Notes under the pieces: model-generated
Told to the model about the DNA's origin: nothing
Seen by the model: the letters and a program-made list of their open reading frames with translations, nothing else
Database searches by the model: none
Translations under genes and position numbers: made by a program
In this document: positions 1 through 64,000 of the stretch, in pieces
Layout: every line of letters begins with the position of its first letter
How positions within the stretch are numbered: the stretch's first letter is position 1
NCBI RefSeq assembly: GCF_000371785.1
Contig: NZ_AQUI01000002.1
Span: 5,071,352-5,135,351, forward strand
Direction of reading: 5' to 3'
Source: Actinopolyspora halophila DSM 43834
GTDB lineage: Bacteria; Actinomycetota; Actinomycetes; Mycobacteriales; Pseudonocardiaceae
Length of the DNA stretch: 64,000 bases

Positions 1-318
1 GTGGCCGACGCCATGCGCGCGCACCCCTGGCTGGCCGCGGGGACCGGACGGGAGGACACGCTGCTCATGCGCGCGGTCGACGGTCTGCTCAGCAAATCGG
101 GGGTCGAGGGAGTGTTGGCTCTGGCGCTGCCGGACGGTCACGCGGTGGCGGTGAAGATCGCGGACGGTTCGGCACGGGCGAGACTGCCCGTGGCCGTCTC
201 CGCGTTGCGTTCGGTCGGGGTCACCAACGAGGAGCTGGACGCGCTGGTCGAGGAGTCCGTGCTCGGCGGCGGGCGTTCCGTCGGCAAGGTTCGCCCAGTA
301 GCCGACCTCTTCGACTGA
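1..318 (+). CDS. Asparaginase (asparaginase II family), C-terminal part
   Basis: The 105 visible residues look like the C-terminal third of the actinobacterial asparaginase II (thermolabile asparaginase-like) family, which hydrolyses asparagine to aspartate and ammonia. Family-like features are the HPWLAAGTGREDTLLMRAV block near residues 8-27 and the KSGVEGVLALALPDG block near 32-46. The frame is open at the left window edge, so the GTG at base 1 is probably internal and the true start lies outside. The stop at 316-318 is followed at once by a structured repeat in the same orientation. I am fairly sure of the family; substrate specificity cannot be judged from this fragment. Confidence 0.75.
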   Translation: MADAMRAHPWLAAGTGREDTLLMRAVDGLLSKSGVEGVLALALPDGHAVAVKIADGSARARLPVAVSALRSVGVTNEELDALVEESVLGGGRSVGKVRPVADLFD

Positions 319-321
319 GAG

Positions 322-720
322 AGTGCACGGGTCGGTCTGCTCGGGTGGTTCCGTGGGGAACCTCAGTCGGGGTCTCGCTGCGGGTGTCCCGACATCGGGT
401 AGCGACCTACACAACGTCGGGACCGTCCTCGCGAGACCCGCGACTGAGAACCCCCGGCGGTGCCGACTGCTCAGGCTCGTAAGCGCCTGCGTTGGCGTGG
501 GCCTCTTGGTTGGGAGTGCCTGTCCGGGTGCTCTGCGCACTTCCGGCGAAAGGCCTCGGTCGATGCGAGCGCTTCAGCCTACCCGGAACGAGAAGATCCG
601 GTGCGTGAGTCGGATGCATCGCAAGGCCGGGCCGCTCGCCGCGTAGGTGGCTACTCAAGAGCGGCCCAACACAGCAAGGCGCCGACTCACGTGCCGGCTA
701 ACAAGCCAGCTACGCAAAGC
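322..720 (+). repeat. Structured 3'-end repeat, copy A (full length)
   Basis: Non-coding copy of the dispersed element, beginning 4 nt after the asparaginase stop and in the same sense. The GGAACCTCAGTCGG box starts at 357. A three-tier hairpin spans 362-448: outer arms 362-378 and 431-448, a perfect 8-bp middle stem (386-393 with 416-423, GTCCCGAC/GTCGGGAC), and an inner GTAG-CGAC-CTAC (399-410). Further blocks up to about 710 also recur in the copy at 25.4 kb. It fills the whole 416-bp gap between two convergent genes, and I see no gene in it. Confidence 0.8.
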
Positions 721-734
721 TCCGTTACGAGTTA

Positions 735-1619
735 TCAGTTGTAGCGCTCGTGCGCCGCCAGTTCCGCCCAGAACTCGCGCAGCGCCTCGTAGCGCTCCGC
801 CACCTCGTTGGTGTGCCCGAGTTCCATGGCGTCCACGATCGCGTGCACGTCCTCGGCCGAGGTGTCGGCGCGCAGGTCCTCGTCGCGCATCATGCGCACC
901 AGACCGCCGTAGTCGAGTTCGACCGCCGAGTGCGGGTGGAACCGCTCCAGCCAGCGACCCGTCTCCCGCAGGATCTTCGGCGGGCCCTCGTCGCCCAACG
1001 TGTTCCTGGTGACGGTGTGCGCCCTCGAGACCCTGCGCCTGGCCTCCGCCATCGGCGTGCGCCAGTAGAGCCGCTCGATCCCGCCGTACGAATCGTGGAC
1101 GAGCACGCGCTGTTCCGGATCCACCACGGCGAACCACGGCAGCGGGATCGTCCAGGTGGACGAGATCACGTGCACCGCGCTGTCGGACAGTTCGTTGACC
1201 ACGGCCGAGGCCTTGGACTTGGCGGTGTCCTCGGGCATCGTCAACGCCGCCGTGCGCAACGGCGGATCGGCGGCACCGATGAAGCCGACCAGTGCGGCGG
1301 CCGCGCGCCCCCTGATGTCGAGCGGGCAGACCAGCGGCCCCGGGCCGATGGTGTCGGCGGACTCGGCGGGAACGTCCTCGGGGTCGAGGGCGAGCACCTC
1401 CTCCTGCCCCTGCGGTGTTCCGTCGATCCCTTCACCGGGAAGAAGACGCGGTCGGATGGACAGTTGGCTACGCAGCCACCTGTTCTGCTCGCGAGCACCG
1501 ACCCCGACCGGATCCACAACACCCTGATCCAGCGCTTCGGCGAGTTGTTCCTGTCGGGGCGACTCGAACGATGACAGGGGCTCGTACACCCTCATGTAGG
1601 CGACGAACGGCTCCGGCAC
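735..1619 (-). CDS. Conserved actinobacterial protein of unknown function (DUF8083-like)
   Basis: A 294-residue soluble protein with no signal peptide or membrane segment. It begins VPEPFVAYMRVYEPLSSF, a start I associate from memory with a conserved actinobacterial family annotated DUF8083; that name is uncertain. A middle VCPLDIRGR motif and a WTIPLPWFAVVDPEQR stretch look like conserved core. I chose the GTG at 1619 because the similarity-like N-terminus starts there; an ATG at 1595 is the alternative, and the open frame reaches 1679. It converges on the asparaginase gene. No function is proposed. Confidence 0.6.
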   Translation of the reverse strand: MPEPFVAYMRVYEPLSSFESPRQEQLAEALDQGVVDPVGVGAREQNRWLRSQLSIRPRLLPGEGIDGTPQGQEEVLALDPEDVPAESADTIGPGPLVCPLDIRGRAAAALVGFIGAADPPLRTAALTMPEDTAKSKASAVVNELSDSAVHVISSTWTIPLPWFAVVDPEQRVLVHDSYGGIERLYWRTPMAEARRRVSRAHTVTRNTLGDEGPPKILRETGRWLERFHPHSAVELDYGGLVRMMRDEDLRADTSAEDVHAIVDAMELGHTNEVAERYEALREFWAELAAHERYN

Positions 1620-1865
1620 AGCGTGTATGTTGCCATGTCCGCGAGCTCGTTCCGGCGGCGGCCGCCCCACGCTCCACACCGACCGGTTCCACGCCTGTGT
1701 CCAGTGCGGTTCATATCACTGTGGCGGAGTCGGCTCGCTGGGCGTACCACGTCGCGGAGAACCGCATCGGCACGGTACGGTAGTTACAGGAAAAGGTTGT
1801 TGAGATTCATGCGGGGCCGCCGTTCCCCTGGCCGCCCCGCAAACCCTGCGCGAGGGGGTCGAGCC

Positions 1866-2039
1866 ATGGGGCGCGGCCGTGCCAAGGCCAAGCAGACAAA
1901 AGTGGCCCGCGAGCTGAAGTACAACTCCCCCAGTGTTGACCTCGATGCGTTGGAGCGTGAGCTTTCCGCTGACTACACCCCGGAGTGGTACGAAGAGGAC
2001 GACTACTACTACGACGGGGAAGACGACCACCGCAGGTGA
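1866..2039 (+). CDS. DUF3073 small acidic-tailed protein
   Basis: A 57-residue protein with a basic N-terminus (MGRGRAKAKQTKVARELKY), then a PSVDLDALERELS segment and a very acidic tyrosine-rich tail (EEDDYYYDGEDD). This bipolar layout is typical of DUF3073, a small actinobacterial family commonly found beside purM, as here (purM converges from the other side). The ATG at 1866 follows a GAGGGGG ribosome-binding site; the longer frame from 1623 has no comparable site. The function of the family is not known to me. The stop codon lies inside a 16-bp perfect palindrome. Confidence 0.8.
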   Translation: MGRGRAKAKQTKVARELKYNSPSVDLDALERELSADYTPEWYEEDDYYYDGEDDHRR

Positions 2040-2049
2040 ACGTTCACCT
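2034..2049. promoter_or_regulatory. 16-bp perfect palindrome over a stop codon
   Basis: AGGTGAACGTTCACCT is fully self-complementary with no loop, so it suits a dimeric DNA-binding protein rather than a terminator. It covers the last coding bases and stop (2037-2039) of the DUF3073 gene. No regulator is assigned. Confidence 0.4.
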
Positions 2050-2182
2050 CGCACGAGTCGCGGGAACCGCTCTTGTGGGTGAGCGTACTGCCGAGGTCCG
2101 ATCAGCGGGTGAGCTGACGTCCGGCATCGCTGCCCGGCCGCTGTGACGCGCCGGGGAAACGACCGAGCATTCGGACACCACC

Positions 2183-2221
2183 ACGGGTGGGTGGCGGCTC
2201 CTGTCGAGCGCACCCACCCGT
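2183..2221. terminator. Hairpin between the convergent DUF3073 and purM genes
   Basis: A perfect 11-bp stem, ACGGGTGGGTG (2183-2193) with CACCCACCCGT (2211-2221), and a 17-nt loop. It lies in the 446-bp space between two convergent genes, so it may stop transcription from both sides. There is no T-tract, as is usual in high-G+C actinobacteria. I see no gene in the rest of this space. Confidence 0.5.
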
Positions 2222-2485
2222 CGGTTTCCGAACCGTGCCCGCCAACGGTGCGCGACTCGCGGATGAATCGCACGGCAGCGGGCCCCGTGGCGCAGTGCCT
2301 GCTCCGAGTCGCCTCACCACGCGGTGGGTGCCGACCGACGTGCCGGCACCCCACCGCCTACGCGAAGTTCCGATCGATGCTTCCCGCCGTGCTGTTCTCG
2401 GCGCCCCCCAGCGTCGAGAAATCCGTCCGAGCGGCCTGCGCCGCCGAGCAACCACCTGCGCGGACCGAGCCGAAAAACCTCGGTG

Positions 2486-3610
2486 TCAGAACCTCGGGTG
2501 ATTACCGCGCAGCACCACGCGCTGCTCCCCTTCCAGGTCCGGAACGGTCGACTCCTTGGCCACCTCACCGAGCACCCAGGCGGGTGAGTGCCGCGCGGTG
2601 AGCACGGCCAGCGCCCGGTCCACGTCCTCCGCGGCGACCACCGCGACCATGCCCACACCCATGTTGAAGGTGCGCTCCATCTCGGCGGTGTCGATCCGCC
2701 CGCGCTGGGCGATCAGCCCGAAAACGGGGTCGGGGGTCCAGCTGCCCCTGTCGACCACCGCGCCGAGGCCCTGCGGCAGCACCCGCTCCAGATTGGCCGC
2801 GAGCCCGCCACCGGTGACGTGCGCGAACGCGCGCACCTCGGCTTCGGCCGCCAGCGACAGGCACTCCTTCGCGTAAATGCGGGTCGGTTCGAGCAGCTCC
2901 TCGCCCAGGGTCCGCCCGAACTCCTCGACATGCCCGGACAGCGGCATCATGGCCTGTTCGAGCAGCACCCTCCGCGCCAGCGAGTAACCGTTGGAGTGCA
3001 GCCCCGAGGAGCCCATCCCGATCAGCACGTCCCCGGGACGCACCCGATCCGGCCCGAGCATGTCGTCGGCCTCGACGACCCCCACGCCGGTGGCCGATAT
3101 GTCGTACTCGCCCGGCGACATCATCCCCGGGTGCTCGGCCGTCTCCCCGCCGAGGAGCGCGCAACCGGCCTGCACGCAGCCCTCGGAGACGCCTTTGACC
3201 AGGCTGCCGATCCGGTCCGGGTCCACCGCACCCGTGGCGATGTAGTCCTGGAGGAACATCGGTTCCGCACCGCAGACCACGAGGTCGTCCACCACCATCG
3301 CGACCAGGTCGATGCCCACGGTGTCGTGGACGTCCATGGCCTGGGCCACGGCCAGCTTCGTCCCGACCCCGTCGGTGGACGAGGCGAGCACCGGCTCGCT
3401 CCACCGATCCAACTTGAGCTGGAACAGCCCCGCGAAACCGCCGAGCGAACCGAGCACTTCCGGACGCGTGGCGCGTTGTGCCCACGGGCGCATCCGGTCC
3501 ACGGCCTCATCGCCCGCTTCGATGCTGACTCCGGCGTCGGCATAGGTGGCTGCGGGCCCGTCCGGATCGGCGGTACCGGAATTCGACCCTGTCAGCAGGT
3601 CTTCGGACAC
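2486..3610 (-). CDS. purM: Phosphoribosylformylglycinamidine cyclo-ligase (AIR synthetase)
   Basis: Catalyses the ATP-dependent closure of FGAM to 5-aminoimidazole ribonucleotide, step five of purine biosynthesis, in the cytoplasm. The 374 residues include the family start TYADAGVSIEAGDEAVDRM (residue 22 on), the GVGTKLAVAQAMD nucleotide-binding loop, DLVVCGAEPMFLQDY, and the glycine-rich LLGGETAEHPGMM segment. It is about 20-25 residues longer at the N-terminus than typical bacterial PurM, so an internal start is possible. It lies 175 bp downstream of purF on the same strand, the usual actinobacterial order, and the two are probably co-transcribed. Confidence 0.95.
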   Translation of the reverse strand: MSEDLLTGSNSGTADPDGPAATYADAGVSIEAGDEAVDRMRPWAQRATRPEVLGSLGGFAGLFQLKLDRWSEPVLASSTDGVGTKLAVAQAMDVHDTVGIDLVAMVVDDLVVCGAEPMFLQDYIATGAVDPDRIGSLVKGVSEGCVQAGCALLGGETAEHPGMMSPGEYDISATGVGVVEADDMLGPDRVRPGDVLIGMGSSGLHSNGYSLARRVLLEQAMMPLSGHVEEFGRTLGEELLEPTRIYAKECLSLAAEAEVRAFAHVTGGGLAANLERVLPQGLGAVVDRGSWTPDPVFGLIAQRGRIDTAEMERTFNMGVGMVAVVAAEDVDRALAVLTARHSPAWVLGEVAKESTVPDLEGEQRVVLRGNHPRF

Positions 3611-3785
3611 GTCTTGCTCCAGATCTGGTGCGCGATTTGACGATCGAGTGTGCGCGTGCGTGCGGCTGGCCCCACGCTACGCGTATACGTGGACGATTCG
3701 GGTAACGAGCACGACACCGCCGAGTTGCGGGCCGTCTCGCCGTGAAGCACGGCAACGGGTCGGGACGTTCCGGCGCGCGCCGGTC

Positions 3786-5357
3786 TCACGGCCGGCCCAC
3801 CGCGTCCTCGGCCCCGTAGCCACTGGGAAAAACGGGGTCGGCCGATCCGGAGGATTCCTCGCCCCGCGCACCATCGGAGTCCTCCAACAGATGCTTGCCG
3901 ATCCGGTCCTCCTCCGGAATCGGAATCGGGTACTGCCCGTCGAAGCAGGCCGCGCACAACCGGTTGCGCGGTTGTTCGGAGGCCGCCACCAACCCGTCCA
4001 GGGAGATGTAGCCGAGCGAGTCGGAGCCGATGGAACGACGCACCCCGTCCAGGTCGAGCCCGTTCGCGACGAGCTCGGCGCGGGAGGCGAAGTCGATGCC
4101 GTAGTAGCACGGCCAACGCACCGGCGGCGAGGCGATCCGCACGTGCACTTCGAGAGCTCCGGCCTCGCGCAGCATCCGGACCAGGGCACGCTGGGTGTTG
4201 CCCCGCACGATGGAGTCGTCGACGACCACCAGCCGCTTGCCCCGGATCACCTCGCGCAGCGGGTTGAGCTTGAGTCGGATGCCGAGCTGGCGAATGGTCT
4301 GCGACGGTTCGATGAAAGTGCGGCCGACGTAGGCGTTCTTGACCAGACCGTTGCCGTACGGGATGCCGGACTCCTCGGCGTAGCCCACGGCCGCGGGGGT
4401 TCCGGATTCGGGGACCGGCATCACCAGGTCCGCGTCCACCGGGTTCTCCCGAGCCAGCTTGCGACCGATGTCCACCCTCGTGCTGTGCACCGAGCGCCCA
4501 GCGATCGTGGTGTCGGGGCGGGCCAGGTAGACGTACTCGAACACGCAGCCCTTCGGCTCGGGCGCGGCGAAGCGCTGGGAACGCAGCCCCTCGGAGTCGA
4601 TCGCGAGCAGCTCTCCCGGCTCGACCTCCCGCACGAAGGACGCCCCGACTATGTCCAGGCCCGCCGTCTCGCTGGCCACCACCCAGCCGCGTTCCAGCCT
4701 GCCGAGCACCAGCGGTCGCACGCCGTGCCCGTCCCTGGCCGCGTAGAGCGTCGACTCGTCGGAGAAGACCATGCTGAACGCACCACGCACGGTCGGCAGC
4801 AGCTCCATCGCCGCCTGCTCGACCCCCTTGTCGGCCGCGTTCGCGGCCAGCAGCCCGCACACCAGGTCGGAGTCGGTCGTGGCGCGTTGACAGGCCGTGG
4901 CGGAAGAGGCGTTGGGGGTGGAGGCGTCGGCTCCCTCGGCCACCGCGCGCTCGAACAGCTCCGCGGTGTTCACGAGATTTCCGTTGTGCCCGAGCGCGAG
5001 CCCACTGCCGGCCACGGTGGTCCGGAAGCTCGGTTGCGCGTTCTCCCAGGTCCCGCCGCCCGTGGTGGAGTAGCGGGCGTGGCCGACGGCTACGTGTCCG
5101 CGCAGCGAGGCGAGCACCTGCTCGTCGAACACCTGGCTCACCAGGCCGAGGTCCTTGTAGACCAGCATCTGGGAGCCGTCTCCGACGGAGATCCCCGCGG
5201 CTTCCTGACCTCGGTGTTGCAGCGCGAAAAGTCCGTAGAAGGCCAGTTTGGAGACTTCCTCGCCGGGGGCCCACACGCCGAAGACGCCACATTCCTCACG
5301 TGGGACGTCCTGCTCGGTCGACTCGGCTCTTCCCGGATATGGCAGGTCGGTGACCAC
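3786..5357 (-). CDS. purF: Amidophosphoribosyltransferase
   Basis: First committed enzyme of purine synthesis: transfers the glutamine amide to PRPP to give phosphoribosylamine. The 523-residue protein has a 22-residue propeptide followed by Cys23 (EECGVFGVW), which should become the N-terminal nucleophile of the glutaminase domain after processing. The PRPP-binding motif VVVDDSIVRGNT sits in the C-terminal phosphoribosyltransferase domain. The GTG start at 5357 is supported by an AGGGAG site just upstream, and a TATACT -10-like hexamer lies 39 bp before it. Downstream is purM; upstream, 100 bp away, is the sterol-carrier-like gene that commonly accompanies purF in actinobacteria. Confidence 0.95.
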   Translation of the reverse strand: MVTDLPYPGRAESTEQDVPREECGVFGVWAPGEEVSKLAFYGLFALQHRGQEAAGISVGDGSQMLVYKDLGLVSQVFDEQVLASLRGHVAVGHARYSTTGGGTWENAQPSFRTTVAGSGLALGHNGNLVNTAELFERAVAEGADASTPNASSATACQRATTDSDLVCGLLAANAADKGVEQAAMELLPTVRGAFSMVFSDESTLYAARDGHGVRPLVLGRLERGWVVASETAGLDIVGASFVREVEPGELLAIDSEGLRSQRFAAPEPKGCVFEYVYLARPDTTIAGRSVHSTRVDIGRKLARENPVDADLVMPVPESGTPAAVGYAEESGIPYGNGLVKNAYVGRTFIEPSQTIRQLGIRLKLNPLREVIRGKRLVVVDDSIVRGNTQRALVRMLREAGALEVHVRIASPPVRWPCYYGIDFASRAELVANGLDLDGVRRSIGSDSLGYISLDGLVAASEQPRNRLCAACFDGQYPIPIPEEDRIGKHLLEDSDGARGEESSGSADPVFPSGYGAEDAVGRP

Positions 5358-5395
5358 CGAAAACTCCCTGCTTAACGGAGTCGGAGTTACACCTC

Positions 5396-5401
5396 AGTAT
5401 A
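5396..5401 (-). promoter_or_regulatory. Candidate -10 element for purF
   Basis: TATACT on the minus strand, about 39 bp upstream of the purF start in the gap after the upstream gene. It is a good sigma-70-type -10 in otherwise G+C-rich DNA. I found no convincing -35 at the right distance. Confidence 0.35.
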
Positions 5402-5457
5402 AACTGCGTGTCATCCTCCGGTATTCACCTCCCGAGCGTGTGCCCGGTCACTTCTGG

Positions 5458-5856
5458 TCAGGCCTCGTCACCGGCGGAGTCGAAGCGCAGCAGCGGAAGC
5501 CAGTGCGCCAGGTCGGCTCGGGCCCCCGAAGCCGAAACGAGCCCGTCGGCCACCGCGTCCTGCCAGGAAAATCTCCCCGTGACCAGCGACAACCAGGTGT
5601 GCGGGTCGGTTTCGACGACGTTCGGAGGAGTCCCTCTGGTGTGCTCGGGTCCCGGCACGCACTGCACCGCACCGAACGGAGGCACCCGCACCTCGACACT
5701 CCGTCCGGGAGCGGCTCTCTCGAGGGCGCGCAGGGTCAACCGAACGGCCCCGGCCAACTCGCTGCGCTCCGGCCGGGCCGCGTGCCCGCTCAGCCAGCCC
5801 AGCGTTCCGGCCACTGACTCGCGGAGTTCCACCGGATCCACCGAACCTCGAGCCAT
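5458..5856 (-). CDS. Sterol carrier (SCP2-like) family protein
   Basis: A 132-residue soluble protein resembling the small actinobacterial sterol-carrier-like proteins found next to purF. Visible core segments are [23 protein letters not shown] near residues 18-40, the [16 protein letters not shown] strand region, and a C-terminal [20 protein letters not shown] block that resembles the lipid-binding SCP2 fold. The link to purine metabolism is positional only, and no ligand can be named. The start at 5856 is the first ATG of the open frame. It lies 100 bp upstream of purF on the same strand and is followed upstream by repeat copy D. Confidence 0.7.
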
Positions 5857-5883
5857 GTCCCGAAGTCTAGTAGGAGTCGGCGG

Positions 5884-5975
5884 CTCGGTTCGCGCAGCGG
5901 TACGCCCGACGGTGCCGACTGCTCAGGCTCGAAGCGCCCGCGGCGAAGCGAGTCCTCGGTCGGAAGTTCCCGACG
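5884..5975 (+). repeat. Structured repeat, copy D (partial)
   Basis: Shares GGTTCGCGCAGCGGT (5890s) with copy F and CGGTGCCGACTGCTCAGGCTCG (about 5910-5935) with copy A, in the plus orientation. The central hairpin is missing. It lies between two minus-strand genes, so this copy breaks the rule of following a stop codon in sense orientation. Confidence 0.55.
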
Positions 5976-6034
5976 GAAGTCCGGCGGCCCGGCCTGCGCG
6001 GCGGCGCCGGTGGGAAGGGGATTCGCGCCGGTGC

Positions 6035-6838
6035 TCAAAGCCAGCCGAGCTTCACCGCACGCACTCCGGCCTGGAAACGGGTCTGGACTCCCAGCCGCCA
6101 GATCAGCTCACGGACCCTGCGGTGCGCGGTTCGCGAGCTGAACCCCATGTGCCGCCCGATCGCATCATCGGTCGCCCCCGCCGCCAGCAGGGACAGAATC
6201 CAGCGTTCCTCCTCCGAGGGGGCGTCCGTGGAACCGCCTTCGCGGTTCGCGCACAACGGCGCGGCCAGCCGCCAGAGATCGTCGAAAACGCTGCTCATGG
6301 CGGAGAGCATGGTGGATCCGCGCAGCAGCACGGCACTCTCGAGGGTCTGCGAGGTGCTCGTGAGCGGCAGCAAACCGATCTCGTCGTCGACGAGCAGCAA
6401 CTTCACCGGGGCGAGGTGGACGACCCGGGCCTGCTCGCCCAGATCCAGCATCCGCGAGGTCCTGTCCAGCTGTGAGCGGTGGGACAGCGCGGAGCGGTCG
6501 TAGAGAACCTGGTAGTCGACCCCCTCGGAAAGCTTGTGGCACTCCAGGACGTCCAGGGAATCGGTCGCCACGTAAGGGGGTTTCACCACTCCACGCACGA
6601 CACGCGTGGCGTCGCGTTGCAAGCGGTGAGCCACGCTTCCGATGCACTCGGCACCGTGAACGATCCGCAGTACGCCCTCCCGCGAAGTCTGTGCGCTTCG
6701 TGCGACGGAATCGACGGTGCGTCTCGCGTTCGTGTGGATCTCACGCTCGTTCGGGGACTGTCTCGCGGTTCTCGGCTGTGCGGGTCGCAGCATTTCGGCT
6801 TGAGTGCTCGGCACGACGGCCCCTCTCGGTGGATGCAC
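6035..6838 (-). CDS. LuxR-type helix-turn-helix transcriptional regulator
   Basis: A 267-residue protein with a LuxR/NarL-type DNA-binding domain in the last 60 residues: ERWILSLLAAGATDDAIGR, then the recognition segment SSRTAHRRVRELIWRLGVQTR. The upstream part (residues about 60-190) lacks a receiver-domain signature and resembles the TrmB-like sensor region of many actinobacterial orphan LuxR regulators. It contains LYDRSALSHRSQLDRTSRMLDLGEQARV and LLLVDDEIGLLPL. The N-terminal 40 residues are poorly conserved-looking, so the real start may lie inside the frame, for example at residue 16. The target genes are unknown, and the 253 bp upstream show no obvious operator. Confidence 0.7.
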   Translation of the reverse strand: MHPPRGAVVPSTQAEMLRPAQPRTARQSPNEREIHTNARRTVDSVARSAQTSREGVLRIVHGAECIGSVAHRLQRDATRVVRGVVKPPYVATDSLDVLECHKLSEGVDYQVLYDRSALSHRSQLDRTSRMLDLGEQARVVHLAPVKLLLVDDEIGLLPLTSTSQTLESAVLLRGSTMLSAMSSVFDDLWRLAAPLCANREGGSTDAPSEEERWILSLLAAGATDDAIGRHMGFSSRTAHRRVRELIWRLGVQTRFQAGVRAVKLGWL

Positions 6839-7091
6839 GGCCCGGTCTCGGGTTTCGGGTGGTCACCCGGCCCCGACCGGCAACTTATCCGAACCGGACA
6901 CGTGCAGGAACCCACTTTCGGAGGAGGCGATCCAACCGTACGACTTAGTTCCCGCGGTGGGATTCGCCTCGGCCCGCGCTCGACCGCCGGAAGCCGGTGA
7001 TCCCGGGTGCGAAGTGCCGCCGGAGGGGCTCGGCCCGTCTCGACGACGAGACCGGCCACACCGACGACAGCGCCCACACGGCAAATACGGA

Positions 7092-7526
7092 TCAGGGGGA
7101 CGCGACCAAGCGGCGCAACCGCGAGCTGGCAGCTCGCACGTAGCTCACCACGGCCTCGACGGAGCCCGCTGTGCTGCCGACCGCGGGTACCGGACCACGC
7201 GGCCGTGCCCCGTCCTCCATGCCGTAGTGCAGGTAGAGCTCCCTCTCCTGCTCCGCTTCGAGGTCACCCTCCGGAAGCGGGACGCACGGCGCGTTCCGCA
7301 CGGACTCCCTGGCGACGGCGACGGTCAACGTGTCACCGTCGAACGCCGCTCCCTCCAGGGGGACGAGACTCTCGTTGGTGCCGAACAACCCCGTCTGCAC
7401 CGTCGCCCACACGGGCTGCTCGGTGTCGGCGTCCACGAGGATCCGACCGACGACTCCGAGACGATGACCTCTCGGGTCGAACGTGTCACACCCGGCCAGT
7501 CGCAACGCCTCCCGTTGTCCGATCAT
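7092..7526 (-). CDS. PRC-barrel domain protein
   Basis: A 144-residue protein starting MIGQREALRLAGCDTFDPRG. Residues about 10-80 read as a PRC-barrel: strand-rich, with GHRLGVVGRILVDADTEQPVWATVQTGLFGTNESLVPLEGA. Such domains occur in RimM and the photosynthetic reaction centre H subunit, and as stand-alone stress proteins in actinobacteria. The C-terminal half is acidic, then basic (SSRLRRLVASP). I chose the ATG at 7526 over the one at 7544 because the former begins the conserved-looking block. It is transcribed divergently from the type VII-associated gene across 250 bp. Confidence 0.7.
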   Translation of the reverse strand: MIGQREALRLAGCDTFDPRGHRLGVVGRILVDADTEQPVWATVQTGLFGTNESLVPLEGAAFDGDTLTVAVARESVRNAPCVPLPEGDLEAEQERELYLHYGMEDGARPRGPVPAVGSTAGSVEAVVSYVRAASSRLRRLVASP

Positions 7527-7779
7527 GAGCAAACCACCTCCCACCCACCTGCTCGCCCCGACACGAGCATCGGTGGTTAAGTCTGCACGTCTGGGCCGTA
7601 GGAGGCATCCCGCTCACCCACACAGCCTGTGTCCGTTGTCACATCGAGACCGAACGCGGTTCCCTCAGGCACGTCTGACACCGTCTACAAGGTCGACGCG
7701 GAGTCGTCACCCCACGACGTGAGTCGTCGGGAAAGACCACGCGCAGGCCCAGCACAGTATCCGAAAGGACCGTCACGAG

Positions 7780-8352
7780 ATGACCGAAGAACCGGCGCAC
7801 CCCTACGTTCCCCAGATCACCGACGAGATGCGGGAACAGGCGAAGCAGACCCCGGACAGCTGGCTCTACATAGTCGACCCCTCCTACGAGGGCTCCGGGG
7901 AGGACGTTCCTCCCGAGGGCGTGGTCGGCGCCTTCCGAATCGATTCGGAGGGGGAGATCGAGCAGGACTTCCACCCGAACGAGGAGTACGAGCCCAGGGT
8001 CGGCACGATCGAACCGGTCAACGAGCTCGAACGGGTTCTCGAACGAATCTCCACCGGACAGGCCCCCGAGTCCGAACTGCCCCCTGCCGTGTTGGCCGCC
8101 GACCTGGTGCTCTACGCCGAGAACTCCGAGGACGAGTCGCTCTACGAGGCGGAGCTGGACGACGGCAGCAGGCTCGTACCCGCTTGCACCTCGGCGGAGC
8201 GGGTGCCCGAGGACTGGCCGAGCCACCGCGTCGTCCCGGGTGAGCAGCTGCCCAAGCTGCTCGCCGGAATGGACCTGGGACTCAATCTCGACGACCCGAT
8301 ACGCGCGGTGATTCCGTACGACATGCTGGTCGAGTCGTCCACGGAGCAGTGA
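7780..8352 (+). CDS. Type VII secretion system-associated protein (SseB-like)
   Basis: A 190-residue, strongly acidic soluble protein. The N-terminal half carries the signature of actinobacterial proteins annotated as type VII secretion-associated: ITDEMREQAKQTPDSWLYIVDP, then PPEGVVGAFRIDSEGEIEQDFHPNEEYEPR. The C-terminal half (residues about 95-185) continues with an SseB-like segment. No WXG100, EccC or mycosin gene lies nearby, so the association is by family name only and the role is unproven. It sits 42 bp upstream of the trehalase-like gene in the same direction and may share its transcript. Confidence 0.65.
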   Translation: MTEEPAHPYVPQITDEMREQAKQTPDSWLYIVDPSYEGSGEDVPPEGVVGAFRIDSEGEIEQDFHPNEEYEPRVGTIEPVNELERVLERISTGQAPESELPPAVLAADLVLYAENSEDESLYEAELDDGSRLVPACTSAERVPEDWPSHRVVPGEQLPKLLAGMDLGLNLDDPIRAVIPYDMLVESSTEQ

Positions 8353-8394
8353 TCGGGAGTTTCAAACGGGCCCGTCGCGGTTAATCTGCACCGT

Positions 8395-10272
8395 GTGGCA
8401 GACGATCAACAACGCACTGGTCCGAGCCTGATCGAGCACTACGCGCTGCTCTCCGACCTCCGCACGTCCGCGCTCGTCGGCAGGGACGGTTCCATCGACT
8501 GGCTGTGCCTTCCCCGATTCGACTCACCGGCCTGCTTCACGAGACTGCTCGGCGACGACCAGCACGGTCACTGGCGAATCGCACCCACCTGCCCCGTACA
8601 GCGAGTACAGCGGCGTTACAGGGACAACTCGTTGGTGCTGGAGACCGACTTCCACACCGATTACGGCACCGTGCGGCTGATCGACAGCATGCCCCCGCAC
8701 GAGAAGAACCAGAACGACCAGCCGTGCGTCGTGCGGACGGTCGAGGGCATCACGGGCGAGGTCGAGATCCGGGTGCGGTGGGTCGTGCGTTTCGCCTACG
8801 GTCACTCGAAACCCTGGGTGCGAACGATCCGCGAGCGGGAGCCGCTGCTGGACGAGTACCTGCTCGCGCTCGCGGGTCCGCACACCGTCGTGCTGCGCGG
8901 GGACAAGCTGCCGCGGCGCAAGGAGGACGAATGGGCGCACGAGACCACGCTCACCGTGCGGGCCGGTGAACGGCACTCCTGGGTGATGCAGTGGTCGCAG
9001 GACCCGGACCGCCTCCCAGCACCCGTGGATCCGGACCAACAAGTACGCGAGAACGAGGAGTTCTGGCGGGAGTGGTCCCAGCGGATCACCTACAACGGCC
9101 CGCACGAGGATGCCGTGTACCGTTCGCTGGCCACCCTCAAGGCGCTGACCTACGCGCCGTCCGGCGGGATGGTGGCGGCCCCGACCACCTCGCTGCCGGA
9201 GGCCCTCGACGGCAATCGCAACTGGGACTACAGGTACTGCTGGCTGCGCGACGCCACCCTCGTGCTGCTGGCGTTGGACAACTACGGCTGCTCCGCCGAG
9301 GCCGCGGCCTGGAGGCGCTGGTTGCTGCGCAGCGTCGCGGGCGATCCGGCGGACGTGCAGGTCATGTACGGGGTCGGCGGGGAGCGGCACCTGTTGGAGT
9401 GGCAGCCCGACTGGCTGCCCGGCTACGAGGACACCGCCCCGGTGCGCATCGGCAACGCCGCGTACGGGCAACTCCAGCTCGACGTGTTCGGCGAGGTCAT
9501 GGACGCGCTGCACCTGGCGCGGGAGCGCGGGGTGACCGAAACCCCCGATTCCTGGGCGTTGCAGCGCGGACTGCTCAAGCACCTGGAAACGATCTGGCAA
9601 CGGCCCGACAAGGGGCTCTGGGAGGTGCGCGGTCCGGACAGGTACTTCACGCACTCCCGCGTGATGATCTGGGTGGCGTTCGACCGCGCGGTTCGCGCCG
9701 TGGAGGAGGACGAGCTGCCCGGCCCGGTGGAAAGGTGGCGGGAGATACGCGACACCGTCCACGAGGAGGTGCTGGAGCACGGTTTCAACTCCGAGATCGG
9801 CTCGTTCACCCAGTACTACGGCGGGACCACGCTGGACGCGGCGACCCTGCTGATCCCGGCGCTCGGTTTCCTGCCCGCCGACGACGAGCGGATGCTCGGC
9901 ACGGTCCGGGCGGTGGAGCAGCAGCTGCGGCACGGGGTGCTGGTGGACCGCTACAGCACCCACGAGGGAACCAGTTCGGTGGACGCCCTCACCGGCAGGG
10001 AGGGATCCTTCCTGGCCTGCTCGTTCTGGCTGGTCGACGCGCTGGCCATGTGCGGGAGGCGGGACGAGGCCGAGCGCGTCTTCGAGGAGCTGCTGGGCAT
10101 GGCCAACGACGTGGGGCTGCTGTCCGAGGAGTACGACGTGCACTCCGGCCGTTTCACCGGCAACTTCCCGCAGGCGTTCAGCCACCTGGCCCTGGTCAAC
10201 TCGGCGGCCGTGCTCTATGGCGGGCACACTCGCAACGAGTCCGATCGTCGTGACGGAAGGAGAGGGCGTTGA
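8395..10272 (+). CDS. Glycoside hydrolase family 15 protein, probable trehalase
   Basis: A 625-residue cytoplasmic GH15 enzyme. Its start, SLIEHYALLSDLRTSALVGR, followed by the GSIDWLCLPRFDSPACF block, is the beta-sandwich domain typical of the family. The (alpha/alpha)6 barrel carries the conserved NWDYRYCWLRDATLVLLAL motif near residues 276-294. In mycobacteria the homologous GH15 protein is a trehalase, whereas glucoamylase and dextranase are other family activities; trehalase is therefore an inference. The GTG start at 8395 is the first of the frame. Its TGA overlaps the TTG start of a glucose 1-dehydrogenase gene, so the two are translationally coupled. Confidence 0.85.
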   Translation: MADDQQRTGPSLIEHYALLSDLRTSALVGRDGSIDWLCLPRFDSPACFTRLLGDDQHGHWRIAPTCPVQRVQRRYRDNSLVLETDFHTDYGTVRLIDSMPPHEKNQNDQPCVVRTVEGITGEVEIRVRWVVRFAYGHSKPWVRTIREREPLLDEYLLALAGPHTVVLRGDKLPRRKEDEWAHETTLTVRAGERHSWVMQWSQDPDRLPAPVDPDQQVRENEEFWREWSQRITYNGPHEDAVYRSLATLKALTYAPSGGMVAAPTTSLPEALDGNRNWDYRYCWLRDATLVLLALDNYGCSAEAAAWRRWLLRSVAGDPADVQVMYGVGGERHLLEWQPDWLPGYEDTAPVRIGNAAYGQLQLDVFGEVMDALHLARERGVTETPDSWALQRGLLKHLETIWQRPDKGLWEVRGPDRYFTHSRVMIWVAFDRAVRAVEEDELPGPVERWREIRDTVHEEVLEHGFNSEIGSFTQYYGGTTLDAATLLIPALGFLPADDERMLGTVRAVEQQLRHGVLVDRYSTHEGTSSVDALTGREGSFLACSFWLVDALAMCGRRDEAERVFEELLGMANDVGLLSEEYDVHSGRFTGNFPQAFSHLALVNSAAVLYGGHTRNESDRRDGRRGR

Positions 10273-11312
10273 AGGCGGCGACCGTGATTCCGGGAAAACC
10301 GGATTCCTCGGCCGTCAACGAGCTGCCGGCTCCGACTCCGGAACCGGGTGAGTTGCTGGTCGAGGGACTGTTGGCAGGGGTGTGCGGAACCGACGAGGAG
10401 GTCGTCGGCTCCGTGCACGGATCCGCGCCTCCCGGCAAGGACCGGCTGGTGCTCTTCCACGAGTCGCTCGGGCGGGTGCGTCACGCCCCCGCGATCAGCG
10501 GGTTCCACGAGGGCGACCACCTGGTGGGAGTGGTCCGCAGGCCGGACCCGCAGCCGTGCGCGGCCTGCGCGGCGGGCCAGTGGGACTTCTGCCGCAACAA
10601 CGGCTACACCGAGTGCGGGATCAAGGAACTGGACGGTTTCGGTGCGCAGCTTTGGACGGTGGAACCGAGGTTCTCCGTTCCCGTGGCTCACAGGCTCGGT
10701 GACCTGGGCGTGCTCACCGAACCGGCCTCCGTGGTGGCCAAGGCCTGGGAACAGGCCGAGAAGATCGGGAAGCGATCCTACTTCTCCCCGCGCCGGGTGC
10801 TGGTGACCGGAGCCGGGCCCGTCGGACTGCTCGCCGCGCTGATGGGGGTGCAGCGCGAGCTGGAGGTCCACGTCCTGGACCGGGTGACCGAGGGGGTCAA
10901 GCCGGATCTCGTCCGGGACCTGGGCGCCAGCTACCACACCTCCCTGGACGAGCTCGGTTTCGAACCGGAGATGGTGTTCGAGGCGACCGGTTCGGGGGAG
11001 GTGGTGTTCGACGTGCTGCGCCGCACCTCCCGCAACGCGATCACCGTACTGCTCGGGATCTCGGGCAACGACCGCACGGTGCGGGTTCCGACCGGTGCGG
11101 TCAACGACGAACTGGTGCTGGACAACGACGTGGTGCTCGGCAGCGTGAGCGCGAACCTGCGGCACTACCGCAACGCGGTTCAGGCACTGGACAACGCCGA
11201 CCGCGAGTGGCTCGGCCGGTTGATCTCACGGCGGGTGCCGCTCGACCGCTGGCAGGAGGCGCTCAGCTCGGAGCAGGACGACGTGAAGGTGGTCGTGGAC
11301 CTGCGGGATTGA
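10269..11312 (+). CDS. Glucose 1-dehydrogenase (zinc-dependent MDR family)
   Basis: Oxidises glucose to gluconolactone with NAD(P)+. The 347 residues show the archaeal-type glucose dehydrogenase layout. Catalytic zinc ligands are Cys39 (VCGTDEE) and His64-Glu65 (FHESLG). The structural-zinc loop CAACAAGQWDFC (97-108) has three cysteines, as in the Sulfolobus enzyme. A Rossmann motif GAGPVGLLAA lies near residue 180, with the Glu_dehyd_C region after it. The TTG start overlaps the stop of the upstream GH15 gene (TTGA), and AAGGAGAGG lies just before it. Together they could convert trehalose to glucose and then to gluconolactone. Confidence 0.88.
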   Translation: MKAATVIPGKPDSSAVNELPAPTPEPGELLVEGLLAGVCGTDEEVVGSVHGSAPPGKDRLVLFHESLGRVRHAPAISGFHEGDHLVGVVRRPDPQPCAACAAGQWDFCRNNGYTECGIKELDGFGAQLWTVEPRFSVPVAHRLGDLGVLTEPASVVAKAWEQAEKIGKRSYFSPRRVLVTGAGPVGLLAALMGVQRELEVHVLDRVTEGVKPDLVRDLGASYHTSLDELGFEPEMVFEATGSGEVVFDVLRRTSRNAITVLLGISGNDRTVRVPTGAVNDELVLDNDVVLGSVSANLRHYRNAVQALDNADREWLGRLISRRVPLDRWQEALSSEQDDVKVVVDLRD

Positions 11313-11415
11313 GCCGCGTCCAGGAACAGCCCTTCCGGGACGGACAGCACGAGCACGTTCGGCGGCCCCGGAGGCCGTTCGGTTCCCGCGACCTTGGCTA
11401 TACAGTCACGGGATC

Positions 11416-12111
11416 ATGACACGACGCTACTTACGCTCCGGCACCGCGCGCGCGGTCGTCGCTTCGCTGGCCGCGATCGGCCTGCTGACGGTCGCGGCCT
11501 GCGGTGGTGAGTCCGCGGAGTCGGCGGACCCACCGCGGGAGACCTCGTCCGCCGCGTCCGCTGCGACCTCCGAGCGGGCTCCCGAGGTCACGAGCTCCAC
11601 GGCAGCCCCCTCCGAGTCCTCCGAGACGGCTCCGCTGCCCTCCTGGGACTTCAGCAGCACCAGGTCCGTCCCCGAGTCGGTCAGCGCGGTCGAGCCCCCG
11701 CCGCCGAAGGTCTCGCTCTCGGGAACGGACCCGTGCGCCCTGCTCACCGAGTCCCAGCGGGAGGAGGTCGGGCTCACCGGCCCCACGAGTGGTGAGCGGA
11801 ACGACGGCTCGCGCAGCTGCGAGTTCAGCCCTCCCGAGGACAGCGGCACCGGAACCAGCGCTCAGCTCGAGATCCACGAGAACAGCGGGCTGGAGGAGTT
11901 CACCGGCATCAACGGTGATCCGCAGCACACCACCATCGCCGAGCACCGCGCCATGATCCAGTGCGAGTACGGGAACTGCCTGGTCGGCATCGCCGTCGCC
12001 GACAGCTCCCGCGTGGATGTCCAGTCCGCGGTGCGCGGAGACGACGCGGCCACGGAGGAGCTCGGCAGGAGGATCGCGGAGATGGTGATCGGGAACCTGT
12101 CGAACGTCTAG
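11416..12111 (+). CDS. DUF3558 family lipoprotein
   Basis: A 231-residue exported lipoprotein. The signal peptide ends in a lipobox, LLTVAACGG, with Cys29 as the lipidated residue. A Ser/Thr/Glu/Pro-rich linker runs to about residue 95. The C-terminal DUF3558 domain follows: DPCALLTESQREEVGL, then SCEFSPPED and a C-terminal helix. Family members are common in mycobacteria and Pseudonocardiales; their function is unknown. The gene stands alone, 104 bp after the glucose dehydrogenase. Ancestral disulfide cysteines appear retained (DPC, SCEF, QCEYGNC). Confidence 0.85.
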   Translation: MTRRYLRSGTARAVVASLAAIGLLTVAACGGESAESADPPRETSSAASAATSERAPEVTSSTAAPSESSETAPLPSWDFSSTRSVPESVSAVEPPPPKVSLSGTDPCALLTESQREEVGLTGPTSGERNDGSRSCEFSPPEDSGTGTSAQLEIHENSGLEEFTGINGDPQHTTIAEHRAMIQCEYGNCLVGIAVADSSRVDVQSAVRGDDAATEELGRRIAEMVIGNLSNV

Positions 12112-12173
12112 GGCGCCGTCCCGCGCGGGGCGGCCCGAAGCGGAGGACACCGTCGTGGCCGGAAGGGCCCCGG

Positions 12174-12728
12174 TCACGGCGCTCCCGCGCCCCCGCCGCG
12201 GGACAGCTCCGCCGCGAACGCGGGGTGCGGCCGGTCCACCAGCACCGATTCACCGTCCTCCGAGGTGCGGGCACGCACCACGCGCGGCACTCCTCCCGTG
12301 CTGAACGGGACGGCGGCCAGCAACATCGCGGCGAACCCGCCCAACAACGCCGCGCCGAACACCGCCGCCGTCTCCCCGGTGACGACCCTGGCTGCCACCG
12401 CGGGGAGCACGGCGAGCAGACCACCCCAGAACAGCACCTGCGCCGCACCGAACCACACCAGACGTCTCACCAGGCACTTCGGACAGATCGGCCATCCGCG
12501 CACCCTGGTCACGGCCACCTTTCCGGCCCGCTCACCGAGCCCGCCGAACAGGCCGAGAACGTTTCCCCCACCGAGCACGCGGTTGCCGGACACCTTCACC
12601 CGCGACCGCAGCGCGAAGTCGATCCTGCGCGTGCACGGGGCACCGTGCCACGAACAAACCCCCGGCAGGCTCTCCGGAACGCACAGCTCGGCGGGAAGCT
12701 CCAGCGGTCCGCCCGAGAACCGGGCCAT
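12174..12728 (-). CDS. Hypothetical two-span membrane protein with cysteine motifs
   Basis: A 184-residue protein that I do not recognise. The N-terminal half has a Cys-rich segment (ELCVPESLPGVCSWHGAPC, residues 15-33) and a CPKC pair near residue 82, which could bind zinc or iron. Two hydrophobic segments follow (about 90-112, WFGAAQVLFWGGLLAVLPAV, and 120-142, VFGAALLGGFAAMLLAAVPF). The C-terminus is hydrophilic and probably cytoplasmic. It stands between a lipoprotein gene on the other strand and ino1 upstream, separated from ino1 by a strong terminator, so it has its own promoter. Confidence 0.6.
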   Translation of the reverse strand: MARFSGGPLELPAELCVPESLPGVCSWHGAPCTRRIDFALRSRVKVSGNRVLGGGNVLGLFGGLGERAGKVAVTRVRGWPICPKCLVRRLVWFGAAQVLFWGGLLAVLPAVAARVVTGETAAVFGAALLGGFAAMLLAAVPFSTGGVPRVVRARTSEDGESVLVDRPHPAFAAELSRGGGAGAP

Positions 12729-12803
12729 AACCCCATCACTCCCACTCCCGACATCGACGGGCCGTTCCGGGAGGAACGCCCTCGTCGGTGTCGCGACACG
12801 CGC

Positions 12804-12847
12804 ACGGCCGCGCCCCGCGCACGCCGAAGCGGACGGGGCGCGGCCGT
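12804..12847 (-). terminator. Terminator after ino1
   Basis: A perfect 14-bp stem, ACGGCCGCGCCCCG (12804-12817) with CGGGGCGCGGCCGT (12834-12847), and a 16-nt loop. It lies 30 bp downstream of the ino1 stop. This is the strongest hairpin in this part of the window. Confidence 0.75.
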
Positions 12848-12876
12848 AAACCCGTGCGCCGAGACAGCTCCGCGGG

Positions 12877-13980
12877 TCAGGCCCGCCCGGCGATGAACTC
12901 CTCGACCGCCTGGTAGGCCTCCGAATCGGAGTACTGCTCCGGCGGCGACTTCATGAAGTAGGAGGCGGCCGAGAGCACCGGCCCCCCGATCCTCCGGTCG
13001 GCGGCGATCTTCGCGGCGCGGATCGCGTCGATGATGATGCCCGCCGAGTTCGGCGAGTCCCACACCTCGAGCTTGTACTCCAGGTTGACCGGGGCGTCAC
13101 CGAAGGCGCGGCCCTCCAGCCGGATGTAGGCCCACTTGCGGTCGTCCAGCCACGGCACGTAGTCCGAAGGACCGATGTGCACGTTGCGGTCGCCCATGTC
13201 GCGCTGGACCTGCGAAGTCACCGAGTTGGTCTTCGACGTCTTCTTGGACTCGAGCCTGCCGAGCTCCTTCATGTTCAAAAAGTCCATGTTGCCGCCGACG
13301 TTGAGCTGCATCGTGCGGTCCACGTGCACCCCGCGTTCCTCGAACAGCTTGGTGAGCACGCGGTGCGTGATCGTCGCCCCCACCTGGGACTTGATGTCGT
13401 CCCCGATGATCGGCACCCCCGCCGCGGTGAACTCCCGCGCCCACTCCGGATCGGAGGCGATGAACACGGGCAGCGCGTTGACGAAGGCCACACCCGCGTC
13501 CAGGGCGGCACGCGCGTAGAACTTGTCGGCGTCCTCGGAACCGACCGGCAGGTAGGAAACCAGCACGTCGGCCCCGGACTCACGCAGCGCACCGGCGACG
13601 TCGACCGGCTGCTCCTCGGACTCCGAGATGGTCTCCGCGTAGAACTGGCCGAGCCCGTCCAGGGTGTGACCGCGCTGGACCGGCACCTCGAGCGGTGGAA
13701 CATCGGCGATCTTCATCGTGTTGTTCTCACTGGCCACGACCGCTTCGGACAGGTCGCGGCCCACCTTCTTCGCGTCCACGTCGAACGCGGCGACGAATTC
13801 GAGATCACCGACGTGGTACCCGCCGAAGTCAACGTGCATCAGCCCGGGAACCCGTCCGGAGGGGTCCATCTCCCCGTAGTAATGCACGCCCTGCACCAGC
13901 GACGCGGCGCAGTTTCCCGCACCAACGATCGCCACCCGGACCTTACTTCTCGTCGCCTCGTCGTGACGATCTCCGCCCAT
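12877..13980 (-). CDS. ino1: Inositol-3-phosphate synthase
   Basis: Converts glucose 6-phosphate to inositol 3-phosphate with NAD+ as cofactor, feeding phosphatidylinositol and mycothiol synthesis in actinobacteria. The 367-residue protein has the Rossmann motif [16 protein letters not shown] near residue 17, the [17 protein letters not shown] block, and the conserved [11 protein letters not shown] and [15 protein letters not shown] segments. The length is typical of the short actinobacterial enzyme. The padR gene lies 69 bp upstream on the same strand, as in mycobacteria, suggesting PadR control of inositol synthesis or simple co-transcription. Confidence 0.95.
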
Positions 13981-14049
13981 GGTCGCCGGCCTCCTTCTAG
14001 GTCGTGTCCCGTTCGTCTACCTGTCCAAGTTCCGCCCGACTCCCCGCGA

Positions 14050-14583
14050 TCACGCCGGACCCGCGTCCTGCTCGGCCCGTTCGTGTGCGATCAGTTCGTC
14101 GAGCCAGCGAACCTCGAGCTCGCTGTGGTCCAGCCCCAGGCGGTGCAGCTGCGCCGTGTACCGGTCGCACTGCTCGTCGGCTCTGGCCAGGATCGCGCGT
14201 TGGCCCTCCCGACGTTGCTCCAGACGCCGGCGACGGCTCTCCAGGATCCGCATCCGTATCGGCGCGGGGGTTCGCGCGAAGAACGCCAGCCGCACGTCGA
14301 ACGTCTCGTCCTGACACGCCCGCGGCCCGCAGTCCTCGGCCAGCTCCACGAAGCGGTCCCGGCCCGCCTCGGTGAGCCGATACACGCGTCGGGCACGCCG
14401 CGACCCCTGTTGTGCGCCCTGCTCGTCCGACTCCTCCTCGATCAGTCCGGCACGCAGCATCCGTCGCAGCGTCGGATAGACCGTCCCACAGGAAAACGCA
14501 CGGATCTCCTGGAGCCGCTTGCGCAGCTCGTAGCCGTGCATCGGCGTCTCGTGCAACAAACCGAGCACCGCGAACTCGAGCAT
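14050..14583 (-). CDS. PadR family transcriptional regulator
   Basis: A 177-residue regulator. The N-terminal winged helix (MLEFAVLGLLHETPMHGYELRKRL, then FSCGTVYPTLRRMLRAGLI) is a textbook PadR domain. The C-terminal part (about 95-165) is a charged helical dimerisation region. The ATG at 14583 is decided by a strong AGGAGG site 8 bp before it; the open frame extends to 14655 without one. A perfect 7-3-7 palindrome lies 52 bp upstream, probably its own operator. The gene stays next to ino1, as in M. tuberculosis (Rv0047c-Rv0046c). Confidence 0.92.
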   Translation of the reverse strand: MLEFAVLGLLHETPMHGYELRKRLQEIRAFSCGTVYPTLRRMLRAGLIEEESDEQGAQQGSRRARRVYRLTEAGRDRFVELAEDCGPRACQDETFDVRLAFFARTPAPIRMRILESRRRRLEQRREGQRAILARADEQCDRYTAQLHRLGLDHSELEVRWLDELIAHERAEQDAGPA

Positions 14584-14634
14584 CGGCACCCCTCCTGCGA
14601 GTGAAGCTCCGAACGAGCGACACTCCGATCGGAT

Positions 14635-14651
14635 TATATCGCCTCGATATA
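14635..14651. promoter_or_regulatory. Candidate PadR operator
   Basis: TATATCG-CCT-CGATATA, a perfect 7-bp inverted repeat in an A/T-rich patch within the divergent space between padR and the DUF5318 gene. Its shape and position fit an autoregulatory PadR site overlapping a promoter. Confidence 0.65.
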
Positions 14652-14829
14652 TCACTTCGGAAACCAGACCGGCAGGTGTGGCCCGCGCTACAGCCCGGCC
14701 GCGCGCAGGCCCGGAACGTCCCGTTCTCCCGGGCCCGAAAGCCGGATCCGGGTGTCACGCACCACTCCACCGGAGGGTGTGCCCTGAACGGCCCATGGAG
14801 ATCGGGCACGCGACACGTACGCTGTGGGC

Positions 14830-15234
14830 GTGCGGACCCAACGGCAAGTGGTGGATTACGCGTTGCGGCGACGGTCGCTGCTCGCGCAGCTCCATGCTGG
14901 CCGCGTCGGGGTGATGGAGGTCTGCGACGCCGGCCCGTACCTGCTACAGGCCGCCAAATTCCATGGTGAGTCCAGCGACGTGGTCTGTCCGGTATGCCGC
15001 AAGGAACGACTGACCTACGTATCCTGGGTCTTCGGTGACCAGCTCAAGCACGCCGACAACTCGGCGCGGAGCAACGTCGAGCTGGCCCGGATGGCCACCA
15101 TGTTCGAAGAGTTCAACGTGTTCGTCGTCGAGGTTTGTCGTACATGTAACTGGAACCACCTGGTGCAGTCGTACGTCCTTGGAACCGGGGGCCGGCACGG
15201 CCGCGGTGGAGGACGAAGAACTGCCGCCGAGTGA
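14830..15234 (+). CDS. DUF5318 zinc-ribbon-like protein
   Basis: A 134-residue protein equivalent in position and sequence to M. tuberculosis Rv0049. The start reads VRTQRQVVDYALRRRSLLAQL. Two cysteine pairs, CPVC near residue 57 and CRTC near residue 107, could form a zinc ribbon. YVSWVFGDQLKHADNSARS lies between them. The function is unknown. I chose the GTG at 14830 because the conserved block begins there; a GTG two codons earlier is possible. It reads toward ponA1, whose start is 90 bp beyond its stop, so both are likely in one transcript. Confidence 0.82.
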   Translation: MRTQRQVVDYALRRRSLLAQLHAGRVGVMEVCDAGPYLLQAAKFHGESSDVVCPVCRKERLTYVSWVFGDQLKHADNSARSNVELARMATMFEEFNVFVVEVCRTCNWNHLVQSYVLGTGGRHGRGGGRRTAAE

Positions 15235-15324
15235 GCGCGACCTCTCCGGCAGCGCCCCGGCTGCCGGTCGACGTGAACGCACCGAACGGCGTCTGCCGAC
15301 GCCTGTCCCGGAGGACGACTACTC

Positions 15325-18300
15325 GTGACTGACGAGCGTGACGACCGGTCCGACGGCCGCCACCCGAGGCGCCCAGCCGCCGGAGACCGGGAGCCGGAAC
15401 ACGGGCAACACCCCGGACCGCCCCCGCACACGGGGCAGCGCAGACAGGACGGCCGGAGCGAGGACCCCCAGCGTGATCCCCGCAACGATCCGCAACGGCC
15501 GCCCGAACAAGGTGGCCAGCCGCAGGGTCCGCCGGGACATCCCCCGCAACCTCCACGCGGACAGGCTCCGCAGCACCCCGGGCAACCCGCGCCGGGGCAG
15601 CAGGGACCTCCACAGCGCCCCGGTCAGGAACGTCCGGACGGACGACAGTTACCGCCGGAGCAGCAACACCCCCCGCAACCCCCGCAGGGGCCTCCACGCG
15701 GCGCTCAGCCACCCAATCCGCAGGCCCCTCCTCCCCCACCAACGCCCGAGGGGACACCCGGCGCTCCCCCCGGCCCCCCGCAGGCGCGCCCGGACGGGGA
15801 ACCCGACTGGCCCGGAGAGGGATCAACACCGCAGTGGCCGGGCGAACAGCCCCCCGGAGGGCAGGGCCCGCCCCGTGGAGCTCCCCCCGGACAACCTCCC
15901 CGGGGCGAGGACCCGGACGCGACCATCCGGCAACCGGCCGTGCCTTCCGGGCAGGATCCGCACGGTCCCGCGAACTCCGCGGCACCTCCCCCCGGACCCC
16001 CCGGCCGCCCCGGGAACGGCGCGCCGGGCACTCCCGCGCAGGGACCACCACCGGACGAGGCGCCCACCCGGAAAACCCCCCCGGCGATTCCCGGTGAGCA
16101 GCAACCGACCGGCAGAACCCAGCACACCGGACGTCCTGACGACCCGGGCGAACAACCGACCGAGCACATCTCGTCGGTGCCTTCCCCGGAGACCGAGCAG
16201 CAGGACAGGACGCGTCGCCACCCCGCCTCGTCCGCCGGCGCGGGGGGTGTCGCGGCGGCTCTGGGCGGAGCCGCGGCGGGAGGAGCCGCGGGCGCGGCAG
16301 GAGCAGCCGGTTCCGGAGCAGCGGGTGCGGGCGGCTCCGGGAGTGCCGGGGAGCACGACCCCGCCGAATCCACGTCCCTGCTCGGCAGCGCCGAAGGCGG
16401 GCAATCGCGGTCCGCGGCCGAGTCCACCCGGGTGAGTCCCGAGGAACCCGACAACGATCCCGGGTTGATCACCCACCGCGCGGCCCAGGGCGGGTACAAC
16501 TACTACACGGACGACGATCCGTACGAGGACGACTTCGACAGCGGCTACCACCCGGCCCACGACAGCTACGCCGACGATCGCGAGCACGACGAGGACTTCG
16601 ACTTCGACGACGATTTCGCCCCACCCGAGGAACCGGATGACGACATGAACGCCGCCCGCAAGAAACACGGACGCAGAAAGCTCTGGCGCAGACTCCGCCG
16701 CACCTGCTACGTGGCAGCGGCGCTGATGATCGTGACTCCGGCGGCGGTGTTCGCCTGGTGCTACTTCACCTTCGACATCACGCCCCCGAAGGAGACCGCC
16801 GCCAACTACAACACCAGTCTGGTGGTCAACTACTCGGACGGGAGCCTGCTGAACAAGTTCTCGCCCGCCGAGGGGGAGGAACGAGTGCTGATCGACAGCC
16901 TCGACGAGGTCTCCCCCGAGATGCGCCACGCCACCATGGCCGCCGAGGACGCGGACTTCTACAGCAACCCGGGCTTCTCGGTCAGCGGCATCGGCCGGGC
17001 CGTGTACAACCAGCTCTCCGGGGGCCAGGGCGGTGGTTCCACCATCACCCAGCAGTACGTCAAGCTCAGCACCGGCAAGGACGCCCACTCGGTGGAGCGC
17101 AAGTTCACCGAGGTCGTGCGGGCGTTCAAGATGACCAACCAGTACGACAAGAACACGATCCTGAAGGCCTACTTCAACACCGCCTACTACGGCAGGGGCG
17201 CCTACGGGATCTCCAACGCGGCGGACGCCTACTTCGACAAGAAGCCCAGCGAGCTCAACGCAGGCGAGTCCGCCGTGCTCGCCGGGATGGTGCAGCTCCC
17301 GAAGGGCAACGACCCCCGGGTCGATCCGCAGCGGGCCCAGCAGCGCTGGGACTACGTCACCGGCCAGATGGCCGACAAGGGCTGGCTCGGCTCCAAGGAC
17401 CCGCAGAGCATGAGCATGCCGGAGACCGAGCCGATGTGGGCCTGGACCACTTCCACCACGCCCGTGCAGACGCACATCAAGCAGCGCATCATCGGCGAGC
17501 TGGAGGAGCACGGCTACACCCAGGGTGAGATGACCAGCCAGGGACTGCGCGTGGTGACCACTCTGGACAAGCAGGCCCAGCAGGCGGCGGAGAGTACCGT
17601 CGAGCAGGTCATGCAGGACCAGCCGGACCGGCTGATCCCGGCCCTGTCGGCCACGGACCCCGAGACGGGGGCCGTGCGGGCCTACTACGGTGGAAGCGCG
17701 GTCGGCCGGGACTGGGCGAACTACCCGCAACCGGCTGGTTCCTCGTTCAAGCCGTTCGTCACGGCGGCGGGCCTGAAGCAGGGCTACGGCATCGGCGAGG
17801 TCTACGACGGGTCCGACGACCAGACCATCTGGGGGACCGACTACGGCAACGCGGCCGGGGTGGACTGCGAGCACCCCAAGCACTGCGGGGTGCGCGAGGC
17901 CACCACGAACTCGGTGAACACGGCCTTCGTGAACATGGCCGCGAAGTTCGGCCCCGAGAAGGTCGCCGAGGTCGCGCACCAGGCGGGCATCCCGCGCGAG
18001 CGCACCGCGGACGGCGAGCGGAGCGAGACGCTGGTCAACCCCGAAAGCGGCCAGACGAACCTCGGCATCGCACTCGGTGCCTACCCGGTGACCACGACCA
18101 ACATGGCCAACGCCTACGGGGCCTTCGCCGACGGCGAGCGCGCCGAGCCCAACTTCGTCCAGAAGGTCGTCACCAGCGACGGCGAACTCGTCAAGAAGTT
18201 CGACAACAGCCCGGACAGCGCGTTCTCCTCGAGCTCGTCCGAGAGCCGCAACATCGCGGCCAACGTGACCGAGAGCATGCTCGACGTGGCCGAGCACTCC

Positions 18301-18882
18301 GGGCTGTCCCTGGAGGGCAACCGCCCGGTGGCCTCCAAGAGCGGAACGCACCAGAAGGAGGACACCGGACACAACGCGCGGGCCTGGTACGTGGGCTACA
18401 CCCCGCAGCTGTCCACGGCGGTGTCCATGAACGCCGAGACCAAGAACGGGCCCAAGGCGGTGCTGAACAAGAACGACGCGGACGTCTACGGGGCCGATCT
18501 GCCGGGGGACATCTGGCAGAAGTTCATGAACGCCTACCACGAGGGCAAGTCGGTCGAGGAGCTTCCCGAGCCGAGCGAGAGGATCGGGCAGTACACCACC
18601 CCGCCGGTCTCGACCTCGGAGACCTCGGAGTCGGCGAGCGAGAGCAGCGAGCCGCCCTCCTCGAGCAGCGAGCCGCCCTCCTCGAGCAGCGAGCCGCCTT
18701 CCTCGAGCAGCGAGCCGCCGAGCTCCACGTCCGAGCCCACGCGGACCACCGACTGCAACCCGTACTGGGACTCCGACTGCGAGCCGCAGGACGAGGATCC
18801 GGGCAACGGCAACACCCAGGACGAGGAGATCCCGAACGCGCAGCGGGAGCCCGAGGGCAACCGCGACCCGAGCTACGGTTAG
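15325..18882 (+). CDS. ponA1: Bifunctional class A penicillin-binding protein (PonA1-like)
   Basis: A 1185-residue peptidoglycan glycosyltransferase/transpeptidase. Residues 1-430 are a low-complexity cytoplasmic tail, Pro/Gln/Gly-rich, then Ala/Gly-rich, then Asp/Glu/Tyr-rich. One membrane span lies at about 461-482. The GT51 domain follows, with catalytic Glu541 (MAAEDADFY) and the GGSTITQQYVK motif. The transpeptidase domain has SxxK at Ser806-Lys809, SxN at 863-865 and the KSGT motif at 1005-1008. The C-terminus is Ser/Pro/Glu-rich with tandem repeats. Position after the DUF5318 gene matches ponA1 of mycobacteria. The tail is far longer than in typical class A proteins. Confidence 0.95.
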   Translation: MTDERDDRSDGRHPRRPAAGDREPEHGQHPGPPPHTGQRRQDGRSEDPQRDPRNDPQRPPEQGGQPQGPPGHPPQPPRGQAPQHPGQPAPGQQGPPQRPGQERPDGRQLPPEQQHPPQPPQGPPRGAQPPNPQAPPPPPTPEGTPGAPPGPPQARPDGEPDWPGEGSTPQWPGEQPPGGQGPPRGAPPGQPPRGEDPDATIRQPAVPSGQDPHGPANSAAPPPGPPGRPGNGAPGTPAQGPPPDEAPTRKTPPAIPGEQQPTGRTQHTGRPDDPGEQPTEHISSVPSPETEQQDRTRRHPASSAGAGGVAAALGGAAAGGAAGAAGAAGSGAAGAGGSGSAGEHDPAESTSLLGSAEGGQSRSAAESTRVSPEEPDNDPGLITHRAAQGGYNYYTDDDPYEDDFDSGYHPAHDSYADDREHDEDFDFDDDFAPPEEPDDDMNAARKKHGRRKLWRRLRRTCYVAAALMIVTPAAVFAWCYFTFDITPPKETAANYNTSLVVNYSDGSLLNKFSPAEGEERVLIDSLDEVSPEMRHATMAAEDADFYSNPGFSVSGIGRAVYNQLSGGQGGGSTITQQYVKLSTGKDAHSVERKFTEVVRAFKMTNQYDKNTILKAYFNTAYYGRGAYGISNAADAYFDKKPSELNAGESAVLAGMVQLPKGNDPRVDPQRAQQRWDYVTGQMADKGWLGSKDPQSMSMPETEPMWAWTTSTTPVQTHIKQRIIGELEEHGYTQGEMTSQGLRVVTTLDKQAQQAAESTVEQVMQDQPDRLIPALSATDPETGAVRAYYGGSAVGRDWANYPQPAGSSFKPFVTAAGLKQGYGIGEVYDGSDDQTIWGTDYGNAAGVDCEHPKHCGVREATTNSVNTAFVNMAAKFGPEKVAEVAHQAGIPRERTADGERSETLVNPESGQTNLGIALGAYPVTTTNMANAYGAFADGERAEPNFVQKVVTSDGELVKKFDNSPDSAFSSSSSESRNIAANVTESMLDVAEHSGLSLEGNRPVASKSGTHQKEDTGHNARAWYVGYTPQLSTAVSMNAETKNGPKAVLNKNDADVYGADLPGDIWQKFMNAYHEGKSVEELPEPSERIGQYTTPPVSTSETSESASESSEPPSSSSEPPSSSSEPPSSSSEPPSSTSEPTRTTDCNPYWDSDCEPQDEDPGNGNTQDEEIPNAQREPEGNRDPSYG
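18643..18726 (+). repeat. 21-bp tandem repeat in the ponA1 C-terminus
   Basis: Three near-identical 21-nt units plus a fourth partial one (unit start AGCAGCGAGCCGCCCTCCTC) encode a repeated SSEPPSS motif near residues 1107-1134. Such in-frame tandem repeats can change copy number without breaking the gene. Confidence 0.85.
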
Positions 18883-18958
18883 CCCGATCCGTTGAACCCG
18901 CCGGAGCACGAAGCCTCGTGACTTCCGGAGTCCGCACAACCGAACAGCGCATGTGACC

Positions 18959-18992
18959 AGGAGCGCGGCCGGTTCCGACCGGCCGCGCTCCT
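18959..18992 (+). terminator. Terminator after ponA1
   Basis: A perfect 15-bp stem, AGGAGCGCGGCCGGT with ACCGGCCGCGCTCCT, closed by a TCCG tetraloop. It lies 77 bp after the ponA1 stop and is the most stable-looking simple hairpin in the window. Confidence 0.85.
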
Positions 18993-19100
18993 CGCGTCAG
19001 CACCGCTCAGTGCGGCATGGGCGCGGTCCGTCCGGTGACACCCGCGGTGGGCACGTCCGCACCGCAGGACCCGCAGGAAACGACGAACAGGGGTGATCAG

Positions 19101-19545
19101 GTGCTCTTAGTCGTCGTCCTGCTGTTGCCGTCGGTCGTCCTATGCGTACTCGTGGTGACGGTCCTGCACCTCGTGATCACGGGTAGCAGCCGACCGGTCA
19201 GAGCCCCCGCGGACGGGGCGGTGATCTTCCTCTGCTTCGCCGCCCTCACGTACTTCTGGGGATCTTGGCACAAGTTCACCGGACTGGACGTGGCGGAGAC
19301 GTGTTCGTTCTCCCCGCGGGAAGGTCCTCGCGGGGGGTGGCTTCGAGCGGATCGACTACGGAGCGTTCCCACCGAGCGCCGAATGCGTGTGGGCGAACGG
19401 AAACACCTCGGACCTCGTACCCGACCACGTCGCCCCACTGCTGTACACCTTCCTGGCCGCCGCGGTCCTCTGCGCGGCCACGGCCGCATACCTCGCCCGC
19501 AGAAACCACCGAAGAACACCCGAACAGCACGACACGCACGCATGA
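19101..19545 (+). pseudogene. Small two-span membrane protein, apparent frameshift
   Basis: Reading from the GTG at 19101 (AGGGG site 7 bp upstream) gives a hydrophobic N-terminus, LLVVVLLLPSVVLCVLVVTV, then PADGAVIFLCFAALTYFWGS and FTGLDVAETCSF. Near 19312-19321 the coherent sequence jumps one base forward to GGGFERIDYGAFPPSAECVWANG, SDLVPDHVAPLLYTFLAAAV and a basic tail ending at 19543-19545. The two halves look like one protein with paired cysteines, interrupted by a one-base insertion near a CCCC run (or a sequencing error). A nine-C run lies just after the stop (19553-19561). I do not recognise the family. Confidence 0.55.
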
Positions 19546-19621
19546 GCACTTGCCCCCCCCCAGGAGGCAGCCGTCCCGGTGAAGTCCACCGCCCACCGGC
19601 GTGCTCCGGCCGCTCCGTAAC

Positions 19622-21310
19622 ATGCGGACCGTGTCCGAGCCGGATCAACCCGAGCAACCACCGAACGAGCGGCCCACGGCGGACTCCGGGAGCCAGCGGC
19701 GAACCAGAGCGGAAACCGCCGAGAACCGGCGGCCGCGGGAGTCCGCCCCAGTGGACAGCTACTCGCTCGGCCCGGCCCAACGAGTAGCTCCCACCTGGAC
19801 GGAACCGCTCGCCGCCGAGCTCAGCAAACCCTTCGGCGGCAGGCTCGGCAGACACGCCCAGATCGGCAGGCAGTGGTTCTGGACACCGCTGCGGGTGATC
19901 CTGCTGCTCGCGGTGCTGCTGCTCGCGGCGGGTTGGCTTTTCAAGGCTCCCTGCACGCAGACCTACGAGACCGGACAGGGCCAGTCGATCGACTGGCGTC
20001 AGCACCGCCAGTACACCGCGCTGTGCTACACCGACCTCATCCCGCGCTACGAGGCGGGCGACCTGGCCTCCGACGGGGCCTTCCCCTACGAGACCTCCTG
20101 GGTGGAGAACCAGGGGACTTCGCAGGAACAGGTCCGCTACATGGAGTACCCGGTGCTGACCGGGCTGTTCCAGTGGGTCAACGCCAAGGCCACCGACGGT
20201 TGGACGAGCCTGGCGCAGTACGGACTGCTGCCCACCTCGGTGTCCGGTGTGGTCTACTTCGACATCAGCGCGTTCTGGCTGTCCTGCGCCTGGCTGGTCA
20301 CCGTGTGGGCGCTGACCAGGTTGTGCCGCTTCCGGATCTGGGACGCCGCGCTGGCGGCCACCTCACCGCTGGTGCTCGTGCACGCGTTCACCAACTTCGA
20401 CACGCTGGCCACCGCGCTGGCCACCACGGGGCTGCTCGCCTGGGCACGCAGACGCGTGGGCCTGGCGGGCGTGCTGCTCGGTCTCGGCGCGGCCACCAAG
20501 CTCTACCCCCTGCTGCTGCTCGGCCCGGTGCTCGTGCTGTCCCTGCGTGCGGGAAGGATCCGCGAAGGACTGCGCTGCCTGGTCGCCGCACTCGGTTCGT
20601 GGCTGGTCGTGAACCTTCCGATCATGGTGCTGTTCCCACGTGGCTGGTTGGAGTTCTTCCGGCTCAACAACACCCGCCCGGCCGACCCGGACTCGCTGTA
20701 CAACGCGTTGATGCACTACACCGGCTGGGCCGGTTTCGACGGCCCGCTGTCCCACGGCGAGGTTCCCGCGGTGTTGAACGCGGTCAGCTTCGCACTGCTG
20801 CTGATCGGCTGCGCACTGATCGCGTGGCTGGGGTTGTCCGCACCGGTGCGCCCCAGACTGGCCCAACTGTGCTTCCTCGTCGTCGCGGTGTTCCTGCTGA
20901 CCAACAAGGTGTGGAGTCCACAGTACTCACTGTGGCTCATCCCGCTGGCCGTGCTGGCGATACCGCGCTGGAGGCTGCTGGTCACCTGGATGCTCGTCGA
21001 CGCAGCCGTCTGGGCTCCCCGGATGTACTACTTCCTGGGAACCTCGAACAAGGGACTTCCCGAGGGCTGGTTCCTCGGGGCCGTCCTGGTGCGCGACGCG
21101 ATGGTCGTGCTGATCTGCGCGTTCATCGTCAGCGAGATCCTGCGCCCGGGCAAGGACAAGGTGCGCCGGACGCTCACCGCCGACCCGCACGGCGGGTTCC
21201 TCGACGGCACGCGGGACCGGTTCGTGCTGCCCACGCCGTCCCTTCCGGACAAGCTCCGAGCCGGTCGGGCGAGTTCTCCCGTGCTGCCCCGTCCGCCGCG
21301 CACGAGTTGA
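19622..21310 (+). CDS. GT87/DUF2029 polytopic membrane mannosyltransferase-like protein
   Basis: A 562-residue protein with a roughly 90-residue hydrophilic N-terminus followed by about ten membrane spans, starting with TPLRVILLLAVLLLAAGWLF. Typical GT87 (GT-C fold) features are the CYTDLIPRYEAGDLASDGAFPYE loop after the first span, YPVLTGLFQWV, the GAATKLYPLLLLGPVLV motif, and VWSPQYSLWLIPLA. Family members in actinobacteria transfer mannose from polyprenyl carriers to periplasmic glycolipids. It matches Rv0051 in position. The start could be the ATG at 19622 or the GTG at 19631; neither has a strong ribosome site. Confidence 0.85.
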   Translation: MRTVSEPDQPEQPPNERPTADSGSQRRTRAETAENRRPRESAPVDSYSLGPAQRVAPTWTEPLAAELSKPFGGRLGRHAQIGRQWFWTPLRVILLLAVLLLAAGWLFKAPCTQTYETGQGQSIDWRQHRQYTALCYTDLIPRYEAGDLASDGAFPYETSWVENQGTSQEQVRYMEYPVLTGLFQWVNAKATDGWTSLAQYGLLPTSVSGVVYFDISAFWLSCAWLVTVWALTRLCRFRIWDAALAATSPLVLVHAFTNFDTLATALATTGLLAWARRRVGLAGVLLGLGAATKLYPLLLLGPVLVLSLRAGRIREGLRCLVAALGSWLVVNLPIMVLFPRGWLEFFRLNNTRPADPDSLYNALMHYTGWAGFDGPLSHGEVPAVLNAVSFALLLIGCALIAWLGLSAPVRPRLAQLCFLVVAVFLLTNKVWSPQYSLWLIPLAVLAIPRWRLLVTWMLVDAAVWAPRMYYFLGTSNKGLPEGWFLGAVLVRDAMVVLICAFIVSEILRPGKDKVRRTLTADPHGGFLDGTRDRFVLPTPSLPDKLRAGRASSPVLPRPPRTS

Positions 21311-21362
21311 TCGACTCCGTGCGGGGCCCGTCCGAGCGCCTTCCGGACGGATCCGCGTCGCC

Positions 21363-21618
21363 GCAGGCGCTCCGAGCCCAGGCAGTCGGCACCGCCGCAA
21401 AAACACCTACGCCAACCGACTCCCCGAAAATCTCCACTCCAACGCAGGCGCTCTGAGCCTGGGCAACCCGACCGACCGCGGGTTCTCAGTCGAGTGCCCG
21501 GCGAGGACGGCCCCGACGTTATGTAGGCCGCTACCCGATGTCGGGGCACCCGCAGCCGGGCGCCGACTGAGGTTCCGCCAAGTGCCCCACTAGGCCACCG
21601 GCACCCCCGGCCCTGGAG
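21363..21618 (-). repeat. Structured 3'-end repeat, copy B (full hairpin, internally duplicated)
   Basis: Reads on the minus strand from just after the TIGR03086 gene stop. The GGAACCTCAGTCGG box starts 46 nt past the stop (21563-21576 on the plus strand). Hairpin arms are 21485-21502 and 21555-21571, the middle stem is 21510-21517 with 21540-21547, and the inner GTAG-GCCG-CTAC is 21523-21534. The flanking module GCAGGCGCTC-GAGCC appears twice, at 21363-21384 and 21444-21465. It fills the 311-bp gap between convergent genes, with no gene inside. Confidence 0.8.
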
Positions 21619-21621
21619 GCT

Positions 21622-22206
21622 CTAGGGCCAACGGCCCAACCAGGCCGCCAACCGCCGGGCGGCCGGTGCTTCCGGTGCGACGGGACGCACCGGTTCGAAC
21701 GGCGCCGGGTACCCCCGCCGCTCGGCCGGCATGATCTCCCGCGCCACCCCGAGGGTCGTCTCGGCCAGTTCCTCGTCCAGCCGGTGGTCCGCGATCCCCA
21801 GCGCCCGCGCGAGGTCCCAGCTGTGGGTCACGGTGTCCAGCAGGCACCCGAGAAGCGCCTCGCGTCCCGGCAACTCGCCCCAGGGCAGGGACATCCTCCT
21901 GTCGAGCGCGGCACCGTCGGCCCAGGCCTCGTTCAACCGCGCGGCCTCCGCGGCGTAGACCTCGGCCCATTCCTCGTCACCCGCCTTCCGCGGCGGCGGG
22001 GTCGCGGCCTCCGCGTCGGTCTCGCCCGCTCCGAGGTTCGCGTAGCACCCCGTCATCACGACCACGTGCTCCAGCAGCGCCCGAACGTCGAACTCCGTGC
22101 AGGGCGTCGGCGCGCCCAACAGCTCGGGCCGCACCTCGGCGACCAGTGTGGACAGCTGTTCCGTGGCACCGCGCAACGAGGGGCGCGGGTCCGACGTGTC
22201 GTTCAT
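21622..22206 (-). CDS. TIGR03086 family mycothiol-dependent DinB-like enzyme
   Basis: A 194-residue protein of the maleylpyruvate isomerase/DinB superfamily, a four-helix bundle that binds a metal and often uses mycothiol as thiol cofactor. It starts MNDTSDPRPSLRGATEQLSTLVAEV. Metal-ligand histidines are expected in FDVRALLEHVVVMTGCY and DTVTHSWDLARALG. The ATG at 22206 has an AAAGGAG site; the open frame reaches 22284. It is divergent from the WYL regulator across 116 bp, which makes that regulator a likely controller. The substrate is unknown. Confidence 0.82.
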   Translation of the reverse strand: MNDTSDPRPSLRGATEQLSTLVAEVRPELLGAPTPCTEFDVRALLEHVVVMTGCYANLGAGETDAEAATPPPRKAGDEEWAEVYAAEAARLNEAWADGAALDRRMSLPWGELPGREALLGCLLDTVTHSWDLARALGIADHRLDEELAETTLGVAREIMPAERRGYPAPFEPVRPVAPEAPAARRLAAWLGRWP

Positions 22207-22322
22207 CCGATTCTCCTTTCCGGCTTTGTCGCGGCCGAGTCTCGCGCGGAAACCGGACAGGGAGTGTCGTGTTTCGCACGGCATTCTGGTGCGGACCGGA
22301 CACGACGAGCGGAAGGTGAGTT

Positions 22323-23285
22323 TTGAAGTCCGACCGGCTGCTGGCGATCCTGCTGATCCTGCAGGTCGGGAGAAGAGTGCGCGCCACCGAACTGGCCGAA
22401 CGGCTCGAAGTCTCCCCGCGCACGATCCACCGCGACGTGGAGGCGCTGTCCGCGGCGGGTGTGCCGGTCTACACCGAACGCGGCAGGAACGGTGGTGTCC
22501 GCCTGCTGCCGGGTTTCCGCACCGACGTCAGCGGACTCACTCCCGACGAGGCACGCGCCCTCTTCGTGCCCGCCACCGGCAACGTCCACGGCGCCCTCGG
22601 GCTGAGTGGGGCGCTGGGTTCGGCGCTGCGCAAAGTGCTGAGCGCGCTTCCGGAAACCCACCGGCCCACCGCGGAGCGCACCAGCGGACGCGTTCTCGTC
22701 GATCCGGACCGCTGGATGAGCGATCCGCGGCCACCCGCCGAACTCGAAACCCTGCACTCGGCCGTGCTCGACGACCGCGGAGTCCGCATCGACTACCGGC
22801 ACAGCGGGGAGACCACCATCCGGGAGTACACCGTGGACCCGTACGGGCTGGTCTGCAAAGCGGGGGTCTGGTACCTGGTCGCCGACCACCGGCGGTCGCC
22901 ACGACTGTTCCGGGCCGACCGGATAGCACGCACCGAACTCACCGGTCGGCCTGCGCGCCACCGGGACGTTTCGCTGGCCGAGGTCTGGGAGACCCTGCGA
23001 CGTGACGTGCAGGAACGTCCCGAGCTGGTCCGGGTGCGGGCCCGGATGCGCACCCACCGACTGGACATGGCGGGCAGGATCATCGGCTCGCGCATGAGCG
23101 TGCGCCCCGAGGGCGAGCACAGCACCGGGGAGTGGACGGAGATCGAGCTGCACTGCCCGGCTCTCGGGGCGGTGCGCCAGCTGCTCCAGTTCGGCGCCGA
23201 CGTCGAAGTGCTCGAACCACCCGAGGCCAGGGCCGAGACGGCCCGGGCCGCCCGCGAGCTCGCCGAGCTGTACGCGGAGGACTGA
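22323..23285 (+). CDS. WYL-domain transcriptional regulator (YafY-like)
   Basis: A 320-residue regulator. Residues 1-55 form a DeoR-type winged helix (RLLAILLILQVGRRVRATEL, then VSPRTIHRDVEALSAAGVPVYTER). Residues about 140-230 are the WYL ligand domain, with IDYRHSGETTIREYTVDPYGL and GVWYLVADHRR. A WCX-like C-terminal part ends in ARAARELAELYAED. WYL domains sense small ligands or nucleic acids. The TTG start at 22323 is preceded by GGAAGGTGAG. It is divergent from the DinB-like gene, its probable target. The ligand cannot be inferred. Confidence 0.9.
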   Translation: MKSDRLLAILLILQVGRRVRATELAERLEVSPRTIHRDVEALSAAGVPVYTERGRNGGVRLLPGFRTDVSGLTPDEARALFVPATGNVHGALGLSGALGSALRKVLSALPETHRPTAERTSGRVLVDPDRWMSDPRPPAELETLHSAVLDDRGVRIDYRHSGETTIREYTVDPYGLVCKAGVWYLVADHRRSPRLFRADRIARTELTGRPARHRDVSLAEVWETLRRDVQERPELVRVRARMRTHRLDMAGRIIGSRMSVRPEGEHSTGEWTEIELHCPALGAVRQLLQFGADVEVLEPPEARAETARAARELAELYAED

Positions 23286-23354
23286 CCCGGACTCGGCTCC
23301 CGGGGCGGCTCCGCGGTCGGAAAGATCGCCGTGCACAGGGCGCGCGGAGGAGTT

Positions 23355-23825
23355 CTACGACGCGGCTCGCCGGTGCTCGACGGTGGTCAGCACCTGATCG
23401 ACGCCCTCGTCGTACTCGTGCACGAAGCCGTGCCTCTCGTAGAGCCGGCGCGCCGCGCTGCCGCGGACCACGACCAGTCGAAAAGGACGGTGATCGCGGT
23501 GCAGCTCCAGCACGCGGCGCAACACCCGGCCACCGATCCCCCGACCCCGCGCCCACGGGTACAGGTAGAAGTGCTCGACCCACTGCGCGTCGGGTTCGGG
23601 GCGAACCGCGATCAGCCCGGCGGCGGAGTCGTCCAGCAGCACCACGCGGCTGTTGGCCGGGATGAACTCGTCGAAGAAGCGCTGCCGCACCCGCTCGCGG
23701 TCCCACACCCCCAGACGTTCCAGATCGGGCCGCATGGCCTGCTCCTTCAGCTCGACCAGCCACCGGGCGTCCTCGGGAGTCGCCGCACGAAACGACCAGA
23801 AACCGCACATGACGCGAGTATCCAT
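23355..23825 (-). CDS. GNAT family N-acetyltransferase
   Basis: A 156-residue acetyltransferase. The fold is visible as FRAATPEDARWLVELKEQAM (strand 1/helix 1), VEHFYLYPWARGRGIGGRVL (strand 4 and the acetyl-CoA-binding R/Q-x-x-G-x-G/A loop, RGRGIG), and SAARRLYERHGFVHEYDEG (the C-terminal Y-ERHGF motif). The substrate is unknown. It lies downstream of a GT87 gene on the same strand with a 74-bp gap, so it may be co-transcribed; it converges with the WYL regulator. Confidence 0.85.
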   Translation of the reverse strand: MDTRVMCGFWSFRAATPEDARWLVELKEQAMRPDLERLGVWDRERVRQRFFDEFIPANSRVVLLDDSAAGLIAVRPEPDAQWVEHFYLYPWARGRGIGGRVLRRVLELHRDHRPFRLVVVRGSAARRLYERHGFVHEYDEGVDQVLTTVEHRRAAS

Positions 23826-23898
23826 CGACTCGCCGGGGACACATCGGAAGCCCCCGAGGCACCAGCACCACCGGCCGAGAGCCCCGGCGGGGCCGGGA

Positions 23899-25212
23899 TC
23901 ACGAGTTCACGGCGAGCGCACCGGACGAGCCCGCGGCGGCGGGTTCCCGCGGTGTCTCGGGAGCCCGCAGGAACGCGACGAACAGCCCGACCAGCAACGC
24001 CGCCCGGCCCCACACCCCGAGAACGACGGCCTGCGCGGCCAGCGACTGGTAGATGCTGTACGGCTCCTCGGCGTTGATCAGGTACATCCAGCGGAAGAAA
24101 CCGATCCCCGTGGCCGCGTCGGCCAGCAGGTAGGCCACCACCCAACCCGCGGGCACGCGCAGCAGCACGAAGAACGGCAGCAGCCAGAGCACGAACTGCG
24201 GCGAGTGCACCTTGTGGAACAGCAGGAATCCGCACAGCATCGCCGCGGACACGGCGATCCACGGGAAGGTCCCCGTCCGCGCCCACCTGCGCGTACCGAA
24301 CGAGCAGGCCAGCACGAAGGAGATCAGGATCAGCATCGGGGAAAGCACCCCGACCAGGGACTCGAACCGGTCCTCCTCCACCAGCGGGCGCAGCCCCCAG
24401 TACCAGATCGAGTTGGTGCTGACGTCCACCGAACGCTGCAGCTGGAAGCGGAACGAGGCCAGCCAGCCCTGGAAACCCGCCACTGCGAAGGGGAGGTTCA
24501 CCAGCACGAAGGTCCCCGCGGCCACGGCGAGCACGCGCAGCGCGCCACGCACGTCGAAGCGCCGCACCCGCGACGGCAGGAAGTCCCCCCGCCGGCCTCC
24601 GGTGAGCACGTACAGGGCCAGCGGCACCGCGAAAACGCCAGGGTAGAGCTTCACCGCCGCGCCGATCCCCAGCAGGATCGCCGCGAACGTGGCAGCTCTT
24701 CGCGGGGCACCACCACCCGCTCTGTGAACCACGTACACCGCCGCGACCGAACACGCCGCGGCGGGCAGGTCCCAGTTGTGGAAGGAGTACAGCACCAGCG
24801 GCGGCGCCAAGGCCCAGATCAGGGCTCGCCACCTGCTCAACCGGCCGAGCCACCACGCGGTGAGCAACCCGAACGGCGCCAGCAGCAGGGCCGAGGCCGC
24901 GAGGAACCCCGCGTCGGTGGACACGAACAGCGAACCGAGCCAGATGAGCACGCCGATGAGCACCGGGTACTCGACCACGCCGCCGTACAGCTGCCCGCTC
25001 TCGGTGATTCCGCCGTTCACGTACGGCACGACCATCTCGTCGAGGTCCCGCGAGCCCCACAACTGTTGGAGGTCCGAGTAGCACGCCACCCCGTAGGAGC
25101 GTTGCCACAGCTCCGGGCCGGAGCTTCCCGACTCGTCGAAGGTGGGCCCCGTGCAGCGGGCCTTGTGCGCGTAGCCGAGCAGCATCATCAGCCCGGTCAG
25201 CACGCACAGCAC
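23899..25212 (-). CDS. GT87/DUF2029 polytopic membrane glycosyltransferase-like protein
   Basis: A 437-residue membrane protein, paralogous in layout to the one at 19.6 kb: a first span LTGLMMLLGYAHKARC, then CYSDLQQLWGSRDLDEMVVPYV and EYPVLIGVLIWLGSL. The GIGAAVKLYPGVFAVPLALYV motif and HSPQFVLWLLPFFVLL follow, with about ten spans overall. It probably transfers a sugar from a lipid carrier outside the membrane. The frame continues upstream of the GTG at 25212 through RRKPSRDGSTTSTPRGRG without a recognisable start codon. The true N-terminus may therefore be longer, or its original start may have been lost. Confidence 0.8.
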   Translation of the reverse strand: MLCVLTGLMMLLGYAHKARCTGPTFDESGSSGPELWQRSYGVACYSDLQQLWGSRDLDEMVVPYVNGGITESGQLYGGVVEYPVLIGVLIWLGSLFVSTDAGFLAASALLLAPFGLLTAWWLGRLSRWRALIWALAPPLVLYSFHNWDLPAAACSVAAVYVVHRAGGGAPRRAATFAAILLGIGAAVKLYPGVFAVPLALYVLTGGRRGDFLPSRVRRFDVRGALRVLAVAAGTFVLVNLPFAVAGFQGWLASFRFQLQRSVDVSTNSIWYWGLRPLVEEDRFESLVGVLSPMLILISFVLACSFGTRRWARTGTFPWIAVSAAMLCGFLLFHKVHSPQFVLWLLPFFVLLRVPAGWVVAYLLADAATGIGFFRWMYLINAEEPYSIYQSLAAQAVVLGVWGRAALLVGLFVAFLRAPETPREPAAAGSSGALAVNS

Positions 25213-25390
25213 CGTCAGAGCCAGCGCGGACAGCCCCCGCCCCCGGGGCGTGGAGGTCGTCGAACCGTCCCGTGACGGCTTTCTCCTCGTGGTCTCGATA
25301 CCGCGCTACCTTCGAACCTGGTCGTCACCGCCCCGAGAGGCGCCCCCTCGGAGCTTTCTTTCTTGAGAATCCACAGCAGGACTCCGCATG

Positions 25391-25708
25391 GCTGCTCGGT
25401 TAGCCGTCACGCGAGTCGGCGCCTTGCCAGCGTTGGTCCGCTGGTGAGTAGCGGCCATTCACCGGAAAGTACGCAGAGTTCCCCTCCAGCGCACCAACGC
25501 CCCGGACAGGAACTCCCGATCAAGAGCCCCACTCCAACGCAAGCGCTTACGAGCCCAAGTCGCCGGCACTGCCGCGGGTTCTCAGTCGAGCGCCCGGCGA
25601 GGACGGCCCCGACGTTGTGTAGGTGGCTACCCGATGTCGGGGCACCCGCAGCCGGGCGCCGACTGAGATTCCGCCACGCAACCACCCAAGCAAAAGGATC
25701 CGCCGACC
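25391..25708 (-). repeat. Structured 3'-end repeat, copy C (full length)
   Basis: Reads on the minus strand, starting right after the nfo stop; the box GGAATCTCAGTCGG begins 40 nt past it (25659-25672 on the plus strand). Outer arms are 25581-25598 and 25651-25667, the middle stem is 25606-25613 with 25636-25643, and the inner GTAG-GTGG-CTAC is 25619-25630. Distal blocks at 25391-25453 also match copy A. It occupies most of the 499 bp between two tandem genes, where I see no coding sequence. Confidence 0.8.
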
Positions 25709-25711
25709 CTC

Positions 25712-26470
25712 CTACCCCCGAAGGAAGGAGATATCGGCCGCCTGCCCCTCCGCGGGCGTCTCCACGACCACCGGCGCCCCGGCGCTGGAGCACACCTCGC
25801 GCAGCACCTCCGGGTCTATGCTGCCGGAGCCGATGTTGGTGTGCCGGTCGCGCCAGGATCCGAACTCGTCCCGCGAGTCGTTGAGGTGGACCAGGTCCAG
25901 CCTTCCCGTGATCGAACGCACCCGCTCCACGATCCCGACCAGGTCCTCGCCCGCGGCGTACGCGTGGCAGGTGTCCAGGCAGAAGCCCGCCCCGAACTCA
26001 CCGACCGCGTCCCAGAGCCTGGCCAGGTCGTCGAATCCACGAGCCATGGCATTGGCGCCCCCGGCGGTGTTCTCGATCAGCACCGGGACCTCGAAGCCGC
26101 CCTCAGCTGCCTGACGCTCGAACACCTTGCGCCAGTTCGCGATCCCCTCGGCCGGGTCGTCGTTCTTGGTGACGTGTCCACCGTGGACCACCACACCGGA
26201 CGCACCGATCTCGGCGGCGGCCCGCACCTGCTGGACCACCGCCTTGCGGGAGGGTATCCGCACGCGGTTGTTCAGCGAGGCGACGTTGATGACGTACGGC
26301 GAGTGAACGAACACCCCCAGCTCGGACTGCCTCAGGCGTTCGGCCTGGGGATGTGGTTGCGGCGCCTTCCACCCCTGCGGGTCGGAAAGGAAGAACTGCA
26401 CGACGTCGGCATCGCGCTCGGCCGCGGCCTCCAGCGGATCTTCGTCGCGGACGTGGGCCCCGATCTGCAT
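25712..26470 (-). CDS. nfo: Deoxyribonuclease IV (endonuclease IV, AP endonuclease)
   Basis: A 252-residue TIM-barrel AP endonuclease that cuts 5' to abasic sites in base-excision repair using a zinc cluster. It starts MQIGAHVRDEDPLEAAAERDADVVQFF. Metal-ligand motifs include VFVHSPYVINVAS, GVVVHGGHVTKNDD, PVLIENTAGGANAM (Glu ligand), FCLDTCHAYAAGEDL and LDLVHLNDSRDEFGSWRDRH. The ATG at 26470 begins the conserved region; 15 extra residues are open upstream. No ribosome site precedes it, but a TAGACT hexamer lies a few bases upstream, so a leaderless transcript is possible. The length is slightly short for the family. Confidence 0.9.
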   Translation of the reverse strand: MQIGAHVRDEDPLEAAAERDADVVQFFLSDPQGWKAPQPHPQAERLRQSELGVFVHSPYVINVASLNNRVRIPSRKAVVQQVRAAAEIGASGVVVHGGHVTKNDDPAEGIANWRKVFERQAAEGGFEVPVLIENTAGGANAMARGFDDLARLWDAVGEFGAGFCLDTCHAYAAGEDLVGIVERVRSITGRLDLVHLNDSRDEFGSWRDRHTNIGSGSIDPEVLREVCSSAGAPVVVETPAEGQAADISFLRG

Positions 26471-26750
26471 GGGCCCGAGTCTAGATTGCACCTCGGAACC
26501 GGCGTGCTCGGTCACCGGAGCGTCCCGGCGAGGACCGCCCCGCTGCCGGGGTTGGGAACGTGCCGGACGGTGCCCGGCGAAGAAATCCGGTTACCAATCG
26601 GTATCGACCGCGTTCCGCGGCGTCACCGCACGACGACTCGCGCGTTGGTCCCGGTAACGGCTTCGCCAGGACTTCGTCTCGAGTCGCGGGAGGTTCCGCT
26701 CCGACGAACCCAGGACAACCGAACCGGAAAAGCTCTATAGGGGTGCGTGT

Positions 26751-27725
26751 ATGAGCAGAGAACACGACCGCGAACGCGCGGCGACCGACCACTCCCGCGG
26801 ACCGATCGGCGGACTACGCGGCGCCGCGCTCCCCGTGGTGAGCGCGGTGCTCGCCGCGAGCGGTCTCGCGGGTGCGGGAGCGGCCGACGCGTCGCCGAGC
26901 CCCGTCGTGATCGGCACCTGCACCGAGGACGTGAGCAGCGATTCCTTCGAGCAGCGGATCGTGGCCTCGCCCACCGCGCTCGACGCGAAGGTGAAGCAGG
27001 CCGCGCTGCTCGTCTTCCCGCTCCAGTTCGAACGCGCCGAGGAGATCAAGAAGCAGTTCCTCGAATCGGACCCGGTCGAGCTCGGCACCGTCACCGAGCG
27101 GGATCAGGAGTTCTCCGGGGGCGACCTGGCCGAGGCGCTCGCCCCCGGCATCGCCGCGATCCCCTCGGTGGAGGACAAGGGCTCGGCCATGAACTTCCAC
27201 GTGGACAACCTCGCCGCCGTGGGCTGCATCGGCGGAGTTTCCGTGCCCGGCCAGGAGAAACCGGACTCCTCGGAAACCCCCACTTCACCGTCCGAGCCTC
27301 CGCCGTCCTCCGCTCCGGACCCCACCGGAACGGACGAGTCCCCCGGAGGCGAGGGGTCCGGGAAACAGCCGTCGAACTCGCGAACTCCGGAAACGGGGGA
27401 TTCCGCACCGGGCGGCACCACTCCGAACCAACCCCCAGGGCCCGCCGAACGCGTGAACCCCTCGGACTACGCTTATGTCCCGGGGTCGTTACCGCCGTGG
27501 TCGGACACCCGCTTCGGAGAGGCCCCCGGTGGAAGAGCCGAGACCGGTGATCTGCGAAGCGACGAGAAGCACAACCAGCAGGACCGTGTGCGCGAGGCGG
27601 GCAGCGCCGAGGCACTGCCTTCCGACGCGGGCCAAAGGGTGGCCCTGCCGGTGCTGCTCGCCGCGATCTCGCTGGCCGGAGTGACCTCGGCGCTCATCAG
27701 GACGTGGGTGCTGCGCCGAACCTGA
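26751..27725 (+). CDS. Secreted or surface-anchored protein of unknown function
   Basis: A 324-residue protein. After an Arg-rich start there is a signal peptide (LPVVSAVLAASGLAGAGAAD, about residues 27-46, likely cut after ADA). A folded domain of about 120 residues follows, with two cysteines (GTCTED, VGCIGG). Then come a Pro/Ser/Thr/Glu linker and a C-terminal hydrophobic span (VALPVLLAAISLAGVTSALI) ending in a short basic tail (WVLRRT). This is a type I membrane anchor rather than a sortase motif. It sits 163 bp upstream of rpsF in the same direction. I do not recognise the domain. Confidence 0.65.
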   Translation: MSREHDRERAATDHSRGPIGGLRGAALPVVSAVLAASGLAGAGAADASPSPVVIGTCTEDVSSDSFEQRIVASPTALDAKVKQAALLVFPLQFERAEEIKKQFLESDPVELGTVTERDQEFSGGDLAEALAPGIAAIPSVEDKGSAMNFHVDNLAAVGCIGGVSVPGQEKPDSSETPTSPSEPPPSSAPDPTGTDESPGGEGSGKQPSNSRTPETGDSAPGGTTPNQPPGPAERVNPSDYAYVPGSLPPWSDTRFGEAPGGRAETGDLRSDEKHNQQDRVREAGSAEALPSDAGQRVALPVLLAAISLAGVTSALIRTWVLRRT

Positions 27726-27804
27726 CCGACCTGCCGCTCCGAGCGCGCGCCGCCCGGAGCGGCCGAAACAACACCCAGGTCACCGGAGTTTTCCACCGGG
27801 TTGC

Positions 27805-27880
27805 TAGACTGGTTCGGCTCGCCCACGCGGCGACCCTCCTGCCACGGAGAGTCCGTGGCCGTGAGTCCACAGGAGGTGAG
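27805..27880 (+). promoter_or_regulatory. rpsF leader: -10 element and Shine-Dalgarno-sequestering hairpin
   Basis: A TAGACT -10-like hexamer (27805-27810) is followed by a leader with two nested stems. The inner one is CCACGGA-GAG-TCCGTGG (27842-27858). The outer one pairs CCTCCTG (27835-27841) with CAGGAGG (27870-27876), which contains the rpsF ribosome-binding site. This would hide the site when folded. An S6:S18-binding leader RNA with a conserved CCG is known upstream of rpsF in many bacteria; this may be its local version. Confidence 0.5.
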
Positions 27881-27888
27881 TGGTCTTC

Positions 27889-28269
27889 ATGCGTCATTAC
27901 GAGGTCATGATCATTCTTGACCCGAGTCTGGACGAGCGCAACGTGTCCTCGTCCTTGGAGAATTACCTCAAGGTCATCCGTAACGACGGTGGCAGCATCG
28001 AGAAGATGGATGTCTGGGGCCGTCGCAAGCTCGCCTACGAAATCAACAAGCGGGCCGAGGGCATCTACGTCGTGCTGGACCTGAACTGCGAGTCGTCCTC
28101 GGTCAACGAGCTCGACAGGCAGCTCAACATCAGCGAGAACATTTTGCGCACGAAGATGCTGCGCAAGATCGTCCAGCCGCGCAAGGAAGCCCGTCTCGCC
28201 CGGGCCAGCGCCAAGGCGGCCAAGGCAGCCCAGCAGCAGGCCCAGAGCGCGGTCGGCACCTCCGCCTGA
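27889..28269 (+). CDS. rpsF: Small ribosomal subunit protein S6
   Basis: A 126-residue S6. The canonical domain ([20 protein letters not shown], then [20 protein letters not shown] and LRTKMLRK) spans residues 1-95. An extra lysine/alanine/glutamine-rich tail of about 30 residues ([20 protein letters not shown]) follows, longer than the roughly 96-residue mycobacterial protein. S6 binds 16S rRNA as a heterodimer with S18, whose gene lies two genes downstream. The ATG at 27889 has a strong AGGAGGTGAG site; the GTG at 27880 overlaps that site and is unlikely. It begins the rpsF-ssb-rpsR-rplI operon. Confidence 0.96.
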
Positions 28270-28331
28270 TCCGCCCAAAAGGCGAGCGGCAATGATGCCC
28301 GACCGCAGCACAGAGACGGAGTTTCCAGGCG

Positions 28332-28805
28332 ATGGCCGGTGAAACGGTAACCACGGTGGTCGGCAACCTGACGGCCGACCCGGAACTGCGCTTCACGCCC
28401 TCCGGTGCGGCGGTGGCGAACTTCACCGTCGCCTCGACGCCGCGGTTCTACGACCGCCAGGCAGGCGAGTGGAAGGACGGCGAGGCGCTGTTCCTGCGCT
28501 GCAACATCTGGCGACAGGCCGCGGAGAACGTCGCCGAGACCCTCACCCGCGGGATGCGCGTGGTGGTGCAGGGGCGGTTGCGCCAGCGTTCCTTCGAGAC
28601 GAAGGAGGGCGAGAAGCGCACCGTCGTCGAGATGGAGGTCGACGAGGTCGGCCCCTCGCTGCGCTACGCCACGGCCAAGGTCAACAAGATCAGCCGAGGC
28701 GGTGGTTCGGGAGGCGGCTCCGGCGGCTCCGGCGGAGACGACCCCTGGAGCTCCGCTCCACCGGCCGGTTCGGGTAGCGGTTTCAGCGACGAACCGCCCT
28801 TCTAG
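28332..28805 (+). CDS. ssb: Single-stranded DNA-binding protein
   Basis: A 157-residue SSB. The OB-fold occupies residues 1-115 ([20 protein letters not shown], then [20 protein letters not shown] and [20 protein letters not shown]). A Gly/Ser-rich linker follows, and the protein ends in the acidic tip SDEPPF that recruits repair and replication partners. It protects single-stranded DNA during replication and recombination as a tetramer. It lies 62 bp after rpsF in the standard operon order. It is slightly shorter than other actinobacterial SSBs because of a compact linker. Confidence 0.96.
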
Positions 28806-28873
28806 CCAGGGTGGAACACCACGGTCCGGCGGTTCTCCCGTCCGGAGTGTGGCCATACCGTTCCGCGAATGCC

Positions 28874-28916
28874 CGGCCGCGACCGGTGTGCGGAGACGAC
28901 ACCGGTATCGCGGCCG
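28874..28916 (+). promoter_or_regulatory. Large hairpin in the ssb-rpsR space
   Basis: CGGCCGCGA (28874-28882) pairs with TCGCGGCCG (28908-28916), and CCGGTGT (28883-28889) with ACACCGG (28899-28905), leaving a 2-nt bulge and a 9-nt loop. It ends 48 bp before rpsR. It may act as an attenuator, a processing site or a partial terminator within the operon. Confidence 0.5.
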
Positions 28917-28964
28917 AACGAAAGCCCTCTACGGAGTTCTCGCTCTCTTCAAAGGAGCAAGCAC

Positions 28965-29204
28965 ATGGCCAAGGCGCCCGTGCGCAAGCCGAAGAAGAAG
29001 GTCTGCGCCTTCTGCGACGACCAGAACGTCCTGAGCATCGACTACAAGGACACCACGCTGCTGCGCAAGTACATCTCCGACCGCGGCAAGATCCGCGCGC
29101 GTCGTGTGACGGGTAACTGCAGCCAGCACCAGCGGGATGTCGCCATCGCGGTCAAGAACGCCCGCGAGATGGCACTGCTGCCGTACACCTCGACCGCCCG
29201 GTAA
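28965..29204 (+). CDS. rpsR: Small ribosomal subunit protein S18, zinc-binding (C+) form
   Basis: A 79-residue S18: [20 protein letters not shown], then [20 protein letters not shown] and [14 protein letters not shown]. The CAFC pair plus CSQH give the zinc-binding C+ type, like M. tuberculosis rpsR1 in the same operon position. Actinobacteria often keep a second, cysteine-free copy for zinc starvation; none is in this window. The ATG at 28965 has an AAAGGAG site; the upstream part of the frame is not coding. S18 pairs with S6 on the 30S platform. Confidence 0.96.
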
Positions 29205-29410
29205 ACCGAGACTTCCGGCCACGGCCCCGGGACTTCGCGTGCGGAACGCGCTCCGGTCCACTCCGGGTCGGTCGGGCGCGGGCTCGTTGCCCCGGTCCGG
29301 CGTCCGCGGAATCCGCACGACAACATCGACCGACTGCTCGGTGCACTTCCGCTTCGGTCGTTTACGGGGCCGGGGTTTGACCTCGGTTCGGCTTTGAAAG
29401 GAGACACGCC

Positions 29411-29863
29411 GTGAAGATCATCCTGACCTCGGACGTGAGCGGTCTCGGCGCCTCGGGTGACTCCGTCGAGGTACGTGACGGCTACGCCCGCAACTACCTG
29501 CTGCCGCAGGGCATGGCCATCGTGGCCACCAAGGGCGCGCAGAAGCAGGTCGAGTCGATTCGCCGCTCCCAGGAGAACCGCCGCGTTCGCGATCTGGAGC
29601 ACGCCAGGGAGCTTCAGGAGCAGCTGCAGAACATGGGGATGGTGCAGCTGTCCAAGAAGGTCTCCAAGAAGGGCAAGCTGTTCGGCTCTATCACCGAGTC
29701 CGATGTGACTTCCGCCGTCCGTCAGGCCGGTGGCCCCAGCCTGGACAAGCGTTCCATCGAGCTGAAGGGCAACGTGAAGTCGCTCGGCAAGATGGCCGTC
29801 GGTGTCCGGCTGCACCCGGACGTCTACGCCTCGATGTACGTCGAGGTCAACCCGGGCGGCTGA
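29411..29863 (+). CDS. rplI: Large ribosomal subunit protein L9
   Basis: A 150-residue L9 with both domains. The N-terminal KIILTSDVSGLGASGDSVEV followed by RDGYARNYLLPQGMA is the 23S rRNA-binding part. A long connecting helix (KQVESIRRSQENRRVRDLEH) leads to the C-terminal domain, with KLFGSITESDVTSAVRQAGG. The GTG start has GAAAGGAG upstream. A strong hairpin lies 14 bp after its stop. It closes the rpsF-ssb-rpsR-rplI unit before dnaB. Confidence 0.97.
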   Translation: MKIILTSDVSGLGASGDSVEVRDGYARNYLLPQGMAIVATKGAQKQVESIRRSQENRRVRDLEHARELQEQLQNMGMVQLSKKVSKKGKLFGSITESDVTSAVRQAGGPSLDKRSIELKGNVKSLGKMAVGVRLHPDVYASMYVEVNPGG

Positions 29864-29876
29864 CTTCGCCACGTGA

Positions 29877-29917
29877 GTTCCGCGCGGTGCACGACTCGTT
29901 CGTTCACCGCGCGGAAC
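29877..29917 (+). terminator. Terminator after rplI
   Basis: A perfect 13-bp stem, GTTCCGCGCGGTG (29877-29889) with CACCGCGCGGAAC (29905-29917), and a 15-nt loop. It closes the ribosomal operon, so dnaB needs its own promoter in the following 470 bp. Confidence 0.8.
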
Positions 29918-30026
29918 CACTCGAGAAGCCGCTTGCGCTCGCTGCGGTGTTCACCTCGCCGTAGTGGAACGGCTCCACGGCTCCGCCATTCGGACCGACA
30001 GGTCCGGGACACCGGTGGACGAACAG

Positions 30027-30167
30027 TTGTCCCCATGAACTGTCCACAAGCTATCCACAGGCTTTTACCTGGGATTGCCTCCTGTGACGGTCAAGTTTTC
30101 CCCAACTTGTCCACAGCGCGCGTCTTCAGGTCGGCGTGGTTTCCACAGGGGACAAAGCTTGTCCACA
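30027..30167 (+). promoter_or_regulatory. DnaA-box cluster between rplI and dnaB
   Basis: Two perfect TTGTCCACA boxes (30107-30115 and 30159-30167) lie with three one-mismatch boxes: TTGTCCCCA (30027-30035), CTGTCCACA (30040-30048) and CTATCCACA (30051-30059). A weaker GTTTCCACA lies at 30139-30147. All are on the plus strand within 141 bp, in a locally A/T-richer stretch without genes. There is no dnaA or dnaN beside it, so it is more likely a DnaA-titrating or dnaB-regulating site than oriC itself. Confidence 0.75.
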
Positions 30168-30388
30168 GGCTGTTCGTGGGGGCGGCTGTCCGCGTGCGAG
30201 AGTCGCCCGAGCACGCACGTGCGGCGGTTCCGTCCCGGACGCTCACCGCGATACCACCGGAACCGGTGACGTCGTCACGACCACCCGCTCGAACGAGACC
30301 GATGTCGGTCGTTGCCTCGACGGGCGCGGGTGGCGAGTATGGCCGGACTACAGCTCGCAGCTCTGCGTCCAGGAGGTGGCAGTAACCC

Positions 30389-32695
30389 GTGTCGTTGTCC
30401 GACGAACGCGGAGCGGATCCGTCCTCCAACGGCAAGGCCGGTTCCGGACCGGACGGAAGCATGGACCGTCAGCCCCCGCAGGACGTTGCCGCCGAGCAGT
30501 CCGTGCTCGGCGGGATGATGCTGAGCAAGGACGCCATCGCCAACGTCATCGAGATGCTCCGCCCGCAGGACTTCTACCGTCCTGCCCACCACGCGATATA
30601 CGACTGCGTCCTCGACCTGTACGGACGCGGCGAACCCGCCGACCCCATCACCGTGTCGGCGGAACTGGAACGACGCGGCGAACTGGGCAGAGTGGGCGGC
30701 GCACCGTACCTGCACACGCTGATCCAGACGGTGCCCACGGCGGCCAACGCCAACTACTACGCCGAGATCGTCTCCGAGAAGGCGATACTCCGCAGGCTCG
30801 TGGAAGCCGGAACCAGGGTCGTCCAGTACGGCTACAACGGTGCCGAGGGCGCCGCCATCGAGGAGGTCGTGGACCGGGCGCAGGCCGCCATCTACGACGT
30901 GACCGAAAGCCGCACGTCCGAGGACTACGCGGCGCTGGAAGACCTGCTGCAGCCCACGATGGACGAGATCGACGCCATCGCCTCGCGCGGCGGGGAGTCG
31001 CAGGGGCTGCCGACCGGCTTCGTCGACCTCGACGGTGTGACCAACGGGCTGCACCCCGGACAGATGGTGATCGTCGCGGCGAGGCCCGGCGTCGGCAAAG
31101 CGCTGGCCCTGGACACCCCACTGCCCACTCCGGACGGTTGGACCACCATGGGGGCGGTCTCCGTCGGGGACGAACTGCTCGGTGCGAACGGGAACCCGGT
31201 GCGGGTCGTCAACGCCACCGAGGTCATGAACGGGCACACCTGCTACGAACTCGAGTTCTCGGACGGAACCACCGTCGTGGCCGACGCCCAGCACCAGTGG
31301 ACCCTGCGGGACGGCGGTGTGCGGACCACGGCGACCCTGCACGACGAACAAGGCGGGGAACTGCCCGAGCACGCCGCTCTCGACCTGGAGCAGCGCGATC
31401 TCCCCGTTCCGCCCTACTCACTGGGCGTGTGGCTGACGGCGGGCGACCCGGAGACCGGCGAACTCACCGGCCTCCCCACCGAGGTCCTGGCCGATCTCGA
31501 ACCGGAGGGGGTCGACAGCGCCGGTGAACGTCCCGTCGTCGACGAGGACACCGCCGCGAAGCTCGCCGAGCTGGGAGCCCGGCGGCAACCGGACGTTCCC
31601 GTCGAATACCTCCGCGCCAGCCAACGGCAGCGTCGCGACCTGCTGGCCGGGCTGGCCGACGCCGCGGGCGACGTGGCCGAGGACGGACGGGTGCGGCTGC
31701 GGGTGCGCGAGTCCCTCTCCGTGCGGGTGCGCGAGCTCGTGCTCACCCTGGGGTATCCGTGCACGGCCACGGTGGACACGGCGGCCGCGGAGACGGCTCC
31801 GACCACCCTGCTCGTCTTCGACAGCGGACAGGACCAGGTGTTCCGGGTTCCCGAGAAGGTCGAGCAGCACAAGCTGCACCGCGCCGGGGGGACGCCGACC
31901 AGGCACGTCGTCGCCGTCCGCCCCACCCGCAGCGTCCCGGTGCGCTGCGTCGAAGTGGACTCGTCCGACCGGCTCTACCTGGCCAGCCGCTCCTTCCTGC
32001 CCACCCACAACTCGACCCTCGGGCTGGACTTCGCCCGCGCCGCCTCCATCAAGGGCGGCGCGGCCAGCGTCATCTTCTCGCTGGAGATGGGGCGTACCGA
32101 GATCGTGATGCGGATGCTCTCGGCCGAGGCCCGCATCCGGCTCGGCGACATGCGCGGCGGGCGGATGACCGACGAGGACTGGACACGGCTGGCGCGTCGC
32201 ATGAGCGAGATCAACGAGGCGCCGCTGTTCATCGACGACTCGCCGAACCTGACGATGATGGAGATCCGGGCCAAGGCCCGGCGGCTCAAGCAGCGCAACG
32301 ACATCAGCCTGATCGTCGTCGACTACATGCAGCTGATGACCTCGGGCAAACGCGTCGAGTCCCGTCAGCAGGAGGTTTCCGAGTTCTCCAGGAACCTCAA
32401 GCTGCTGGCGAAGGAGCTCGAGGTTCCGGTGGTGGCGATCTCCCAGCTCAACCGTGGTCCCGAGCAGCGCAACGACCGGCGCCCCCAGCTCTCGGACCTG
32501 CGCGAGTCGGGCAGCCTGGAGCAGGACGCCGACGTGGTGGTCCTGATCCACCGTCCGGACGCCTTCGAACGCGACGACCCCCGCATGGGCGAGGCCGACC
32601 TGATCCTGGCCAAGCACCGTGCCGGCCCCACCGAGACGGTCACGGTCGCCCACCAGCTGCACTACAGCCGTTTCGTGGACATGGCCCAGGAGTAG
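30389..32695 (+). CDS. dnaB: Replicative DNA helicase with an in-frame intein
   Basis: A 768-residue precursor of the hexameric replication-fork helicase. Residues 28-135 are the N-terminal helical domain (PPQDVAAEQSVLGGMMLSKD). The RecA-like motor is interrupted exactly inside Walker A: the N-extein ends ARPGVGK (Lys237) and the C-extein resumes STLGLDFARAAS (Ser542). Walker B (LIVVDYMQLM) and the GSLEQDADVVVLIHRP region follow. Removing the 304-residue intein leaves 464 residues, a normal DnaB length. The GTG start has AGGAGGT 11 bp upstream. Helicase activity should require protein splicing, because the P-loop is incomplete without it. Confidence 0.95.
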   Translation: MSLSDERGADPSSNGKAGSGPDGSMDRQPPQDVAAEQSVLGGMMLSKDAIANVIEMLRPQDFYRPAHHAIYDCVLDLYGRGEPADPITVSAELERRGELGRVGGAPYLHTLIQTVPTAANANYYAEIVSEKAILRRLVEAGTRVVQYGYNGAEGAAIEEVVDRAQAAIYDVTESRTSEDYAALEDLLQPTMDEIDAIASRGGESQGLPTGFVDLDGVTNGLHPGQMVIVAARPGVGKALALDTPLPTPDGWTTMGAVSVGDELLGANGNPVRVVNATEVMNGHTCYELEFSDGTTVVADAQHQWTLRDGGVRTTATLHDEQGGELPEHAALDLEQRDLPVPPYSLGVWLTAGDPETGELTGLPTEVLADLEPEGVDSAGERPVVDEDTAAKLAELGARRQPDVPVEYLRASQRQRRDLLAGLADAAGDVAEDGRVRLRVRESLSVRVRELVLTLGYPCTATVDTAAAETAPTTLLVFDSGQDQVFRVPEKVEQHKLHRAGGTPTRHVVAVRPTRSVPVRCVEVDSSDRLYLASRSFLPTHNSTLGLDFARAASIKGGAASVIFSLEMGRTEIVMRMLSAEARIRLGDMRGGRMTDEDWTRLARRMSEINEAPLFIDDSPNLTMMEIRAKARRLKQRNDISLIVVDYMQLMTSGKRVESRQQEVSEFSRNLKLLAKELEVPVVAISQLNRGPEQRNDRRPQLSDLRESGSLEQDADVVVLIHRPDAFERDDPRMGEADLILAKHRAGPTETVTVAHQLHYSRFVDMAQE
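31100..32011 (+). mobile_element. Class 3-type DnaB intein with degenerate homing endonuclease
   Basis: Residues 238-541 of the precursor. The intein starts with Ala (ALALDTPLPTPDGWTTM) rather than Cys/Ser and ends FLPTHN before Ser+1. It carries the W-C-T triad of class 3 inteins: Trp304 in block B (ADAQHQW), Cys520 in block F (PVRCVEVD) and Thr539 in block G (PTHN). The insertion point and start resemble the M. tuberculosis DnaB intein. The endonuclease motifs have decayed: YSLGVWLTAGD at 343-353 and LLAGLADAAGD at 418-428, where the catalytic Asp of the second motif is Ala. Confidence 0.85.
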
Positions 32696-32696
32696 C

Positions 32697-32721
32697 CACT
32701 CGGCGGTCCGGCCGCCGAGTG
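32697..32721. terminator. Terminator between dnaB and a convergent GNAT gene
   Basis: A perfect 10-bp stem, CACTCGGCGG (32697-32706) with CCGCCGAGTG (32712-32721), and a 5-nt loop, beginning 2 nt after the dnaB stop. It probably serves both converging genes. Confidence 0.8.
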
Positions 32722-32769
32722 CTCCCGCACGGGACCGGCACCGCCGGGGAGTCCTCGGAAGTCCCCGCC

Positions 32770-33294
32770 TCAGAGCCTGCGATGCATGATGTGCAGGCCG
32801 ACGAGCCCCTTCTCGGGGTGCTCGAAGGCCTCGGGAACGGTGGTCAGTATCTCGAATCCCAGTGAGAGCCACAGCTCGACGGCACCGGTGTTCGTCTCCA
32901 CCACCGCGTTGAACTGCATCGCGCGGTAACCGTCGGAACGTGCCTGCTCCAGCACGTGCTCTCCGAGCACGCGCCCGACCCCCTTGCCGGAGTGGTCCGG
33001 GTCGACCATGAACCCGGCGTTGGCCACGTGCGCCCCCGGACCCGCGTGGTTCGGATGCATCTCGGCCGTACCCAGCACGCTCCCCCGCTCGTCGACGGCG
33101 ACGAGAGTGCGACCGGGGGACTGGCGCATCCAGGACGCGCGGGCTGCCGGTTCGGCGATGTCGCGCGGCCAGCAGAAGGTCTCCCCGGCCGAGACGATGT
33201 GACGCAGAAACTTCCAGATCGCGGGCCAGTCATCGGCCACTGCTTCTCGGACACGCACCACACCAGGGTCCCGCATCCTCCGCCCCCCGAACAA
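32770..33294 (-). CDS. GNAT family N-acetyltransferase
   Basis: A 174-residue (or 168 from the internal ATG at 33276) acetyltransferase. VREAVADDWPAIWKFLRHIV opens the fold. The acetyl-CoA loop is visible in VDPDHSGKGVGRVLGEHVLE, and the C-terminal motif is TGAVELWLSLGFEILTTVPE. This resembles the RimI/phosphinothricin-type GNAT group acting on small molecules. The substrate is unknown. It converges on dnaB and stands 95 bp downstream of the HAD phosphatase gene on the same strand. Confidence 0.85.
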   Translation of the reverse strand: MFGGRRMRDPGVVRVREAVADDWPAIWKFLRHIVSAGETFCWPRDIAEPAARASWMRQSPGRTLVAVDERGSVLGTAEMHPNHAGPGAHVANAGFMVDPDHSGKGVGRVLGEHVLEQARSDGYRAMQFNAVVETNTGAVELWLSLGFEILTTVPEAFEHPEKGLVGLHIMHRRL

Positions 33295-33389
33295 CGCCCG
33301 GGCCGCTCCCCGAAGTCGAGGCCCCGCGGCCGGAACGCCGATCCGGGGTTCCGCTCAGCGAGCACTCGCGCGAACCGAACCGACGTCCC

Positions 33390-34061
33390 TCAGTCGAACA
33401 GCTCGGCGAGGGTTCGGGGAAGTTCCGCGATCCCTTCCAACCTGGTCCGGGCGAGCCCCAGCGCGTCCTCGGCAGGTGGGAAGTGCGGGTTCGGCACGGC
33501 GACAACGGTGGCTCCGGAGGCCGCGGCGGCGCGCAGCCCGCTGCTCGAGTCCTCCACTGCCACGCACTCCTCCGCGGGCACCGCCAGCCCTTCGGCCGCC
33601 CGCAGGTAGACGTCCGGGGCCGGTTTCCCGGCTCGCGTCTCCTCGCTGGAAACGGTGTGGCGCACGATGTCGCCCAGCTCGGTCGCGTCGAGGAAGGCCC
33701 GGATTATGCGGGGCGGGGCGGAGCTCGCGATCGCCGTCGGGAACCGACCGCCGACCTCGCGGACCGTTTCCGCCGCTCCGGGGATCACCGGGGGCTCGGT
33801 CTCGTAGCACTCACCCATCCGGTCGATGACCGTTTCGGCGACCCGCTCCGGGGAGAGCCGCACCCCCAGTTCCGTGACCAGGTACTCGGACCATTCCGGG
33901 GTGCTCATCCCCATCATGGCCTCGGTTGCCCCGTCGGCCCATCGCCCACCGAACTCGTGGGTGACCTCCCGTCGGATCCGGTCCCAGAGGTGCTCGGAGT
34001 CGACGAGCACCCCGTCGAGGTCGAAAAGGATCGCGCGCGGTTTTCCGCTACTGACTGCCAC
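33390..34061 (-). CDS. HAD family sugar-phosphatase-like hydrolase
   Basis: A 223-residue HAD phosphatase of the beta-phosphoglucomutase/DOG phosphatase type. The nucleophile motif is AILFDLDGVLVDSEHLWD (residues 10-27), with Asp nucleophile and acid/base Asp in DLD. Motif II is AIASSAPP, the Lys of motif III lies in RAGKPAPDVYL, and the acidic motif IV is CVAVEDSSSGLRAA. A four-helix cap lies between motifs I and II. It probably dephosphorylates a small sugar phosphate or similar metabolite. It is divergent from an MFS transporter gene across 141 bp of A/T-rich DNA. Confidence 0.88.
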   Translation of the reverse strand: MAVSSGKPRAILFDLDGVLVDSEHLWDRIRREVTHEFGGRWADGATEAMMGMSTPEWSEYLVTELGVRLSPERVAETVIDRMGECYETEPPVIPGAAETVREVGGRFPTAIASSAPPRIIRAFLDATELGDIVRHTVSSEETRAGKPAPDVYLRAAEGLAVPAEECVAVEDSSSGLRAAAASGATVVAVPNPHFPPAEDALGLARTRLEGIAELPRTLAELFD

Positions 34062-34202
34062 GGGCCGATGCTATTTCGCTCGCACCGTGGGAGCCACCGC
34101 CACGGCGCCCCGGTGAGCTTGCTCAAACCGGCTGGCCACGGAACACATAGAAAGTTAGCATTCCAAACGAAATACTTTGTCTAGTCGAGGAGCACGTCGC
34201 CG

Positions 34203-35426
34203 ATGAGCGCGTCATCAGACGTCCGGTTGCTCGAAGTCTTCAAGGGACAGCCCAAAGCCGTCTGGATCACGGCCTTCGCCGCCGTGATCGCCTTCATGGG
34301 CATCGGCCTGGTCGACCCGATCCTGCGTTCCATCGCGGAAGCGCTCGACGCCGGCCCCGAGCAGGTGACGCTGCTGTTCTCCTCCTACCTCGGCGTCCAG
34401 GTGGTCGCCATGCTGATCACGGGTGCTTTCAGCGCCCGCTTCGGGGCGAAGCGGACCGTGGTCACGGGACTGGCGCTGATCGTGCTCGCCACGCTGGCCT
34501 GCGCCCTGGCCGGTTCGGTCGTGCAGCTCGTGGCGTTGCGCGCGGTCTGGGGGCTCGGCAACGCCCTGTTCATCGCCACGGCCCTCTCGGTGATCGTCGG
34601 AGCGGCCAGCGGTGGCCAGCAGGCCGCGATCCTGCTCTACGAGGCGGCGCTGGGCATCGGACTGTCCACGGGACCGCTGCTCGGAGCGCTGCTCGGACAC
34701 CTGTCCTGGCGCGGCCCCTTCGCCGGGACCGCGGTGCTGATGGCCATCGCGCTCATCCTCTCCGTGAGCTTTCTGCCCTCCGACGGCGGCAGGAGCAGGG
34801 ATCCGATCAAGCTGCTGGACCCGCTGCGCGCCCTGCGCCACGGAGCGCTGCTGCGCACCTCGATCGGCTCCGCGCTGTACACCGCCGCGTTCTTCACGGT
34901 GCTCGCCTGGTCCCCCTTCGTACTCGAATTCGGCGCCATAGCCGTCGGTCTGGTGTTCTTCGGCTGGGGGATCTGCGTGGCCGTCGCGGGCGTGACCCTG
35001 GCCCCGCGGTTGGCCAACCGACTCGGCGAGCTCGGGGGGACGGTGCTGGCCGTGCTCATGTACGCCGCCCTGCTGGCGATCATGACCATCGACAACAAGG
35101 CGGTACTCATCGTGGCCATCGTGGTGAGCGGACTGGCCTCGGGACTGCTCAACACACTGTTCACCGGCAGCGCCATGAGCGTGAGCAAGGCACCTCGCCC
35201 CGTGGCCAGCGCGGGGTACAACTTCTGCCGCTGGTTGGGTGGTGCGCTGGCCGCGACGCTCGTCAGCCACATCGCGACCTGGTTCGGCTCGCAGCAGGCG
35301 CCGTTCGCCGTGGGCGCCGTTGCCTGCTTGATAGCCGCGGGCCTGCTCGCCCTCGGCCTGCGCTCCGGCCGGGCCGATCCGCACGAGGTCCCGCAGGAAG
35401 CCGCGGTCGTGGGCGAGGAGTTCTGA
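34203..35426 (+). CDS. MFS transporter, probable drug or metabolite exporter
   Basis: A 407-residue 12-span major facilitator protein. The first span is VWITAFAAVIAFMGIGLVDP, and the motif A-like loop between spans 2 and 3 is ITGAFSARFGAKRTVVTGLA. A proline/glycine-rich motif C-like stretch in span 5 (YEAALGIGLSTGPLLGALLG) points to the drug:H+ antiporter group. The central loop is LPSDGGRSRDPIKLLDPLRA. The upstream 140 bp are unusually A/T-rich (34145-34190), fitting a regulated promoter, but no clear operator is visible. A very strong terminator follows. The substrate is unknown. Confidence 0.88.
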   Translation: MSASSDVRLLEVFKGQPKAVWITAFAAVIAFMGIGLVDPILRSIAEALDAGPEQVTLLFSSYLGVQVVAMLITGAFSARFGAKRTVVTGLALIVLATLACALAGSVVQLVALRAVWGLGNALFIATALSVIVGAASGGQQAAILLYEAALGIGLSTGPLLGALLGHLSWRGPFAGTAVLMAIALILSVSFLPSDGGRSRDPIKLLDPLRALRHGALLRTSIGSALYTAAFFTVLAWSPFVLEFGAIAVGLVFFGWGICVAVAGVTLAPRLANRLGELGGTVLAVLMYAALLAIMTIDNKAVLIVAIVVSGLASGLLNTLFTGSAMSVSKAPRPVASAGYNFCRWLGGALAATLVSHIATWFGSQQAPFAVGAVACLIAAGLLALGLRSGRADPHEVPQEAAVVGEEF

Positions 35427-35489
35427 ACCGGACCGGACGGCCGCACCCGCGACACGCCCGGAATCGGAGCGTCCCCCGGGCGGGTCCTG

Positions 35490-35531
35490 TCGGAGGGGGC
35501 GGAGCGAGCGATCCGGCTCCGCCCCCTCCGA
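35490..35531 (+). terminator. Terminator after the MFS transporter gene
   Basis: A perfect 16-bp stem, TCGGAGGGGGCGGAGC (35490-35505) with GCTCCGCCCCCTCCGA (35516-35531), and a 10-nt loop, 64 bp after the stop. Confidence 0.85.
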
Positions 35532-35638
35532 AGCGACGCAGCACTATCACTCGCGGTGATCGTCTCCCGGTCATTCACCCACTCAAAGCATCGTATATAC
35601 CCCTGTGCGAGTGAGTAATTGCCAACCACGGGTAACGA

Positions 35639-35660
35639 ATTCGCCCGCAGTTCACCTCCG
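35639..35660 (+). promoter_or_regulatory. Candidate PHO box upstream of phoX
   Basis: Two adjacent 11-nt units, ATTCGCCCGCA and GTTCACCTCCG, match the GTTCACC-N4 direct-repeat pattern of actinobacterial PhoP sites. The box ends 71 bp before the phoX start, and a TAGCCT -10-like hexamer lies at 35688-35693. This suggests induction under phosphate limitation by PhoRP. Confidence 0.55.
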
Positions 35661-35730
35661 AGAAGTCGCGACATCGCCTGATCCGCATAGCCTCGGTGCG
35701 TTCCCGATCGATGCTGTGGAAAGGCAGGAG

Positions 35731-37806
35731 ATGTCCACCAACCCAGCCGACCAGCGCATGATCCCGTTGCCGCTGGCCCCCCACCACTCCGCCAGCCGAT
35801 CGGCGGTCACCTGCGAATACCGTTGCGGCAACGCCTGCTCGCACGACGCACCGAACACCTCGGCCAACACGTACTTCGGTGACGTCGTCCGGCGTGCTCT
35901 CGACAGGCGCGGTGTCCTGCGGGCGGGCGCGGTACTGTCCTTCACGGCGGGACTGACGGCCGCCACCGGACTCCCGGCCACGGCGCGTGGGAAAAACCCC
36001 GGTTCCACCCCCGCGCCGGCGGGCACCGACTTCGATCCGGTCCCCCCGAACACTCAGGACCGGGTGGTCATCCCGGAGGGCTACGACCAAGAGGTCGTCA
36101 TCCGCTGGGGCGACCCGGTGCTTGCCGGGGCTCCCGAATTCGACTTCGAGAACCAGAGCGAGTCCGCCCAACAGGCCCAGTTCGGCTACAACAACGACTT
36201 CGCGGGTCTGGTCCCGCTGGACAACGCGGGCATCCACAGCCTGCTGGTGGTCAATCACGAGTACACCACCGAAACCCACATGTTCGGCGACTACGACCCG
36301 GAGAACCCGACCGAGGAGCAGGTCCGGACCGCCTGGGCCGCCCACGGGCAGTCGATCCTGCTGGTCAAGCGCGACCCCGCCCGCGGAGGCCTCACCCCGC
36401 TGCCCGGTCGGTACAGCAGGCGCATCACGCTGAACACCGAGTTCGCCGTCCGCGGACCCGCCGCCGGAAGCGAACTGCTGCGGACCTCCGCCGACCCGGA
36501 GGGGTCCCGCGTCCGCGGCACGCTCAACAACTGCGCGGGTGGTGTCACCCCGTGGGGAACGATCCTCTCCGGCGAGGAGAACTTCCACCAGTACTTCGCC
36601 CACGCCGACCAGGTGACGGACCCGGTCACCAGGCAGCGGATGCAGCGCTACGGAATCAACACCGGGGCCAGCACCCGCAAGTGGGAACGGTTCGACGAAC
36701 GCTGGGACGCCCGCGAGGAACCGAACGAGCCGAACCGGTTCGGCTGGATCGTCGAGATCGACCCCAACGACCCGAGCTCCACACCGGTCAAGCACACCGC
36801 GCTCGGACGCTTCAAGCACGAGGGAGCGACCGTCCGCACCGCCGAGGACGGCCGCGTGGTCGCCTACATGGGCGACGACGAGCGGTTCGAGTACGTCTAC
36901 AAGTTCGTCTCGAGCGGCAGGGTGAAGCGGGGGCGCAGCGCCCACGCCCGGCGGCACAACATGTCGCTGCTGGACGAGGGCACGCTCTACGTGGCCAGGT
37001 TCTCGGGCAACAGTCCCGCTTCCGAGATCGACGGCAGCGGCGAACTGCCCTCCGACGGCGAGTTCGACGGCGCGGGCGAGTGGCTCCCGTTGGCCACGGG
37101 AACCACCTCGCACGTGCCGGGTTTCACGGCCGAGGAGGTCTACGTCTTCACCAGGCTCGCGGCCGACCGGGCCGAGGCCACGAAGATGGACCGGCCGGAG
37201 GACATCGAGCCCAACCCGGTCAACGGGCGGGTGTACTGCGCCCTGACCAACAACTCCAACCGGGGCGCACCGGAGCACGCTCCCGCTGACGAGCCCAACC
37301 CGCGCACGGGCAACAAGCACGGTCACGTGCTGGAGCTCGCCGAGAAGTCCGACGATCCCACCGCGACCAGGATGGCGTGGCGGCTGCTGCTGGTCTGCGG
37401 TGATCCGCAGCAGGGCGACACCTACTTCGGAGGGTTCGACAAGGACCAGGTCAGCCCCATCTCGTGCCCGGACAACGTGACCTTCGACCGGCACGGAAAC
37501 CTGTGGATCGCCACCGACGGCAACGAGCTGGACTCGCACGACGGCCTGTTCGCGGTACCCGTGGAAGGTCCCGCACGGGGGCACGTCAAGCAGTTCCTCA
37601 CCGTTCCCAACGGCGCCGAGACGTGCGGGCCGATCGTCACCGACGACCTCGTGACCGTCTGCGTCCAGCACCCCGGTGAGAACGGTCCCGGAGCGGAGAA
37701 CCCCGGTTCGCACTGGCCGGACGGCGGCCGGGCACAACCCCGTCCCTCGCTGGTGGCCGTCTGGCGCACCGACGGACACCACGTCGGGGAGATCGGCAGG
37801 CGCTGA
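35731..37806 (+). CDS. phoX: PhoX family alkaline phosphatase (Tat-exported)
   Basis: A 691-residue secreted phosphatase of the PhoX (DUF839) family, which uses a Ca/Fe cofactor to release phosphate from esters. The Tat signal lies unusually deep (residues about 55-90): DRRGVLRAGAVLSFTAG, then ATGLPATARG. Conserved family blocks include NHEYTTETHMFGDYDP, TPWGTILSGEENFHQYF, GRFKHEGATVRTAEDGRVVAYMGDDERFEYVYKF and PDNVTFDRHGNLWIATDGN. The ATG at 35731 has an AAGGCAGGAG site; the open frame extends to 35605. A candidate PHO box upstream fits phosphate regulation. Confidence 0.92.
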   Translation: MSTNPADQRMIPLPLAPHHSASRSAVTCEYRCGNACSHDAPNTSANTYFGDVVRRALDRRGVLRAGAVLSFTAGLTAATGLPATARGKNPGSTPAPAGTDFDPVPPNTQDRVVIPEGYDQEVVIRWGDPVLAGAPEFDFENQSESAQQAQFGYNNDFAGLVPLDNAGIHSLLVVNHEYTTETHMFGDYDPENPTEEQVRTAWAAHGQSILLVKRDPARGGLTPLPGRYSRRITLNTEFAVRGPAAGSELLRTSADPEGSRVRGTLNNCAGGVTPWGTILSGEENFHQYFAHADQVTDPVTRQRMQRYGINTGASTRKWERFDERWDAREEPNEPNRFGWIVEIDPNDPSSTPVKHTALGRFKHEGATVRTAEDGRVVAYMGDDERFEYVYKFVSSGRVKRGRSAHARRHNMSLLDEGTLYVARFSGNSPASEIDGSGELPSDGEFDGAGEWLPLATGTTSHVPGFTAEEVYVFTRLAADRAEATKMDRPEDIEPNPVNGRVYCALTNNSNRGAPEHAPADEPNPRTGNKHGHVLELAEKSDDPTATRMAWRLLLVCGDPQQGDTYFGGFDKDQVSPISCPDNVTFDRHGNLWIATDGNELDSHDGLFAVPVEGPARGHVKQFLTVPNGAETCGPIVTDDLVTVCVQHPGENGPGAENPGSHWPDGGRAQPRPSLVAVWRTDGHHVGEIGRR

Positions 37807-37944
37807 CGACCGCGCGACCAGGCCGCGGGGCCGCGTGTCCGGGCTCCGTATTCGGGTCCCGCGGCCGGTCGGGACACTGCCGCAACCCCGCACTCCACTG
37901 CCGGGGGACGCGACCGCGCCGTTGGGGAGAGCGCTACTGTATCG

Positions 37945-38634
37945 ATGATGACTTCACGACCGACAGCACTGGTCACGGGCGCTTCACGCGGAGTCGGGGC
38001 GGCCGTGGCACGCTCGTTGTCCGACACGCACGACGTACTGCTCGGCGGCCGGGACGAACAGGCGCTGCACAAGATGGCGCAGGACATTCCCGGCTCGCGG
38101 CCGTGGCCGGCCGAGCTCACCGACTACGACGGGATCGCCGAGGCGGCCGCGGGCATCGACCACCTCGACGTGCTGGTGCACAGCGCGGGGATGGTCGAGA
38201 TCGGCTCCGTTTCCGAAGCGGGTGTGGACTCGTGGCGGCGGACCTTCGAGCTGAACCTCTTCGCGGTCACCGAGTTGACCCGGACCCTGCTTCCCGCGCT
38301 GCGCGCCGCCTCCGGACACGTCGTGCTGATCAACTCGGGTGCGGGGCTGGCCGCGAAGCCGAACTGGGGGTCCTACGCGGCCAGCAAGTTCGCCCTGCGG
38401 GCCTACGCCGACGTGCTGCGCGGCGAGGAGTCCGCCAACGGGCTCCGGGTCACCTCCGTGTTCCCCGGACGCGTGGCCACGGACATGCAGCGCGAGGTGC
38501 GCGAGTCCGAGGGCGGTTCCTTCGAACCGGAGCGCTACCTGCGGCCGGAGTCGGTGGCCGACTCCGTCGTGTCCACGGTCCGGGCCGGTTCGGACTCCCA
38601 CATGACGGAGATCGTGCTGCGCCCGAACGACTGA
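37945..38634 (+). CDS. SDR family oxidoreductase
   Basis: A 229-residue short-chain dehydrogenase/reductase. The cofactor motif is TALVTGASRGVGAAVARSL (TGxxxGxG). LDVLVHSAGMVEIGS is the NAG-equivalent region, the catalytic Ser lies in HVVLINSGAGLAAK, and YAASKFALRAYADVLR is the YxxxK motif. Asn is present in FELNLFAVTELT. Arg in the first turn (GGRDEQ) suggests NADPH preference. It may start at Met1 or Met2. The substrate is unknown. It is convergent with the amidohydrolase gene, with repeat copy F between them. Confidence 0.88.
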   Translation: MMTSRPTALVTGASRGVGAAVARSLSDTHDVLLGGRDEQALHKMAQDIPGSRPWPAELTDYDGIAEAAAGIDHLDVLVHSAGMVEIGSVSEAGVDSWRRTFELNLFAVTELTRTLLPALRAASGHVVLINSGAGLAAKPNWGSYAASKFALRAYADVLRGEESANGLRVTSVFPGRVATDMQREVRESEGGSFEPERYLRPESVADSVVSTVRAGSDSHMTEIVLRPND

Positions 38635-38639
38635 GCGGC

Positions 38640-38735
38640 TCGACGGATCGGTTCGCGCAGCGGTGCTGGTGGCGAAACCTCTCGCGGGCTCTCGCCGCGG
38701 GGCGGCCCGACATCGGGCAGCGGCGCCCGAAGAGG
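38640..38735 (+). repeat. Structured 3'-end repeat, copy F (partial)
   Basis: Begins 6 nt after the SDR stop in the sense direction; the box-like GAAACCTCTCGCGG lies about 39 nt past the stop. GGTTCGCGCAGCGGT matches copy D, and CCCGACATCGGGCAGCGGC matches the middle stem of copy A. The 3' arms of the hairpin are missing. It fills the 110 bp between convergent genes. Confidence 0.65.
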
Positions 38736-38744
38736 CACTGCCCG

Positions 38745-40076
38745 TCAGCCTTCGATCCGTTTGGCGGACGATCGCGCGGCCTCCTGCACCTCGGCCCGTT
38801 CGACGGCGGTGGGTTCCCCGCCCCGGAGCACCGACTCGCCCGCCACCCACACGTCGCGGACGCACTCCGCTCCCGCCGCCCAGACGAGATTGGACAGAAT
38901 CCGCTCGTCCGTGGTGTCCACACCGCACACGAAGGCCGGATTGTCCGTGTCCACGTGCACCACATCGGCCCAGCGCCCGCTCTCCAGCGTGCCGATGTCG
39001 TCCCGGTGCAGGGCTCGGGCCCCACCGCGCGTCGCGGCCAGCAGTGCGGCAGCCGAACCGAGCGCGGTCGCGTCTCCCGTGCGCAACCTGGCGAACATCC
39101 CCGCGAGTTGGATCTCCTCCCACAGGTCGAGGTCGTCGTTGCTGGACGGTCCGTCGGTACCGAGCCCCACCGGAACCCCCGCTTCGAGCAGTTCGGTGAG
39201 TCCGGCCGTCCCGGAGGCCAGCTTCGCGTTGGAACCGGGACAGTGCGCCACACCGGCACCGCTCGCGGCCAGGACGCGGACGTCCTCCTCGTCCAGGTGC
39301 ACTCCGTGGGCGGCCAGCACCCTTCCGTCCAGCACGCCCAGTTCGGCCAGCATTCTGGGGACGGAGCCGTAGGCGCGGCGTTGTTCGGCGTCCTCGTCGG
39401 CCGTCTCGGCCACATGGGTGTGCACGAGAGCGCCGCGTTCGCGGGCCTGCTCCCCGATCACGCGCAGGGCCTCCGGGGGCAGGGTGTAGGCGGAATGGGG
39501 CCCGTAGGCCAGTTCTATCCGCTCCCCCGGACCGAACCGCAGCCCGTCCGCGTCGATCCAGCGGCCGATGTCGGCGACCATTCGCCGCCAACCACCGAGC
39601 TCGCCCAGGTCGGGAGCGGCGATCACCGCCGGAGCGATCACGGCGCGCGAACCGACCTCGAGCACCGCCTCGGCGACCGATTCGCCGGAGAAGTACATCT
39701 CGCTGCTCGTGGTGACTCCCGAGCGCAGCATTTCCAGGCTTCCGAGCCTCATCCCCGCCCGGATGTCCTCCGGGGCGAGTTCCGACTCCGCGGGCCAAAC
39801 CACCTCGCGGAGCCACCTGAGCAGCGGAAGGTCCCCACCCATTCCCCGCAGCAGTGTCATGGGGCTGTGCGCGTGGGCGTTGACCAACCCGGGCAGCAAC
39901 ATGCCCGCGCAGTCCAGCACCACCGTCTCCGAGTCGATTTCGGGCGCCTCCGCGCGCGAACCGCAGTGGGAGATCCTGCCCTGCTCGTCGATGTCCACAA
40001 CGGCGTCGCGCAGCACCGAGCACCGCGGATCGCAGGGAAGCACCAAGGGGGCACGTAGACGTCGAGCGATCGGCAT
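38745..40076 (-). CDS. Amidohydrolase (ATZ/TRZ, chlorohydrolase-like family)
   Basis: A 443-residue metal-dependent deaminase/hydrolase of the amidohydrolase superfamily. Metal ligands are seen in GLVNAHAHSPMTLLRGMGG (HxH), ALVHTHVAETADED, LAAHGVHLDEED and GVPVGLGTDGPSSNDDLDLW (terminal Asp). Members act on cytosine, guanine, adenosine-like or S-adenosylhomocysteine-type substrates; this one cannot be assigned. The ATG at 40076 starts MPIARRLRAPLVLPCDPRC, and the longer open frame upstream (to 40439) is not supported. A small membrane-protein frame ends 17 bp upstream. Confidence 0.88.
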   Translation of the reverse strand: MPIARRLRAPLVLPCDPRCSVLRDAVVDIDEQGRISHCGSRAEAPEIDSETVVLDCAGMLLPGLVNAHAHSPMTLLRGMGGDLPLLRWLREVVWPAESELAPEDIRAGMRLGSLEMLRSGVTTSSEMYFSGESVAEAVLEVGSRAVIAPAVIAAPDLGELGGWRRMVADIGRWIDADGLRFGPGERIELAYGPHSAYTLPPEALRVIGEQARERGALVHTHVAETADEDAEQRRAYGSVPRMLAELGVLDGRVLAAHGVHLDEEDVRVLAASGAGVAHCPGSNAKLASGTAGLTELLEAGVPVGLGTDGPSSNDDLDLWEEIQLAGMFARLRTGDATALGSAAALLAATRGGARALHRDDIGTLESGRWADVVHVDTDNPAFVCGVDTTDERILSNLVWAAGAECVRDVWVAGESVLRGGEPTAVERAEVQEAARSSAKRIEG

Positions 40077-40093
40077 ACCGACATTCTCACCGT

Positions 40094-40306
40094 TCAGGGG
40101 CCGATCGCGTTCATCGCATGGAACATCACCAGCCCCGCGGCGATCATGCCGGGGGTGAGCAGCGCGCAAACGACGTTGTCCCGGCCGAACCACGATCCCG
40201 GGCGCACACCGCGAGCACCCCGGAACGGCGAGGCCGCGGGCCGCAGGGGCCGTTCCCGCGTCGCATCGCTCGGCAGCGGCGAACCAATCGACAGCTGTTG
40301 CGTCAT
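40094..40306 (-). CDS. Possible small single-span membrane protein
   Basis: A 70-residue frame ending 17 bp before the amidohydrolase start. The N-terminal 40 residues are Arg/Pro-rich. The C-terminus is a hydrophobic segment, VVCALLTPGMIAAGLVMFHA, followed by MNAIGP. This looks more like a real membrane anchor than a shadow frame, but there is no strong ribosome site at the ATG and no family I recognise. Confidence 0.35.
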   Translation of the reverse strand: MTQQLSIGSPLPSDATRERPLRPAASPFRGARGVRPGSWFGRDNVVCALLTPGMIAAGLVMFHAMNAIGP

Positions 40307-40494
40307 GGCCCCAGCATGTGGCCGGTGGGGCTCGGTGCACCTCGGCTCTTCGGCCGGATGAACTCCTACTATCGGTCAGAACGCGCGGCGGGGAACTCGG
40401 TCCCACGACCGATCCCGTCACCAGTCCGCGCCCGAGCACCCCGGAGGCCCCGCGCCGTTCTCCCGGACGGGAGCGCCCCGGTCCGGCAGCGGGC

Positions 40495-41160
40495 TCACTC
40501 GGCCATCAAACCGGTCCGCCAGGCCCAGGCAGCGGTTTCGACGCGATTGCGCGCACCGATCTTTCCCTGCACCGCGGCCAGATGGGACTTCACCGTGGAC
40601 AGCGACATGTACAACCGCCCGCTCACCTCGGTGTTGGTCAGTCCGTTGGCGACTTCGCGAACCACGTCCCGCTCCCGCTCGGTGAGCTCCTCGCTCGGCC
40701 GGTCCGACTCGCGCTCTCCCCCTGGAGAGGAGGCCCCTCCGTTGAAGTGTTTCAACAACCGGACGGTGATCTGGGGCGAGACCATCGCGTCACCGCGTTC
40801 CGCCGCGTGAACGGCCTCGACCAGCAGCGCGGGCCCCGCGTCCTTGAGCAGGAAACCACTGGCTCCGTTGGCGAGCGCGCTGGCGACGTACTCGTCGAGG
40901 TCGAAGGTCGTGACGACGACGACCCGCACCGGATCGCTCACCCCCGATCCGGCCAGCCTGCGGGTGGCTTCCAACCCGTCGGTCCCGGGCATCCGGATGT
41001 CCATCAGACAGACGTCCGGACGTAGCTCCCGCGCGAGCCGGAGGGCATCGTCGCCGTTGCCGACGTCGCCGACGACCTCGATGTCCTCCTCGCCGTCCAG
41101 GATCATCCGGAAACCGGCACGTACCATTTCCTGGTCATCGGCTATCAGGACCCGAATCAT
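40495..41160 (-). CDS. NarL/LiaR-type response regulator
   Basis: A 221-residue response regulator. The receiver domain has the acidic pair Asp8-Asp9 and phosphoacceptor Asp54 ([10 protein letters not shown]); conserved Thr and Lys lie in [12 protein letters not shown] and [12 protein letters not shown]. The C-terminal LuxR-type HTH is [20 protein letters not shown], then [20 protein letters not shown]. Its ATG overlaps the TGA of the upstream histidine kinase gene (ATGA), so the pair is translationally coupled and should act together. The target genes are unknown. Confidence 0.93.
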
Positions 41161-43025
41161 GCCCGTCCTCTCCCCGCTTCCGACTCGGTCAACGGCAGCC
41201 GGGCCTCGACCTGCCAACCGCCCCGCGGAGCGGGCCCCGCGGACAACGTGCCGCCGAGCAGCTCGATTCGTTCCCGCATGCCAACGAGACCGTATCCCCC
41301 GGATCCCCCCGCTGGACTCCCACCACCGGACGAACCGTCGTCCTCCACCCGGACAAGCAGCTCCCGGATGACGGTGTGCACGGTGACGTCGACCACCGAC
41401 ACGTCGCGGCCGTGCTTCTCGGAGTTGGTGATCGACTCCTGCACCAGTCGAAGAGCCGAGCGCGCCACTTCCTGCGGAACCTCGGTCCCCAGCTCCACGT
41501 CGAGCCGCTTCTCGACTCCCGTGTCCCCCGTGCCGTCGCGTTCGACCAACTCGCGCAGGTCCGCCCGCAGGTCGGTGCTCGCGATCTCCCCGGAGGCCGA
41601 CGATTCGGCATCGCGCATGCTGCCCACCAACCGCCGCATCGCGGTGAGCGCCTCGGTACCGCTGGCCGAGATCCGTTCCAACGACTCGCGTGCCGCCTGC
41701 GGATTCCGCTCGGCGACCGTGAACCCGGCCTGGGCCTGCACCACGATTCCGGTGACGTGGTGCGCGACCACGTCGTGCAGTTCGCGGGCCAGCGCCATCC
41801 GTTCGGCGTGCTGCGCGTCGGCCACGGCAGCGCTCACTCCCCGGGCCCGCTCCTCGTCACGGGCGCGGAAGTACATCCCCGTGCCCACCGCGAGCACCAG
41901 CAGCACGGCCCCCAGGAACAGCGGCTGGAACAGCGCCGTCGGAGACATGGCGCCGTACCCGGGCGGATTCCGCGGCATGAGGAACACGCCCGCGACGGCC
42001 GCCGAAACCAGCGCCGCCGTGGCCACGGTCGCCTCCCGCGGTGGTCGGAGGCGCACCGCGAAGGCGACCAGCAGCATCCCGGAGGCGACGGTGCCCAGCG
42101 GAATGGCGCCGAGAAGGTAAGTCGAGCCCTCGATCCTGAACAGCACGGTCGTGCCCACGGTGAGGAACAGGTTGACAGCGCCGAACAGGGCCGCCTGCAA
42201 CGGTCGCAACGGGGCGAACACGGCCAGCACGGCCATGATCGCACTGCTCGTGAACAAGACCATCCTGTCGAAGAGCTGCACACCGAATCCGCTGTTGAGC
42301 AGCTGGTAGAACAGCAGCACGGACAGCACGGCGATCACCGGCCAGTGCTTGCGCAGCAGAACCGCCGTCGGGTGCTGCGTGGTCGGTCGTCGGTTTCCGC
42401 GCAGGTAGAGCCCCGTCCCCACCGCGAGCACCAGCTGCAGCCCGCCGACCTCGATCACGCGGGGCAGCGAGAGCTCGACCACGCTGGCGAACGAGACCCC
42501 GGAGGGCATTCCGTGGGGTGAACGAGCGAAAACGGCGAGCAGACACGCGGCGACCAGGGACGCGGTCACCGAGACGGCCTTGGTCCTGGACAGCGTTCGG
42601 AAGGCGTGGAGCACGAGCAGCATCCCCGCGAAGTTCTCGGTGAACGAGACCCCGCGCAGAATGTCCGGACCGGGTTCGACGCCCACGAACCTGGTCAGCG
42701 CGGTGGCCAGCACCAGAAAGCCCGCACCGAGCACCCCGCAGAACACGGGGCGACGCGGGGCGGCCAGTGCGAGCAGCACCAGCACCGTGGGAACGGCGAG
42801 TCCGGCCCAGACCGCGCCGCCCCGCGCGACGACGAGCAGCACCTCGCCGCACCAGGTGATCGCCAGCAGCGCGGCGAAGATCCACTGACTGCGGACGGCG
42901 TCCGCGTAACGACGCGGGTACTCCGGAAGGCGCTCCCGCCAAGTACGCGAGTCCGCGATGTCGGAATCCGTCTGGTAACGCACCGGACGCACTCTAGTAG
43001 CGCCCCGTCGGGAGCGTCCGCGCAC
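41157..43025 (-). CDS. Membrane histidine kinase (HisKA_3 type), large sensor
   Basis: A 622-residue kinase with an unusually long membrane part. About twelve hydrophobic segments in two blocks span residues about 47-230 ([20 protein letters not shown] first) and 235-390 (ending [19 protein letters not shown]). The HisKA_3 motif [20 protein letters not shown] has phosphorylated His417. The ATPase domain includes [15 protein letters not shown] (N box) and [20 protein letters not shown] (G box). This resembles LiaS/VraS-like envelope-stress kinases, but with a doubled sensor. An internal GTG around 42983-42992 may be the true start. It is coupled to the downstream response regulator. Confidence 0.9.
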
Positions 43026-43300
43026 TGCGCGTCCCCGATCGCCCCGGGTAACAGTGAAGGAGCACCCACGCTGACCACCGGATTCGTACCGGAATCACCC
43101 ACGCGAACCCGGCCATCGAACTCGGAGAGGGCACTGTTGTCCGATCGGCCGAGTTTGACAACCACATGGCCGATGCACACCACGCCCCGTAAAGGTCAAG
43201 CTCGGTGTGGCAATTCAGGAAAACGACGACAACGACCGCTCGACTCCGCGCGGAAAAGCTCGTAGCGACCCGCGCGACCACCACTCCGGAAGGAGCCCTC

Positions 43301-43414
43301 GTGCTGACAAGCGTACTGAGCGTTCTGGGAACGGCCGTGGCTTTAACGGTACTGGTACTGATGGCACTCAGCTCGGCCCTGCCCGACATCTGGGAGGCCT
43401 TCCAGAGCCGCTGA
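43301..43414 (+). CDS. 37-residue single-span membrane protein
   Basis: GTG at 43301 is preceded by a strong GGAAGGAG site 7 bp upstream. The product has one hydrophobic helix (VLTSVLSVLGTAVALTVLVL, then MALSSAL) and a short polar end, PDIWEAFQSR. The same frame is open further upstream, but that part is Thr/Arg-rich and lacks a ribosome site. Small proteins of this kind are easily missed. I recognise no family. It is divergent from the large histidine kinase, so it may be linked to the same stress response. Confidence 0.5.
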   Translation: MLTSVLSVLGTAVALTVLVLMALSSALPDIWEAFQSR

Positions 43415-43419
43415 CCCGA

Positions 43420-43500
43420 GCTGTGGCTGCTCCCGCAGCGAGCCCCGACCGGGATCGCCCCCACTCACACGCCGAGCAAACCAACCCGCCGCCCCTCGAC
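43420..43500 (-). repeat. Structured repeat, copy I (partial)
   Basis: On the minus strand, the segment matches copy A through GGTTGGTTTGCTCGG, a GTGGGG-like stretch and GTCGGGGCTCGCTGCGGG. The remaining hairpin is lost. It lies about 165 bp beyond the trmB stop in the sense direction of trmB, further than most copies. Confidence 0.5.
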
Positions 43501-43662
43501 TCGGGTCCGTTCTCGAATCTCGACGTCCTGTTCCCGTGCTCGCGGTTCACCGGGCAACACGAGGGGTGACCCCGATAACCGGGCCGGAGGACACTTCCGG
43601 CGCATGTCGGAAAACCGTTTCGGCCCACAACCTTCGGAAACGATCGGACGTCGGAGACGACG

Positions 43663-44376
43663 TCAGCGACGTTCGAATATCAGATCGTGCACCGCTCGCC
43701 CCTCGGCATGAGCACGTTCCTCGAACTTGGTGACCGGTCGCCACTCCGGACGTGGCGCCCAACCACCGGGATGATCGGCGTAACCGTTGCGCAGTTCGGG
43801 CCGGGCGGTGCAGACCTCCATCATCTGTTCGGCGTAGTCCTGCCAGTCGGTCGCCAGGTGCAACACCCCCCCTTCCCGGAGCCTCGAGGCCACCAGCTCG
43901 ACGAACTCGGGCTGCACCAGTCGACGTTTGTGGTGACGCTTCTTGGGCCAGGGATCGGGGAAGAAGATCCGCGCCTCCGCCAGTGACCCCGGAGACATGT
44001 GCTCGCGCAGCAACACGGTCGCGTCACCGCGCAGCAGGCGGAGGTTGTCGATTCCCATTTTCTCGGCACGCAGGAGCAGCTGCGCCAAGCCCGGTTTGTA
44101 CACCTCGACCGCCAGGTGGTCGAGATCCGGCCGGGCCGCGGCCAGTTCCGCTGTCGTCTCCCCCATGCCGGAGCCGATCTCCAGAACCAGCGGCGCGGAG
44201 CGGTCGAACCAACCGGTCGTGTCCAGTGACCCCTCGGGAAGCTCGGAGACGTAGCAGCCGAACTCCTCCCAATACCGGTCCCAGGCACGTTGTTGCCCGG
44301 CTGTCATCCGCTCACCGCGCCGCACGTAGCTGACAACCGTACGCCGCTGGGGAACCTGCTGGTCGGAAGCACTCAC
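43663..44376 (-). CDS. trmB: tRNA (guanine-N7)-methyltransferase
   Basis: A 237-residue SAM-dependent enzyme that methylates G46 in the variable loop of tRNA. The SAM motif is LEIGSGMGETTAELAA, with AVEVYKPGLAQLLLRAEKMG after it. The catalytic/tRNA-binding motif is IFFPDPWPKKRHHKRRLVQP, and the GGVLHLATDWQDYAEQMMEV block is conserved. The N-terminal RTVVSYVRRGERMTAGQQRA is typical of the family. The length is normal. It is a single gene; a hypothetical gene lies 107 bp upstream on the same strand. Confidence 0.95.
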   Translation of the reverse strand: MSASDQQVPQRRTVVSYVRRGERMTAGQQRAWDRYWEEFGCYVSELPEGSLDTTGWFDRSAPLVLEIGSGMGETTAELAAARPDLDHLAVEVYKPGLAQLLLRAEKMGIDNLRLLRGDATVLLREHMSPGSLAEARIFFPDPWPKKRHHKRRLVQPEFVELVASRLREGGVLHLATDWQDYAEQMMEVCTARPELRNGYADHPGGWAPRPEWRPVTKFEERAHAEGRAVHDLIFERR

Positions 44377-44483
44377 GGGAGGTCAGTATCGCAAACTCGA
44401 CTCCGGTCTCCGAGTTCGACCAGCGCTGTCGGACATCCGATCACCCTACGCACGGCCCGGTCGAACTCGCCGTCCGTACCGGA

Positions 44484-45056
44484 TCACCAGGACTCGATGC
44501 GTGGAAGGAGCCCGGACAACCCATCGATCCCCGGTTCGGGGACCGGGACCGTTCTACCGCTGTCCACCTGGGCGGGAAGGATGTTGAGCCACCCCGGGTG
44601 CTGGTCCGTCAGCGTGACGGTGGTCGGGACGGTCATCGGCGGCCGGTCGGAGGGAACGTATTCCCAGTAACCTATCTCACCCGCCGTCGACCAGGGTACG
44701 AAGATCCAGCCCCGCCGCTTGCTCAACAGGGAGTGCACGGCGTCCTCGAATTCGAAGCCCTCCGCGCGCGTGGAGATATCGCCCCGCTCCAAGGCACGCA
44801 ACCACCAGGGAACCGGCAGGCGCCCTGCCGAACCGTCGAGTCGACGGAACAGCTCGAGCACGTGTCCTTCCGGTGCGGTGTGCACCCACCCGCACCGCAC
44901 CGATGCCGGCGAGGTGGCCTCGTCCGCGGAGGGGGCCGGCTCGGTAGCCAGTGACCACTCCAGGCGGGGTATCGGAATCAGCCGTACATCGCTTTCCTCG
45001 TCCCCACTCGCCTCCACTTTTTGCTCATGCGACGAAAACTCACTCGAAAGAACCAC
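44484..45056 (-). CDS. Hypothetical protein
   Basis: A 190-residue acidic soluble protein that I do not recognise. Visible segments are LIPIPRLEWSLATEPAPSAD, GWVHTAPEGHVLELFRRLDG, LPVPWWLRALERGDISTRAE, GWIFVPWSTAGEIGYWEYVP and LTDQHPGWLNILPAQVDSGR. It is rich in Trp and Pro, with no signal peptide, membrane span or metal motif. The start at 45056 is the first ATG of the frame. It lies upstream of trmB on the same strand, but no shared role is evident. Confidence 0.6.
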   Translation of the reverse strand: MVLSSEFSSHEQKVEASGDEESDVRLIPIPRLEWSLATEPAPSADEATSPASVRCGWVHTAPEGHVLELFRRLDGSAGRLPVPWWLRALERGDISTRAEGFEFEDAVHSLLSKRRGWIFVPWSTAGEIGYWEYVPSDRPPMTVPTTVTLTDQHPGWLNILPAQVDSGRTVPVPEPGIDGLSGLLPRIESW

Positions 45057-45387
45057 AGTTCACCTTCCTCCGCGAGCACCGCGAGAGGGTCGGATAAACA
45101 CTCGCGGCAAGCACCCCCAGGGGATGCGCCCCGGAAACGGCGCTGGTTCGGGATCGCATCACTCACTTTACGAATTACCACGAACACGAGAGGTGAACGC
45201 AACCTCTCGAACCGTGGCCCCACCCTCACGCATGGGGGCCATCGATAGTAGCGCAGAACCAAGCGAACCGTAATCGAAGCAGCGCGCACAGTGCTCGCCG
45301 AGATCTTCCGTCGCGGCTGTTCGAGCGGCCGCGCGGCTTGAGCGAGCACTCGCTCGGCCGAGCCGGTGCGTGGGCAAGCGGCGAAGT

Positions 45388-45545
45388 CGCTTTACGCCGC
45401 CTGCGCAACCGACACCGCCGGGGGTTCAGGCGGGTCTCGCGAGGACAGCCCGCACGTGGCTGTAGCTTCCTGCTCGATGTGGGTGGATCCCTCAGCGAGC
45501 CCTCCACGGGGATTCCCACCAACACCGCCAAGCAAACCGACCCGC
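45388..45545 (-). repeat. Structured repeat, copy E (degenerate)
   Basis: Reading on the minus strand: GCGGGTCGGTTTGCTTGG, a GGGAATCCC box, then GCGAGACCCGCC-like and GGCGGTGTCGGTTGCGCAGG blocks in the same order as copy A. Plus-strand landmarks are GGCGGGTCTCGCGAGGACAG at about 45428-45448 and CGACACCGCCGGGGGTTC at 45409-45426. The hairpin arms no longer pair well. Confidence 0.6.
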
Positions 45546-45680
45546 GAATCCCTCAGGGGATCGGTCGGCGGAACCTCCTGCGGGCTCGTGAGTGGGCACC
45601 CCGACCTCGGGGTGACGACCTACGGGTCGCGCCGGACAACGGACTCCGGTGCGTAGCTGTCGACGACGGATCCCCGGAAC
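45546..45680 (+). repeat. Structured repeat, copy J (degenerate, inverted relative to copy E)
   Basis: Plus-strand order: GGTCGGCGGAACCTCCTGCGGG (about 45562-45583), then a GTGGGCACCCCGACCTCGGGG middle-stem remnant and GACGACCTACG at the inner-loop position, as in copy A. The 3' half has diverged. It sits head to head with copy E. Confidence 0.5.
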
Positions 45681-45801
45681 CGGAGACCGGTGTCGCCGAG
45701 CGACGACTCGCACGCGGTCGACACCGGGCGTAAATGCTCGAAGTCCGCGATGATCGGGCGATGGCCGGGGCCGCACGGAGACGACCCCGCCAGAAGTGAT
45801 C

Positions 45802-45839
45802 AGGGCCAGGGCCGTCCCCCGAATGACAGCCCTGGCCCT
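45802..45839. terminator. Isolated strong hairpin in a gene-free region
   Basis: AGGGCCAGGGC (45802-45812) and GCCCTGGCCCT (45829-45839) form a perfect 11-bp stem with a 16-nt loop. No annotated gene ends near it on either strand, so it may end an unannotated transcript or be a leftover from a lost gene. Confidence 0.55.
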
Positions 45840-46133
45840 TCCCCGTCCCGACCGTTAGGCACCCCCGAAGCGCCCGTACAGCCGGTCGATCCGGTTGTGC
45901 CAGGACTCACCCCGACAGAGTGCACAGTGCACAGCGGATCGTTACGCCTGCAATGGCCCCTTTCGGACCAGCTACCGTGATCTTATCGGCAGGGGTGAGC
46001 AGTCTCTCCCCCGGGATCGGTAACAGCGCGGAGTCGCACAGGGGGCTTTGATTTTCCTTCGCGTGAATTGTTCACCCGAACAGGCGTGTTGCACATTCGA
46101 TGGACTAACTGCCTGATGACAAATCGACGGAGT

Positions 46134-46154
46134 TTCGGGTCTCGCTCACCCGAA
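46134..46154 (-). terminator. Weak terminator after the ABC permease gene
   Basis: TTCGGGT and ACCCGAA form a 7-bp stem with a 7-nt loop, 25 bp past the permease stop on the minus strand. Confidence 0.4.
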
Positions 46155-46178
46155 GGAAGGAAAAACTGACGGTGGTGC

Positions 46179-46928
46179 TCACGCGTCACGCTTGCGGACC
46201 GTGACCAATGCCACCACGAGCATCACCAGCGCGATGGCGAGGAAGTAGACCAGCGAGGCCCACGGTCCGATCGGCATCTCGGAGACGGGCTGGCTCATCA
46301 TGGAGTCCCCTCCTCCGCGCATGAACCTGAAGGCCGCGGCGAACGGCAACCACTCGTAGATGTCCTCCCCGATGGTGGGCAGCAACTGGATCAACGACTC
46401 GGCCAGCAGCACCCAGATCATGATCAGCGTCACCGCACCGGCCGTCTGGCGTACCAACGCACCGACGGAAAGGGCGAGGATCGCGGCCCCCGCGAAAACC
46501 AACCCCACTCCGGCGACCTGCCGCCACTCGGCCGCCGTGTCCAGCACCAGAGCCTGGTCCGAGGTGAGCAGCCAACCCGCGGCCCACGAGCCGAAGGCGG
46601 CCAGCTCTCCGATCAGGAAGGCCAGCACCGCGACCACGGAGGTCTTGGCCAGCATGACGGCCACCCGGTTGGGCATCGCCTGGAAGGTTGCCCGGATGGT
46701 TCCGAACCGGTACTCGGTGGTCACGGCCAGCGTCGCCATCACCATGATCACGATGAGACCGAACTGGGCCCCCTGCTGGGTCATCCCGACGCTCATCGGC
46801 GCCGTTTCCTGGATCTGGGAGGCGAACATCGCGGCGAACCCGATGGTCAGCACCAGCGCCGTGACGATGCACCACCACGGGGACCGGGTGGAGAAGAGCT
46901 TCATACGTTCGACTGAGATCAATGTCAT
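46179..46928 (-). CDS. ABC-2 type transporter permease
   Basis: A 249-residue membrane protein with about six spans, beginning SVERMKLFSTRSPWWCIVTA, followed by TEYRFGTIRATFQAMPNRVAVMLAK between spans 2 and 3, a motif typical of ABC-2 permeases. The last span is SLVYFLAIALVMLVVALVTV, ending in RKRDA. It pairs with the ATPase gene 132 bp upstream on the same strand. This type of two-component exporter is often used for antimicrobial peptides or other hydrophobic compounds and is often controlled by a nearby two-component system; the substrate is unknown. Confidence 0.9.
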   Translation of the reverse strand: MTLISVERMKLFSTRSPWWCIVTALVLTIGFAAMFASQIQETAPMSVGMTQQGAQFGLIVIMVMATLAVTTEYRFGTIRATFQAMPNRVAVMLAKTSVVAVLAFLIGELAAFGSWAAGWLLTSDQALVLDTAAEWRQVAGVGLVFAGAAILALSVGALVRQTAGAVTLIMIWVLLAESLIQLLPTIGEDIYEWLPFAAAFRFMRGGGDSMMSQPVSEMPIGPWASLVYFLAIALVMLVVALVTVRKRDA

Positions 46929-47060
46929 AATAGAATCCCGTTGAAAAGATGCAGGTCAGCAGTTCGCCGCGCGAACCAGAACCGCCGTCCCGCACACGTG
47001 TGGACTGTGGATCGAGGAGGTCGACACCGGTGGCGACCCGGCCACCGGCTCAGCTCGGCT

Positions 47061-48023
47061 TCACTTCTCGGCCGTCGCGAGCGACCCGTTCCCGGGGAGG
47101 GCGGATTCCGGTTCACCGGTGCGGTACTCCACGTCCTGCCCGGTCATCTGCATGAACGCGTCCTCGAGCGAACCGCGCTGAGCGGACAGCTCGTGCAGCA
47201 CGAAACCGTGCCCCGCCGCGAGCTCGCCGATCCGTTCGGTGGTCGCCTCGGAGACGATCAGACTGTCGGGTTCACGGGAATCCGGGGGAGCCACCGCCAT
47301 CCCCTGCGCGGTCAGCACCTCACGCAGCTGTTCCGCCTGGGGAGCGCGGACCTTGACGGAGGAGCTGCCGGTGCTGTTCACGAACTCCTCGGTGGTGCAC
47401 TGGGTGATGAGCCTTCCACGGCCGACCACCACCAGCTCCTCGGCAGTCTGCGCCATCTCGGAGAGCAGGTGACTGGAAACCAGCACGGTGCGTCCCTCGG
47501 CGGCCAGCCGCTGCATGAACCGGCGAATCCAGTTGATGCCCTCCGGGTCCAAACCGTTCACCGGTTCGTCGAACATCAGGACGTCCGGGTCGCCGAGCAG
47601 AGCCGTCGCGATCCCGAGACGTTGGGACATGCCGAGCGAGAAACCACCGGCCTTGCGCCGGGCCACTTCGGTGAGCCCGACGGTGTCCAGCACCTCGTCC
47701 ACCCGCTTCGCGGGGATCCCGTTGGAACGCGCCATCCACTTCAGGTGCGCGTACGCCGAACGGTTCGGGTGGACCCATTTCGCGTCCACCAGGGCTCCGA
47801 CCGTACGCAGCGGATTCCTCAGGTCGGTGTAGCGCTTGCCGTCGAAGAGGACCTCGCCCGCCGTGGGCTGGTCCAGCCCGAGCATCATGCGCATGGTGGT
47901 CGACTTGCCCGCGCCGTTCGGGCCGAGGAAGCCGGTCACCTTGCCGGGTTTGACGGTGAACGACAGATCGTTCACCGCGACCGTCGAACCGTAGCGTTTG
48001 GTGAGGCCCACAGCCTCGATCAT
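47061..48023 (-). CDS. ABC transporter ATP-binding protein (DrrA/CcmA-like)
   Basis: A 320-residue ATPase: MIEAVGLTKRYGSTVAVNDL, Walker A GFLGPNGAGKSTTMRMMLGL, signature FSLGMSQRLGIATALLGDPD, Walker B VLMFDEPVNGLDPEG, and switch His in RTVLVSSHLLSEMAQ. The C-terminal domain (about 220-320) resembles DrrA-type exporters. The ATG at 48023 is fixed by a CCAGGAG site; the 80 extra residues open upstream are not coding. Together with the downstream permease it forms an exporter. A response regulator and kinase pair lies 1 kb upstream on the same strand. Confidence 0.94.
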   Translation of the reverse strand: MIEAVGLTKRYGSTVAVNDLSFTVKPGKVTGFLGPNGAGKSTTMRMMLGLDQPTAGEVLFDGKRYTDLRNPLRTVGALVDAKWVHPNRSAYAHLKWMARSNGIPAKRVDEVLDTVGLTEVARRKAGGFSLGMSQRLGIATALLGDPDVLMFDEPVNGLDPEGINWIRRFMQRLAAEGRTVLVSSHLLSEMAQTAEELVVVGRGRLITQCTTEEFVNSTGSSSVKVRAPQAEQLREVLTAQGMAVAPPDSREPDSLIVSEATTERIGELAAGHGFVLHELSAQRGSLEDAFMQMTGQDVEYRTGEPESALPGNGSLATAEK

Positions 48024-48163
48024 CTTCACTCCTGGGCGGACTCGGTGACGGCCGGAACGAACGATCCCGGTTCCGGCCCCATGCCACACGTCAGGATGCC
48101 CGACGACCGGGTGCGCGCGCGTCAGCCTTCGGTCTAAAACCGAATAGTCTTCAAGTCGTACTC

Positions 48164-48189
48164 CCTCCTCCGGGAAGCCCCGGAGGAGG
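48164..48189 (-). terminator. Terminator after the Cof-type HAD gene
   Basis: CCTCCTCCGGG (48164-48174) with CCCGGAGGAGG (48179-48189), a perfect 11-bp stem closed by an AAGC tetraloop, 16 bp beyond the stop on the minus strand. Confidence 0.75.
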
Positions 48190-48204
48190 ATCGACCGGCG
48201 AAGG

Positions 48205-49011
48205 TCAACCGAGCGGGAACCAGCGCTCCAGTGCCGTGACCAGACCGTCCTCGGCGACCGCACCGGTCACCTCGTCGGAGGACAGTCGCACGGTGGCAGG
48301 CGCCTGCCCCATGGCCACCCCGTGCCGGGCCCAGTTCAACATCCGGATGTCGTTGTCCCCGTCACCGACCGCGAGCGTGTCCTCGGCCCCCACCCCGAGC
48401 TCGACCCGCAGCTTCTCCAGGGAGGCGGCCTTGGTCACCCCGTCGGGGACAACCGTCACCCACGGTTCGTAGTGATCGATCGTGTGAATGCAGCCGGGCA
48501 GCTCCACCCCTTCCAGATTTCCCCACACCTCGGCGGGGGAGTGCCCGGCCCAGTTCGCGATGAACCTGGGGACGGGACCCGCGACCAGTTCGGGAATTCC
48601 GCTGCGCCACTGGGGCCCGTGCAGCTCTCCCTCGGCGAACGGCTCGGTGACCAGGCTTCCCCTGCCGACCTGCTCAGCCGCGAACAACGCGCCCGGCAGC
48701 AGAAGACTCAAGCGCTCGTGAACGGGCTGCGGATCGAAGGTCTCCACCGAGACGGCCTCTCCCGAGGCGACGTCGACCCGGACAGCACCGTTGGAGCACA
48801 GGGCATCGCCCGAGGCCATCCCCAGCTCGTCGAGCACGGGCAGGGCTCCGAGCATGCTCCTGCCGGTGGCGATGACCACCTGGGTCTGCCCGGCCACGCG
48901 GGCCACGATGTCGCGCACCGGCGCGGCTATCGCCTGCGTGGCCGGATCGAGCAAGGTCCCGTCCACGTCGAGCGCGACCAGACGTGGTTTCCAACTGGAT
49001 GCTGCGGTCAC
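48205..49011 (-). CDS. Cof-type HAD hydrolase
   Basis: A 268-residue HAD-IIB (Cof/YidA-like) phosphatase. Motif I is RLVALDVDGTLLDPATQAIA, motif II VVIATGRSMLGALPVLDELG, the Lys of motif III is in PDGVTKAASLEKLRVEL, and motif IV is TLAVGDGDNDIRMLNWARHG. The large cap domain lies between motifs II and III. Such enzymes dephosphorylate sugar phosphates, nucleotides or cofactors such as FMN; the substrate is open. It is separated from the ABC operon by a terminator. Confidence 0.9.
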   Translation of the reverse strand: MTAASSWKPRLVALDVDGTLLDPATQAIAAPVRDIVARVAGQTQVVIATGRSMLGALPVLDELGMASGDALCSNGAVRVDVASGEAVSVETFDPQPVHERLSLLLPGALFAAEQVGRGSLVTEPFAEGELHGPQWRSGIPELVAGPVPRFIANWAGHSPAEVWGNLEGVELPGCIHTIDHYEPWVTVVPDGVTKAASLEKLRVELGVGAEDTLAVGDGDNDIRMLNWARHGVAMGQAPATVRLSSDEVTGAVAEDGLVTALERWFPLG

Positions 49012-49086
49012 ACCGGCAGCCTATCCACCACACGCACCGCCGCAGCCGGAACGTGCGACGACGCACGAGGCCCGGCGGGCACGAAA

Positions 49087-49743
49087 CTACTCACCACCCG
49101 GACGCACCAGACCTGTCTCGTAGGCGAGCACCACGGCCTGCACCCGGTCACGCAGTTCGAGCTTGGACAGCACACGCCCGATGTGGGTCTTCACGGTCGC
49201 CTCGGAGAGGAACATGCGTTCGGCGATCTCGCCGTTGGACAGCCCCTTGGCCGTGTTGACCAGGACCTCGCGCTCGCGGTCGGTGAGCACCTCCAGCACG
49301 GAGTCGTCCCGCAGCTCACCCCCGGCGGCCCCGAGGAAGCGGTCCAGCAACCGCTTGGTCACGCTGGGCGAGACGACGGCATCCCCCTCGTGCACGGAAC
49401 GCACGGCGGAAACCAGGTCGTCGGGCGGGGTGTCCTTGAGCAGGAAACCGCCGGCCCCGGCCCGCAGTGCGGACAAGGCGTAGTCGTCGAGGTCGAAGGT
49501 GGTCATCACCAGCACCTTGGCCAGGTCCTCCCCCACTATGAGCTCGGTGGCACGCACCCCGTCCATCCCCGGCATCCGAACGTCCATGAGCACCACGTCG
49601 GGAGCGTGTTCGCGCGCCTTGTCCACAGCGGAGGCCCCGTCCGCCGCTTCGTCGACCACCTGCACGTCCTCCTGGGAGTCCAGCACCATGCGCAGGCCGA
49701 CCCTCATGAGTTCCTGATCGTCGACCAGTACCACGCGAACCAT
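49087..49743 (-). CDS. NarL/LiaR-type response regulator
   Basis: A 218-residue response regulator with phosphoacceptor Asp54 (VVLMDVRMPG), the acidic pair Asp8-Asp9, VLVMTTFDLDDYAL with the conserved Thr, and GFLLKDTPPDDLV with the conserved Lys. The C-terminal HTH is LTDREREVLVNTAKGLSNGE, then MFLSEATVKTHIGRVLSKLE. It follows its cognate kinase by 173 bp. The ABC exporter downstream on the same strand is a plausible target, since LiaRS-like systems often control drug exporters; this is inference. Confidence 0.92.
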   Translation of the reverse strand: MVRVVLVDDQELMRVGLRMVLDSQEDVQVVDEAADGASAVDKAREHAPDVVLMDVRMPGMDGVRATELIVGEDLAKVLVMTTFDLDDYALSALRAGAGGFLLKDTPPDDLVSAVRSVHEGDAVVSPSVTKRLLDRFLGAAGGELRDDSVLEVLTDREREVLVNTAKGLSNGEIAERMFLSEATVKTHIGRVLSKLELRDRVQAVVLAYETGLVRPGGE

Positions 49744-49916
49744 GCCGGTCAGCCTATAGCAGGACCTCGGCGTCCCGGTTCGCTCAGGCGGCGCGGGTGG
49801 CGCGCCCGCTCACGATCCCGCTGAAGCGGGAGCGGTGGTTCCGGCACTGCCCGCGCCGGAGAACACCGGCGAGCCACCGCGGTCGAACGGGCGCACGCTC
49901 TCGCCCGGGGAACCGG

Positions 49917-51185
49917 CTACGGGGTCCCGGCCGCGGCTCGCTCACCCTCCAGCGGGAGGTCGGCGCGCACGCTCCAACCACCGTCGGCGTTCGGTCCCGC
50001 TTCGAGGCTCCCGCCGTAGACGGTGGCCCGTTCCCGCATCCCGATGACGCCGTTGCCCCCGGAGGACTGCGGAGCCAGCACACCGCGCGCCCCGCTGTCG
50101 GAGACCTCGATGCGCATGCTGCTGCCCACCTCCTCCAGCGACACCGTCGCCGTCGCGTTCCACCCCGCGTGCTTGAGCACGTTGGTCAACGACTCCTGGA
50201 CGATGCGGTAGACGGCCAGTCCCGGCCCGGTCGGAACCCGGTCCAGCTCCCCGTCGATCCGCAGGGTCACCGGCAGTCCCAACGCACGAACTCGTTCCAC
50301 GAGGTCGCGAACACCGTTCGCACCGGGTTGGGGAGAGCGGTCCCCGGTGTCGTCCCGCTCCTCCGGGTGGCGCAGCACGTGGAGCAGGCTCCGCAACTCG
50401 CTCAGGGCGTCCCTGCCGGTGTTTCCTATGGTCGTCAGCGCCTGCTCCGCCAGCTCCGGTTTCCGCCGCACGGCGTAGGTGGCGCCGTCGGCGTGGGTGA
50501 CCATCACGCTCACCGAGTGCGCGAGCACGTCGTGCAACTCCCTGGCTATGCGGTTGCGCTCCTCGGCCACCGCGATCCTGGCCTGCTGGTCCTGTTCGAA
50601 CTCCAGGCTGCGCAGCCTGCTCTCCGTCGCTTCCTGATACGCCCTGCGCGCGCCGACGTACTCGCCGAGCACCCAGCAGAACCCGAGCTCGAGCCCCAGC
50701 TGGATCGCGAAGAGCACGAGGGGCATCCCCCCGTGGAGCTCGTCGAGCAGCACCAGTGGAACCAACCACGTCACGGCGATGCCGCAGGCATAGCACGCGG
50801 CCGCGCTCCTGCCCACGTAGGCGACCAGGGTGTACAGCATGATCAGCACCACGAAGGCGGCCGGGCGGGTGACCATCTCCTGCTGCGTGACCAGCTGCAC
50901 CAGCAGACCGAGCAGCATCAGGTAGGCGATCGGCACCGGCAGGGTCCTGCGCAGCACCAGCGGGAGGACCAGCAGCACCCCGGCGAACACGTCCCAGAAC
51001 GGAGCGGGGGATCGGGCGACGGCGTCGCCGAGCGTGCCGCGCGTGATCTCGGCCAGCAGCACCAACAGCATCAGCATGCTGTCCCCCGCGCTCGGGTGGG
51101 CGCGCATCCACAGAATCAGTCTCCGCACGTTCGCCCACGGTAACCCGTTGCGCTGTCCGGACGCGTCGTTGCGTGGTCGAGACAC
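49917..51185 (-). CDS. Membrane histidine kinase (HisKA_3 type)
   Basis: A 422-residue kinase with about six membrane segments (residues about 32-165, from DSMLMLLVLLAEITRGTLGD to VLFAIQLGLELGFCWVLGEY). The dimerisation motif IARELHDVLAHSVSVMVTHA has phosphorylated His218. The ATPase domain shows IVQESLTNVLKHAGWNATAT and SGGNGVIGMRERATVYGGSL. This is the usual DesK/LiaS-like actinobacterial layout. The start is the first ATG, but a later one (MRAHPSAGDSM, residue 27) is possible. It pairs with the response regulator downstream. Confidence 0.92.
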   Translation of the reverse strand: MSRPRNDASGQRNGLPWANVRRLILWMRAHPSAGDSMLMLLVLLAEITRGTLGDAVARSPAPFWDVFAGVLLVLPLVLRRTLPVPIAYLMLLGLLVQLVTQQEMVTRPAAFVVLIMLYTLVAYVGRSAAACYACGIAVTWLVPLVLLDELHGGMPLVLFAIQLGLELGFCWVLGEYVGARRAYQEATESRLRSLEFEQDQQARIAVAEERNRIARELHDVLAHSVSVMVTHADGATYAVRRKPELAEQALTTIGNTGRDALSELRSLLHVLRHPEERDDTGDRSPQPGANGVRDLVERVRALGLPVTLRIDGELDRVPTGPGLAVYRIVQESLTNVLKHAGWNATATVSLEEVGSSMRIEVSDSGARGVLAPQSSGGNGVIGMRERATVYGGSLEAGPNADGGWSVRADLPLEGERAAAGTP

Positions 51186-51529
51186 CTGTCATACCGGAGC
51201 GGGGCGAACCGCACGTTTTCCCGGGGCCGATGTCCCGCTCGGCTTCCGCTCGTCCGAGCGGGTTCGAGCAGCGCCACCTCTCACTCGGGTCAGTGATATT
51301 TCGCTTCCGGTCGGCGACGTACGGCCGTTCGGCCCTCCAGCGCTGCTCCTGGCGGAGCATTCTCGCCCGACGATGTTGACGCGAAGTGTGTTCTACGACA
51401 CCAATGTTCGTTGATGGTGACTGACGTCCGGTTGTGTTTTTCTCTGTTGCCGAATGTGCTCCCCACTTCCCACGGCGGCGAAAACCTCACACCGGGCGGG
51501 AGCCACCTGATGTCGTGTGAGGAGGATCG
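51186..51529. other. 344-bp non-coding region upstream of the GH2 gene
   Basis: No coding sequence is evident. The last 170 bp are less G+C-rich than the surroundings and include a TTGACG hexamer at 51376-51381, but no well-spaced -10. They probably hold the divergent promoters of the kinase and glycosidase genes. Confidence 0.4.
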
Positions 51530-53386
51530 ATGAAATCACGACTGCCCGCAGGCCGGGGGCTTCTCGGAGCCCTCGGCGGACTCGCACTCGCGAGCACCCT
51601 CGTCCTGGGTGCCGTACCCGCAGGCGCAGCCGCTCCGCCGAAGCAGTGGACCCCGGAGGAGCCGCCACTGACCACACCGTGGACCGAACAGGTGGGACCG
51701 GACAACGCCCTGCCGGAGTACCCGCGCCCCCAGATGAAGCGGAAGCGCTGGAAGAACCTCAACGGCGAGTGGCGGTACGCGGGCGGCGCCACCCCACCCG
51801 ACAGGAACGGTCACCTCGACGAGCGAGTACTCGTCCCCTACCCCGTCGAGTCCGGGCTGTCCGGCATCCAGCGCCACGACGACCACATGCTCTACCAGCG
51901 CGAGTTCAAGGTCCCCCACTCGTGGCGTGGTGGCGAGCTGCTGATGCACTTCGGAGCGGTCGACCAGCAGGCCGCGGTCTGGGTGAACGGCAGGCGGGTC
52001 GGTTCGCACCAGGGCGGGTTCACCTCGTTCACGCTCGACGTGAGCGACGCGCTGCGCCCCGGAAAGCGGCAGCGGGTGACCGTGGCCGCCACCGACACCA
52101 ACGAGGACAGCTCCTACCCGGTCGGCAAGCAGAGCAACCAACCCGGCGGGATCTTCTACACCGGATCCTCGGGGATCTGGCAGACCGTCTGGCTCGAACC
52201 GGTCTCGGACACCCACCTGGGCGAGCTGAACATCACCCCGCGGCTCGACTCGCGGACCTTCCGGCTCGAACCGGAGATACGCGGCTCCGCAGCCGCCCGC
52301 GTCGAGACCGTGGTCTCCCACGAGAACGGCGAGACCGTCTCGCGAACCAGCACGGAGGCGGGAGCGACAGTGAAGGCCCCGGTGCCGGAGCCCAGGCTGT
52401 GGAGCCCCGACGACCCCTACCTCTACGACCTGACAGTGCGCCTGCTGGACGCCTCCGGACGTGAGTTGGACCGGGTCGACAGCTACGCGGGCATGCGCTC
52501 GATCGGCCTGACCACCGACTCGCAGGGTCGACAGCGGATGGCGCTCAACGGCGAGATCCTGTTCCAGCAGGGAATGCTCGACCAGGGGTTCTGGCCGGAC
52601 GGGCTGCACACTCCCCCCACCGACGAGGCCATGCGCCACGACATCACCCAGGCCAAGCGGATGGGCTTCAACATGCTGCGCAAGCACATCAAGGTCGCCC
52701 CGAAGCGCTGGTACTACTGGGCCGACCGGATGGGGATGCTGGTCTGGCAGGACATGCCGTCCCTCTCCGCGAACGTGGGCGGCACCAACGGACCCCCTGA
52801 CGAACAGTCCCGGGCCAGCTTCGAAGCCGAGACCGAAGCGGTCGTCGACCAGCTCGACAGCGTGACCTCGCTGGTGACCTGGGTGCCGTTCAACGAGGGC
52901 TGGGGCGAGTTCGACACCGCCCGCATCACGCGCGAGATCCAGCGGCGGGATCCCGACAGGCTGGTCGACGCCTCCAGCGGGGTCAACTGCTGCAACTCGC
53001 TGCCCGACACCGGGGCGGGCGACATCTACGACGACCACACCTACGTCGGACCGGGAACCCCGGCGGCCACGGCCGAGCGCGCCGCCGTGGACGGCGAGTA
53101 CGGCGGCCTCGGCCTCGTCGAGCAGGGCCACCTCTGGCCCGGCCAACCACACGCCTACGAGATGACCGACAGCCGCACCGAGCTCACCGAGCGCTACGGC
53201 CGGCTCTCCGAGGACCTGATCGGAGCCGTCGAGCGGAACGGGATCTCGGCGGCGGTCTACACCCAGGTCTCGGACGTGGAGAACGAGGTCAACGGCCTGA
53301 TGACCTACGACAGGAAGATCACCAAACCCGACGTGGACTCCATCCGCGAGACCAACCGGGCGATCATCGACGCCGGAACGCCCTGA
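51530..53386 (+). CDS. Secreted glycoside hydrolase family 2 protein
   Basis: A 618-residue exported GH2 enzyme. The signal peptide is MKSRLPAGRGLLGALGGLAL followed by ASTLVLGAVPAGAAA. A jelly-roll sugar-binding domain (KRKRWKNLNGEWRYAGG, then HMLYQREFKVPHSW and GQ-like WVNGRRVGSHQGG) and an immunoglobulin-like domain follow. The TIM barrel has acid/base Glu456 in WVPFNEGWGEFDT and probable nucleophile Glu523 in VDGEYGGLG. Activity could be beta-galactosidase, beta-mannosidase or similar. An AGGAGG site precedes the ATG. The following gene is a secreted aldose epimerase, suggesting extracellular sugar processing. Confidence 0.9.
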   Translation: MKSRLPAGRGLLGALGGLALASTLVLGAVPAGAAAPPKQWTPEEPPLTTPWTEQVGPDNALPEYPRPQMKRKRWKNLNGEWRYAGGATPPDRNGHLDERVLVPYPVESGLSGIQRHDDHMLYQREFKVPHSWRGGELLMHFGAVDQQAAVWVNGRRVGSHQGGFTSFTLDVSDALRPGKRQRVTVAATDTNEDSSYPVGKQSNQPGGIFYTGSSGIWQTVWLEPVSDTHLGELNITPRLDSRTFRLEPEIRGSAAARVETVVSHENGETVSRTSTEAGATVKAPVPEPRLWSPDDPYLYDLTVRLLDASGRELDRVDSYAGMRSIGLTTDSQGRQRMALNGEILFQQGMLDQGFWPDGLHTPPTDEAMRHDITQAKRMGFNMLRKHIKVAPKRWYYWADRMGMLVWQDMPSLSANVGGTNGPPDEQSRASFEAETEAVVDQLDSVTSLVTWVPFNEGWGEFDTARITREIQRRDPDRLVDASSGVNCCNSLPDTGAGDIYDDHTYVGPGTPAATAERAAVDGEYGGLGLVEQGHLWPGQPHAYEMTDSRTELTERYGRLSEDLIGAVERNGISAAVYTQVSDVENEVNGLMTYDRKITKPDVDSIRETNRAIIDAGTP

Positions 53387-53387
53387 T

Positions 53388-53413
53388 CCACCCGCGATCC
53401 GGGGACCGGGTGG
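53388..53413 (+). terminator. Weak hairpin after the GH2 gene
   Basis: CCACCCG (53388-53394) with CGGGTGG (53407-53413), a 7-bp stem with a 12-nt loop starting 2 nt past the stop. It may be a partial terminator. Confidence 0.35.
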
Positions 53414-53554
53414 GCGGTCACGGCGCTGCTCACCCGGCCCCGCGAGTCCGGCGATGCCGAGACCTCTCTCCGCCCGGCGGGCACCGCGGAGCGGGCGGAC
53501 GGCACCGGACCACGCCGCTCCACGACACGAACGGTTCGACCGGAAAGGACGTTC

Positions 53555-54625
53555 ATGAACGATTCCGACACCGCAGGACGCGGCTGGAGCAGGCGCAGCG
53601 CGCTGACCACCCTCACCGCGACCACGGCGGCGACGGCGCTCGGCGCCGGGTCCGCCACCGCGCAGTCGGCGCCCGGACACCGCGGCCGGGGGCACGACCG
53701 GCACGAGCAGACCGCCAACGGCAGGCTCTACGAGATCCGTTCGGGCCACAACCGCGCCGTCGTCGCGGGGGTGGCCGCGACCCTGCTGTCCTGGCGGGTG
53801 GACGGCGAGGAGATGCTGCTGACCCACGACCCGAGCGACCCCGGTGAGGGCTACCAGGGAAAAACCATCCTCCCCTGGCCCAACCGGATCGACCGGGGTT
53901 CCTACGAGTTCGGCGGTGAGCGGCTCCAGGTTCCGATCAACGAACCGTCCAGGCAGGCGGCGCTGCACGGTCTGATGAACTTCGTCGAGTGGGAGCCGGT
54001 GCGCCACAGGTCCGACAGCGTGCGACTGCGGTACCTGCTGCACCCGCAGTACGGCTACCCGTTCTCCGTGGAGTTCTCGATCGAGTACGCAGTGGACCAC
54101 CACGGCGTGCGGTGCACGCTCACCGCCGAGAACAGGGGCAGCACCGCGGCCCCCGTCGGATGGGCCAACCACACCTACCTGGCGGCCGGGCCCGGCGGCA
54201 CCGACCGGATGAGACTGCGGCTGCCCGCCGAGACGTACTACCGCACCAACGACCGGCTCATCCCGACGGGAACCGCCGCGGTCTCCGGTACGGAATACGA
54301 CTTCCGCGAAGAACGCGAGATCGGCACGACCGAGATGGACACCGCGTTCAAGGACCTCGCCCGCGACGGCGACGGGCACGCCGTCGTGCGGTTCGGGCTC
54401 GAGGACGGCCGGGAGGTGTCGCTCTGGATGGACGAGGCCTACGGCTACCTGCAGGTCTACACCGACGACGCCCCGAGCGAGGACCGCGAGCGACCCGCCA
54501 GGTCGGGGATCACCGTCGAGCCGAACACCTGCCCGCCGAACGCGTTCGTCACCGGTGAGGCCGTACGTGTGCTGCGACCGGGCGAGCGGCACACCGCGAC
54601 GTGGGGGTTGCGCTCGGCGGACTGA
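53555..54625 (+). CDS. Secreted aldose 1-epimerase (mutarotase)
   Basis: A 356-residue mutarotase with a Tat-type signal, GWSRRSALTTLTATTAATAL, ending near ATAQSA. It interconverts alpha and beta anomers of aldoses. Catalytic residues are recognisable: His138 (ALHGLMNFVEW), His206 (GWANHTYLAAG) and Glu322 (ITVEPNTCPPNAF). ILPWPNRIDRGSYEFGGERL is the substrate-binding loop. Export together with the upstream GH2 glycosidase (168 bp away) suggests both act on sugars outside the cell; epimerisation there would favour uptake of one anomer. The copy G repeat starts just after the stop. Confidence 0.9.
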   Translation: MNDSDTAGRGWSRRSALTTLTATTAATALGAGSATAQSAPGHRGRGHDRHEQTANGRLYEIRSGHNRAVVAGVAATLLSWRVDGEEMLLTHDPSDPGEGYQGKTILPWPNRIDRGSYEFGGERLQVPINEPSRQAALHGLMNFVEWEPVRHRSDSVRLRYLLHPQYGYPFSVEFSIEYAVDHHGVRCTLTAENRGSTAAPVGWANHTYLAAGPGGTDRMRLRLPAETYYRTNDRLIPTGTAAVSGTEYDFREEREIGTTEMDTAFKDLARDGDGHAVVRFGLEDGREVSLWMDEAYGYLQVYTDDAPSEDRERPARSGITVEPNTCPPNAFVTGEAVRVLRPGERHTATWGLRSAD

Positions 54626-54635
54626 GCGACGAGCC

Positions 54636-54720
54636 GAGCGCACTGAGCGAGTGCACGGGTCGGCCTGCTTGGGTCGTTCCGCGGGGGAACCTCGGTCGGC
54701 GGTTCGAGTGGACCGGGTGG
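54636..54720 (+). repeat. Structured 3'-end repeat, copy G (5' part only)
   Basis: Sense-oriented after the epimerase stop. GAGTGCACGGGTCGG (also after the asparaginase stop in copy A), then GCTTGGGTCGTTCCGCGG and the box GGAACCTCGGTCGG starting 61 nt past the stop. The hairpin part is absent. Confidence 0.65.
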
Positions 54721-54817
54721 TAAAAAGCGGGCGCGCCGCTTCCGTCCGCCCGCGCACACCGGCGGGACGACGGGAGCGGCTCGAGGAGACGCGAGAGATC
54801 CTTGAAGGTAGCTGGGG

Positions 54818-56350
54818 TTGACCACTCATCAGCGCGTGCGCGGCCCGCTCTCCGCCGCCGTGGCGCGGCTGTGCGAGGAAACGCGCCCACGTGTCGGGCA
54901 ACGGGCCGCCACCGGGCTGGGCGAGGTGCTCGACCGGCTGAGCGCGCCGCTGCAACTCGCCGTCGTGGGGCGAATCAAGTCCGGCAAGTCCACACTGGTC
55001 AATGCTCTGATCGGACGTCGGGTGGCCCCCACCGACGTGGGCGAGTGCACGAAGGTGGTCACCCGGTTCCGGTACGGGACGGTCGACCGGCTCGAGGTCG
55101 TCCTGCTCGACGGGAACAAGTACTCGTTGCCGTTCACCGCCGGAGGGGCCATCCCCACCGACCTGGGGGCGCCTCCGGAACGGGTGTCACACGTCGAGGC
55201 GTACCTGACCAACGCCGTGCTGCGCGATCTGACCGTGATCGACACCCCCGGTCTGGGGTCCGTGGACGACGACTCGGTCGCCCGGACCGAAGCCGTGCTC
55301 GGCACCGGGGACCAGGACGGTGCTGACTCCGAACGGCTCGATCCCGTTTCGCACGAAGCAGTAGCGGGCGCCGAGGCAGTGCTCTACGTGATCACCCAGT
55401 CGGTGCGGGCCGACGACCGACAGGCCCTGTCCGCGTTCAACGCCGCCACGGGCAACCGCCCCTCCGGACCGGTCAACGCGATCGGTGTGCTGAACAAGGC
55501 GGACACGGTCGACCCGGACTCGGTGAGCGGCGGCGCGGGCGGGCTGTGGCCCGCGGCACGGGTGCTGGCGACGGACCAGGAACAGCGGCTCAAACCACGT
55601 GTCGCCGACGTGCTGCCGCTGATCGGGCTTCTCGCCGAAACGTCCGAGTCCGGCGAGTTCACCGCCTCCGACGCCGCAGCACTGCACCGGTTGGCCGCGC
55701 TGGACGAGACGACGCGACAGACCATGCTGATCTCGGCCGACCTCTTCACCGAGTGGGAGTGCGAGGTTCCCACCGACGCGCGGGCACGGCTGCTGGAGCT
55801 GCTGGATCTGCACGGCGTCCGGTGCGCCCTGGAGGAGATCGACGCCGATCCGCACATCACCGCGGGGCGGCTGCGGAACAAGCTGCACGAGAACTCAGGT
55901 CTGTCCGCACTGCTGACTCGACTCAACGCGGTGTTCCGCGGCCGTGCGGACGGCATCAAGGCCGCCGCGGGGCTCGCCTCGGTCGCCGCCGTGGCGCAGT
56001 CCTGCACGGACCCGAGCGAGCGCGAGCGGCTGCACGCCGCGATGGAGGGCTTGCTGACCCAGCCGCAGGCACACCAGCTCAGGCTGCTCGAGGCGCTGAC
56101 GATGATCTCGGCCGGAACGGTCACACTTCCCTCCGACCTGCTCGACGAGGTTCTGCGGCTCGGCGGTTCCGAGGACTTCTCCGAGCGGCTGGGGCTGCCG
56201 GGAGCCCCCGTCGAGCGGCTGACCGAGTTCGCGTTGGAACGGGCGAAGTGGTGGCGCTCGTTCGCGTCGCTCGGTGCGACGCCGGCCCAGAGCCGGGTGG
56301 CGCACGTGGTGCATCGCGCCTACTTCCTGATATGGCGCCAGCTGCGGTAG
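54818..56350 (+). CDS. Dynamin-like GTPase A
   Basis: A 510-residue large GTPase. G1 is GRIKSGKST (residues 51-59), the G2 Thr lies in VGECTKVVTRFRYG, G3 is DTPGLGS (142-148), and G4 is NKAD (226-229). The rest is helical, with an FTEWECEVPTDARARLLELL segment and no clear membrane span. Bacterial dynamins bind or remodel membranes during division, sporulation or envelope stress; actinobacterial pairs (DynA/DynB in Streptomyces, IniA/IniC in mycobacteria) work as partners. The start is a TTG at 54818. Downstream come a GrpE-like gene and a second dynamin. Confidence 0.85.
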   Translation: MTTHQRVRGPLSAAVARLCEETRPRVGQRAATGLGEVLDRLSAPLQLAVVGRIKSGKSTLVNALIGRRVAPTDVGECTKVVTRFRYGTVDRLEVVLLDGNKYSLPFTAGGAIPTDLGAPPERVSHVEAYLTNAVLRDLTVIDTPGLGSVDDDSVARTEAVLGTGDQDGADSERLDPVSHEAVAGAEAVLYVITQSVRADDRQALSAFNAATGNRPSGPVNAIGVLNKADTVDPDSVSGGAGGLWPAARVLATDQEQRLKPRVADVLPLIGLLAETSESGEFTASDAAALHRLAALDETTRQTMLISADLFTEWECEVPTDARARLLELLDLHGVRCALEEIDADPHITAGRLRNKLHENSGLSALLTRLNAVFRGRADGIKAAAGLASVAAVAQSCTDPSERERLHAAMEGLLTQPQAHQLRLLEALTMISAGTVTLPSDLLDEVLRLGGSEDFSERLGLPGAPVERLTEFALERAKWWRSFASLGATPAQSRVAHVVHRAYFLIWRQLR

Positions 56351-56351
56351 A

Positions 56352-56430
56352 ACTCCGTCGGCTCGGTCCGCGCGGGGTTGTTCGGCGGAACCTCGGGCAG
56401 CGGTGCGCGCCGCTCGGGGTGGGTGAGGAG
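56352..56430 (+). repeat. Structured 3'-end repeat, copy H (5' part)
   Basis: Starts 2 nt after the dynamin A stop in sense orientation: GTCGGCTCGGTCCGCG, then the box GGAACCTCGGGCAGCGG beginning 37 nt past the stop. The stem region is deleted. It separates dynamin A from the GrpE-like gene. Confidence 0.6.
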
Positions 56431-56562
56431 GCCGTGCTCCGTAACCAGGCACTCCGCACCGCGAAAACTTCACCCGAAGGTGGAACCGACGAGGCCGTGT
56501 TCGCGTCGAAGGCGACCAGGCACGCACACCGTTGCCGACAGTCCGCGAAGACCCTCCCGCCG

Positions 56563-56964
56563 ATGATCGGCGTGCGAGACGACGACACCGAATTCGGAAA
56601 GCACATGGCCGCTTTGAGCGACGAACCACTCGTCGATCCGCTGGACCGGGCACTGGACGAGCGGGAGACGCTGCTCCGACTGTGCATGTACGCCTACGAC
56701 AGGGCACGCAGCACCGGGGTCACCGAACGCCTGGAAGAAGGCATGAACTCGATCGGAGTGGCGGCGTTGCGCCCGCGGGGAGAGCCTTTCGATCCGTCCC
56801 GGCACGAGGCGGGCGGCACGGTTCACACCGCGGATCACACGCTGGACGGGCTCATAGCCGAGACCGAGACTCTCGGGTTCGCCGATCGCGGCCGCATGTT
56901 GCGTCCCCCTGTTGTGGTGGTGTATCGGCTGGATTCGGGGACGGCGAACTCTCCACACGACTGA
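56563..56964 (+). CDS. GrpE-like nucleotide exchange factor, short form
   Basis: A 133-residue protein. The second half matches the GrpE beta-domain pattern: LEEGMNSIGVAALRPRGEPF, then DPSRHEAGGTVHT, GLIAETETLGFADRGRML and RPPVVVVYR. The region before it (DRALDERETLLRLCMYAYDR) is a short helix in place of the long GrpE coiled coil. GrpE releases ADP from DnaK/Hsp70, but no hsp70 gene is nearby. The start is uncertain: ATG 56563 is used, ATG 56605 has a GGAAAG site, and GTG 56434 has an AGGAGG site only 2 bp away. It lies 52 bp upstream of dynamin B. Confidence 0.65.
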   Translation: MIGVRDDDTEFGKHMAALSDEPLVDPLDRALDERETLLRLCMYAYDRARSTGVTERLEEGMNSIGVAALRPRGEPFDPSRHEAGGTVHTADHTLDGLIAETETLGFADRGRMLRPPVVVVYRLDSGTANSPHD

Positions 56965-57016
56965 CCGCTCCACGAACGACCGCATCCGTCCGAGTCCTCC
57001 TCGACCGAGGAAGCCC

Positions 57017-58897
57017 ATGTCGTCGAACTCCCCGATCGATCAACTGCCCGGCACCGACGTGACGGCCGCGGCGCAGTTGCCCACCCAGGTCAAGCAGACC
57101 CGCGAATCCCTGTCCGCCCTGCTGCGCGAGGTCGATCCGGAAGCGGCCGAGTGGGTGGAGCGGATTCGCGCCGACCGGCCGCGCACACCGAGCGTGGTCG
57201 TGGTCGGGGAAACCAATCGCGGCAAGAGTTCACTGGTCAACGCGCTGCTGGGCGAGCGGGGGCTGTCTCCTGTGGACGCGGGTGCGACCACCTCGACCTA
57301 CCTGTGGTTTCAGCACGGCTCCGAGCGGGCCGGGTACGCGTGTCATCCGGCGCGCGACGGACCGCTCCGTTTCGGGCTGGACGAGCTGAGCGAGCGGGTC
57401 TCGGCCGCCGGGAAGCCCTCGAACGGGGAACTCCCGACCCGGTACATCAGGGTCGACGCGCCGATCGAGCTGCTCGAGGAGCTCACGGTGGTCGACACGC
57501 CCGGGGTGGGCGGACTCGAGTCGGTCCACGGTGAGCTGGCGGCCGAGGCCGCCGCCTCGGCGACGGCGCTGCTGTTCGTCGTGGACGCCTCGGCTCCCCT
57601 CGGACGTGGGGAGCTGGACTTTCTGCGCGGGGTGAGCGACCGGGTCGAGACCGTGCTGTTCGCGCTGACCAAGACCGATCAGCACCGCGGGTGGCGGCGT
57701 GTCCTGGAGGAGAACAGGAAACTGCTCGCCACCCACGCTCCCCGCTTCGCCGAAGCGCCCTTCCACCCGGTTTCCGCGCGCATGGCCGAGCTGGCCGGCC
57801 GGGCGCCGGACGCGCGGAAGGTCGAAGCGCTGTGGGAACGTTCCGGGCTCGCGGAGCTGCGTTCCGCGCTGCGCCGGTTGCTCGCGGACCATTCTGCGAT
57901 GCTCGGCGAGGCCAACACCATGCGCGGCCTTTCCACGGTGCTGGACGAGCTCGTGTCCAGGCTGGAGGCCGAGAAGCGCGCGCTGAACTCGGGGGAGCAG
58001 GAGGCCGAGTCGCTGCGCAGCAGGCGTGACGAGCTGACGGCCGAGCGCAAGTCCTCCACGCGTGGCTGGCAGGTACGGCTCAGGGGGCAGGTCCAACGCG
58101 CGCGGGTGGAGGTGAACCACGAGGTCACCGACCGGGTGCGCGAGGTGCAGAACTGGTTCCGGCGCGAGATCGACGCGGCCGACAGGACCCGCCTGGAACA
58201 GCTCCCCCAGCAGGTCGACTCGGCCCTGCAGCTGGTGTCCGGACGGATCGCCGAGCTGTTGTCCACCCGATTGGACGAAGTGGCCGGGGCCTGTCTGTCC
58301 GAGCTGTTCTCCCCTGCCGAGTTGAACGTGATCCGCTCCCAAGTCGCCAGGGGGACCAGAGCCCCGGTCTCGTTGCGCCGTCCGGACAAGCGCCCACCGA
58401 CGGCCGAGGACAAGCTGCTGGTCTTCATGGGGGTGTCCGGCGGCCTCGGGGTCGGCCGTGCCGCCGCGCTGCCGCTGGCCGGCGTCGGCGTGGGCGCGTT
58501 GAATCCGGTGGTGTTGCCGGTGACGATCGTGCTGGGCCTCGGCGCGGGGTGGTGGATGGCGCGCACGCGCAGACACGCGGCCGACAAGCAGCACGTGAAG
58601 CAGTGGTTGGCCGAGGCCATCGCCGAGGCACGCTCCACTCTGGAGCAGCTGGTCTCGGAACAGCTCATCGAGGCCGAACAGCAGTTGTCCCTGGCCCTGG
58701 ACGACGCGCTGGGCAAGCGGGTCGAGGCGATCGAGGGCGAGCTGCGTGAGATCGACCGCGCGCTGAAGTTGGACTCGGCGGAGCGGAACCGGCAGCTGCG
58801 GACCCTCGACCGGCGGCTGGAGGAGCTGACCACCGGCGGGGAGAAAGTGGACAAGCTGCTGGAGCGGATCCGTACGCTGCGCGATCGCTCTCCCTGA
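57017..58897 (+). CDS. Dynamin-like GTPase B, membrane-anchored
   Basis: A 626-residue GTPase with G1 GETNRGKSS (64-72), the G2 Thr in VDAGATTSTYLWFQHG, G3 DTPGVGG (160-166) and G4 TKTD (about 217). After the GTPase domain there is a long charged helical stalk (SRLEAEKRALNSGEQEAESL onward). Two membrane-spanning segments lie near 467-515 (LLVFMGVSGGLGVGRAAALP, then VLPVTIVLGLGAGWWMARTR), the likely membrane paddle. A C-terminal coiled coil ends the protein. The ATG at 57017 has a GAGGAAG site. It is the probable partner of dynamin A. Confidence 0.87.
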   Translation: MSSNSPIDQLPGTDVTAAAQLPTQVKQTRESLSALLREVDPEAAEWVERIRADRPRTPSVVVVGETNRGKSSLVNALLGERGLSPVDAGATTSTYLWFQHGSERAGYACHPARDGPLRFGLDELSERVSAAGKPSNGELPTRYIRVDAPIELLEELTVVDTPGVGGLESVHGELAAEAAASATALLFVVDASAPLGRGELDFLRGVSDRVETVLFALTKTDQHRGWRRVLEENRKLLATHAPRFAEAPFHPVSARMAELAGRAPDARKVEALWERSGLAELRSALRRLLADHSAMLGEANTMRGLSTVLDELVSRLEAEKRALNSGEQEAESLRSRRDELTAERKSSTRGWQVRLRGQVQRARVEVNHEVTDRVREVQNWFRREIDAADRTRLEQLPQQVDSALQLVSGRIAELLSTRLDEVAGACLSELFSPAELNVIRSQVARGTRAPVSLRRPDKRPPTAEDKLLVFMGVSGGLGVGRAAALPLAGVGVGALNPVVLPVTIVLGLGAGWWMARTRRHAADKQHVKQWLAEAIAEARSTLEQLVSEQLIEAEQQLSLALDDALGKRVEAIEGELREIDRALKLDSAERNRQLRTLDRRLEELTTGGEKVDKLLERIRTLRDRSP

Positions 58898-59080
58898 CCC
58901 CGAGTCGCCACCCGCGGCACGGGGAGGAGCACCGCGCCGCTCGCCGGCGAGTTCCCGCTCGGCCCGCCATTCCCGGACCGGGCCCACTCACCTCTTCGGC
59001 CCCGCTCGAGCGGCGGAACTCGGACGACCCCGCCGAAATGATCCCGGACGTGAAGGTTGTCACGCCACAGTGGGCGCGAT

Positions 59081-59120
59081 ATAGGTTAGCCTAAGTTCTT
59101 GGAAAGTTAGGCTAACCTTG
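59081..59120 (+). promoter_or_regulatory. Two tandem iron boxes (IdeR/DmdR type)
   Basis: Two sites match the 19-bp consensus TTAGGTTAGGCTAACCTAA: 59081-59099 (core AGGTTAGCCTAA) and 59102-59120 (core GTTAGGCTAACCT), spaced by one helical period pair (21 bp). They lie about 180 bp upstream of desA. Iron-loaded IdeR/DmdR1 should repress the siderophore operon from here. Confidence 0.85.
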
Positions 59121-59294
59121 CCCAGGAGGTCGTGCCACGAACCGCCCACCACCGCACCGCGGCACGGGAGACCACCCGTCCGGAGCACCGAGCGGCACGT
59201 GCCGCTCACGTTCACCGCACCTCGAACATCCCCTCGCACCCGCCACAGGCACCGAAACGATCAGCGCAACACCGAGCACCGAGGAGGACGGGTC

Positions 59295-60839
59295 ATGAGT
59301 TTCCTCGCCTACCAGAACGAGGAACCGTCCGGAACACCGGAACAGCAGGCGGATCCGCGCGAGAACCTGCTGGACGAGCACAACACCGCCGCCTACCGCG
59401 CATCGGTCCTGCAGGGCGTCGAACGCGTGATCGGCGAGCTCACCGGCCGGGACAGGCCCACCACCGGAATCCGACCCGAGCAGCTCGAACCGGAGACCAA
59501 GCGGATCGACCTGGACTCCCCGCTGCACGACACGAGCGAGGCGCTGGACGAACTGGAGAAGGTCTACCTCCGCGACGCGGTCCACTTCCACCACCCGCGC
59601 TACCTGGCACATCTCAACTGCCCGGTCGTCATCCCCGCACTGCTGGGCGAGGCGATCGGCTCGGCGATCAACTCCTCGCTGGACACCTGGGACCAGAGCG
59701 CGGGCGGCACGTTCATCGAACAACAACTGATCGACTGGACGACCGGCCGCATCGGCCTGGGTGAGCAGGCCGACGGGGTCTTCACCAGCGGGGGGACCCA
59801 GTCCAACCTGCAGGCCCTGCTGCTCGCCCGCGAACAGGCCCTGGCCAGGCAGGAAACCACTCCGGACACCGGCTGGCAACTTTCCAGGATGCGGATCCTG
59901 ACCGCCCGCGACAGCCACTTCAGCATCGTCAAGGCGGCCAAGCTGCTCGGGCTCGGCGCCGAGTCGGTGATCCCGGTGGACTGCGACGAGCAACGGCGGA
60001 TGATCCCGTCCGCACTGGACACCGCACTGGACGACTGCCGCGACCGGGGCCTGACCCCGATGGCCGTGGTCGCCACCGCGGGTACGACGGACTTCGGCAG
60101 CATCGACCCCCTCCTGGAAATAGCCGGCAGCTGCGCCCGTTCCGGGGTCTGGATGCACGTGGACGCGGCCTACGGCTGCGGGCTGCTGGTCTCCGGCAAG
60201 GGCCCGTCCCTGGCCGGGATCGAACACGCCGACTCGGTCGTGGTCGACTACCACAAGTCCTTCTTCCAGCCGGTCAGCTCCAGCGCCGTGCTCGTGCGGG
60301 ACCGGGAGATGCTGCGGCACGTCACCTACCACGCCGACTACCTCAACCCGGAGCGCCACGCCCAGCAGCGGATTCCGAACCAGGTGGACAAGAGCATCCA
60401 GACCACGCGGAGGTTCGATGCGCTCAAGCTCTGGCTCACGCTGCGGACGATGGGGCCGGACGCCCTCGGAGGGCTCTTCGACGAAGTGCTGGACCTGGCG
60501 CAGCAGGCCTGGGAGACCCTGCACGCCGACCCCCGCTTCGAAGTGGTCACCCGCCCCGAGCTCAGCACGCTGGTGTTCCGCTACGTCCCCTCCGCCGACA
60601 TCGACCCCGAGCTCTGTGACCGGGCGAACCTGCACGCCCGCGGCGCGCTGTACGACTCGGCGGCGGCCGCGATCGCGGAAACGGTCGTGGACGGGCGCAA
60701 CCACCTGAAGTTCACCCTGCTCAACCCGAGAACCACGCGCGACGACATCGCCGAGGTGCTCGAACTCGTCGCCGAACACGCCGGGCGGTACCTGGAGGAG
60801 TACGGCACCGCCGAGCTCGAACAGCGCCGAGCCAGCTGA
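59295..60839 (+). CDS. desA: PLP-dependent lysine decarboxylase, siderophore (DesA-like)
   Basis: A 514-residue group II decarboxylase that should convert lysine to cadaverine, the first step of desferrioxamine-type synthesis. PLP-Lys321 lies in [30 protein letters not shown] carries the cofactor-binding Asp, and [20 protein letters not shown] and [16 protein letters not shown] are typical. Ornithine or diaminobutyrate are less likely substrates, judged from the cluster. The ATG at 59295 has GAGGAGG; upstream codons in frame are leader. Iron boxes lie upstream, and desB follows after 59 bp containing a partial duplication of the desA end. Confidence 0.92.
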
Positions 60840-60872
60840 TCGAGGTTCGAGCTCGAACAGCGCCGAACCAGC
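60812..60872 (+). repeat. Direct duplication of the desA 3' end
   Basis: The 25-bp segment at 60812-60836 (CGAGCTCGAACAGCGCCGAG and five more bases) recurs at 60848-60872 with one change. The second copy lies between desA and desB and is non-coding. It looks like a recent local duplication. Confidence 0.8.
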
Positions 60873-60898
60873 CGAGAACACGTCGAACCGGAGCACGC

Positions 60899-62221
60899 AT
60901 GCAACCGACGCACGACTTCATCGCCATCGGAGTCGGACCGTTCAACCTCGGGCTCGCCTGCCTGACCGAGCCGATCGGCGAGCTGAACGGGCTCTTCCTG
61001 GAGCGAAAACCCGATTTCGACTGGCACAGCGGGATGATGCTGGAAAGCAGCACCCTGCAGACGCCGTTCCTGGCCGACCTGGTGAGCATGGCCGACCCGA
61101 CCTCACCGTTCTCCTTCCTGAACTACCTCAAGGAGGTCGGCAGGCTGTACTCCTTCTACATCCGCGCCGACTGGTTCCCGCCCCGGCTCGAGTACAACGA
61201 CTACTGCCGCTGGGCGGCGCGCAAGCTCGACAACGTCCGGTTCGGCAACGAGGTGACCTCGGTCGAGTACGACGAGCGGTCCGCGACCTATCTGGTGCAC
61301 GCAACGGAGCTGTCCAGCGGACGCGTCGACACGCACCGGGCGCACCGCCTCGTGCTCGGAACCGGGACACCGCCGCACGTCCCCGAGGCGTGCCGCGACC
61401 TCGGCGGTGACGCCTTCCACAACTCCGAGTACCTGAACCGCAGGGACTCGCTGCTGGACAAGGACAGCGTCACCGTCGTCGGCAGCGGGCAGAGCGCGGC
61501 CGAGATCTACTACGACCTGCTGGGCGAGATCGACAGGCACGGCTACACCCTCAACTGGGTGACGCGCTCGCCCAGGTTCTTCCCGCTGGAGTACACGAAG
61601 CTGACCCTGGAGATGACCTCTCCCGAGTACACCGACTACTTCCACTCGCTGCCGGAACGGACCAGGGAGTCACTGCTGGCCGAGCAGCACGGCCTGTACA
61701 AGGGGATCAGCGCCGAGCTGGTCGACAACATCTTCGACCTGCTCTACGTGAAGAACCTGTCGCAGCGTTGCTCGACCAGGCTGATGACCAACACCGCGGT
61801 CACCGCGGCGCACCACGACCCGGACAGCGGGAAGTACACGCTGGACCTCCGCCAGCAGGAGCAGGGCGAGGACTTCACATTGGACACCGAGGGACTGGTG
61901 CTGGCCACCGGATACCGCTACGAGGTCCCCGAACTGCTCGACCCCGTGACCGACCGGATCAGCTGGGACGAGGCCGGGCGCTTCGACGTCGGGCGGAACT
62001 ACAGCATCGACCCGAAGGGCGCGGAGATCTTCGTGCAGAACGCCGAGCTGCACACGCACGGATTCGTCACCCCGGATCTCGGCATGGCCGCCTACCGCAA
62101 CTCCTGCATCATCCGGGAGATGCTCGGCGAGGAGTACTACCCGATCGAGCGCTCGATCGCCTTCCAGCAGTTCGGCGCTCCCGAACAGCGGAGCCGAGCG
62201 GGAGAGGAGCCGGTGGCATGA
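60899..62221 (+). CDS. desB: Lysine/cadaverine N-monooxygenase (DesB-like)
   Basis: A 440-residue FAD/NADPH enzyme that N-hydroxylates a terminal amine (cadaverine in desferrioxamine synthesis). It begins [20 protein letters not shown] (FAD GxGPxNL motif at residues 11-17). FADXXG-like [20 protein letters not shown] follows. The NADPH motif is [20 protein letters not shown], and the C-terminal [15 protein letters not shown] is the ATGY motif. It runs into desC with a 4-nt ATGA overlap. Confidence 0.93.
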
Positions 62222-62805
62222 ACGACGTCGTTTTCACCCGCACCGACCCACGACTCGGGGAGTTCGCGGTCCGCCACGTGGACCCGGCCGCGGACGTCGA
62301 CCTGCTGCACCGCTGGCTCACCCACCCCAAGTCGGCGTTCTGGCTGATGGGCGAGGCCACGCGGGACGACGTGGCGCGGCAGTTCACCGACGTAGCGGCC
62401 ACCCCCGGGCACGACGCGCTGCTGGGCACGCACGACGGGACGCCCGCCTTCGTGATGGAGCGCTACGACCCGGCCGGCAGCGAACTGGCCGATGCGTACC
62501 GGGTGCTGCCGGGCGACGTGGGCATGCACTTCCTGGTCGCCCCGACCACGACGCCCCTGCGCGGATTCACCCTCGGCGTGCTGCGCACCGTCATGGAACT
62601 GCTGCTGTCCGATCCGGACAACCGGCGCGTGGTCGTCGAGCCCGACGTGCGCAACACCTCCGTGCACCGGCTCAACCGCGCTGTCGGGTTCGAGGAGGTC
62701 GAGACCGTGTCCGTGCCGGGCAAGACGGCCCTTCTCAGCACCTGCACCCGCGCCCAGTACCAGGCGACGGTGCCCGCCGAGCACGATCAGGAGGTATCCA
62801 GTTGA
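62218..62805 (+). CDS. desC: Siderophore N-acyltransferase (DesC-like GNAT)
   Basis: A 195-residue acyltransferase that should transfer an acetyl or succinyl group from CoA to the hydroxylamine made by DesB. The family pattern is [29 protein letters not shown] (IucB/RhbD-type start), [20 protein letters not shown], and [21 protein letters not shown]. The ATG overlaps the desB stop, and its own TGA overlaps the TTG start of desD, so three genes are translationally coupled. Confidence 0.9.
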
Positions 62806-64000
62806 GCAGCGCAGCAGCACCGCGCGAGGCCGCGGCCCATCTGACACCGCACCACTGGGAGACCGCCAACCGATTACTGGTGCGCAAGGCACTGGCCGAG
62901 TTCTCCCACGAACGCCTGCTGGAACCCGCGGAAACCGCGCCGGGGCACTACCGGGTGAGCAGCGACGACGGGCTGGTGGAGTACCACTTCACGGCCGAGA
63001 TGGGGAGCCTGCGGCACTGGCGGGTCGACGCCGACAGCATCACCAGGCACTCCGAGGGCAGCGAGCAGCCGCTCGACGCGCTCGCGCTGTTCCTGGAGTT
63101 CCGCAAGACCCTGGGGCTGCGCACGGAGATGCTGCCCGTCTACCTGGAGGAGATCAGCAGCACGCTGTCCAGCAGCGCGTTCAAGCTGGCCATGCCCGCC
63201 ACGCGCTCGGCGGAACTGCTCGACGCAGGCTTCCAGGCGGTGGAGTCCGGGCTCACCGAGGGGCACCCGTGCTTCGTGGCCAACAGCGGGCGCATCGGGT
63301 TCGACAGCACCGAGTTCACCGCGTACGCGCCGGAGGCCGGGCAGGCGGTCTCCCTGGTCTGGATGGCCGCGCACCGCGACAGGTCCACCTTCACCGTCTC
63401 CTCCGAGACGAGCTACGCGGAGCTGATCTCGTCCGAACTGGACGAGGAGGAGCGGGCCGGGTTCGCCGCCGGGCTGCGCGAGCGCGGGCTCGACCCGGAG
63501 GAGTACCACCTCTTCCCGGTGCACCCGTGGCAGTGGGAGAACAAGCTCTCGGTGACCTTCGCCGCCGAGGTGGCGCGGAACAACCTCGTCCACCTCGGCC
63601 GCGGGACCGACGCGTACCGCCCGCAGCAGTCCGTGCGCACCATGTTCAACGAGAGCTCACCGTCGAAGCACTACGTGAAAACGGCGCTGTCGGTGCTCAA
63701 CATGGGCTTCCTGCGCGGGTTGTCCGCCGAGTACATGAAGGCGACCCCGGCCATCAACGACTGGCTGGCCGGGGTGATCGCGCGTGATCGGCAGCTCGCC
63801 GACTCGGGATTCGACATCCTGCGCGAGCGGGCCGCGATCGGATACCACAACGAGTACTACGAGGCCGCCGGTTCGAAGAGCTCCCCCTACCGCAAGATGC
63901 TGGCCGCGCTCTGGCGGGAGAGCCCCGTGCCGAAGATCCGCTCCGGGCAGCGGCTGGTGAGCATGGCCGCGCTGCTGCACGTGGACCGCTTCGGGGACTC
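62802..64000 (+). CDS. desD: NIS siderophore synthetase (DesD-like), truncated at the window edge
   Basis: About 399 residues of an IucA/IucC-family synthetase are visible; the frame is open at the right edge and roughly 200 more residues are expected. It joins the acylated hydroxylamine units into the final hydroxamate siderophore using ATP. Motifs include ESGLTEGHPCFVANSGRIGF (nucleotide-binding region), EEYHLFPVHPWQWENKLSV and YVKTALSVLNMGFLRGLS. The TTG start overlaps the desC stop (TTGA) and is preceded by GGAGGTATCCAG. The product cannot be separated between desferrioxamine and bisucaberin-like compounds. Confidence 0.92.
   Translation, partial: MSSAAAPREAAAHLTPHHWETANRLLVRKALAEFSHERLLEPAETAPGHYRVSSDDGLVEYHFTAEMGSLRHWRVDADSITRHSEGSEQPLDALALFLEFRKTLGLRTEMLPVYLEEISSTLSSSAFKLAMPATRSAELLDAGFQAVESGLTEGHPCFVANSGRIGFDSTEFTAYAPEAGQAVSLVWMAAHRDRSTFTVSSETSYAELISSELDEEERAGFAAGLRERGLDPEEYHLFPVHPWQWENKLSVTFAAEVARNNLVHLGRGTDAYRPQQSVRTMFNESSPSKHYVKTALSVLNMGFLRGLSAEYMKATPAINDWLAGVIARDRQLADSGFDILRERAAIGYHNEYYEAAGSKSSPYRKMLAALWRESPVPKIRSGQRLVSMAALLHVDRFGD

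What the first reader, a model, noticed from the sequence alone, without database searches (positions are those of the whole stretch)
322..56430. Dispersed non-coding repeat placed a fixed distance after stop codons
About ten copies of one non-coding element occur here (A 322-720, D 5884-5975, B 21363-21618, C 25391-25708, F 38640-38735, I 43420-43500, E 45388-45545, J 45546-45680, G 54636-54720, H 56352-56430). Six (A, B, C, F, G, H) begin just after a stop codon, in the sense direction of that gene. The box GGAACCT(C/A)-like sequence starts 39, 46, 40, 39, 61 and 37 nt past the stop. The downstream genes are unrelated (asparaginase, DinB-like, nfo, SDR, epimerase, dynamin). A random mobile repeat would not keep sense orientation and near-constant spacing, so a role in 3'-end formation, RNA processing or stability is plausible. 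Insertion targeting by a mobile element is the main alternative.
Basis: seen in the sequence. Interest (0 to 1): 0.85.

Follow-up and report, generated by a model that had tools for sequence, protein, structure and literature searches.

The report
Hairpin repeats parked after stop codons
A salt-loving soil bacterium and its sister species carry many copies of a folded DNA repeat that usually sits just behind the end of a gene, facing the same way; it behaves like an unusually large cousin of the known bacterial REP repeats, and how it gets to that exact spot is not known.

Summary
The window's genome groups with Actinopolyspora. Its repeat is a ~150-200-nt unit built on a ~100-nt hairpin, in two diverged types (L, R), about 250-315 copies in this genome, denser towards the origin. 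Unit 5' ends lie within about 25 nt of a sense stop codon in 43 of 55 strong units (0.1 expected at random) and in 94 of 133 units from other species. Copy A is a ~400-bp doublet, L and R pointing inward; nine such doublets align, four with the same centre. At site C the element lies about 5 nt behind the nfo stop, in a spacer whose remaining length equals that of four unit-free species. At site A the doublet is inverted in two close relatives. Hairpins are missing, exchanged, or extra at the same stops in sister species. The hairpin covaries, but in well-paired columns G-U mismatches are no commoner than A-C, so the pairing looks kept as DNA rather than as sense RNA; this is not clear-cut for R. 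Reverse transcriptase absent in 10 of 11 genomes; Y1 transposases do not track it; no Rfam match. Similar placement of REPs is in print. Best reading: a new, large REP/REPIN-like DNA repeat; RNA role unproven.

The parts
325..526 (+). Copy A, L-type unit, 6 nt behind the asparaginase stop (ends 318)
355..457 (+). hairpin core of the L unit of A
532..731 (-). Copy A, R-type unit, 3 nt behind the stop (735) of the opposing gene; with the L unit it makes the ~400-bp doublet that lies inverted in G150 and G188
596..699 (-). hairpin core of the R unit of A
21425..21606 (-). Copy B, L-type unit behind the MDMPI_N (DinB-like) gene
21346..21398 (-). extra tandem copy of the 3' module behind B
25503..25706 (-). 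Copy C, L-type unit, 5 nt behind the stop (25712) of the AP endonuclease-type gene (nfo)
25373..25456 (+). inverted R-type remnant, second half of the doublet at C
38640..38723 (+). Copy F, shortened L-type remnant behind the SDR stop; R-type in G150 and G188
45378..45548 (-). Copy E, L-type unit; no called stop close by
45552..45623 (+). Copy J, weak L-type fragment
5905..5974 (+). Copy D, 3' module only (model 133-204)
43420..43500 (-). Copy I, leader fragment
54636..54720 (+). Copy G, leader and start of hairpin, behind the aldose epimerase stop (54625)
56352..56430 (+). Copy H, marginal leader remnant behind the dynamin-like gene stop (56350)

Best explanation
It is a non-autonomous extragenic palindromic DNA repeat family, found so far in Actinopolyspora and one other genus of its family, and it works like REP/BIME/REPIN elements on a larger scale. 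Its building block is a ~100-nt imperfect palindrome with conserved internal loops and a GUAG/CUAC tip, preceded by a ~40-nt leader that abuts a gene end. Seen in sequence: placement behind stops, inward-facing L/R doublets of which some share a centre, presence behind a stop in a spacer whose rest has the length found in unit-free relatives, a doublet lying inverted between species, hairpin cores present in one species and missing in another, exchange of a hairpin core, extra units next to stops in one lineage. Inferred: ectopic recombination between copies, and slippage at palindromes, homogenises, swaps and inverts them; an unidentified activity seeded new sites; harm to promoters and coding sequence removed most copies that are not in the stop-proximal spacer. 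A mild effect on transcript ends is possible but not needed.
For: Copy number: L core pattern 211 places, 19 for the reversed control; R pattern 66, control 2; covariance model 142 matches among 150 candidates scored. Range: 10 of 10 sampled genomes of the genus and 1 of 190 others of the family sample; no match in viral contigs, plasmids or phages. Structure: 91.9% of cells paired (36-51% when slid) and 108 cells with two-sided changes against 39 in shuffles; ssDNA folds at z -3.4 to -7.6 for four cores. Doublet as a copied unit: nine L/R doublets align, four with the same centre; +- pairs 11 and -+ pair 1 of 92 clusters. Insertion: site C, spacer left after taking the element out is 168 nt (own), 168 (G150), 164 (G188), against 164-168 nt in four unit-free species, all between tblastn ends. 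Inversion: 345 of 435 columns match reversed, 233 of 440 forward; G188 has the same R-L order as G150; unit types swapped at 3 of 11 comparable sites. Missing cores: L069 sites 2200 and 8317. Core exchange and lineage gains. DNA rather than sense RNA: in well-paired columns G-U 58, A-C 101 (L) and 21, 21 (R); tRNAs 23, 0.
Against: Units are far larger than REPs and carry no GTAG/CGTC head. No partner enzyme was found: Y1 transposases are absent from G150, which has 90 L pattern places. No target duplication could be defined. The sense bias of singletons is not accounted for: inverted halves are seen behind 1 of 41 own and 7 of 106 other singletons (0 of 300 controls). Over all modelled pairs G-U against A-C is 283:321 for L and 100:22 for R, so for R a sense-RNA constraint is not excluded; the tRNA finder itself favours paired stems, so the control is not neutral. 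Two-sided changes between orthologous copies exceed chance (22 against 4.7) and broken pairs fall short of it (86 against 122), and the core is kept better (median 0.93) than the leader (0.85) and the spacer behind it (0.84; 0.92 further on), as a functional hairpin would be. In one search two of five covariation measures do not stand out (pairs with two-sided change 13 against 10.6; further pair types 28 against 28.0).
Confidence: 0.56

Rival explanations
1. A structured 3'-UTR RNA element: each unit belongs to the gene in front of it, folds in the transcript, and ends or protects the mRNA; sense orientation and spacing follow from function.
For: Placement anchored at the 5' end while the 3' end is free (median 127 nt); enriched between convergent genes (27 of 88 convergent against 31 of 293 tandem and 5 of 133 divergent spacers >=150 nt); covariation and core conservation above flanks; G-U excess over all R pairs, 100:22.
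Against: No G-U excess in well-paired columns or over all L pairs (283:321); intrinsic-terminator matches at chance level at A, B and C; copies reduced to leaders, or hairpin missing in a sister species; a spacer of the old length with another hairpin still follows the element at C.
Confidence: 0.23
2. Stop-codon-adjacent insertion made at the RNA or transcription level (for example reverse transcription of transcripts carrying the unit), which would give sense orientation automatically.
For: Single units are mostly sense at the stop (29 of 41); in A. alba R units appear 0-5 nt behind stops, in sense, in front of an older L unit.
Against: No RVT_1 domain in 10 of 11 genomes, the window's own included; two of the four alba gains share their 3' junction into L, which fits homologous recombination.
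Confidence: 0.06
3. A chromosome-organising DNA site (gyrase, nucleoid protein or replication related), selected at gene ends in the origin-proximal part.
For: 119 units per Mb in the sampled arms against 25 per Mb elsewhere; dnaA at 165 kb; long palindrome.
Against: Pattern places differ from 1 to 97 between species of the genus; both strands are used about equally (99 and 112).
Confidence: 0.1

Closest known systems
REP / BIME elements (GTAG and CGTC superfamilies, PMC3733652)
   Different: Unit 150-200 nt with a ~100-nt hairpin instead of 20-40 bp; GUAG lies in the hairpin tip, not at the head; two diverged unit types
REPINs and their RAYT transposases (PMC3116915, PMC2817692; passages seen)
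   Same: Inverted doublets, some plainly copied as a whole; no transposase inside
   Different: Doublet ~400 bp made of two diverged unit types; no unit core listed within 1.4 kb of the seven own Y1 places; Y1 absent in a unit-rich species
REPs close to stop codons that lower translation (reported in PMC12306157, passages seen)
   Same: Hairpin repeat behind a stop codon
   Different: The effect is reported only below 16 nt from the stop; here the hairpin starts about 39 nt behind it
MITEs / small mobile sequences (PMC2229807, start of abstract in a listing only)
   Same: Short, non-autonomous, inverted halves
   Different: No target duplication and no parent element found

Membership tests
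REP (repetitive extragenic palindrome) | 20-40 bp palindrome with GTAG or CGTC head | tested here: not met
   ~104-nt core, 150-200-nt unit; GTAG in the apical hairpin
REP (repetitive extragenic palindrome) | high copy number, extragenic | tested here: met
REP (repetitive extragenic palindrome) | close to the 3' end of ORFs, convergent and unidirectional spacers preferred | tested here: met
REPIN | inverted doublet as replicating unit | tested here: inconclusive
   nine doublets align, four with the same centre; but only 11 of 92 own clusters are +- pairs and most singletons show no inverted half
REPIN | RAYT transposase gene flanked by the repeat and present where the repeat is | tested here: not met
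   Y1_Tnp absent in G150, G038 and G013; no core listed within 1.4 kb of the seven own Y1 places; flanks of Y1 genes in other genomes not looked at
Intrinsic terminator | G+C-rich stem followed by a T run | tested here: not met
   1 found inside A against 0.4 in shuffles; none inside B or C; only these three copies scanned
Known structured RNA family (Rfam 15) | match above gathering score | tested here: not met
   0 in the window and in 8 loci with units
Structured RNA of the sense strand | G-U favoured over A-C in pairs | tested here: inconclusive
   well-paired columns L 58:101, R 21:21; all pairs L 283:321, R 100:22; tRNAs 23:0
Retroelement / group II intron derivative | reverse transcriptase in the genome | tested here: not met
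   RVT_1 in 1 of 11 genomes only, not the own one
MITE of an insertion sequence | target site duplication and a parent element with the same ends | tested here: inconclusive
   7-nt direct repeat beside one hairpin core could be a deletion scar; parent not sought systematically
Integron attC | R/L boxes and an integron integrase | not tested
   considered only; convergent genes argue against it (recalled features)

The most novel reading that the evidence does not exclude
An unknown process, needing neither a Y1 transposase nor a reverse transcriptase, places a folded DNA cassette directly behind stop codons in the sense direction, can add new units at that same spot in front of older ones, exchanges only the hairpin core, and flips whole doublets between the two neighbouring genes.
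Probability: 0.2. Interest if true: 0.78.

Novelty: new variant of a known kind. Interest (0 to 1): 0.5.

Why it matters
Why REP-like repeats gather right behind stop codons is open as far as I know (recalled). This genus offers long, alignable units, sister species with copies extra, missing, swapped and inverted at the same stops, and mostly no reverse transcriptase, so insertion bias, selection and recombination could be told apart. It also shows that covariation alone can suggest an RNA where the pairing may be kept as DNA.

Tried and rejected
Rejected: a coding fragment or element known from phages, plasmids or viral contigs (units are intergenic; no match, where the doublet A or the core pattern was the query). 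Rejected by eye: a shared target word; the nucleotides between stop and unit differ from site to site. Rejected as sole cause of the orientation: doublet geometry, since inverted halves are not found behind most singletons. Rejected: the single match in an Ectothiorhodospiraceae MAG (L204), which gave no unit hit with the two profiles. Led nowhere: Rfam at E<=1 gave only a microRNA family far below its cut-off; local 50-nt hairpin energies did not separate unit-bearing from other 3' ends. Cases against the rule: units whose 5' end lies 6-29 nt from the start of a divergent gene (10 of the 26 anti-start units); of six units looked at there (L124, L136, L177, L195, L220, L221) I did not settle whether a missed sense frame ends in front of them (L195 has an open frame that does). 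At the nfo locus of G038, G177 and G165 a unit lies beside or over the nfo start. Limits: the gene caller is my own codon-pair model; it misses small genes and places starts roughly.

Dropped rows: units below the score limits or without a 5' end (82 of 126 kept at >=40 bits, 59 at >=100); exact duplicates and units <60 bits; one search used 32 orthologous pairs chosen by hand from overlaps, one search used 27 of these; one search left out columns less than 60% Watson-Crick (5 of 39 L pairs, 3 of 36 R pairs; restored); one shared site (5841) with non-overlapping parts was left out of the 11. The nine doublets were picked from the 30 loci. After the recount I lowered the best explanation from 0.60 to 0.56 and raised the RNA rival from 0.20 to 0.23.
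Full report
What was checked. Nine of the ten are clearly related to units elsewhere in the genome and one (H) is marginal. The window is C2:5071352-5135351 of an unnamed 5.35-Mb genome.

Anatomy. A unit has a leader of about 40 nt, a core of about 104 nt that folds into one long hairpin, and a 3' module that differs between clades and can occur alone or in tandem. The core comes in two diverged types: L begins with GGAACC, R with GGCACGTGAG or close to it. Both have paired outer, middle and inner arms, conserved internal loops and a GTAG..CTAC tip. By eye the arms occur as a few discrete variants in several combinations. On 36 L cores the structure has 91.9% of cells paired, against 36-51% when the partner is slid by 1 to 3 columns, and 108 cells with two-sided changes against 39 in shuffles; two other measures, pairs with a two-sided change (13 against 10.6) and further pair types (28 against 28.0), do not stand out. 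Copy A is not one element but an L unit and an R unit pointing at each other. Nine such doublets, picked from the 30 loci, align along most of their length; four have the same centre.

Copy number and range. The L core pattern hits 211 places (19 for the reversed control), R 66 places (control 2); the covariance model gave 142 matches among the 150 candidates it scored. The stretches hold 119 units per Mb in the two arms on either side of contig position 1 (dnaA at 165 kb) and 25 per Mb elsewhere, about 315 by extrapolation. In 200 genomes drawn from the family the pattern is found in 10 of 10 of the genus and 1 of 190 others, with 1 to 97 places per genus member. The one other genome (G013) carries a convergent doublet whose two units both lie behind sense stops, one of them a low-scoring gene call. 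There is no match in viral contigs, plasmids and phages; those collections may leave out the window's own genome.

The positional rule. Of 59 units with >=100 bits and a 5' end, 46 have a sense stop as 5' neighbour, 11 a divergent start and 2 none; 44 of the 46 lie -1 to 18 nt from the stop. Placing the units at random in their own spacers with random strand gives 0.1 of 55 against 43; for other species 0.7 of 133 against 94. Singletons obey it too: 29 sense stop, 5 divergent start, 6 other, 1 without neighbour, of 41, while their 3' ends lie at a median of 127 nt from the next gene. So the 5' end is anchored and the 3' end is free. Some exceptions may be real: 10 of 26 anti-start units of other species lie 6 to 29 nt from the start codon of a divergent gene, with little more than room for a ribosome site, though a missed sense frame was not excluded. 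The rule may be that the 5' end abuts a gene end, mostly a stop.

How the sites differ. Own, G150 and G188 (A. biskrensis) share many sites. Of 11 comparable sites three have the other unit type (A, 38634 and L066:344). At A the doublet is reversed in G150 (345 of 435 columns match reversed, 233 of 440 forward), and G188 has the same order as G150; by eye the breakpoints are about ten nucleotides or less from the two stops. At C the element starts about 5 nt behind the nfo stop; the spacer without it measures 168 nt (own), 168 (G150) and 164 (G188), against 164-168 nt in four unit-free species. This speaks for insertion rather than replacement. The spacer itself is too diverged to align; by eye it holds a hairpin in either state, but not the same one. 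At L069:2200 own carries a hairpin core that G150 lacks between nearly identical flanks with a 7-nt direct repeat (which state is older is open), and at L069:8317 the G150 sequence looks like a loss at the hairpin base. In A. alba an R unit, at one site only a fragment, stands between the stop and an L unit at four sites; at three of them two or more other species lack it, at the fourth only one species could be compared. Two of these share the junction into L, which fits recombination between copies. In A. righensis one core differs as a block from its orthologues while its flanks stayed nearly identical (site 4).

DNA or RNA. Between 32 orthologous unit pairs 22 base pairs changed on both sides (null 4.7) and 86 broke (null 122); 30 changed on one side and still pair. 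The core (median identity 0.93) is better kept than the leader (0.85) and the following spacer (0.84), about as well as upstream coding DNA (0.93). These would fit a functional hairpin. But in 203 L cores G-U is not commoner than A-C in columns that are at least 60% Watson-Crick (58 and 101; one class-specific column gives 39 of the A-C), and in 41 R cores it is 21 and 21, while 30 tRNAs from the DNA held here give 23 and 0. Counting every modelled pair, L gives 283 and 321 but R 100 and 22, most of the R excess from three columns that are G-U in nearly all or half of the sequences. The R structure came from a program that allows G-U and not A-C, and the tRNA finder favours paired stems, so neither is a neutral test. 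For L the pairing is better explained at the DNA level, by a protein that reads the palindrome, by correction between arms, or by copying of intact variants; for R it is open.

Agents. A reverse transcriptase domain is found in 1 of 11 genomes, G150, not in the own. Y1 transposases occur in 8 of 11 but not in G150, rich in units. No Rfam family and no excess of intrinsic terminators at A, B and C.

Comparison with what is known. The survey PMC3733652 (section 15 read, other passages seen) states that in two species most convergent REPs lie <20 bp from both flanking ORF ends, that unidirectional ones lie close to the upstream ORF, and that REP ends often supply stop codons. Inverted REP doublets as the copied unit are the REPIN idea (PMC3116915, passages). 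RAYT genes flanked by REPs are described in PMC2817692 (passages). REPs within 15 nt of a stop are reported to affect translation (PMC12306157, passages); here the hairpin begins near 39 nt. The behaviour is therefore REP/REPIN-like, but membership fails on size, head motif and RAYT association. I found no description of this repeat in the listings searched (with Actinopolyspora, REP and repeat terms; the library holds open-licence papers only).

Verdict. A real, strikingly placed repeat family; most likely a large REP/REPIN-like DNA element of Actinopolyspora. What remains strange is the sense orientation of single units and the repeated presence of extra units at the same spot behind a stop.

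Noticed in passing
L118-L237 (120 loci of other species); L247-L255 (G038, G177, G165): A short palindrome, CGATTTCGCGAGAAATCG and variants, often follows the units or sits alone about 21 nt behind a stop (nfo in G038): 62 exact matches to two spellings in 120 loci; the inner part of the same motif has none in the own sample with up to one mismatch. Possibly a native terminator family of that clade.
   Followed up: partly
G000:C2, sampled arms 0-0.94 and 4.24-5.26 Mb: Units are about five times denser in the origin-proximal part of the chromosome than in the rest (dnaA at 165 kb).
   Followed up: partly
window 314-358 and 54642-54686: Copies A and G share a block (ACTGAGNGAGTGCACGGGTCGG) that contains the asparaginase stop codon in A, so the element end may supply the stop there, as reported for REPs.
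   Followed up: no
L136, L177, L195, L220, L221: A minority of units lie with the 5' end a few to 30 nt from a divergent gene's start.
   Followed up: partly
G150:C1:1621462-1622088: The only reverse transcriptase domain found in the 11 genomes.
   Followed up: no
G000:C2:2798646 and 3412107: Two Y1 transposase places with equal scores and open frames of 192 aa, in the unit-poor part of the chromosome.
   Followed up: no
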